Shown: positions 1-24,982 of the stretch, one piece after another | How positions within the stretch are numbered: position 1 is the stretch's first letter | Layout: the number at the start of each line of letters is the position of its first letter | DNA from: a virus | Direction: 5' to 3' (one strand) | Virus record (IMG/VR): IMGVR_UViG_3300032677_001281 | Span: 1-24,982 of that record | DNA length: 24,982 bases | Program-made: the position numbers and the translations under genes | The notes under the pieces: generated by a model | What the model was told of the DNA's origin: nothing | Databases searched by the model: none | The model's input: only the letters and a program-made list of their open reading frames with translations

Positions 1-110
1 GTCCACTCACCCTTGCCAAAGTCCACTAGCAAGCACATACTCATCCAGCCGATTGTGAACCAACTGATTTGTGTAAAGTGCAGGTCGTACCAATATAAAA
101 ACTTTTTCAT
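1..110 (-). CDS. small membrane protein, cut by the window edge
   Basis: This reading frame begins with ATG at 110 and runs off the left edge after about 36 codons, so only the N-terminus is visible. It starts MKKFLYWYDLHF and then has a hydrophobic, aromatic stretch (roughly residues 13-29, ISWFTIGWMSMCLLV) that could be one membrane helix, followed by DFGKGEW. Its ATG overlaps the TGA of the upstream hydrolase gene in an ATGA junction, the same coupling seen between most genes here, which supports it being a real gene. I do not recognise the family. The rest of the protein is outside the window. Confidence 0.55.
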   Translation of the reverse strand, partial: MKKFLYWYDLHFTQISWFTIGWMSMCLLVDFGKGEW

Positions 111-853
111 TTCTTCATCCATTCTTTAATTTTGTCAACGGTTTCTTTTTCGATTCCAAGGAATCCGTGATGTGAAATACCCGAGCATTCATTACCTCCG
201 ATATCACCGCCATCCATCATGATAGTATCTGTACCTAGTGCCTTGGAGTGGGTAACAGCGCCTGGTCCGTTGGTCCATTTACAACTATCGCCAATGTGAC
301 CGACTACAATATTTTTACTCTTTAATCCAGTGCTGTCAAAACTGCCCACAGCTGAAGTATGTATAAACCCTGCAACTTCGCCATCTATGTGTGTTGCTAG
401 ATACATTGTGTCAGGTGTACTATAACTAGTACCAGCAACAAATATTTTAACTCCCGGATATCTACGTTGCAAATCATCAATTAATCCACGCATACGGTCA
501 ACGCTACTAAACCGATCTATAACTACTGTTACAGTTTCTTTGTCGGCAAACAGTATTCTTGATCGAATTAAAAAGTTACCTTTGGTATTAAAGAAGATTG
601 TACCGTCTGCTTCTTTTTGTAATCCTATTGTGCCATTGCCACCGGGCATTAAAATAACAGCATACTTGGGTTTCGCACCTGGATATTCTGTTAGTAGATA
701 TGGAATTTTATCTCCATTGGCATAATGAGCAGTATCTACATACTGGTCTGGTGCATAGGTAGCAGACGAAAAGTCTGCAGGATTACTTGGGTTATGCTGT
801 GCATACACCACGGAACTAACTAATAAGCAGGATAACACTAATAATTTATTCAT
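107..853 (-). CDS. secreted alpha/beta-hydrolase-like protein
   Basis: The 248-residue protein opens with a typical Sec signal peptide (MNKLLVLSCLLVSSVVYA, likely cleaved after Ala18), so the product should reach the periplasm or outside. The mature part looks like an alpha/beta hydrolase: an oxyanion-type loop MPGGNG at about 69-74, a nucleophile-elbow-like GTSYS at 141-145 (Ser143, with Ser in place of the last Gly of GxSxG), and a late His pair at 228-229 before HGF. Cys191 and Cys223 could form a disulfide. The substrate cannot be told. It is the last complete gene of the leftward block. Its end is coupled by ATGA to a small membrane protein. A secreted hydrolase is unusual cargo for a phage and may come from a host. 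Confidence 0.6.
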   Translation of the reverse strand: MNKLLVLSCLLVSSVVYAQHNPSNPADFSSATYAPDQYVDTAHYANGDKIPYLLTEYPGAKPKYAVILMPGGNGTIGLQKEADGTIFFNTKGNFLIRSRILFADKETVTVVIDRFSSVDRMRGLIDDLQRRYPGVKIFVAGTSYSTPDTMYLATHIDGEVAGFIHTSAVGSFDSTGLKSKNIVVGHIGDSCKWTNGPGAVTHSKALGTDTIMMDGGDIGGNECSGISHHGFLGIEKETVDKIKEWMKK

Positions 854-862
854 TTACTTTTC

Positions 863-1039
863 TTAGTTTGCCGCAGGACGTCTACGTTCATAATCGGTAC
901 GTTGTAATTCTGACCAAACAAGATTCTTTTTAGCCAGGCGAGCTTGACGCCAATCCATAACAGTGGCTACTAACATAGCACCGAAGAATCCAATACCTAT
1001 TCCAGTAGCAAGGAATAATCCAGCATACATTATCCACAT
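863..1039 (-). CDS. small single-span membrane protein (58 aa)
   Basis: This ORF begins MWIMYAGLFLATGIGIGFFG and has one hydrophobic helix over about residues 3-28. A basic cytoplasmic-type tail follows (WRQARLAKKN, then YERRRPAAN). The ATG at 1039 is preceded by GGAGAAATAAT, a good ribosome binding site that overlaps the stop region of the upstream nuclease gene. The positive-inside pattern suggests N-out/C-in. I do not recognise a family. A short membrane protein next to a signal-peptide protein could belong to the lysis or envelope functions of the phage, but nothing in the sequence proves that. Confidence 0.6.
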   Translation of the reverse strand: MWIMYAGLFLATGIGIGFFGAMLVATVMDWRQARLAKKNLVWSELQRTDYERRRPAAN

Positions 1040-1040
1040 A

Positions 1041-2033
1041 TTATTTCTCCGGGTACGGTGCTTCTAAGAAACGAACATAACTATCAGCCATCTCTGACAT
1101 CTTAATAAGATCATACTTGCCGCAGAACTTTAAGAAGTGTGCTCCTACCATAGGGCGATTTAACAGAACTGCTCCTTCGGCGATAGTAGTAGTAATCTTG
1201 GCTTTAATATCGTCCGGTTGTGCAGATAAGTCGACTAAGACCACATTGCGATTATAATCATCTAGAACCTTATGCTCTACTTCATTATGATCAGTCCAGC
1301 GTTGTAGCATTAGATTATTCCATGCAAAGCCCTTCTTATCTTTGTCGGCAAAGGCTTCTTCAAGACCAGTTTTAGTCTTAGTTCCTTTCCGACGTACTCC
1401 CGGGTAAGCCGAAAATACGTTGTCGGTGGGGTCTCCCCGCATACACTTTTCGAAAAGAATCCACTTAGGATCCGGAATGACCTTTGCTTCCTTAGTTTTT
1501 TTATCGATGACTGCTTTACCCTTTTTGTCGAAAATACCTTGAATAGTGTGGAGCTCATCTGCGATCCCGTTGTATTGATTTACGTTGTCTGCTAGTAGTT
1601 GATGGAAGTCACTATCGCTTGATACGATAGTGTGATGATCTGTTGGGTGACTCTGAATCCAACCTGCAATTAAGTCATCTGCTTCTAAATTTTCGTGTTG
1701 CAGTACTGTGCAGTTGGTCTTGTTGGCAAGATAGTCTTTAAGGTTATCAAATGATTCCCAAAAGAGTTTATCTTCCTCTTGTTCTGTTTCTGTAAGTGCC
1801 GCACGTGCCACAGCACGGTTAGCCTTGTATGGTGTATAAAAGTCTTTGCGCCAGCTACGTCCTTCTAAGAAGAAAATAACGTGATCTGCTTTTTGATCTC
1901 TCCAACTTTTACTAACACTACCTAGCGTAGTATGTATAGCAAAACCCAGTTTATCCCAGGTATCTGCTTGGCGGTGAGCGGCGTGTCTAGCACGGAAGAA
2001 TGTGTTTGCGGTATCTACAAGTAAGTATCTCAT
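1041..2033 (-). CDS. 5'-3' exonuclease / flap endonuclease (T4 RNase H-like, FEN family)
   Basis: The 330-residue protein starts MRYLLVDTANTFFRARH, where the first Asp is the metal-binding residue at the front of 5'-nuclease domains. It then shows the family motifs in order: ENLEADDLIAGW (acidic cluster), SSDSDFHQLL, and MRGDPTDNVFSAYPGVRRKG, the GDxxDN plus helix-hairpin-helix region that grips DNA. The family removes RNA primers and flaps at the replication fork, as T4 RNase H does. A longer frame with a start at 2114 exists, but the extra 27 residues overlap the upstream gene and do not look like the family. The ATG at 2033 is chosen because the family N-terminus starts there. No Shine-Dalgarno is seen; the promoter at 2040-2068 would start RNA almost exactly at this ATG. 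Confidence 0.88.
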   Translation of the reverse strand: MRYLLVDTANTFFRARHAAHRQADTWDKLGFAIHTTLGSVSKSWRDQKADHVIFFLEGRSWRKDFYTPYKANRAVARAALTETEQEEDKLFWESFDNLKDYLANKTNCTVLQHENLEADDLIAGWIQSHPTDHHTIVSSDSDFHQLLADNVNQYNGIADELHTIQGIFDKKGKAVIDKKTKEAKVIPDPKWILFEKCMRGDPTDNVFSAYPGVRRKGTKTKTGLEEAFADKDKKGFAWNNLMLQRWTDHNEVEHKVLDDYNRNVVLVDLSAQPDDIKAKITTTIAEGAVLLNRPMVGAHFLKFCGKYDLIKMSEMADSYVRFLEAPYPEK

Positions 2034-2039
2034 TGAGTT

Positions 2040-2068
2040 ATAATAGCATTTAATGATTAAGCTGTCAA
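2040..2068 (-). promoter_or_regulatory. sigma70-type promoter for the 5' nuclease
   Basis: On the minus strand TTGACA (2063-2068) and TATTAT (2040-2045) are separated by exactly 17 nt. The -35 box is a perfect consensus and overlaps the end of the upstream SGNH-like gene. The expected start of transcription, about seven bases past the -10 box, falls at or within a base or two of the ATG at 2033, which predicts a leaderless or near-leaderless mRNA. Confidence 0.7.
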
Positions 2069-2806
2069 GTTCTTTTCGACTATGCGTTGATATAAGAACT
2101 CTGCCCATGCACAATGGGCATCTACACCAAAATGGTAAGACGTTGGGTTAACTGTTTTAAATCCTTTTTGGATGCACCAATTGTAGTAGGTAAGATCTGG
2201 ATTATATGGGTCAATATATGAATTGCCCCAGTCGAGCTCTTTATGTGGAATGCTGGATACAGTTATCTGTCCTGTACGTATAGGAGCAAAGTGGCTATAG
2301 GTATTAAAGAATACATGCGGAATGTTTAATTCATCCAATTCTTTATGGAAGTTATGTATACGTGTGTGCCATTCCAGCAAGCGTTTTTCTCGATATGGCT
2401 GGTCCTGCATAACGACCCATTCTTTATATTGCGTTTTCAATTCGTGAGGAACAGTATCTGTGCCACTTGCAGTTACTTGGTAATAGATTCCATTGTGAAG
2501 CCATTCTTCACGTTCCCAAGTTGACCATCCTATAACAACAAGATCTGGTTTAGAGTCGTTTGGAAAGTTTGCTAGATATTCCTGCGTGGTTCTTAGAATC
2601 CGGTCATTGCTTGCAGCACTTTCAGCAGCGCATTCTAGAACAGCATACAACATATTGGCCAGTTCGCAACCATAGCTAACACGTAGATTGTCTGGGTGAG
2701 GTTGTCGGCCCAGTGCCCAGTACAAGGGATCATCTTCTGCAAAAGCATGTGGGTTAACTGCTTCAGCACCTGCGCTATGGCTATCACCATTTACATATAC
2801 AATCAT
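2057..2806 (-). CDS. SGNH/GDSL-hydrolase-like protein
   Basis: The 249-residue protein starts MIVYVNGDSHSAGAEAV, where GDSHS is the block I nucleophile motif of SGNH hydrolases. A long middle part has PDLVVIGWSTWEREEW (a block III-like position). Near the end SYHFGVDAHCAWAEFLYQRI resembles block V, where an Asp and a His complete the triad. Members cleave acyl or acetyl esters on sugars, lipids or glycans; the substrate here is unknown. The gene follows the lysine-rich protein with an 11 nt gap, and an AGG lies just before the ATG. A second SGNH-like protein at 10543-11256 has the same general plan (N-terminal NG-S motif, C-terminal Asp/His with a YxxxV/IxQRI helix), so the phage has a pair. 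Confidence 0.65.
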   Translation of the reverse strand: MIVYVNGDSHSAGAEAVNPHAFAEDDPLYWALGRQPHPDNLRVSYGCELANMLYAVLECAAESAASNDRILRTTQEYLANFPNDSKPDLVVIGWSTWEREEWLHNGIYYQVTASGTDTVPHELKTQYKEWVVMQDQPYREKRLLEWHTRIHNFHKELDELNIPHVFFNTYSHFAPIRTGQITVSSIPHKELDWGNSYIDPYNPDLTYYNWCIQKGFKTVNPTSYHFGVDAHCAWAEFLYQRIVEKNLTA

Positions 2807-2817
2807 ACTGACCTATA

Positions 2818-3297
2818 TTAACTTACCTCGGTGCGTCCATCACCGATATCTCTACGATTGATTTCTCTAGGACGATCATTAATTGGTTGATTGGCTTCCC
2901 ATTGTTCAAAGTTTTCGGCTACCACGTTCTTACATACGTCTTGGAACCATAGGTCTACCATGTCACTATCTGTTTTGCCTTTGTATCCGGCACGTACCAA
3001 GTTTGTGATGAACTTTTCATTCCAGTCTAATTCAAACGCACCATTGCCGATATTATCTGGATCTAATTCCACTGCTACTACACTAACCCAAGGTTCTCCT
3101 TTGGCGTCAGCTGCTTGTCGCGGAGTCATTCCTGTAAAATCAATCTTCTTGGTTGTCTTGACTTTAGGTGTTGCAGTTGCTTTAGCCACTGGCTGTTTAA
3201 CTGCAACTTTCTTAGTTACTGTTTTCTTTGCTACTGGCTTTTTAACTGCAACTTTCTTAGTTACTGTTTTCTTTGCTACTGGCTTTTTAGTTGCCAT
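2818..3297 (-). CDS. lysine/alanine/valine-rich repeat protein with a conserved C-terminal domain
   Basis: The start at 3297 (MATKKPVAKK) is preferred over an ATG two codons upstream because AGGAG then sits at a proper distance. The N-terminal 50 residues are histone H1-like: a 15-residue unit KKPVAKKTVTKKVAV occurs twice and a third, decayed copy follows. The remaining ~105 residues are acidic and globular, beginning DFTGMTPRQAADAKGEPW and including NLVRAGYKGKTDSDMVDLWFQDVC. The basic tail probably binds DNA or RNA, or acidic partners; this is inferred from composition only. A second short protein here (12820-13044) also begins MATKKP and has a lysine-rich tail. I do not recognise the C-terminal domain. 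Confidence 0.7.
   Translation of the reverse strand: MATKKPVAKKTVTKKVAVKKPVAKKTVTKKVAVKQPVAKATATPKVKTTKKIDFTGMTPRQAADAKGEPWVSVVAVELDPDNIGNGAFELDWNEKFITNLVRAGYKGKTDSDMVDLWFQDVCKNVVAENFEQWEANQPINDRPREINRRDIGDGRTEVS
3191..3280 (-). repeat. two direct 45-bp repeats inside the lysine-rich gene
   Basis: Positions 3191-3235 and 3236-3280 are tandem copies that differ at a single base (44 of 45 identical). Each codes for 15 residues, so copy number can change without a frameshift. Near identity at the DNA level implies a recent duplication. Partly matching sequence continues on both sides. Confidence 0.9.
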
Positions 3298-3299
3298 TT

Positions 3300-3761
3300 T
3301 CATTCTCCTGAATTTCTAACCATGTATTTTACTTGACTTAGGTACTCATAGTCAACTGGTACACCAGTAGTCCAATCTGTGGGTCCTGTTTGCACCAACA
3401 ACATTTGTTCTTTTCTACGGTCCCATACTAACCAGTACAGGTTACCCATTACTACTTGAAACTGGTATTCGGCAGCATGCACCATGTCGGTGATATCTAA
3501 CCGACGTTTAATACCTTCTGCTTGCTTTTGTAGTACTGCAACTAGTTCCATAATACGATCATACTCCTGCTGGGCATACATCCTAGCATGATTGATCATT
3601 ATGTCTTTTTGTTTAGTGACAGGTACAAGATCAAACTTTGGACCACTAGACTCTGTAGGATACGTGCTAACATTTCTATTAAAGAAGGGTATTAAGACAT
3701 TGCCCACAGTGATATCAAAGCTGGTACGCCCGTCACTGACATTAGACCTTTTATCAGTCAC
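3300..3761 (-). CDS. DUF2452-family protein
   Basis: The 153-residue protein contains the hallmark stretch GPKFDLVPVTKQKDIMINHA, followed by an all-helical segment (ARMYAQQEYDRIMELVAVLQKQAEGIKRRLDITD), then FQVVMGNLYWLVWDRR and GPTDWTTG. These match the DUF2452 family as I remember it, found in bacteria and in T4-like phages; its function is not known. Translation starts at a GTG that overlaps the TGA of the upstream gene (GTGA), so it is translationally coupled. The C-terminus overlaps the start region of the lysine-rich gene. Confidence 0.75.
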   Translation of the reverse strand: MTDKRSNVSDGRTSFDITVGNVLIPFFNRNVSTYPTESSGPKFDLVPVTKQKDIMINHARMYAQQEYDRIMELVAVLQKQAEGIKRRLDITDMVHAAEYQFQVVMGNLYWLVWDRRKEQMLLVQTGPTDWTTGVPVDYEYLSQVKYMVRNSGE

Positions 3762-4030
3762 TGTTTTAATTTCTGTATAATGTATTCTACTTCGTTGTAG
3801 TAACGATGTTCTTCAACTGGAGTTCCAGGCCCAGTCCATACTGCTGTACCTTTGTAAGCATGGGTTAGCCAAAGACGCCGACCAGTTATATGGCAACGCT
3901 TAGGCCATAGCAAATAAACTAATTTAAACTCTGCACGAGTATTAAAAGGATCGTATTGTTCGTCCATCCACATTCCTGTTATATTCATTCCGTATAAGCC
4001 TTGCGGAAACATTCCGTACCTTACTTTCAC
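3758..4030 (-). CDS. conserved small hypothetical protein (aromatic, WLTHAYKGTAVW)
   Basis: About 90 residues if translation starts at the GTG at 4030, which overlaps the TGA of queE as GTGA; an earlier in-frame GTG at 4051 would also work but would overlap queE further. The protein is rich in Tyr and Trp (for example FKLVYLLWPKRCHITGRRLW and WTGPGTPVEEHRYYNEVEYI). The C-terminal part, in which a WTGPGTPVE segment is followed by a Tyr-rich helix, resembles the end of the next protein, DUF2452 (WTTGVPVDYEYLSQVKYM). The two neighbours may therefore share a small module. No function can be assigned. Confidence 0.6.
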   Translation of the reverse strand: MKVRYGMFPQGLYGMNITGMWMDEQYDPFNTRAEFKLVYLLWPKRCHITGRRLWLTHAYKGTAVWTGPGTPVEEHRYYNEVEYIIQKLKQ

Positions 4031-4890
4031 TTGCCCCAACCATTGCCCCACAAGTCTACGTGCAAGCGTGGGCTATAATTAAATCCACGTTCGCAACAGA
4101 TATTGGCAATGTTTAGTTTGTTTGATTCATATGGATCAACAACACCGCCCTGTGGCATCAAGTAAACAACACCAGTAAATCCACCTGCACGGAAAGCATC
4201 TACAGCCCGAACTGCCTCGTCAACGTGATCCGTTGTTTCCACAACAAACTTAAGATATGTGTGTCCATATGTTTGATAGATATTAACAACCTTGGGCTTG
4301 ATAGCATCTTCCCAAGTTTCCCCACTAGCACTTAACTTGGCACTTACGCTAAAGGTAACTTCACGTCCGGGTAATTCATCAACCCAATCGATTAAGTAAT
4401 CACGAAAGTCTTCATGTAGCTCTTGGGTACCATTGGTTTCAAATGTAATGTTCTTTAAGTCTGCCATACGTGGATGACTCAGCAACTCAGCATAAGCACG
4501 TTGCCAACCCAACAATGGTTCACCGCCAGTAATAACCAGGTGTACATCATTGCCGTTATTCTGCGCCCACATGTTATTAGGAGTTAATGCTAACATTTGT
4601 TCTACAAGTTCTTCTGTAGTTAATGTTGGACTTAGGTGTTTAAATGCAGGATGCCAACTTGCGTAACTATCGCAACCTGTTTCAACTAAGGGTAAACTTA
4701 AGAAAGTATCATATTTGCTAACTTCTTTAGCAACTTCATCTGCACCTGTGGATTTTTCACCGGGCTTGCAACCAAATGAACTACACGTAAAATTGCAACC
4801 ATACGTCCGCAGAAAAACTGATGGCACGCCAACAAATCTTCCTTCTCCCTGAAGTGAATAAAACAATTCACTTACTTTAATCTTTGCCAT
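4027..4890 (-). CDS. queE: 7-carboxy-7-deazaguanine synthase (QueE-like radical SAM enzyme)
   Basis: QueE converts 6-carboxytetrahydropterin to 7-carboxy-7-deazaguanine (CDG) using S-adenosylmethionine, Mg and a 4Fe-4S cluster. The 287-residue protein shows the family start VSELFYSLQGEG and FLRTYGCNFTC, the GGE motif ITGGEPLLGW at 120-129, and FETNGTQ. The cysteines are unusual: C32-x3-C36-x4-C41 rather than the usual third Cys two residues after the second; another Cys at 73 (ETGCDSYASW) could be the third ligand, as part of an insert. AGGACA lies ahead of the ATG at 4890. Gene order downstream is DUF2452 and a repeat protein; upstream are a Zn-ribbon-like gene, a MazG-like gene and queD, so the two pathway enzymes share a transcription unit. 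Confidence 0.88.
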   Translation of the reverse strand: MAKIKVSELFYSLQGEGRFVGVPSVFLRTYGCNFTCSSFGCKPGEKSTGADEVAKEVSKYDTFLSLPLVETGCDSYASWHPAFKHLSPTLTTEELVEQMLALTPNNMWAQNNGNDVHLVITGGEPLLGWQRAYAELLSHPRMADLKNITFETNGTQELHEDFRDYLIDWVDELPGREVTFSVSAKLSASGETWEDAIKPKVVNIYQTYGHTYLKFVVETTDHVDEAVRAVDAFRAGGFTGVVYLMPQGGVVDPYESNKLNIANICCERGFNYSPRLHVDLWGNGWGK

Positions 4891-4963
4891 TATTGTCCTT
4901 TAACATATCAAATCCTAACTCTCTTGGTGTTTTGCCACGCCATTCTTTTGGTGTTCTTCTACC
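4877..4963 (-). pseudogene. stop-interrupted coding tail (…TPKEWRGKTPREL…)
   Basis: In the frame of the upstream Zn-ribbon-like gene, beyond its TAA (4979-4981) and a second TAG (4964-4966), an open stretch of 28 codons encodes GRRTPKEWRGKTPRELGF and then DMLKDNNGKD, ending at a TAA inside the start of queE. It looks protein-like and has no start codon of its own near its front. It could be the remains of a longer C-terminus, a small gene broken by a one- or two-base indel (an ATGCGTAGG lies just ahead in another frame), or a sequencing error. The queE ribosome binding site lies within it. Confidence 0.4.
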
Positions 4964-4978
4964 CTACGCATTTAATTT

Positions 4979-5293
4979 TTATTGAGTTGGGTCTTCGGGA
5001 TTAATTAAATTATTATTTGCAGATTTCTGCATTACACCGGACAAATAGCTATGATATGCTTTAGTTCTATCACCTTTAGCAAATACACGCCTACCACACT
5101 CGTTGCATTCGTGATAAAACATTTCGTGTAATATAACCTCTCCACCTGCCCATTTAGGTTGCTTTTCTAATACTTCCGACCCCTCAATGGTAAATTTGTC
5201 TACACATTGATTAAACGTACATATCACTTCAAACGTTACTGGATCTAAAAAGCTAACATCAACTTTTTTCTTTGACATTTTTTTAATCTTCAT
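4979..5293 (-). CDS. small Zn-ribbon-like protein (MqsA-N-like?)
   Basis: 104 residues, beginning MKIKKMSKKKVDVSF (the second Met is an alternative start). A Cys pair CTFNQC near residue 25 is followed some 45 residues later by HECNECGRRVF, the CxxCG half of a zinc ribbon, with hydrophobic strands between. The layout recalls the N-terminal zinc domain of MqsA/YgiT-type proteins, but no helix-turn-helix follows and the first pair is CX4C, so the link is weak. Its first codons overlap the end of the MazG-like gene. Function unknown. Downstream sequence in the same frame continues to look coding past two stops (see the entry at 4877-4963). Confidence 0.55.
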   Translation of the reverse strand: MKIKKMSKKKVDVSFLDPVTFEVICTFNQCVDKFTIEGSEVLEKQPKWAGGEVILHEMFYHECNECGRRVFAKGDRTKAYHSYLSGVMQKSANNNLINPEDPTQ

Positions 5294-5564
5294 ATATGTT
5301 TGACCATTCGGTTAGTTTTTGACTTTTTTTCACTTGTGCTACATGTAATTCTTTATCTGTATATACTTGGTGTGCTTTAAGTAATTCTATTAGTAAAGTA
5401 ACATCGCCCAACTCTTGTACTAAGTGCTCACGTTGAGTGCCGCCATCTTTGTAACTATTGTCTATGCCAAAGCGGCGAATCTTGCTGATAGCAACAATTA
5501 CTTCCGCACACTCCTCTTGGAGTATGTCTAGGATTTTGTTTACCTTAGGCGAACAGGTCTTCAT
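5283..5564 (-). CDS. MazG-like nucleotide pyrophosphohydrolase
   Basis: I choose the ATG at 5564 (MKTCSPKVNKILDILQEECAE), preceded by GAGTGGA, giving 93 residues; the longer frame back to 5690 lies wholly inside queD and looks like a shadow. The all-alpha NTP pyrophosphohydrolase metal site is visible as QEECAEVIVAISK and, about 30 residues later, HLVQELGDVTLLIELL (ExxxE and ExxD). Such enzymes hydrolyse (d)NTPs or alarmone-like nucleotides to the monophosphates. The gene overlaps the last 20 bases of queD and is therefore coupled to it. It differs clearly from the second MazG-like protein at 16661-17038. Confidence 0.75.
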   Translation of the reverse strand: MKTCSPKVNKILDILQEECAEVIVAISKIRRFGIDNSYKDGGTQREHLVQELGDVTLLIELLKAHQVYTDKELHVAQVKKSQKLTEWSNIYED

Positions 5565-6045
5565 TCCACTCACGATGTCCTTCACGAAACGCCATGTTAC
5601 TTTGGGTTTCTCTAACTTCGACTTTGTAGCACCATAGACGATCTGCTTCAGCTTCACCCCACATGTCAGGGATATAAACACCATTGACATATTTGTACAA
5701 CATATCTGCTAGTCCTTCACACCCTAGCCTAGGAAGGATAGTAAGTTTAGCTAGATTTTTTTCTTGTAAAAGTTTGTATGTTTCTAATTCAGGATCATCT
5801 TCTGCCACTAATAAAGTGTGATCAAATTGACTTTCTAAAATACCTTTAAGCTCTTTAAGTCCGCCATAATCGGCAGCCCAGTGGCGGGTATCTAATGTAT
5901 CTGTACCAAAGTAAAATTTCATACTAAAACTATAACCGTGAATTAAGTTACAGTGACTATCGGATTTCCATTGGCGATATGCACACGGAAATGCGTCATG
6001 ATATTCTTTTGTACTGGTGTACTTGTATTGTATTGCTTGATTCAT
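5545..6045 (-). CDS. queD: 6-carboxytetrahydropterin synthase-like protein (divergent QueD)
   Basis: QueD turns dihydroneopterin triphosphate into 6-carboxytetrahydropterin, the substrate of QueE. This 166-residue T-fold protein has the catalytic Cys32 in HCNLIHGYSF, the D75-H76 pair (FDHTLL), DYGGLKELK as the ID-F-LK segment, C109-E110 (GCEGLAD) and VRET near the end. Compared with E. coli QueD, the zinc-binding HGH is HGY and the earlier His of AAHRL appears as CAYRQW, so two of three zinc ligands seem replaced; as I recall, similar YRQW/HGY sequences occur in alphaproteobacteria. A consensus promoter and an AGGAG lie directly ahead. It heads the transcription unit that contains queE. Confidence 0.85.
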   Translation of the reverse strand: MNQAIQYKYTSTKEYHDAFPCAYRQWKSDSHCNLIHGYSFSMKFYFGTDTLDTRHWAADYGGLKELKGILESQFDHTLLVAEDDPELETYKLLQEKNLAKLTILPRLGCEGLADMLYKYVNGVYIPDMWGEAEADRLWCYKVEVRETQSNMAFREGHREWNEDLFA

Positions 6046-6063
6046 AATAATTCTCCTATGTTA

Positions 6064-6092
6064 ATTATAGCATAGGCGGCAGAATTTATCAA
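6064..6092 (-). promoter_or_regulatory. strong sigma70-type promoter for queD
   Basis: TTGATA (6087-6092) and TATAAT (6064-6069) lie 17 nt apart on the minus strand. The predicted start of RNA is near 6057, where the AGGAGA ribosome binding site begins, so the 5' leader is only about 12 nt. The surrounding 6046-6132 gap holds no gene. Confidence 0.75.
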
Positions 6093-6132
6093 TCGGGATG
6101 ACGCCATAAGACCGATGTTTTTGGGGATATAA

Positions 6133-6318
6133 CTATTTATCTTGTTCAATTTGGGTGCATTTAAGTTTATCATCGCATAGTTCAAATGTACCATTTTGGG
6201 TATTCATGCGTACAATATGCCCTTCGTGAACTGTAAAGGTATATTTGGCATTGTCAACCGCAGGCATTGTCACTTGGTATCCAAGTAAAGCACACATCAG
6301 GGCTGTTAGGGCTATCAT
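6133..6318 (-). CDS. small exported or membrane-anchored protein (61 aa)
   Basis: MIALTALMCALLGYQVTMPAV makes a short hydrophobic N-terminus that could be an uncleaved anchor or signal peptide. About 40 polar residues follow, with a Cys pair (ELCDDKLKC) that could form a disulfide outside the cytoplasm. AGGAAATATAA precedes the ATG, which overlaps the upstream TGA. It is the last gene of the folE block. I do not recognise it. Confidence 0.5.
   Translation of the reverse strand: MIALTALMCALLGYQVTMPAVDNAKYTFTVHEGHIVRMNTQNGTFELCDDKLKCTQIEQDK
6134..6141 (-). promoter_or_regulatory. possible T4-type late promoter element
   Basis: The minus strand reads GATAAATA here, matching the NATAAATA form of T4-like late promoters (T4 consensus TATAAATA), about 90 bp upstream of queD. 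It overlaps the stop codon of the small upstream gene, so chance or coding use can explain it. Only one other such octamer in a non-coding position was noticed (9495-9502, plus strand). Confidence 0.25.
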
Positions 6319-6665
6319 TTATATTTCCTGGCAAATTCTAAATGCATTTTCATAGCGGCTCCAGACGAAAACTGGGTATCTTTTCTAAACGTGATTCCGT
6401 TTAACATAAATGGTTTTAATACCCTATCACCATTCCACCAACTACGTTGAATCCGAATATAACCTAGGGTTTCTAATTGCTCACGTAATGCCTTAAACTC
6501 TGGCCCATCATCGCTACCGGTCATACTACACTTGCCCTTACCTTTAAGGACTTCAACAAGATCTTCGTCGGTAACAACGTCCTGGTTTAGATAACTATTC
6601 CATTCTTCATAAGTAGCAAGGTGCCATTCGAGAGATTCATCGAGTTCAAACTTCTTTATTGCCAC
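6315..6665 (-). CDS. hypothetical protein with a C-terminal winged-helix-like segment
   Basis: The start is uncertain; a GTG at 6665 after GGGAGGA is the most likely, giving about 116 residues beginning VAIKKFELDESLEWHL. The frame stays open to a TTG at 6692. The protein has an acidic middle (DVVTDEDLVEVLKG), then EFKALREQLETLGYIRIQRSWWNGDRVLKPFMLN, which could be a helix followed by a beta hairpin as in small DNA-binding folds; this is only a shape-based guess. It overlaps the end of the phosphoribosyltransferase gene and is coupled by ATGA to the next small gene. Unknown function. Confidence 0.55.
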   Translation of the reverse strand: MAIKKFELDESLEWHLATYEEWNSYLNQDVVTDEDLVEVLKGKGKCSMTGSDDGPEFKALREQLETLGYIRIQRSWWNGDRVLKPFMLNGITFRKDTQFSSGAAMKMHLEFARKYK

Positions 6666-7246
6666 CACTCCTCCCAAGGAAATACGCACCAAATAGGATC
6701 TTCTAATTTGTTTATGGACATACCCGCATAGTCTACATCCTTAAAGTCACTTGCTTCGTTGTTGATTAGTACAGCAAAGCGTACATTGTTACCAAAAACA
6801 TTTTCCCAGCGTGGATGATTGGGTAAGCAACCGCTACGCCAATCTTCTTTGATCCAATTGAGTGTAGCACCAGTGTCGTTAATATCATCTACAATAAGAA
6901 TATTTTTAGCATATATAGTATAATCAAACGAATTGTCGCCGCCAAGTACACTATTATTAACTGCAATTGGTCCTATTTCACTTGTATATTCTGTTGGAAA
7001 ATATCCGAATGCTTCTTCGGCCATCCATAGATTAGACTCTGGGTTAGCATTATCGTCGCGGAAACTAACTTTAAGGGTTTCCATTGGTACATCTAAATAT
7101 TGACTTAACATATTAGCAGGAATTAGGCCGCCGCGGGTAAGTCCCACAACATAGTCGGGGCGCCATCCATCTCGGGCCATTGCACGAATGATTTCGTGTA
7201 CCCAGCCCTTAATTGTTGCTTCTTTGTAAAATACTTTTCTAGACAT
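6656..7246 (-). CDS. phosphoribosyltransferase (type I PRTase)
   Basis: Type I phosphoribosyltransferases join a base to PRPP, or regulate that chemistry. In this 196-residue protein the PRPP loop is clear: KNILIVDDINDTGATLNW, with the two acidic residues and the TG. The first loop region is YVVGLTRGGLIPANMLSQYL, as in hypoxanthine/xanthine PRTases, followed by DVPMETLKVSFRDD. The C-terminal WCVFPWEEWW also fits xanthine/guanine-type enzymes. Its base is not clear from sequence; purine salvage is most likely. It belongs to the block led by folE, and being near pathway genes for a modified guanine it might handle a purine-like intermediate, which is speculation. Confidence 0.8.
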   Translation of the reverse strand: MSRKVFYKEATIKGWVHEIIRAMARDGWRPDYVVGLTRGGLIPANMLSQYLDVPMETLKVSFRDDNANPESNLWMAEEAFGYFPTEYTSEIGPIAVNNSVLGGDNSFDYTIYAKNILIVDDINDTGATLNWIKEDWRSGCLPNHPRWENVFGNNVRFAVLINNEASDFKDVDYAGMSINKLEDPIWCVFPWEEWWQ

Positions 7247-7562
7247 AATGTTCTGCTTCTTTTAGGTTGTGTGTTTGTATATAATCTATAAATTTTAACA
7301 GGAACATACTTGCGGCGCTTGCATCTGCTCCATCAAACCTTACTAAGGTTAAACCTGTGCCATCTTGCATTTTGTAGCTGGCTTTGGCTTTACCGTATTG
7401 TACTTGATTTGTAAAATGTTCGCGACCACGGCCATCCCACCAGCGTACTCTAGTAGCACTTCCGCCAATCATGTTAAACCACTCGCCCATTTCGTCAGTG
7501 AGTTCGTTGACCATAAAACGGATTTCGTATGCTACCTTGCATCCTGGGGGAAGTTGTTGCAT
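7239..7562 (-). CDS. conserved hypothetical phage protein
   Basis: 107 residues with no recognisable catalytic motif. It looks like a small alpha/beta protein: a strand-rich first half (CKVAYEIRFMVNELTDEMGEWFNMIGG, RVRWWDGRG, HFTNQVQYGKAKASYKMQDG) and a C-terminal helix (AASMFLLKFIDYIQTHN). The WWDGRG and FTNQVQYG segments look like conserved turns. The ATG is coupled to the previous stop (TAATG), and the end overlaps the PRTase gene by 8 nt. Function not known. Confidence 0.55.
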   Translation of the reverse strand: MQQLPPGCKVAYEIRFMVNELTDEMGEWFNMIGGSATRVRWWDGRGREHFTNQVQYGKAKASYKMQDGTGLTLVRFDGADASAASMFLLKFIDYIQTHNLKEAEHYV

Positions 7563-7918
7563 TACTCTGCGTCAGTTAAGGTTAAAACCATTTTAAGTTG
7601 AGCTTGTGCTAGTTCGTACTTGGCAAGTGCATCTGCTACTGTAACATTCTTGGCGGCAAGTTCTTTGATACGAGTTTCTTCGGCCATTTTCTTATGGCAC
7701 CAATCTAGAGCACTAATAGCCGCACCGCTTAAACTAACTTCAGCAGTACTACCAAACGCAAGCCAGTTGCTTCCGTTATAGACTTCACAATGATTGCCAT
7801 TCATGCGAATCATACCAGTTGCTGGGTTACCACTCGGATCAGGATAAACGTATGGAGTATTGTTGTGTCCGCTGACATGTAGATATCCTGAGGTGTTAGA
7901 ATAGATATTATTAATCAT
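7562..7918 (-). CDS. phage protein with fibre-like N-terminus and helical C-terminus
   Basis: The first ~55 residues (SGYLHVSGHNNTPYVYPD, then GMIRMNGNHCEVYNGSNWLAF) have the 'G-x-x-R-x-N-x-x-x-x-E-V-Y-N/D-G-x-x-W' pattern common in phage tail or fibre-associated proteins. The second half (ALDWCHKKMAEETRIKELAAK then VADALAKYELAQAQLKMVLTL) is helical and probably coiled. I remember similar two-part proteins in marine T4-like phages, without known role. Coupling by ATGA to its upstream membrane protein suggests they are expressed together. Confidence 0.6.
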   Translation of the reverse strand: MINNIYSNTSGYLHVSGHNNTPYVYPDPSGNPATGMIRMNGNHCEVYNGSNWLAFGSTAEVSLSGAAISALDWCHKKMAEETRIKELAAKNVTVADALAKYELAQAQLKMVLTLTDAE

Positions 7919-8142
7919 TTTTCAACCTTGGTTAAACGTAGGCTAACATCTCTGCCTTCGGTAATAATACGATTTTCAAGTTGCAATATTTTGTGATTTA
8001 GTCTAACGATGCGAACATGAGCATATACCAATGCAGCAACTACTAAGCTAAATGTTAAACCCCACCCAGCAACAATACCGATGACCCAAGACCATAATCC
8101 ATTGACTTCTCCAACGACAGTTTGCAACGATTCGACTATCAT
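7915..8142 (-). CDS. small membrane protein with coiled-coil tail (75 aa)
   Basis: A single hydrophobic helix over about residues 17-43 (LWSWVIGIVAGWGLTFSLVVAALVYAHV) is followed by a basic then heptad-like segment (RIVRLNHKILQLENRIITEG, then RDVSLRLTKVEK). This is a typical type of small phage inner-membrane protein; spanin, pinholin or superinfection-exclusion roles are possible but not shown. ATGA junctions on both sides. Confidence 0.6.
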   Translation of the reverse strand: MIVESLQTVVGEVNGLWSWVIGIVAGWGLTFSLVVAALVYAHVRIVRLNHKILQLENRIITEGRDVSLRLTKVEK

Positions 8143-8468
8143 GCTTTTAACTTGCTCATAGTAATAATTTTGCCTAACTCACGATCAAAGTCTGCACCAT
8201 CGGGGATAATATACAGCTCGCCATTGCTATATTCTTGCAGATTCATCTGAACAATAGTACCACCATTGGCTGGGGTAATTTTAATAGTCATTGTTTGACT
8301 GGACTGTGGCGTTTGTGCAACCCCATATCCAGCTGGATTAATATTAATAGTTCCTTGACTGCCGCCTAAGGTGTATGACATGGGTTTTTTATCTTTCTCT
8401 ATTGTAATTCTACCTGCTGCTAACCAGTTTAATATGCTGATGCGGAAGTTCTTGAACCAGAAGCTCAT
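8139..8468 (-). CDS. small phage protein, paralogue of the next upstream gene
   Basis: 109 residues. The N-terminus is amphipathic and basic (MSFWFKNFRISILNWLAAGR), followed by a Gly/Gln-rich linker. The C-terminal ~50 residues TIKITPANGGTIVQMNLQEY … YIIPDGADFDRELGKIITMS align with those of the neighbour at 8465-8728 (NVMPAQGGTVVQIRSYDRR … HVIPDGEDIATRIGHIVSME). The shared domain has a beta-rich PAxGGTxVQ segment and an IPDGxD…GxIxxM ending. Unknown function, probably a common phage accessory domain. Confidence 0.6.
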   Translation of the reverse strand: MSFWFKNFRISILNWLAAGRITIEKDKKPMSYTLGGSQGTININPAGYGVAQTPQSSQTMTIKITPANGGTIVQMNLQEYSNGELYIIPDGADFDRELGKIITMSKLKA

Positions 8469-8728
8469 GAACGCAATAATTCCATGCTAACAATATGTCC
8501 GATGCGTGTTGCAATATCTTCGCCGTCGGGGATAACATGTGTGATGCTATTATTACGATCTGTTCGACGATCGTAGCTACGAATCTGCACTACAGTTCCG
8601 CCTTGTGCCGGCATAACATTAAAGGATAGTCCTTCTACATCAACTGATCTTGCACCTACAGCTACATCCTGTGCTACAGACCAGTCATCTCTAACCCACT
8701 TAACAACAATTCTCTTTAGCCATTTCAT
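8465..8728 (-). CDS. small phage protein, paralogue of the next downstream gene
   Basis: 87 residues starting MKWLKRIVVKWVRDDW, an amphipathic, basic helix that may sit on a membrane or nucleic acid. The rest matches the domain of the 8139-8468 product: PAQGGTVVQIRSYDRRTDRN and THVIPDGEDIATRIGHIVSM. Adjacent position and shared order of motifs point to a tandem duplication. It directly follows folE, with an ATGA overlap. Function unknown. Confidence 0.6.
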   Translation of the reverse strand: MKWLKRIVVKWVRDDWSVAQDVAVGARSVDVEGLSFNVMPAQGGTVVQIRSYDRRTDRNNSITHVIPDGEDIATRIGHIVSMELLRS

Positions 8729-9417
8729 CGTGCATAACCTTGTTGTAATTTGATATTATCAAAAAACTCTTTTTTAGTATTCATGTCAATTTGGAATGCA
8801 CCTGTTAATACGGTAGTTTGAGTCAATGAGCTACCTGCCATAATACCACGATTTTCGCAACATCCGTGTGTGGCCTGAATATAAACTGCAATATTTTTAC
8901 TACCAGTTGCTAAGCCGATCTCACGTGCTATGTCGTTGCACAGTTCTTCTTGTAGTGTGCCGCGACGAGCACACCACTGAGCAATCCTAGTATACTTACT
9001 AAGACCAATAAGCCTATTGGCGGCAATAATCCCAATGTAAGCCACTCCCACAACTGGCTGATGATGATGACTACACATAGAGCGCAATTCACTCCGTACA
9101 ACCAACATGCCTTTATATCCATCATCTACCTCGTTGGGAAAACTTGTTGCATCTGGTGCAGATTCATATCTACCTGCCATAATTTCATTGTAGTACATCT
9201 TGGCCAAGCGTTTAGCTGTACCTTGACTATTGGGATCGTTTTCACGATCAATTAGTAGCGTATCTAATACCTGCTCAAAAGCCACAGTGGCTTCCTTGAT
9301 TAGTTCTGCTTTTACTTCTTCTGTTACGTATTCACTGATGTTATCACCAGCCCAAAAGCGTTTCTTATCCGCTTTCATTTTTTCACGTAATACTTGTGCT
9401 AAGTTTTTTTCTGACAT
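8725..9417 (-). CDS. folE: GTP cyclohydrolase I (FolE)
   Basis: FolE opens GTP to 7,8-dihydroneopterin triphosphate, the first step of both folate and 7-deazaguanine synthesis. The 230-residue protein has the zinc site C115-S-H-H118 (MCSHHHQPVVGVAYIG) and C186 in ATHGCCENRG, plus the signature RLIGLSKYTRIAQWCARR and TLQEELCNDIAREI. Length and order fit the usual enzyme, with a slightly long helical N-terminus. AGGAAA precedes the ATG, and a near-consensus promoter lies 40 bp upstream. With queD, queE and a dpdA-like gene in the same window, its most likely role is to feed phage DNA modification rather than folate. Confidence 0.92.
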   Translation of the reverse strand: MSEKNLAQVLREKMKADKKRFWAGDNISEYVTEEVKAELIKEATVAFEQVLDTLLIDRENDPNSQGTAKRLAKMYYNEIMAGRYESAPDATSFPNEVDDGYKGMLVVRSELRSMCSHHHQPVVGVAYIGIIAANRLIGLSKYTRIAQWCARRGTLQEELCNDIAREIGLATGSKNIAVYIQATHGCCENRGIMAGSSLTQTTVLTGAFQIDMNTKKEFFDNIKLQQGYAR

Positions 9418-9456
9418 TGTTTTCCTATTTTCTGTCGTGGATGACTTTATTCAGTT

Positions 9457-9485
9457 ATTGTATAGTATTTAGACCTAGGAGTCAA
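9457..9485 (-). promoter_or_regulatory. strong sigma70-type promoter for the folE block
   Basis: TTGACT (9480-9485), 17 nt, TACAAT (9457-9462) on the minus strand; the same two hexamers and spacing recur ahead of the clamp gene. Both copies also share TCTAAATA inside the spacer. RNA should begin near 9450, leaving a leader of about 33 nt with AGGAAA before folE. Confidence 0.75.
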
Positions 9486-9494
9486 TACATTTAG

Positions 9495-9502
9495 AATAAA
9501 TA
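9495..9502 (+). promoter_or_regulatory. possible T4-type late promoter for the ANL gene
   Basis: AATAAATA lies nine bases ahead of the ATG at 9511, in the only non-coding stretch before the plus-strand gene. It matches NATAAATA, but RNA would start only a few bases before the ATG and no Shine-Dalgarno is visible. A weak alternative is a TAGAAT -10 at 9492-9497. The evidence is thin. Confidence 0.3.
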
Positions 9503-9510
9503 CATGTTCA

Positions 9511-10596
9511 ATGAAACGTGCCGTTCTGTGTGTATCTAATCCACAAGATTATATTCCTAAATTAAACAACTATAGCATTATGGTAATTAATCCTAATGCC
9601 ACTCCTGCACGAAATCAATACCTATTAGCCAATTCGGACTGGAGTTTACTAATAACAGACACTGAAGAAAAACATAGAGATGGTGCCGACTATCCAAACG
9701 AGCGTGTACTTTGGTACACCAGTGGAACCACTGGCGACAGTAAGTTCTGTAGTTTTAGTCAAGACCAACTGGACAGCATGGCCAAGACTATTTGTAATGC
9801 TTATGATATTACAGCCAATGATAGGTATGTGAGTGTTATGAGTTTATGGCATGCACATGGTCAGGGATTTTATTGGGCAACACAATTGGCTGGATGTGAA
9901 ACTCACTATTTGCCGGTTAAGGAAATTAGACATCTACCCAAATATAGTCCAACTTTTATTACAGCTATCCCAGACTTACTCAGAGTTATTGGTGAACTTG
10001 AATTTAATACCAATTTAAGATTTATTCGTGGTGCTAGTGCCCCTTTGCCGGATCTACTATACAAGGGTCTGCAGAATAAATTCAATATTCCTATAATAGA
10101 AGCATTTGGAATGACCGAAGCATTTAGTCATTGCTTTAGTAATCCGTTACATGGCAAACAACGTATAGGTACTGTGGGATTACCAGATGGTATTGATGCA
10201 CGTATCATTAATGGCCATTTAGAAATTTGTGGAGCTAATATTGCAACCCCCGGATGGTTTGATACCGGAGACCTATCCGAACAAGATGACCAAGGTTACT
10301 ACAAAATATTAGGACGTCACCGCGATCAAATCAATATCAAAGGTGTTAAATTAAATCCATTGAGTCTAGAAAAACAATTACTTGAATCTGTTGATGGCAT
10401 GCAGGAATGTGCGGTATTTGGAACTGACAATGTTAACTGTGTATATGTAGGCAATTGTGATAAAGACACTATTATTAGTTTCTTATTATCATTGGGTAGT
10501 CATTGCAGACCAAGTATTTTAGAATCTGTAGAACTAATACCGTTAAACCCGGCGGGTAAGGTTTCCCGTAGTTTGCTCAATTCGTTGTATTACTAA
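9511..10596 (+). CDS. ANL-superfamily adenylating enzyme (acyl-CoA synthetase-like), compact
   Basis: ANL enzymes activate a carboxylic acid as its acyl-AMP and usually pass it to CoA or a carrier protein. All core motifs are present in 361 residues: A3 YTSGTTGDSK (69-78), A5 FGMTEA (199-204), A7 WFDTGDL (249-255), A8 GRHRDQINIKGVKLNP (268-283) and A10 NPAGKVSR with the catalytic Lys350. Usual members have 500 or more residues; here most of the N-terminal subdomain is missing, as in compact ligases. No carrier domain is attached. It is the only plus-strand gene, and its last 54 bases overlap the end of the SGNH-like gene on the other strand. The acid is unknown. GalE, DegT-like and SGNH-like neighbours suggest sugar acylation or a similar job. 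Confidence 0.85.
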   Translation: MKRAVLCVSNPQDYIPKLNNYSIMVINPNATPARNQYLLANSDWSLLITDTEEKHRDGADYPNERVLWYTSGTTGDSKFCSFSQDQLDSMAKTICNAYDITANDRYVSVMSLWHAHGQGFYWATQLAGCETHYLPVKEIRHLPKYSPTFITAIPDLLRVIGELEFNTNLRFIRGASAPLPDLLYKGLQNKFNIPIIEAFGMTEAFSHCFSNPLHGKQRIGTVGLPDGIDARIINGHLEICGANIATPGWFDTGDLSEQDDQGYYKILGRHRDQINIKGVKLNPLSLEKQLLESVDGMQECAVFGTDNVNCVYVGNCDKDTIISFLLSLGSHCRPSILESVELIPLNPAGKVSRSLLNSLYY

Positions 10597-11256
10597 ATCG
10601 GCATAATTCTTGTAGGCGTCAATAGTGGGATGATTGGAATCATTATCCCACCATTGGTTATTAATGGCTATAGTATGCAAGTGTTCTTCGTGAACTTGAG
10701 TCCAGTCGATCATCTCAAATAATTTTGGAAATCGTTGCCGACCTGCAAATGGATGATAGTTCATGAAAAGGTACGGAATATTTAAAGTTTTTAACGTATT
10801 CTGTAAAGAAATAATTTTAATCAAGCTAGAAAAGACTTGTTGTCGATTGTTGGTAAATCTATAATAACCATCAAACAATTCCTTTACATTTGATTCAGCA
10901 TTACCGGCATTAGTACCACGTGATGATACGCCAAATACCCAGTCTTTTTGTATATACTCAAATTCTGTAGTAGTGCGATCTCGTAGCATCTCTGGGCAAA
11001 AAGATGTATAGTATGTATTATTAAAATCACTAGGATCGTGTATTTTAAAATCCATTCTCATAAAATCCGCCCACATAATTAATACTAAATCATATTGCCT
11101 CTCGCTTAGTTCTGCAATAGTGGATTCTGAAATATACGTATTTCCGGCACCGGCAAGAGATAGATTAATTAACTCGCAGTCTAGTTGGGATTGTATATGT
11201 ACCGGCCAACTAATCCCACTGCTACTAACACTACTTCCATTGACTAAAATTCTCAT
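10543..11256 (-). CDS. SGNH-hydrolase-like protein (second copy type)
   Basis: 237 residues beginning MRILVNGSSVSSSGISW, with NGSSVS in place of the GDSHS of the other SGNH-like protein. Block II-like NLSLAGAGNTYISES, a strand YDLVLIMWADFMRMDF and the C-terminal DSNHPTIDAYKNYADLVIQRI (Asp and His of the triad) support the fold. The first block has Ser where an Asp usually stands, so activity is less certain. Its ATG overlaps the aminotransferase-like gene end, and its own end overlaps the convergent ANL gene by 54 bp. A role in removing or transferring acyl groups would match the ANL neighbour; that is inference. Confidence 0.6.
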   Translation of the reverse strand: MRILVNGSSVSSSGISWPVHIQSQLDCELINLSLAGAGNTYISESTIAELSERQYDLVLIMWADFMRMDFKIHDPSDFNNTYYTSFCPEMLRDRTTTEFEYIQKDWVFGVSSRGTNAGNAESNVKELFDGYYRFTNNRQQVFSSLIKIISLQNTLKTLNIPYLFMNYHPFAGRQRFPKLFEMIDWTQVHEEHLHTIAINNQWWDNDSNHPTIDAYKNYADLVIQRIEQTTGNLTRRV

Positions 11257-11840
11257 TGAAAATTTATCTTTCGCAAATCAGGATACTGATAATGTTGAGT
11301 CTCCTGATTTGCATAAGGTAATTGAACTACTCCATCTCGGCAAAGTTCTAAAGTAGGGCAGTAGTGATATCCTTGTTTAAATGTTAATTGATTCTCCCAA
11401 GGGCTAATACGTAGATCTCTACCATCGCTACGCCAACAGCTTAAAGTTTCGTACACATTTAGACTATCTGTTAAGATAGCGCCACCCTTGCCTAGTTCAA
11501 GTGGCTTGCCGTGACCAAAACTTAAACATTGTAATTGATTACGTCGATACATGCCCTGACGTAATAAGCGGGCACTATCCCAGATACGTGTATCCTCAAA
11601 TTGATATTCACCAATCCAAGTTTGTTCTGACTCATTGAGATAATAGTACCCGATATCGAGTTGATTTAACAACTGTGGAATACTCAGATATGTATACGGA
11701 GTAAGACCGAGAATTTCTACTTCATCGTACCGTAGACAAAGTTCTAGTGCATGTGTACACCCATCTGTTACTACCGCGTAAGGCGCACCTGTGAACTTGG
11801 CCAATGCAGATTCAAAGTCAAATAGTGTTTGAAAGCTCAT
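11253..11840 (-). CDS. short DegT/DnrJ/EryC1/StrS aminotransferase-like protein
   Basis: This family makes amino sugars by PLP-dependent transamination of keto sugars. The start matches it well: FESALAKFTGAPYAVVTDGCTHALELCLR. IWDSARLLRQG holds the Asp88 that would contact the PLP ring, and LSFGHGKPLELGKGGAILTD holds Lys112, the likely PLP lysine. The protein is only 195 residues, about half the normal length: the C-terminal domain that closes the active site is absent, with a short ending YCPTLELCRDGVVQLPY. It may be a natural minimal form seen in phages, or have lost activity. It lies between galE and an SGNH-like gene, both coupled by ATGA. Confidence 0.75.
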   Translation of the reverse strand: MSFQTLFDFESALAKFTGAPYAVVTDGCTHALELCLRYDEVEILGLTPYTYLSIPQLLNQLDIGYYYLNESEQTWIGEYQFEDTRIWDSARLLRQGMYRRNQLQCLSFGHGKPLELGKGGAILTDSLNVYETLSCWRSDGRDLRISPWENQLTFKQGYHYCPTLELCRDGVVQLPYANQETQHYQYPDLRKINFQ

Positions 11841-12823
11841 TGACTACTATACCACTTGTAAGCCGTATCGATAATGGTGGCAATGTCGCTGTATTTAGGT
11901 TCCCATTTTAGCTTTAGTCTTGCTTCTGTAGCATCAGCAACCAGCTCTGCAGGGTCGCCCCACCGTACTGGGCCATAATTTACAAATGACAATCCGTAGT
12001 GTTCCATTACATAATCGACAATTTGTTTATTGCTAACACCTGTGTTAGTACCAAGATTGAATATACTAGCACCTACATTGGGTGTTCCGTCTAGCCATGC
12101 CGGCAAAATATAATCAACTGCCTTAAGATGTGCTTGTGCAATATCCCAAACGTGAACATAGTCGCGAATACAAGTACCATCCGGAGTTGAAAAGTCTCCA
12201 CCGTTAATGGTGAATGCTCGACCTGCTATGCTGGCTTCCAGTACACGGGCAACAATGTGAGTAGCATCTGGCTCCTGCCCTAGATCTGTTGTAATGGGCA
12301 TGGCACCTGCGGCATTAAAGTAACGAAAGCACACACTAGGTAGCGCATACGCACCCCAAAAATCCTTGAGTATTTCTTCTGTCATTGCTTTGGTATTGCC
12401 GTAAGGGCTAATAGGATTCTTCCTAGTGTGCTCTGTAATTGGTAACTTGTCCGGCTGTCCATACACACTAGCACTTGAACTAAACATGATCAAGGGCTTT
12501 TTCTTAAAATCCTTAACCCAGTTTAACATACGAATAGTTTTACTAATGTTATTATTGTAATACTCGCCGGGATTGGTCATACTAGGACCGACTAAACTAG
12601 TGCCAGCACAATGTACAATAACATCGGGATTAAGATCTAATATAGTAGCAAGTGCATCATCGTCAGCAAAGTCGCTGATGTAAAATCCATCTATATCTTT
12701 AAGTGTATGCTCACGCTTGACTCGATCGATAATGAATACCTCATCACCGTTCTGTTTAAATGCTCGTGCAACGTGACTACCGATATAGCCACATCCGCCA
12801 GTTACAACAATTCGTTTGCTCAT
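11837..12823 (-). CDS. galE: UDP-glucose 4-epimerase (GalE-like, extended SDR)
   Basis: The 328-residue protein has the NAD-binding TGGCGYIGSH at 8-17, a D33 at the end of the second strand, SSSASVYG (catalytic Ser region, 115-122), and YGNTK (Y141, K145). CFRYFNAAGA, CIRDYVHVWDIAQAH and INGGDFSTPDGTCIRD are GalE hallmarks, so the likely reaction is interconversion of UDP-glucose and UDP-galactose or their N-acetyl forms. Length is normal. It is preceded by a small lysine-rich gene and followed by a DegT-like gene, both coupled. In a phage it would supply a sugar nucleotide for glycosylation, perhaps by the GT-B enzyme at 14980-16173. Confidence 0.9.
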   Translation of the reverse strand: MSKRIVVTGGCGYIGSHVARAFKQNGDEVFIIDRVKREHTLKDIDGFYISDFADDDALATILDLNPDVIVHCAGTSLVGPSMTNPGEYYNNNISKTIRMLNWVKDFKKKPLIMFSSSASVYGQPDKLPITEHTRKNPISPYGNTKAMTEEILKDFWGAYALPSVCFRYFNAAGAMPITTDLGQEPDATHIVARVLEASIAGRAFTINGGDFSTPDGTCIRDYVHVWDIAQAHLKAVDYILPAWLDGTPNVGASIFNLGTNTGVSNKQIVDYVMEHYGLSFVNYGPVRWGDPAELVADATEARLKLKWEPKYSDIATIIDTAYKWYSSQ

Positions 12824-13044
12824 TCTTTCGCTTTTTTAGTACGAACTGTTTTAGCTTTTGTTGCTGGTTTTTTTTCTGTTGTAGTTGCAAACATAGCCAA
12901 CGCTTCCATAACGTCTGCACGTAGTTTATCGTCGTCTACTACAAAGTCTACCTTACCGTTAGGATATTGAGTACGTACACTATGGCTACCGACAGTAACA
13001 ATAGGTTCTACTTCTTTACTTTTTGCTGGTTTTTTGGTTGCCAT
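12820..13044 (-). CDS. small basic-tailed protein (MATKKP start)
   Basis: 74 residues with a basic N-terminus (MATKKPAKSKE), a middle beta-like region (VGSHSVRTQYPNGKVDFVVDDDKLRADVMEALAMF) and a lysine-rich C-terminus (TEKKPATKAKTVRTKKAKE). It starts like the repeat protein at 2818-3297, which suggests the same translation start sequence or a shared tail element. GGACA precedes the ATG. The first 29 bases are also used, in another frame, by the end of the upstream membrane protein. Nucleic-acid binding is possible from composition alone. Confidence 0.6.
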   Translation of the reverse strand: MATKKPAKSKEVEPIVTVGSHSVRTQYPNGKVDFVVDDDKLRADVMEALAMFATTTEKKPATKAKTVRTKKAKE

Positions 13045-13237
13045 TTTTTGTCCTTAGTTCTTTGTTTTCTTCTACTAACTCACGAGTCAGTTTTTTATAG
13101 TATACTATATCTGTTCGCATTGCGTCAAGATCTGCCTTGGTATGTTCGTAGTCTTTGGGCTGTCGATCATCTTTAGCACTGACCCGACCGCAAACAAATC
13201 CAAAGAACAATGCAAGCATAAACATTACAATACTCAT
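13016..13237 (-). CDS. small membrane-anchored coiled-coil protein
   Basis: The start at 13237 (MSIVMFMLALFFGFVCGRVSA) is fixed by an ATGA overlap with the CDGSH gene, giving 73 residues. One N-terminal membrane helix is followed by a charged, heptad-like segment (LDAMRTDIVYYKKLTRELVEENKELRTK). The plan, and the GRxSA motif after the helix, are shared with the protein at 14497-14742. It resembles an inner-membrane spanin in layout, but there is no partner lipoprotein next to it, so the role is open. Its last 29 bases overlap the next gene. Confidence 0.6.
   Translation of the reverse strand: MSIVMFMLALFFGFVCGRVSAKDDRQPKDYEHTKADLDAMRTDIVYYKKLTRELVEENKELRTKNGNQKTSKK
13099..13128 (-). promoter_or_regulatory. 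possible internal promoter ahead of the galE group
   Basis: TTGACG (13123-13128) and TATACT (13099-13104) are 18 nt apart on the minus strand, inside the membrane-protein gene. RNA would start near 13092, about 48 nt before the MATKKP gene that precedes galE. Coding constraint could produce this by chance. Confidence 0.4.
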
Positions 13238-13419
13238 TCGGGTTTCCCTCCAGTACACGATCCACCGTCAAACCAAAGTTCTTGGGCTTGCTTTTGATAG
13301 CGTTCTAATTCTATCTTGCGCTTCCACTCTTCGTACTGCTGTTCATTACGACCATGACTACCATCACAGTAGGGCGGGTGCATGGTCTTGCCACATCCGC
13401 ATCCGGGTTGATTGCTCAT
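13234..13419 (-). CDS. CDGSH-type iron-sulfur protein
   Basis: With the start at 13419 (MSNQPGCGCGKTMHPPYCDG…), set by an ATGA overlap, the protein has 61 residues. It fits the CDGSH signature exactly: C7-x-C9-x2-T-x3-P-x-C18-D-G-S-H22, the three Cys and one His that hold a 2Fe-2S cluster in mitoNEET-type proteins. A charged helix follows (NEQQYEEWKRKIELERYQKQ) and then a short Gly/Cys tail. Family members transfer clusters or electrons or sense redox state; bacterial ones are small and soluble, as this one is (no membrane segment). Its neighbours are small phage proteins of unknown role, so the context does not tell its partner. Confidence 0.8.
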   Translation of the reverse strand: MSNQPGCGCGKTMHPPYCDGSHGRNEQQYEEWKRKIELERYQKQAQELWFDGGSCTGGKPE

Positions 13420-13625
13420 TCTGGAATCCTTATCTTTAATCCACGCCACTCTAAGACAGGTCCACCAGTAATATCCCACCCAGTTTCTTGATTCCATTCA
13501 AGTCTATGTGGCCAAGGCCAGCTTGCAGTTTTTACTTCGTATGAACCTGGATTAACTGGATCAACGTCTCCGGGAAACCAGTCTGTTAATAGTGATTCTA
13601 AATCTTCAGTTGTAAATGTTGTCAT
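13416..13625 (-). CDS. small protein made of one 'WFP…WRG' module
   Basis: 69 residues. After a short helix (TTEDLESLLTD) it has DWFPGDVDPVNPGSYEVKTA, WPWPHRLEWNQETGW and LEWRGLKIRIPE. The same order of elements closes the upstream 305-residue protein (EWFPKKVKPARVGVYQTRN … WTGSRWLYSW … KEWRGIDHDP). The module looks like a small all-beta domain with exposed aromatics, possibly for carbohydrate or protein binding. Coupled to both neighbours. Function not known. Confidence 0.6.
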   Translation of the reverse strand: MTTFTTEDLESLLTDWFPGDVDPVNPGSYEVKTASWPWPHRLEWNQETGWDITGGPVLEWRGLKIRIPE

Positions 13626-14542
13626 TATTCTGCATCCGGGTCGTGATCAATGCCGCGCCACTCTTTAACTTTACAAGCCTCGGCAGTGGCATAGTTAGCT
13701 TCTTCGGTCCACGAGTACAACCAGCGTGATCCAGTCCATAGTGAACGAGAGAAATAAACTTCATCTGGGCTATTTCTAGTTTGATAAACACCAACACGTG
13801 CAGGTTTAACTTTTTTAGGGAACCATTCAGTCATAGAGTATTCAGCACTATCAGCATCGTTATAGCTTTCGTACGTGTTATCATCTTTAATTAGGTAAAA
13901 AGTAAAGTCTGAACTTTTACCGTCTGTGTTACCGCCCCAGTTATCGATATCTTCACCATCATAATTAACACCGTAGATAATTTCTTCACCGTCAATTTCT
14001 TCTGTTGAAAACCGCAACTTAGCAATATCAAATGGAGCAGTCAGATTGATTTCACCTTCAAAAAATGTTCCCTTCTCATTGCTCTGTCCAACAAACACTA
14101 CACTACCAGGTCCTTTTTGACTAATCCATACTTCGTTATCGCAATCAAACTCTGGACTACCATCGTCTGGGTCGCCTGACATGTCCTCAATACTGAGCTC
14201 AAGAAAGCTATCTCCGTTCTCATCTTCGATCTGTAGTGTGCCAGCGTTGCGACTTACACCATGAGCATGTCCCATGTTGTCGCACTCATACCACGAACCT
14301 GGATTAAAAGGTTGCATATCCTCTGGAATATTATTTTCTTCTGCGTAGTCACTGTCCCATGCAAACGCACTCACATCAAGTCTACGCTTTTTAAAGTAAT
14401 CAAACTGAGCACGATCGATGGTGCCCATAACCTTTTCGCCACCATAACCCCACATCTGAATCTTATAAGTGCGTGGGGTAAATTTAAGAACTTGGATTAG
14501 TTCTTCTGCTGTAATATCTTTAATGTCTGCTTGGTTTCCCAT
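13625..14542 (-). CDS. acidic phage protein with C-terminal WFP…WRG module
   Basis: 305 residues, strongly acidic. The N-terminal 70 residues (ELIQVLKFTPRTYKIQMWGYGGEKVMGTIDRAQFDYFKKR) look alpha/beta. The middle (EDENGDSFLELSIEDMSGDP, KGPGSVVFVGQSNEKGTFFE) is beta-rich with many Asp, possibly calcium-binding. The C-terminal 70 residues are the module shared with the 69-residue neighbour. QPFNPGSWYECDNMGHAHG may be another degenerate version. I recall similar proteins in cyanophage-type T4-like phages without a known role. The upstream membrane-protein gene overlaps its start by 46 bases. Confidence 0.65.
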   Translation of the reverse strand: MGNQADIKDITAEELIQVLKFTPRTYKIQMWGYGGEKVMGTIDRAQFDYFKKRRLDVSAFAWDSDYAEENNIPEDMQPFNPGSWYECDNMGHAHGVSRNAGTLQIEDENGDSFLELSIEDMSGDPDDGSPEFDCDNEVWISQKGPGSVVFVGQSNEKGTFFEGEINLTAPFDIAKLRFSTEEIDGEEIIYGVNYDGEDIDNWGGNTDGKSSDFTFYLIKDDNTYESYNDADSAEYSMTEWFPKKVKPARVGVYQTRNSPDEVYFSRSLWTGSRWLYSWTEEANYATAEACKVKEWRGIDHDPDAE

Positions 14543-14742
14543 AACTCGCCTCTTAGTTGATTTTCTATTACTCGGTAGTTTTGGACTTCGGATAATAGTG
14601 ATTGATTTAATGAAAGTTGATACTCGTACTCTTTGCGTTCTTTAGCTGTCATTTCAAGTTGCTTAATTACTTCTTTGGGTGCAGAAGTGCGCCCTGCTGT
14701 AAAGCAAACAATACCAACAATAATGTAAAGTACTATATCCAT
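14497..14742 (-). CDS. small membrane-anchored coiled-coil protein, relative of 13016-13237
   Basis: 81 residues: a membrane helix (MDIVLYIIVGIVCFTAGRTSA) then a long helix with heptad character (ERKEYEYQLSLNQSLLSEVQ, NYRVIENQLRGELWETKQTL). The 'xIVxxx…GRxSA' start is the same as in the protein at 13016-13237. The last 46 bases overlap the following gene in another frame, which is long for this genome. Function unknown; a spanin-like plan is possible. Confidence 0.6.
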   Translation of the reverse strand: MDIVLYIIVGIVCFTAGRTSAPKEVIKQLEMTAKERKEYEYQLSLNQSLLSEVQNYRVIENQLRGELWETKQTLKILQQKN

Positions 14743-14743
14743 A

Positions 14744-14980
14744 TTATCTATTTAGAGTTGACCAAGTTAACCATTCCTTAAAGCAATTATACACTTCAGA
14801 GATTTCTTTGTCATCCTGTTCGAGTCGAACTCCACGAACATAAAAGCCATCTTGGGCTATTTTAAGCATTTCGGTTCCGGCACAATGTAACACTACACTA
14901 TTTTCGGGCGGTGCAGTCATTGATATTACAGGTTGTACTTCACGTTGTTTAGCAAATACCCATTGATCGCCGGTAGACAT
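14744..14980 (-). CDS. conserved small phage protein (EMLKIAQDGFYVRG)
   Basis: 78 residues. The core APPENSVVLHCAGTEMLKIA, QDGFYVRGVRLEQDDKEIS and EVYNCFKEWLTW resembles a small conserved phage protein that I remember from several T4-like and siphovirus-like genomes, where it is annotated as hypothetical. Secondary structure should be strands followed by one helix. The ATG overlaps the stop of the glycosyltransferase gene as TAATG. No function can be given. Confidence 0.65.
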   Translation of the reverse strand: MSTGDQWVFAKQREVQPVISMTAPPENSVVLHCAGTEMLKIAQDGFYVRGVRLEQDDKEISEVYNCFKEWLTWSTLNR

Positions 14981-16173
14981 TAGTATTTGCTTTCGTGTGT
15001 ATGCTTACGATAATCAGTTGACATGCGCTTCCATTCTTCGCCTTTGCCTTCTAGGATATCCACAATACGATCAATACAGCCATCCGTCCAATCGCTGATG
15101 CGACCTTGTTGTGCGTGTGGACGTTGTAACAATGTTCCTAATTTGGTCATTGCATCTTCTAGTGACCAAGGAACGTATAACCGGCTTGCGTCATTTGCAA
15201 AAGTTTCAGGGAAGCTACGATAAGCAGGATATAAAACATTCGATCCAAGCGTATCTGCTTCTGATACTGTATTTGAAACCCAGTCTTGTAAAGCGCAGTT
15301 AAACAATACCCTAGTATCGTTAAGCAAACTATAGTAATCATTCTTTTCTAAATCCTCGTATACAGTAAGCAGGCCTCGGGCTTGTAAATCTCTTGTACGA
15401 GCCATATAGCTATCGTTATTGCTTTTTAACTTACCGCCACTGTAGATACAGAACTCTACCTTAGGTAAATGGAAGTTATCATTCCATGCTTCGATCAAGT
15501 CCATGTAAAAGTCTGGTTGTTTCTCTTGATCCCACCGAGCCGCAAAACCCACACGCATAGCACGATCTTCAAATGGCTTTAAGTCACCTTTAACACGTGA
15601 GCGTACTTCTTCTTTGCCAAATGCTAGGCCTGAAATATTGTAGATAGGACTTTCCCACCCTGCAATCTTCATATGCATGACCATTTCTTCGTTACTAGCC
15701 AAGGTGATATCTGCAAAGCTATCAACCATCTTCTCATACAGGCCCATCCACTTGCTCATGCCCCAGACATGTACAAAGTCATCGGGGTCGATACTCTGGG
15801 CCAAGCAACGTACAGCAATTCTAGGACGATGTGCTGGATCGATTTGATCCATAATGTAAGGCAAACTTTCAATACCGGGTTGAAACATATCTTCAAAGTA
15901 CACAACATCTTCGTTGGTTACTTCTCCTTGCTTCATCAGCTTGACCAAGTTCATTATCTGGCTCATACCAAAGTAAGTGCGTCCGTGTGCATCCAGAACT
16001 TGTCCTGTAACAATAGCTTGATCGTTACCGAGTGTTTCGCCTGTGACAATTTCGTAGTCAATACCCCGACGTTTGAATACAGCTTCATTCCAATCTTGTA
16101 ACTGTAATGTATATCTTGCTTTATAAGGCTCTAGGCCCATGTACCATAATTTACGCATTTTGTATAGTTTCAT
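14980..16173 (-). CDS. GT-B type glycosyltransferase
   Basis: 397 residues. The N-terminal half starts KLWYMGLEPYKARYTLQLQD and has an acceptor-side domain with VVYFEDMFQPGIESLPYIMD and RCLAQSIDPDDFVH. The second half has the donor-side features of family-4-like GT-B enzymes: MRVGFAARWDQEKQPDFYMD, LTVYEDLEKNDYYSLLNDTR and WVSNTVSEADTLGSNVLYPA (Glu-containing nucleotide-sugar loop). Similar proteins occur in marine T4-like phages as I remember. The acceptor could be phage DNA, a tail protein or host polysaccharide; the sequence does not decide. A promoter lies just upstream in the preceding gene. GalE could supply its sugar donor. Confidence 0.8.
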   Translation of the reverse strand: MKLYKMRKLWYMGLEPYKARYTLQLQDWNEAVFKRRGIDYEIVTGETLGNDQAIVTGQVLDAHGRTYFGMSQIMNLVKLMKQGEVTNEDVVYFEDMFQPGIESLPYIMDQIDPAHRPRIAVRCLAQSIDPDDFVHVWGMSKWMGLYEKMVDSFADITLASNEEMVMHMKIAGWESPIYNISGLAFGKEEVRSRVKGDLKPFEDRAMRVGFAARWDQEKQPDFYMDLIEAWNDNFHLPKVEFCIYSGGKLKSNNDSYMARTRDLQARGLLTVYEDLEKNDYYSLLNDTRVLFNCALQDWVSNTVSEADTLGSNVLYPAYRSFPETFANDASRLYVPWSLEDAMTKLGTLLQRPHAQQGRISDWTDGCIDRIVDILEGKGEEWKRMSTDYRKHTHESKY

Positions 16174-16664
16174 TTCTCTGTATCTTGTATACTGTTCATT
16201 ATAGCATTAACATCCATAGAACTCAAACTGATCTTGCCCGATACAGCTCCTGGATTATGTATGCTGATAGTAGCAGGATTTGTACCTGTTGTGGTATAAG
16301 GCATGTTTGGATCAATTCCCCAGTTTGGCCCATATACTGGTACATTGTACGGCGGGGTATATGGTGATCCTGCACCCGGATTCCACGGACTTGGCGATCC
16401 TGCACCTGGTTGACGTAATTGTCCTTCTAGATTAGTTAGACGGCGTGTAATGTTCTTTAAATCTTCTTGCATTTGGCGTAGTGGGCCGTGGCTAGTTTCT
16501 ACAGCCATACGTCCATCGTCTTGTGGGCGTGTTAGCTCAATGATAGTTAGCAATCCACGTAGAGCACTTTGTACACGTTCGTCTCGACTAGTCAGTGCTT
16601 CATCCATCAACTCGAAGAGTTTTTCTAAATCAAAGTCTGCTTGTGTTTTTTCTCGCATACTCAT
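16170..16664 (-). CDS. phage protein with coiled-coil N-terminus and Pro/Gly linker
   Basis: 164 residues in three parts. The first ~85 are helical (MSMREKTQADFDLEKLFELM, EDLKNITRRLTNLEGQLRQ). A Pro/Gly-rich linker includes two near copies of PGAGSP (PGAGSPSPWNPGAGSPYTPP). The last ~35 residues (NPATISIHNPGAVSGKISLS, SMDVNAIMNSIQ) look like a small beta patch plus a helix. The start also fits an ATG two codons later. Likely a scaffolding or adaptor type protein; no family recognised. Its 3' end contains the promoter for the glycosyltransferase. Confidence 0.6.
   Translation of the reverse strand: MSMREKTQADFDLEKLFELMDEALTSRDERVQSALRGLLTIIELTRPQDDGRMAVETSHGPLRQMQEDLKNITRRLTNLEGQLRQPGAGSPSPWNPGAGSPYTPPYNVPVYGPNWGIDPNMPYTTTGTNPATISIHNPGAVSGKISLSSMDVNAIMNSIQDTEK
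16198..16226 (-). promoter_or_regulatory. sigma70-type promoter for the glycosyltransferase
   Basis: TTGAGT (16221-16226), 17 nt, TATAAT (16198-16203) on the minus strand, inside the end of the upstream gene. RNA would begin near 16191, about 18 nt before the ATG at 16173. The -10 box is a perfect consensus, but the sequence is also coding. Confidence 0.55.
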
Positions 16665-17038
16665 TTTACGTATGGCCCTAATACTGGAGCTGTCCAGCCT
16701 ACGGGCTTTAACACTTTACCATCTTCACGCTTACGTACTTTACCTGTGGCGTGATCAATTTTAGCAAAGTTGGTACGCATAACTTCTTTCCATGCACCTT
16801 CTGCATCAAACCCGCCTGAGTGAATAGCACCAATGGTAACAACTAAGATATCGATAAGTGCATCTAACTGCTCTACTGGATCGCAAGCATCAACTGCCTC
16901 TTGTAATTCTGCTACTTCTTCTTTAATCAAGTTTAGATACAGATCGTATTGATCTTCGTTGACTTCGTCGTTTACTCTGCCTACAGTTTGATCGCAGGCA
17001 CGCATAAACTTCTCTTGATCACGGAATGGATTTGTCAT
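16661..17038 (-). CDS. MazG-like all-alpha NTP pyrophosphohydrolase
   Basis: 125 residues. The metal-binding signature is NLIKEEVAELQEAVDACDP and then EQLDALIDILVVTIGAIH, followed by the conserved tail FDAEGAWKEVMRTNFAKIDH and GKVRKREDGKVLKPVGW. The second part is characteristic of the PRA-PH-like branch of all-alpha pyrophosphohydrolases that many phages carry. The enzyme would hydrolyse a nucleoside triphosphate to the monophosphate, perhaps to clean the nucleotide pool or remove unwanted dNTPs. It is distinct from the MazG-like protein at 5283-5564. ATGA joins it to the next gene. Confidence 0.82.
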   Translation of the reverse strand: MTNPFRDQEKFMRACDQTVGRVNDEVNEDQYDLYLNLIKEEVAELQEAVDACDPVEQLDALIDILVVTIGAIHSGGFDAEGAWKEVMRTNFAKIDHATGKVRKREDGKVLKPVGWTAPVLGPYVK

Positions 17039-17039
17039 A

Positions 17040-17378
17040 TTATTTCTTTGCGGGTTTCTTAAATGTTTTTACATCTTTAACAGCAGATTTCAAAGTGTCT
17101 GCATAGTTTACGGCTTGTTGTTCTGACATAATGATGCTGGCTTCATACTTGATATAACCTGTAGTTAATAACTTCCAAATATGTTGCCAGCGTGTTATTG
17201 ACCAAAAGTTTGTTTTTTGTTCTGTATAGGTAGTAACACTAACACCGGTTTCGTCTGCTTCTACCCAGACATTATGAGCACAATCACTCCCGCAACATTC
17301 ACAGGTTACTGTGTAGGACTTAGAGTCGCCCCAATCTTTACGTAGTAAAATACCTTCTGCGGGAGCCTGTGCTTTCAT
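17040..17378 (-). CDS. small protein with a Cys-rich ribbon (CECCGSDC)
   Basis: About 112 residues starting at 17378 (MKAQAPAEGILLRKDWGDSK); a longer frame to 17474 only overlaps the upstream gene. The YTVTCECCGSDCAHNVWVEA segment has four Cys and one His in a short space and could bind zinc. Then follow a helix-strand region with NFWSITRWQHIWKLLTTGYI and a basic end (KTFKKPAKK). The Trp-rich helical part could pack on a membrane or a protein. Similar small proteins exist in marine phages as far as I recall. Function not known. Confidence 0.6.
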   Translation of the reverse strand: MKAQAPAEGILLRKDWGDSKSYTVTCECCGSDCAHNVWVEADETGVSVTTYTEQKTNFWSITRWQHIWKLLTTGYIKYEASIIMSEQQAVNYADTLKSAVKDVKTFKKPAKK

Positions 17379-17379
17379 C

Positions 17380-17643
17380 TTAGTGTTCTCTTGGTTTCCA
17401 GTTTGTATTACGTGGCTTGAACGTAGTTCGATCACGTTTAGGAGTACGCCACTGATCCCAAGGCTCGCGACCACGGACCATCTTTAAGTATTCACCATAC
17501 GGTGTTCGTTCGTTGTACAAATTCTTCTCATCATACGGGTAGCCATAATCTCTGCAGAATTGTTCGTACACTTCCAAATCTTCAAAGATTGTTTTTACTT
17601 CAGGTTTAAGGCAAAGATACTTAGCTAGCCATTCTTGGGCCAT
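17380..17643 (-). CDS. conserved small phage protein (YEQFCRDYGYPYDEKNLYN)
   Basis: 87 residues. The first half is helical (MAQEWLAKYLCLKPEVKTIF, EDLEVYEQFCRDYGYPYDEK) and the second is basic and flexible (YGEYLKMVRGREPWDQWRTP, KRDRTTFKPRNTNWKPREH). I remember this pattern, including DYGYxxDE…LYN…PYG and GREPWDQW, from other T4-like phages, without a function. AGGAAATATT precedes the ATG. A 29 nt gap separates it from the radical SAM gene upstream. The basic tail could touch nucleic acid. Confidence 0.65.
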   Translation of the reverse strand: MAQEWLAKYLCLKPEVKTIFEDLEVYEQFCRDYGYPYDEKNLYNERTPYGEYLKMVRGREPWDQWRTPKRDRTTFKPRNTNWKPREH

Positions 17644-17672
17644 AATATTTCCTTTTTAAGTTAAACTACAGG

Positions 17673-18860
17673 TTAATTATAATATTTTAACACACTTTCG
17701 TCGAGGTGTATTTTAATTATTTTTTTAAAATCTTCCTTCGAATTTGCCTTTGGGGCGCATATACCACATCCACAATTAATCTTTGGACATTGTATAACCG
17801 GTACAGTTTTTGTTTCTAACTGATTTTTAAATTTTTCTAATATTTGATCTGCCTCGTCAATAGAGCCAATTGAGCCAACAGCATTAGTTTCAGGATTAAC
17901 CATGCAACTAGTGTTATGATAAATTAATCCCGAATGTTGTTTAACAAACAAAAAATACCAATTGACACTACAGTACCAGTTACGAAATTGCGTAATAGGC
18001 ACGTGAGAAACGGGATTACGTCTATTTGAATTAATGCACAATGCTTTTTCGCTACAGCATGGATACCCTGCACTAGAAACAATAAACTTATCATTGACTG
18101 TAGTCATGTCCTGCAGTTTAATTGTGTTTATAGATTTTTTATTGTTTTCATTCCAATAATTAGCTATAAATTCAGATTGTTCTTTAGTATAAGAATGAAA
18201 CTTTGCTCCGTCTTTATCTTTCCAGTCCGTTTCGATACCATGCTTTATTGTAACCCCAATTGGTTTTATTAAAGTTTTAATGCCGTCTTGATTAAACCTT
18301 TCAGCTAAATCTTGACATTCTTTAAATTTAAGTGGGTCGGAATGAGCTAATAATCTAACCTCAAATGATTTGTTATGTTTTTTTAACAAATAGATAGTTT
18401 CAAGTGTCATTGCCTTTTGCTTAGGCAATGATTCTGTGTGATAACTAACAGTCCAATATTGTATTATAGGCAAACATTTTTCTAATACAGTTTTGCCTAC
18501 AACACCATTAGTTATAACGTATGTAGTCAACTTCCATTTATCCTTATACGTAGTTTCGTATAACTCGGACATATACTCAAGTATTTCTTGAATGTCTGGG
18601 TGTATTAGTGTTTCACCACCTAACAAATTTAGTGTAACAAATTTTTCGTAAGGTTTCCTGACGGACATAACAAGATCTGCATATTTAAATGCAAAATCAA
18701 TGCCTTTTTTGCAACTGTTTATATCGGGGTGCTTAGTAGTGTTATCGTGAGCACCACAATACGAGCAATCAAGATTACAAAGATAGGTTAATTCCCAATC
18801 AATAACAAATGCCGGGCGATGATTTGGGTCAAACGCCAAATCAATACTTGATATAGTCAT
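17673..18860 (-). CDS. radical SAM protein with Cys-rich C-terminus
   Basis: 395 residues. The 4Fe-4S motif is LTYLCNLDCSYCGAHDN (CX3CX2C) near residue 28, and the GGE motif is LNLLGGETLIHPDI. C-terminal cysteines (AGYPCCSEKALCIN, IYHNTSCMV and CPKINCGCGICAPKA) look like a SPASM-type domain for extra clusters. SPASM radical SAM enzymes typically modify peptides or sugars. Composition is richer in Lys, Asn and Ile than its neighbours, and the DNA looks more AT-rich, which suggests later arrival. The stop lies 29 nt from the next gene, one of the longer gaps. TAATG couples it to the T-fold gene. The substrate is not known. Confidence 0.82.
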   Translation of the reverse strand: MTISSIDLAFDPNHRPAFVIDWELTYLCNLDCSYCGAHDNTTKHPDINSCKKGIDFAFKYADLVMSVRKPYEKFVTLNLLGGETLIHPDIQEILEYMSELYETTYKDKWKLTTYVITNGVVGKTVLEKCLPIIQYWTVSYHTESLPKQKAMTLETIYLLKKHNKSFEVRLLAHSDPLKFKECQDLAERFNQDGIKTLIKPIGVTIKHGIETDWKDKDGAKFHSYTKEQSEFIANYWNENNKKSINTIKLQDMTTVNDKFIVSSAGYPCCSEKALCINSNRRNPVSHVPITQFRNWYCSVNWYFLFVKQHSGLIYHNTSCMVNPETNAVGSIGSIDEADQILEKFKNQLETKTVPVIQCPKINCGCGICAPKANSKEDFKKIIKIHLDESVLKYYN

Positions 18861-19303
18861 TAAATTACAATTGATTGACTTGGACGGGTGAGGTTATAAG
18901 TAATTGTGCATCCGTTTTCACCGTCCTCGGATACAGCAATTTTTACAGCACGATTAGGATACCGTGCAGCAATTTGGAGATATAAGTCGTCTGCAATCAT
19001 TTCGCAGGACTTAAAGTCTAATTCTAAAATGTCTTTGCTATAAAGACCTTCCAACCAACGTTTGAATTGAATAAATTCAATATCGCGATCATTGTGGAAT
19101 ACGTCAATCCATACTTGGAAATGAAAGATATGACGATGTGCATTGCCCAGGAAACTAACATCGTATTCTCCAGGAGTACTCAATGCAGGATCAGTTGCTG
19201 CCGCTGGATAACGATGGATTCCTTCTTTGCGAAATGTCACCCAAATTTCTCGTTGTGCCGCTGATTGAATACGTTCCACTACTGCTCTTTGTTCTTGATT
19301 CAT
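18860..19303 (-). CDS. T-fold protein related to QueD / 6-pyruvoyltetrahydropterin synthase (putative)
   Basis: 147 residues. It shares a chain of motifs with QueD at 5545-6045: HRHIFHFQVWIDV (H56, H58, H61) against HGYSFSMKF; DIEFIQFKRWLEGLY against the DYGGLKELKGIL segment; SCEMIADDLYLQI against GCEGLADMLYKYV, including the Cys-Glu pair; and VSEDGENG against VRETQSN. The Glu after Cys is where T-fold enzymes bind a purine or pterin. The catalytic Cys of QueD before the HGH position is not seen, so it should not do the same reaction. It lies two genes from the dpdA-like gene, so a step in making or changing a 7-deazaguanine is plausible. I recall similar proteins in cyanophages without a fixed role. 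Confidence 0.6.
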   Translation of the reverse strand: MNQEQRAVVERIQSAAQREIWVTFRKEGIHRYPAAATDPALSTPGEYDVSFLGNAHRHIFHFQVWIDVFHNDRDIEFIQFKRWLEGLYSKDILELDFKSCEMIADDLYLQIAARYPNRAVKIAVSEDGENGCTITYNLTRPSQSIVI

Positions 19304-19815
19304 TTGATTACTTCATCTTTAGTATATTTAGACCAATCCGTAAACTTGCTACGGTCCCGTAAATCATGTAAACTATGACACCAAACTCCGGGGTTAGTTG
19401 CCGCAAAGTCTTTGTCGTCGAGCTTAATTGTAGCATTATATCCCAGCATTTGTAAATACGGCAATTTCACCGAAATCATAGGAATAAAGTTGTTGTACTC
19501 GCATAGTGGACCTTCTATTAATCCTTCTACTGACTTAACATCAATATCTAAGGTGCATAGTAAACCTAATCGTAATGCTACTAGGATCATGTTTTCCCAC
19601 GATTTCCACGTTGCGGCATCGTTTACAGCCGGATCAGGGAAACTTTGATTGGCACCAAAGTAAACGTGTCTACACTCATTTTTATGAGCCATAAGTAAGA
19701 CAGTTTCGGAATCCTGTACACCTACAACAAATAGAGTCCGTTGCCCAAATGCCGGTGTATGCTCTACTTCTGTACCTACAAAAAAGTCTACCTGTTCGTG
19801 TCCTGCTCTAATCAT
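19300..19815 (-). CDS. conserved hypothetical protein of the dpdA group
   Basis: 171 residues beginning MIRAGHEQVDFFVGTEVEHT. It reads as an alpha/beta protein: TLFVVGVQDSETVLLMAHKN, then CRHVYFGANQSF, a helix WENMILVALRLGLLCTLDID, FIPMISVKLPYLQMLGYNAT and IKLDDKDFAATNPGVWCH. The strands ending in short acidic turns (DID, KLDDKDF) suggest a barrel-like or Rossmann-like fold. The conserved-looking NPGVW ending and several polar motifs (GTEVEHT, GANQSF) could form an active site. I do not know the family. It is coupled by ATGA to both a YdcH-like gene and the T-fold gene, so it probably acts with the dpdA-like protein. Confidence 0.6.
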   Translation of the reverse strand: MIRAGHEQVDFFVGTEVEHTPAFGQRTLFVVGVQDSETVLLMAHKNECRHVYFGANQSFPDPAVNDAATWKSWENMILVALRLGLLCTLDIDVKSVEGLIEGPLCEYNNFIPMISVKLPYLQMLGYNATIKLDDKDFAATNPGVWCHSLHDLRDRSKFTDWSKYTKDEVIK

Positions 19816-20012
19816 GATTTATCTTTTTTACTTTGTTCAAATGCCACAGTTTCTTTAAGTTTAGCAATATCGTCTTTGATATGCAACCGTTGCTTCTTCA
19901 ATTTGTTAAGTAACTCGTCCTGGAATGCTCCAGATTTTTCTAAACCATCAACCTTCTTATCCAGTTTAGCATGTTGTTCTTCTAAGTGTTTAATACGTGC
20001 GGTGATTGTCAT
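19812..20012 (-). CDS. YdcH/DUF465-like coiled-coil protein
   Basis: 66 residues, almost all helix: MTITARIKHLEEQHAKLDKK, VDGLEKSGAFQDELLNKLKK and QRLHIKDDIAKLKE. The layout 'helix with H-x-x-L-D, short turn, LKKxxLxxKDxI' is that of the YdcH (DUF465) family, short two-helix proteins common in proteobacteria, also like SlyX. Function of the family is not known; it may help another protein oligomerise. Its position right after the dpdA-like gene, with ATGA overlaps at both ends, suggests it is a small partner of that group. Confidence 0.75.
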   Translation of the reverse strand: MTITARIKHLEEQHAKLDKKVDGLEKSGAFQDELLNKLKKQRLHIKDDIAKLKETVAFEQSKKDKS

Positions 20013-21625
20013 TCGTTTTCCAGTTCGTCTAGTTTGGTTTCATCAAATCCGGAATCATCAATATGATGTTCTTCTACTTCATCTACTTCGTAATCAAACA
20101 ATGCGTTAAACATAGTTTGGCTATTCAATGCTTTCTTACCTTTAAAGCCACGTGTGCCTACAATCTCCATCCAGTAACTACTGTACTGTTCGATAATAGC
20201 TTCACTTGTTTCGCGATCTGGTGCTGCAAAGATTGCTTCTACGATCTGCTCAAAGTATTCACCGCCTGGCCCACTACAACGCATCATTGCTGGATGTTCG
20301 CCTGCATCAAATCTACGATTAGCTTCTTGTACCGCAGTTAAATGTAAATAAACATTGTGACCCATTAATAATGCATAGCTAAATGAATCCCACGATGTTT
20401 TGCCCCATTTGCCATTTTTGTTTACACTTGGTAGCACATCGTACATTTCAGGATCGCGGAAGTTATCCTCTGTGAGGGTAACACCTGCTTTAACAACACC
20501 ACCATTGTAGATACAGATATCTTTCATGGTAAGCATATTGCTAATAGGACTTTCCATCCAATTATCGTAAATACCGTCGGCTACTACTCCATCCGACCAC
20601 TTGCGTGTATCTGTACTGTATTTCTTATCATCTGCACTAGGTGCCATGCGATAAGACCACTTCTTATTATTCTCAAATACATTTTCAAAGTAAACCTGTC
20701 CGTTGGCAGTAGCAAGGAACGGACTAGCACAATCAAAGCTAATAGTGAAACTAGGATTGATATACTTACGCACGTTACGTTGAATAACAGTCAGCAAGAC
20801 TGCCCACTCTAGTTTACTTGTACCCAAAAAGTGCATCCAATCGTGTACACCTTCTTTAAGTAGGCCATCGTACTTCAATGCAATTAATCGTCTAAGGATC
20901 AAGTGTACGTCGCACATGTTCTGACCACCCATTGACCACCCATTGAAGTGTGTGTCTGGATACTTAACAGGATCGCAATAATCCTTCATTAGTTCATACC
21001 ATTCGTCTGCATCCTTGTGATTGGCGCCCTGTAGTACGTTAAGTACCTTCATTCCGCCATTGGCAACACCCTTGCGATGTTCCATGAAGTAGTCGTTATT
21101 GAACTTAGTTGCATCTACAGCTTCTTTGAGCGTTCGAATGCCGCACTTGTCACTAGCGTTCTTATCATGAATGACCCAGGTTGGAATATCAAGAGTCATA
21201 CCATAATCAGCAATACCGTCAAGCCAAGCTAAAACTTGTTCACGTTTCTTCTGGGCTTTAGGGCATCCTGATCCGGCCTTCCAATCTCCTTCCCATAATC
21301 CTTTAGCAATCTGGAATCCACCCGAGTCACCTAGCATTAGTGTGTTGGGATCACGATTGCGAACCATGTCCTCTGACCAGTCTTGCTTGTTAAGGTCGAG
21401 GTTTGCGTGGCCGCCGGAGTAGAGCGACCACTTATATGGGAACAGGGCTTTCTGGTCATTTAGCCAGTTCATCTGTTCCATATCTGTTAAGCCCTGCGGG
21501 AAACGTGCAGGGTCTACGTATTCTTCATTGCGTTGCTTACCTACAAAGGTAGCATAGAAACCACTAATAGCCGGGAGAAATATGGCATAGTCGTTTTGTT
21601 TTAGGGTTAGGTTATCTTGTTCCAT
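20009..21625 (-). CDS. dpdA: DpdA-like 7-deazaguanine transglycosylase (TGT superfamily)
   Basis: 538 residues. TGT-type enzymes replace a guanine base with a 7-deazaguanine; DpdA members do this in DNA. The barrel motifs are visible: LMLGDSGGFQIAKG (D100-S-G-G-F-Q) for base binding, NGWSMGGQN (230-236, the GG loop), HFLGTSKLEWAVLL (the VG/G-T-P-like loop) and FTISFDCASPFLATANG (D298, the catalytic Asp in the FDC-x-x-P loop). The C-terminal zinc site of tRNA-TGT (CxCxxC…H) is missing, as expected if it does not act on tRNA. Gene start overlaps the sulfotransferase end by 14 nt. With folE, queD and queE in the window, it is the natural end of the pathway. Confidence 0.83.
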   Translation of the reverse strand: MEQDNLTLKQNDYAIFLPAISGFYATFVGKQRNEEYVDPARFPQGLTDMEQMNWLNDQKALFPYKWSLYSGGHANLDLNKQDWSEDMVRNRDPNTLMLGDSGGFQIAKGLWEGDWKAGSGCPKAQKKREQVLAWLDGIADYGMTLDIPTWVIHDKNASDKCGIRTLKEAVDATKFNNDYFMEHRKGVANGGMKVLNVLQGANHKDADEWYELMKDYCDPVKYPDTHFNGWSMGGQNMCDVHLILRRLIALKYDGLLKEGVHDWMHFLGTSKLEWAVLLTVIQRNVRKYINPSFTISFDCASPFLATANGQVYFENVFENNKKWSYRMAPSADDKKYSTDTRKWSDGVVADGIYDNWMESPISNMLTMKDICIYNGGVVKAGVTLTEDNFRDPEMYDVLPSVNKNGKWGKTSWDSFSYALLMGHNVYLHLTAVQEANRRFDAGEHPAMMRCSGPGGEYFEQIVEAIFAAPDRETSEAIIEQYSSYWMEIVGTRGFKGKKALNSQTMFNALFDYEVDEVEEHHIDDSGFDETKLDELENE

Positions 21626-22235
21626 AGAACTGTGTTTGCTCGATTAATTTAAGGTCTTGTCTGAAATAGTCTTCAACTTGATTAAGGTATTTAGAGTTTT
21701 TCAATGCCTGGGTAAAAATTTCTTTAAACTGTTTTCTTATTGCATCATTATCACTTACATGTTGTTTTGCATAATTACGGTAATTATTTGGCATTCCATT
21801 TTCTGCTAAGAAGTTGCTAAAGTTTTCTCTATAGTGCTCATCAAACTTAAAGAATACGCAACGACTTAAATCTAATCCTTCAATGAAGTATACTTGTTTC
21901 TCGGTGTGGTCGTCAAATGCAATCTTGTCGAATATTAAATCCAGTAGCTCCGTAGTAAATGAGCTAGTGGTCCAGTCCCTGTGGTACAGATACAAGTACT
22001 CGGCCATACCACTGGCCCAGCGTTCAACTGGGTCACGTAACACAACCATAGCAGTCTTGTGGTATAGGTTATCTGTGTGGTAATTGTAAAACTCCCACTC
22101 AAAGTCTGCTAAGTTTGGCTTGGTCCACGATGTTGCATTTTTAGGAATGTTTATATACATCAAGTCAGACTCTGAGTGTGTCATGCACTCCCCAAACACG
22201 TGACCTTTTGCTCTATAGTAATCTAAAAAACTCAT
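21612..22235 (-). CDS. sulfotransferase-like P-loop protein
   Basis: 207 residues. Sulfotransferases move sulfate from PAPS to an alcohol or amine. The 5'-phosphosulfate loop is DLMYINIPKNATSWTK (residues 24-39) and the 3'-phosphate-binding segment is VVLRDPVERWASGMAEYL (R67, with Ser75). VYFIEGLDLSRCVFFKFDEH is a strand near the acceptor site. The protein is short but matches the cell-surface-type (heparan-like, family 2) sulfotransferase pattern. Its target is unknown; polysaccharide is likely. ATGA couples it to the permuted radical SAM gene, and its last bases overlap the dpdA-like gene start. Confidence 0.75.
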   Translation of the reverse strand: MSFLDYYRAKGHVFGECMTHSESDLMYINIPKNATSWTKPNLADFEWEFYNYHTDNLYHKTAMVVLRDPVERWASGMAEYLYLYHRDWTTSSFTTELLDLIFDKIAFDDHTEKQVYFIEGLDLSRCVFFKFDEHYRENFSNFLAENGMPNNYRNYAKQHVSDNDAIRKQFKEIFTQALKNSKYLNQVEDYFRQDLKLIEQTQFYGTR

Positions 22236-23239
22236 AGTAGTTGTTTTAAAAATGATCCGATAGTGATATGCGACATGGTACTGACTGCTCTTAACGAATC
22301 AATAACCTTGTTGTATTCGGGACCAGGCTTGGCCATAATATCTTGTTCAACAAAGTTATCAAACGTACCCCAGTTTTCAATTTTGGTAATTTCACCATTA
22401 AAGCCAAACTTACTGCACATCTCAGCAAAGTTAATAATATCATTATAGTTACTAACACTCAAGCAGAACATAAGTCTTACAGTGGCACCAACAGGCTTAT
22501 TGTCTGATAGCCATTGTAAGTTATCTTGCAATACGCTAAATTTACCTGGGCGTCTAACCACTTCGTATACTGCTTGACTACCAGCATCTACGCTGATTTG
22601 AAACTCTTGTATGTTTGATAATATTGGACTATCTGGTAATAACTTACGCATCAATAATCCGTTGGTAAACAGTTTAATAGTTTGATTGCTCTTAGGAGTC
22701 CAATTTAATATCAATGGTCGCATAATCAAACTAGCAAGCGGATCTCCATTGCCACTCATGGTCAAGTGCAGTGGTTTATCAAACTTGTTAATTAGTTCAA
22801 CCAAGTGACTAACCATCTTGGATTTACGATCAAACTGTTCGCCCTTGGTGTGATTGATTAATTCTCTACGACAGCTGGGACAGGCTAGATTGCAACTTTC
22901 ATCTATATTGATAGATAGATAGTAATGTGTAGACGTAAGATTTTGATTTAGAATCCCGCAATGCTGAACAGCACAATACTTGTAGGTACGATCAATGATT
23001 GTTTTTTGTAATTCATGTGCAATGGGATTATCCCAGACTTCACTTAAATCAGCAAAGTCCAGAATGTTCCCTACAGTAATTGGTAAGTGTGCTTCGCATT
23101 TGCATAAGAAACAATTACCTTCTAAATCTACTGTTAATACAGTAAATGGACTATCGCAAAGATTTCTTATGGGTTCTTTCCAATCCTGTCCCCTAGGATA
23201 CAATGATAGTATGTGAGTTACAGAATCAGAAAGTTGCAT
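22232..23239 (-). CDS. radical SAM protein with an N-terminal SPASM-like domain (permuted)
   Basis: 335 residues. The radical SAM motif is at C116-x3-C120-x2-C123 (DESCNLACPSCRRE), with SGNGDPLAS at 162-170 in place of GGE, and ISVDAGSQAVYEVVRR. Before it, residues 28-94 look like a SPASM domain: VDLEGNCFLCKCEAHLP, then VGNILDFADLSEVWDNP, then KYCAVQHCG, with Cys 28, 43, 46, 48, 89 and 94 as possible cluster ligands. SPASM normally follows the radical SAM core, so the order is reversed. The gene begins right after the clamp gene (TAATG) and is followed by the sulfotransferase. Substrate unknown; a peptide or sugar is most likely. Confidence 0.8.
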   Translation of the reverse strand: MQLSDSVTHILSLYPRGQDWKEPIRNLCDSPFTVLTVDLEGNCFLCKCEAHLPITVGNILDFADLSEVWDNPIAHELQKTIIDRTYKYCAVQHCGILNQNLTSTHYYLSINIDESCNLACPSCRRELINHTKGEQFDRKSKMVSHLVELINKFDKPLHLTMSGNGDPLASLIMRPLILNWTPKSNQTIKLFTNGLLMRKLLPDSPILSNIQEFQISVDAGSQAVYEVVRRPGKFSVLQDNLQWLSDNKPVGATVRLMFCLSVSNYNDIINFAEMCSKFGFNGEITKIENWGTFDNFVEQDIMAKPGPEYNKVIDSLRAVSTMSHITIGSFLKQLL

Positions 23240-23976
23240 TACTTGGTTTGTGCTGGCAACATATAGTGGTAAACAGCAAGTCCGCTATCTACAGTGATCT
23301 CAGCAACACCTTCGTCACTGATCTTAAATGTCTTGTCGCCTGGCAAGTTAAAAATACTAATAACTACATTGATTGGCCAGTGTAGTTGCTTGCTCAAAGC
23401 GCCACCGCAATCGGATGCAAAAGTAAAATGTCCAGCATGTGAACTATGGTCGCCAAAGTAAAAGTTCAAGTTACCATTTTCAACCTTAGTGCTAAATGAT
23501 GTTGCGTCTGAGTGTGCTTGTGCTTGAAACTTTAGTTTCTGAATACTAGCGTTGGTAGGAGTAATATCTACACCCCATTTAACCTGCTTCATCTTAACGT
23601 TCTTTAATTGATCGTTAATAACAGAAGTACTCATGAAGCGATAGTTGTTTTTAAAGTCGCCTGTTTCGTTTTCAAAGTTGATACCGCTTGGCACATCTTC
23701 ACCATCTGTATCTTTTTGCTTGCTTACAGTAATCTTGGCATTGTCTTTGTAGACTGGAAGATTTATAATAGTGTTCAAGCGATCCAAGTTTGGCATACCA
23801 AATACGCCAACGAATTCAGCAATCGGGGCTTTGAATTCTGCATTTAATACTACTGTTTTAGTTGCTTGGTCAAACGCATTTATAGCGGTGCCAGTTGATG
23901 TTCCGGTAATTTTAATCATATCAATAACGCCAAGGTTATGAGTATGTTGTACGATGTCTAGTAAGTGATCACGCAT
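23239..23976 (-). CDS. 45: sliding clamp (T4 gp45-like DNA polymerase processivity factor)
   Basis: The ring-shaped clamp tethers the phage DNA polymerase and, in T4, also activates late transcription. The 245-residue protein matches gp45 homologues: AEFVGVFGMPNLDRLNTIIN near residue 52, followed by LPVYKDNAKITVSKQ, then the second domain with KMKQVKWGVDITPTNASIQK, LNFYFGDHSSHAG and INVVISIFNLPGD, ending in a strand AVYHYMLPAQ. Length fits (T4 gp45 has 228). GGAGAATAAAAACT precedes the ATG at 23976, and a near-consensus sigma70 promoter lies 28 bp upstream. It heads the long leftward block that includes the dpdA-like gene. Confidence 0.85.
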   Translation of the reverse strand: MRDHLLDIVQHTHNLGVIDMIKITGTSTGTAINAFDQATKTVVLNAEFKAPIAEFVGVFGMPNLDRLNTIINLPVYKDNAKITVSKQKDTDGEDVPSGINFENETGDFKNNYRFMSTSVINDQLKNVKMKQVKWGVDITPTNASIQKLKFQAQAHSDATSFSTKVENGNLNFYFGDHSSHAGHFTFASDCGGALSKQLHWPINVVISIFNLPGDKTFKISDEGVAEITVDSGLAVYHYMLPAQTK

Positions 23977-24003
23977 AGTTTTTATTCTCCATAAGATAAA
24001 TGT

Positions 24004-24032
24004 ATTGTAAAGTAATATTTAGATAAAGTCAA
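24004..24032 (-). promoter_or_regulatory. strong sigma70-type promoter for the clamp gene
   Basis: TTGACT (24027-24032), 17 nt, TACAAT (24004-24009) on the minus strand, the same hexamers and spacing as the folE promoter, with TCTAAATA again in the spacer. The -35 box covers the stop codon of the methyltransferase gene. RNA should start near 23997. Confidence 0.75.
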
Positions 24033-24970
24033 AGGTTGATGTGTTTTATTTCGCCCAATACCTGATGAGCTTTATTTGTTTCAAGTGTGCCAGGCTTCTT
24101 AATTTCAAGCCAGCTGATATTTGGTTCAAAGTCAAATTCTGTAACAGAATAACCAAATCTTTCGCATAGTGGTACCAACATACTTTTTGGCATGTAAGTT
24201 TGTGCAAAGTTTTCTGCCATGCCTGCACCAGCCGGAGTATCACCGTTGTTGTAACTGAACATAAAGATGCCGCCGGGACGTAGCAATTCATATGCTTGTT
24301 CGATATACTGTTTCATAGTATCCATACTAACATAATTGAAATAGCCCCAACTAAAAATAAAATTAAACTGTCCTACAGGTAGCGCAGACAAGTCGTGATC
24401 AACAAGTGGATATTTTCTCAAACGGTTTTGATATGGTTCCGGGAATCTATCGTTGGTGCTTTCTATAAATTCTCGCTGGCGATCCATTATATATAACGGA
24501 TCAGATGCAACTAAAAACTGAGTCCATTCACCATCGCGGCACCCAATTTCTAATGCAGGGTAACGCCAATTGGTATGCAGTAAAATACGTTGTTTAACTG
24601 TCTGTTCAACATCAGCATTGATATAAATTCTACGACTATTACGAACAAAATCCACAGTCCCGTACCGTTCTTCTAGTTCATAGTTTCCAGCAAACAGTTT
24701 CTGCGTTATTGCATCAATCTGAATGTTAATCTGTTTCAATTGAACTTCCAATTCGTTAACTGGTCGTTGAACCTGCTCAATAACAGTATCGTAGTAGGTC
24801 ATTAAACTATCCACGTATTGTTTATACTCGTCGCTTAGTACAGGAACGGTAGTTTTAATAGTTGATATGCTATTTTGTAAATCAAATAAACTTTTAACTA
24901 CAGAATCTGTATTCAAGACTCTGGTTAATTTTTGTTTAAGTGTTACTAGGTCATGTAGGTGCATTGTCAT
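24029..24970 (-). CDS. class I SAM-dependent methyltransferase with helical N-terminus
   Basis: 313 residues. The first ~95 residues are helical with a heptad look (LHDLVTLKQKLTRVLN, VIEQVQRPVNELEVQLKQIN). The Rossmann domain follows: PALEIGCRDGEWTQFLV (motif I, 138-154), PLYIMDRQREFIE (Asp163), QFNFIFSWGYFNYVS (motif IV position) and YELLRPGGIFMFSYNNGD (motif V). The order fits small-molecule or sugar methyltransferases; no DNA methylase motif (such as DPPY) is present. A nearer start two codons downstream is possible. A TAA just upstream (24974-24976) may end the previous gene. The clamp promoter starts inside its last codons. Confidence 0.78.
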   Translation of the reverse strand: MTMHLHDLVTLKQKLTRVLNTDSVVKSLFDLQNSISTIKTTVPVLSDEYKQYVDSLMTYYDTVIEQVQRPVNELEVQLKQINIQIDAITQKLFAGNYELEERYGTVDFVRNSRRIYINADVEQTVKQRILLHTNWRYPALEIGCRDGEWTQFLVASDPLYIMDRQREFIESTNDRFPEPYQNRLRKYPLVDHDLSALPVGQFNFIFSWGYFNYVSMDTMKQYIEQAYELLRPGGIFMFSYNNGDTPAGAGMAENFAQTYMPKSMLVPLCERFGYSVTEFDFEPNISWLEIKKPGTLETNKAHQVLGEIKHINL

Positions 24971-24982
24971 ATTTTACTCGAA

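Follow-up and report, generated by a model that had tools for sequence, protein, structure and literature searches.

The window analysed here, a virus fragment of 24,982 bases, is on balance best explained as a 7-deazaguanine module that lacks QueC, in which CDG would be made, a small QueD-fold protein (c6) would act on CDG, and a DpdA-like transglycosylase would insert the product. In the sampled phage loci, c6 excludes QueC, and QueC appears to be replaced in this large phage's route by this small QueD-like protein. That c6 is a CDG enzyme, that its reaction is a decarboxylation, and that DNA is the target are all points that we infer.

Pathway genes of the window

FolE, QueD and QueE form an established route from GTP to CDG, and the same enzymes also serve tRNA queuosine. 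An original prediction had placed ORFs for FolE, a QueD-like protein, QueE and a DpdA-like transglycosylase at the positions listed in Table 1, and all four are found at exactly these coordinates on the minus strand; c6 and the glycosyltransferase were absent from its list. The same prediction described the genes as dispersed, which holds for distance (a span of 17.6 kb) but not for arrangement, as they form a recurrent same-strand neighbourhood in relatives. The gene order DpdA..FolE..QueD..QueE is found again there, and the neighbourhood adjoins DNA polymerase and sliding-clamp genes.

Table 1. Coordinates of the module genes and their neighbours in the window
Feature	Position	Strand	Support
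QueE, CDG synthase, radical SAM	4027..4890	-	PHROG 2076 E 4.9e-52
QueD-like PTPS, phage HGY form	5545..6045	-	PF01242 E 1.5e-14, PHROG 2389 E 3.3e-35
FolE, GTP cyclohydrolase I	8725..9417	-	PF01227 E 3.4e-38
GalE, UDP-glucose 4-epimerase	11837..12823	-	TIGR01179 301.8 bits (cut-off 262.3); 74/131 loci
GT4-like glycosyltransferase linked to c6	14980..16173	-	Pfam over cut-off in relatives only
c6, QueD-fold protein in QueC's place	18860..19303	-	PHROG 17812 E 6.6e-35; 147 aa
c4, 171-aa protein between DpdA-like and c6	19300..19815	-	123/131 loci
DpdA-like transglycosylase, long type	20009..21625	-	chained hhalign to X1 type, E. coli Tgt
Sliding-clamp homologue adjoining DpdA-like	23239..23976	-	130/131 loci

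FolE retains its Cys-Ser-His-His and His-Gly-Cys motifs, and QueE retains the CxxxC motif, with an insertion after it. The QueD-like protein is over the cut-off of the PTPS model PF01242. The QueD (PTPS-I) signature, given as CxxxHGH in PMC5041015, is not matched by this protein, which reads CNLIHGY (CxxxHGY) at that place; two His ligands are lost in the HGY form. In phages with QueC but without c6, HGY QueD is nevertheless the sole PTPS, and thus does not need c6. Its presence as sole PTPS in QueC-bearing phages also ruled it out as a CDG decarboxylase. Judged by context, the window protein works as QueD.

No QueC (PF06508) was found in the window, and among the 11 large relatives (113-354 kb) to which the search was extended beyond the fragment, none has a match over the family cut-off, in support of the predicted 7-deazaguanine DNA-modification pathway without QueC. 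The large relatives contain eight sub-threshold matches (E 0.0015-0.07). Five of these were rejected as hidden QueC, since they belong to one family (70-86% identity to a reference from within it) that is NadE-like by eye; the weak match in phage X1 also looks NadE-like by eye. The other three sub-threshold matches (L090-L092) come from ORFs 400-433 aa long that lack the Cys cluster of QueC, and L090 also matches a phage QueC profile weakly (14.9 bits); the presence of a PP-loop ORF in three large relatives is counted against the favoured explanation. The Mendera match retains both SGGLDS and the Cys cluster and was counted as QueC. An AMP-ligase (9511-10596) was considered as a QueC substitute and set aside, as its cluster occurs at 9/131 loci and it lies on the other strand.

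The DpdA-like protein has no match in Pfam, PHROGs, NCBIfam, PADLOC or PDB sequences. Extending the Pfam comparison to E 10 gave no match for it or for the X1, Motura and immuto proteins, so this test of DpdA membership has little power. Transglycosylases are reached by profile alignment in two steps. The family of the window protein aligns with the type found in Xanthomonas phage X1 (prob 92.7, E 4.2e-7), which in turn aligns with E. coli Tgt (prob 95, E 3.8e-8); the motif blocks keep their order. A direct alignment of the window family with E. coli Tgt covers 10 columns (prob 6.6), and profile comparison with the Iggy, R5C and immuto types gave no relation. The protein is thus predicted to belong to the DpdA/Tgt superfamily through the profile chain only. 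Across 11 DpdA-like sequences, DSGGFQ (D100-Q105) and D298 of the FDC block are invariant, the whole DSGGFQ and FDC motifs are invariant or nearly so, and both stay in register across the chained alignments. In this superfamily the FDC block holds the catalytic Asp.

A QueD-fold protein in the place of QueC

The distribution of c6 against QueC was assessed at 80 viral loci for which QueD was the sole sampling criterion: QueC is present at 19, c6 at 19, and both at none. Among the 36 of these loci that also carry FolE and QueE, 18 have QueC, 13 have c6, none has both and 5 have neither (p 7.4e-6). In c6/QueC sampling that was partly drawn by c6 itself and in which many loci are truncated or closely related, c6 was found in 23 of 32 records and QueC over cut-off in 10, with an overlap of 1, and no phage-QueC match at E <= 1e-4 lies within the fetched flanks of 237 c6 loci. 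Phage D479 carries c6 together with a QueC-like match over cut-off in which the SGGxDS motif is broken. D479, as a phage with both genes, and the five QueD-FolE-QueE loci with neither are points against the favoured explanation. In isolates, c6 adjoins or lies near FolE, QueE or DpdA. It co-occurs with several DpdA types and therefore follows the base, not a particular transferase.

c6 has no Pfam or NCBIfam name. Its AlphaFold model (pLDDT 92.9) has the QueD/PTPS fold (T-fold). The model matches E. coli QueD in Foldseek (E 1.8e-5), and QueD/PTPS structures score VIA Z 12.3 and 11.7, ahead of QueF and QueF-like chains (Z 8.1-9.8); c6 as a QueF was considered and is less favoured on these scores. 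His30, His56, His58 and Glu126 do not vary across 74 sequences, and in the model these three His and one Glu lie at the places that QueD uses. c6 shares both the fold and the His3-plus-Glu layout with QueD/PTPS (E. coli QueD 4ntk; P. horikoshii 2dj6). Unlike them, it has neither CxxxHGH nor the Cys four residues before HxH; no catalytic Cys precedes H56 in the window c6, which is why c6 is not filed as QueD. By hhalign, c6 aligns with phage QueD at prob 76 and 56, and with E. coli QueD alone at 0.3; this modest support from sequence comparison is counted against the favoured explanation. A relationship with FolE was rejected (hhalign prob 0.6), and the two matches of the c6 profile to PDB sequences (E 0.099 and 0.24) were taken as chance.

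A linked glycosyltransferase and other neighbours

The window glycosyltransferase is below cut-off against PF13524 (E 0.2), while its BUCT-ZZ01 relative, 65.5% identical, passes the cut-offs of both PF13692 and PF00534, and the X1 relative passes that of PF00534. BUCT-ZZ01, a Synechococcus phage of S. elongatus PCC 7942, carries FolE, QueD, QueE, c6 and an X1-type DpdA along with the glycosyltransferase. In Cellulophaga phage phiST, which has c6, no glycosyltransferase was found within the 16.6 kb examined. A glycosyltransferase occurs at 12/19 c6 loci versus 0/19 QueC loci. This link is not absolute: the ACP17 protein matches PhiXhv-12, -15, -16 and Ep032 (E 1e-11), which are outside the c6 list, and in the QueC phage PhiXhv-15 the match is one gene away from the QueC-matching ORF. 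The idea of a strict link was dropped on these grounds. In five Magnetospirillum/Rhodospirillaceae contigs, the glycosyltransferase, c6, a DpdA-like gene and QueD are found together, and the Magnetospirillum clusters place c6 beside a QueD that retains HGH. The set on Magnetospirillum and related contigs is possibly a bacterial DNA-modification cluster.

These observations lead to a tentative reading, possible though far from assured, in which the end product is a glycosylated 7-deazaguanine: c6 would yield the acceptor base, DpdA would insert it, and the GT4-like enzyme would add a sugar. GalE lies between the glycosyltransferase and FolE; we infer a part for it in the module, and in the glycosylated-base reading it could perhaps supply UDP-galactose as the sugar donor. 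We know of no description of this class of base in DNA. Among the papers listed for glycosyltransferases with 7-deazaguanine and phage DNA modification, titles and abstract openings gave no apparent report of glycosylated 7-deazaguanine DNA, and a term search of the Paride paper returned neither "deazaguanine" nor "DNA modification". Among the remaining neighbours, c4 has no match in Pfam, PHROGs or NCBIfam and is related to proteins of the PA5oct group and of ACP17. By profile, the clamp homologue matches the protein annotated as sliding clamp in phage Phosso (E 1.1e-50).

Proposed route, alternatives and related systems

By homology, FolE, QueD and QueE would convert GTP to CDG, and c6 would act on CDG at the branch where QueC serves other phages. 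The reaction cannot be read from the fold; decarboxylation of CDG to 7-deazaguanine is most likely, with the metal of the His3 site holding the 7-carboxylate as CO2 is released, and the Glu anchoring the base. The DpdA-like protein would then swap DNA guanine for the base so produced. The original prediction had allowed either CDG itself or a derivative formed from it by some unknown enzyme as the final base; the latter gains support, with QueD-fold c6 occupying the place of QueC. The former, in which DpdA would put CDG itself into DNA and c6 would have another task, for example as a store or carrier of CDG, is unlikely. It would agree with the absence of QueC, the five loci lacking both genes could be cases of it, and dCDG is reportedly present in phages (Cui et al. 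2023); CDG has also been proposed as the final base of the QueC-less phage Bipper, in Hutinet et al. 2019 (PMC6884629). It is made less likely because c6 holds QueC's place and never occurs with QueC in the QueD-drawn sample; across many lineages the replacement has an intact His3 site, and a passive role for c6 does not predict mutual exclusion.

The retention of the His triad in c6, its loss from HGY QueD and the T-fold common to both would also suit c6 as a second QueD-type enzyme in an upstream step, for example helping HGY QueD, with another gene acting after CDG. This is slightly less likely again, given that HGY QueD is the sole PTPS in phages with QueC and without c6 and that Magnetospirillum clusters pair c6 with an HGH-retaining QueD. 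Alternatively, host QueC, an enzyme present in most phage hosts, could turn phage CDG to preQ0 for insertion by DpdA, with c6 as an accessory. The phage 9g DpdA alone inserted E. coli preQ0, according to Hutinet et al. 2019 (PMC6884629), but supply by the host leaves the c6/QueC exclusion in phages unexplained, and we regard this explanation as improbable. A role of these genes in tRNA or in the metabolism of the host, instead of in phage DNA, is very improbable: FolE, QueD and QueE are also used for tRNA queuosine, but queuosine needs QueC, which is absent, and the transglycosylase homologue adjoins clamp and polymerase genes.

The favoured QueC-less route with c6 has parallels in described systems. 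GT4-like DNA glycosyltransferases exist in phages, and tRNA queuosine is glycosylated; as in these systems, a glycosyltransferase is tied here to modification of a nucleic-acid base, with the difference that the putative acceptor is a 7-deazaguanine in DNA. Cui et al. 2023 reportedly described dDG and dCDG phages, with DpdL as a predicted CDG decarboxylase, and phage phiST is said to be part of that work. A CDG branch without QueC is predicted in both cases, and phiST has c6 and lacks QueC; the glycosyltransferase link is not known to be part of that work. The window shares FolE, QueD, QueE and a transglycosylase with the FolE-QueD-QueE-QueC-DpdA phages, as described in Hutinet et al. 2019 (PMC6884629), and post-replicative base exchange is expected in the window phage too. 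Unlike that type, the window lacks QueC, has c6 and the linked glycosyltransferase, and encodes a long DpdA that family libraries miss.

These findings give a single candidate gene, c6, for the step from CDG to DNA in QueC-less phages; the DNA of the window phage may carry a base outside the products of the standard pathway. A glycosyltransferase family tied to 7-deazaguanine pathways predicts a bulky DNA base that may affect how well the DNA withstands restriction and other nucleases. Hypothetical proteins of many large phages gain a proposed role.

Pathway genes in the window

FolE, a QueD-like protein, QueE and a DpdA-like protein had been predicted in this 24,982-base virus record, which is probably a fragment, and all four were confirmed at the positions tabulated below, each on the minus strand. 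The original prediction that QueC is not visible also held. None is present in the window, and none of 11 large relatives (113 to 354 kb contigs, from records that may be incomplete) had a match over the family cut-off. These relatives came from an IMG/VR search with the DpdA-like protein, in which the best 80 of 191 relatives were retained. PTPS, the family of QueD, was matched once in each of the 11, and QueE was detected in all of them, with three to nine mostly weak QueE-profile matches per relative. Two more radical SAM proteins are encoded in the window. Weak matches to PP-loop proteins numbered eight in the large relatives: five NadE-like proteins and three other ORFs that could be amide-forming enzymes. 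DpdA phages have been described, and the same paper notes a possible modification of the QueC-less phage Bipper with the substrate of QueC (Hutinet 2019, PMC6884629).

Neither the family libraries nor searches of PDB sequences recognized the DpdA-like protein. By tblastn, related sequences were detected in Sinorhizobium phage Phosso, Vibrio phage 2.275.O and the PA5oct group, 13 phage records in all. Profile alignment connected it to the X1-type transglycosylase (probability 92.7, E 4.2e-7) and that type to E. coli Tgt (probability 95, E 3.8e-8), with DSGGFQ and FDC blocks in register along the chain. Direct profile alignment with Tgt was not significant, and profiles of the Iggy, R5C and immuto types showed no relation to the protein. 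Given the profile chain, the motif and the context, we take the protein to be a transglycosylase.

The window QueD family carries CxxxHGY where the signature is CxxxHGH, and its first zinc histidine is replaced by Tyr or Phe; the second QueD copy of PA5oct, which also has a canonical copy, and the QueD of RHph_I1_18 are HGY yet retain the first histidine. In QueD, these histidines are zinc ligands. The HGY form is the sole PTPS in seven phages with a clear QueC (Iggy, RHEph06, Erebus, R5C, Motura, PhiXhv-15 and immuto), and is therefore probably the ordinary QueD of phages. It has fewer histidine ligands, though it is the only PTPS in several phages with a complete preQ0 pathway.

Three other neighbors were observed. 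In 127 of 131 loci, DNA polymerase and the sliding clamp are separated by a SAM methyltransferase gene; in Vibrio phage 2.275.O, PA5oct and Phosso, DpdA has no such gene nearby. A short AMP-forming ligase is the sole clear plus-strand gene of the module region. A phosphoribosyltransferase gene, annotated also in phages immuto and BUCT-ZZ01, sits among the 7-deazaguanine genes, and its product might act in the salvage or activation of a deazaguanine base.

Features discussed in the text, with coordinates where available
Feature	Record	Coordinates	Remarks
QueE	Window	4027-4890	Minus strand
QueD-like	Window	5545-6045	Minus strand
Phosphoribosyltransferase	Window	6656-7246	
FolE	Window	8725-9417	Minus strand
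AMP-forming ligase	Window	9511-10596	AMP-binding, 361 aa; plus strand
GalE	Window	11837-12823	
Glycosyltransferase	Window	14980-16173	
Radical SAM proteins	Window	17673-18860; 22232-23239	
c6	Window	18860-19303	147 aa; minus strand
DpdA-like	Window	20009-21625	Minus strand
SAM methyltransferase	Window	24029-24970	
Phosphoribosyltransferase	immuto (L111)	7442-7837	
Phosphoribosyltransferase	BUCT-ZZ01 (L175)	462-923	
Long c6 protein	MA9V-3 (L176)	4431-5312	293 aa; c6 is C-terminal part
Long c6 protein	Bakedbeans (L172)	4212-5363	383 aa; c6 is C-terminal part
DpdA (Iggy type), c6, FolE, QueD, QueE	L417		One example of same-strand operons; c6 in QueC's place
Relative of window DpdA, QueC, annotated 7-cyano-7-deazaguanine reductase, COG1738 transporter	Vibrio phage 2.275.O (L003)	14905-24290	No c6
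PP-loop ORFs L090, L091, L092	Large relatives G010, G003, G005		400-433 aa; without QueC Cys cluster
Glycosyltransferase, c6, DpdA-like, QueD	Magnetospirillum and Rhodospirillaceae contigs (L505; also L506-L509)	8811-12908 (L505)	Compact cluster
Glycosyltransferase, sugar-deacetylase-like gene, QueC-matching ORF	Xanthomonas phage PhiXhv-15 (L510)	6659-9893	QueC-matching ORF annotated glutamine amidotransferase

Distribution of c6 and QueC

The ORF c6, assigned to PHROG 17812, lies one gene past DpdA; clustering detected it in 103 of 131 loci and an HMM in 109 of 130, many of these loci being partial. Its tblastn relatives were in 27 phage records. In the records inspected, the gene adjoins QueE in ACP17 and X1 and FolE in RHph_I1_18, is one gene away from FolE in phiST, and is near FolE in Bakedbeans, Ahp1, D479, Phosso and BUCT-ZZ01; no pathway gene was seen in the 6.9 kb of Roos examined. 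In two phages, c6 forms part of a longer protein.

In a sample of 32 records picked by similarity to the DpdA-like protein, QueD, FolE or c6, c6 was present in 23 and absent from nine. QueC exceeded the cut-off in all nine c6-less records and in one c6 record, D479; two of these ten matches were weak and partial, with intact motifs in Mendera and a broken motif in D479. Collapsing the records to 22 lineages gave p 2e-5 for exclusion. Because seven of the 32 records had been picked by c6, a second sample was drawn with QueD as the sole criterion and took in the best 80 of at least 594 relatives. QueC occurred in 19 of these loci, c6 in 19, both in none and neither in 42 (p 0.004); for the 36 loci that also had FolE and QueE, the counts were 18, 13, 0 and 5 (p 7.4e-6). 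No match to the phage-QueC profile at E 1e-4 or better was found within the fetched flanks of 237 c6 loci, some contigs being in more than one set. The window's DpdA type is not tied to a single base, since Vibrio phage 2.275.O encodes a relative of it together with QueC and has no c6.

A glycosyltransferase family and bacterial contigs

The window glycosyltransferase, separated from FolE by GalE, occurs in 93 of 131 loci, and homologues adjoin or are near c6 and DpdA in BUCT-ZZ01, X1, ACP17, PA5oct, Phosso and Magnetospirillum. A profile built from these homologues matched 12 of 19 c6 loci in the QueD-drawn sample, none of the 19 QueC loci and none of the 42 others, as well as 59/80, 67/80 and 74/77 loci in three c6-drawn sets, always on the c6 strand; loci of QueC isolates gave 0/7. 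Among c6 loci with a typed DpdA, the glycosyltransferase occurred mainly with long types (49/50 versus 7/20 for short types, 57/63 versus 0/3, and 11/11 versus 0/4). By tblastn, all 14 phage records matched by the window protein are within the c6 list, as are 16 of 20 matched by the ACP17 protein. PhiXhv-15, a QueC phage without c6, has an ACP17-matching glycosyltransferase one gene from its QueC-matching ORF. By this distribution, the putative glycosyltransferase family accompanies 7-deazaguanine pathways, chiefly those with c6.

In a collection of genomes from 84,980 species, c6 was found on 12 contigs, seven of which have the phage-like arrangement in whole or in part. Three Magnetospirillum assemblies and one of an uncultured Rhodospirillaceae account for five contigs on which c6, QueD and a DpdA-like gene lie together in about 3 kb. 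All five have the glycosyltransferase upstream, and in one it is truncated where the contig ends; L505 is itself part of the profile. QueD has the HGH form in L505 and L508, and ORFs around the L505 cluster, judged by eye only, include response-regulator-like genes and no recognizable phage gene. This is possibly a bacterial DNA-modification cluster. Neither such a cluster nor a link between the glycosyltransferase and 7-deazaguanine pathways was found in the open-licence literature searched.

Predicted structure and chemistry of c6

AlphaFold modelling of c6 with 74 sequences (pLDDT 92.9, pTM 0.82) predicted a beta-beta-alpha-alpha-beta-beta T-fold, for which the top Foldseek match in the PDB was E. 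coli QueD (E 1.8e-5). VIA comparison with PTPS/QueD gave Z 12.3 (97 aligned, 2.1 Å) and Z 11.7 (110 aligned, 2.3 Å), with dihydroneopterin aldolases, QueF-like proteins and QueF lower, at Z 8.1-10.3. Placed by eye in the model, H30 at the end of strand 1 and H56 and H58 at the start of strand 2 occupy the places of the QueD zinc histidines, and E126 at the end of strand 3 that of the QueD base-anchoring Glu. No Cys lies upstream of H56. Sequence profiles by themselves modestly favor kinship: comparisons with phage QueD gave probability 76 and 56, and one with only E. coli QueD gave 0.3. These features would be expected if c6 were related to QueD, bound a deazaguanine and carried out different chemistry on the side chain of that base. 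Decarboxylation of CDG is the simplest such side-chain reaction, and we infer it as the probable activity of c6. In 2023, Cui et al. reportedly found both dDG and dCDG in phages and predicted a decarboxylase for CDG, named DpdL; c6 may be DpdL.
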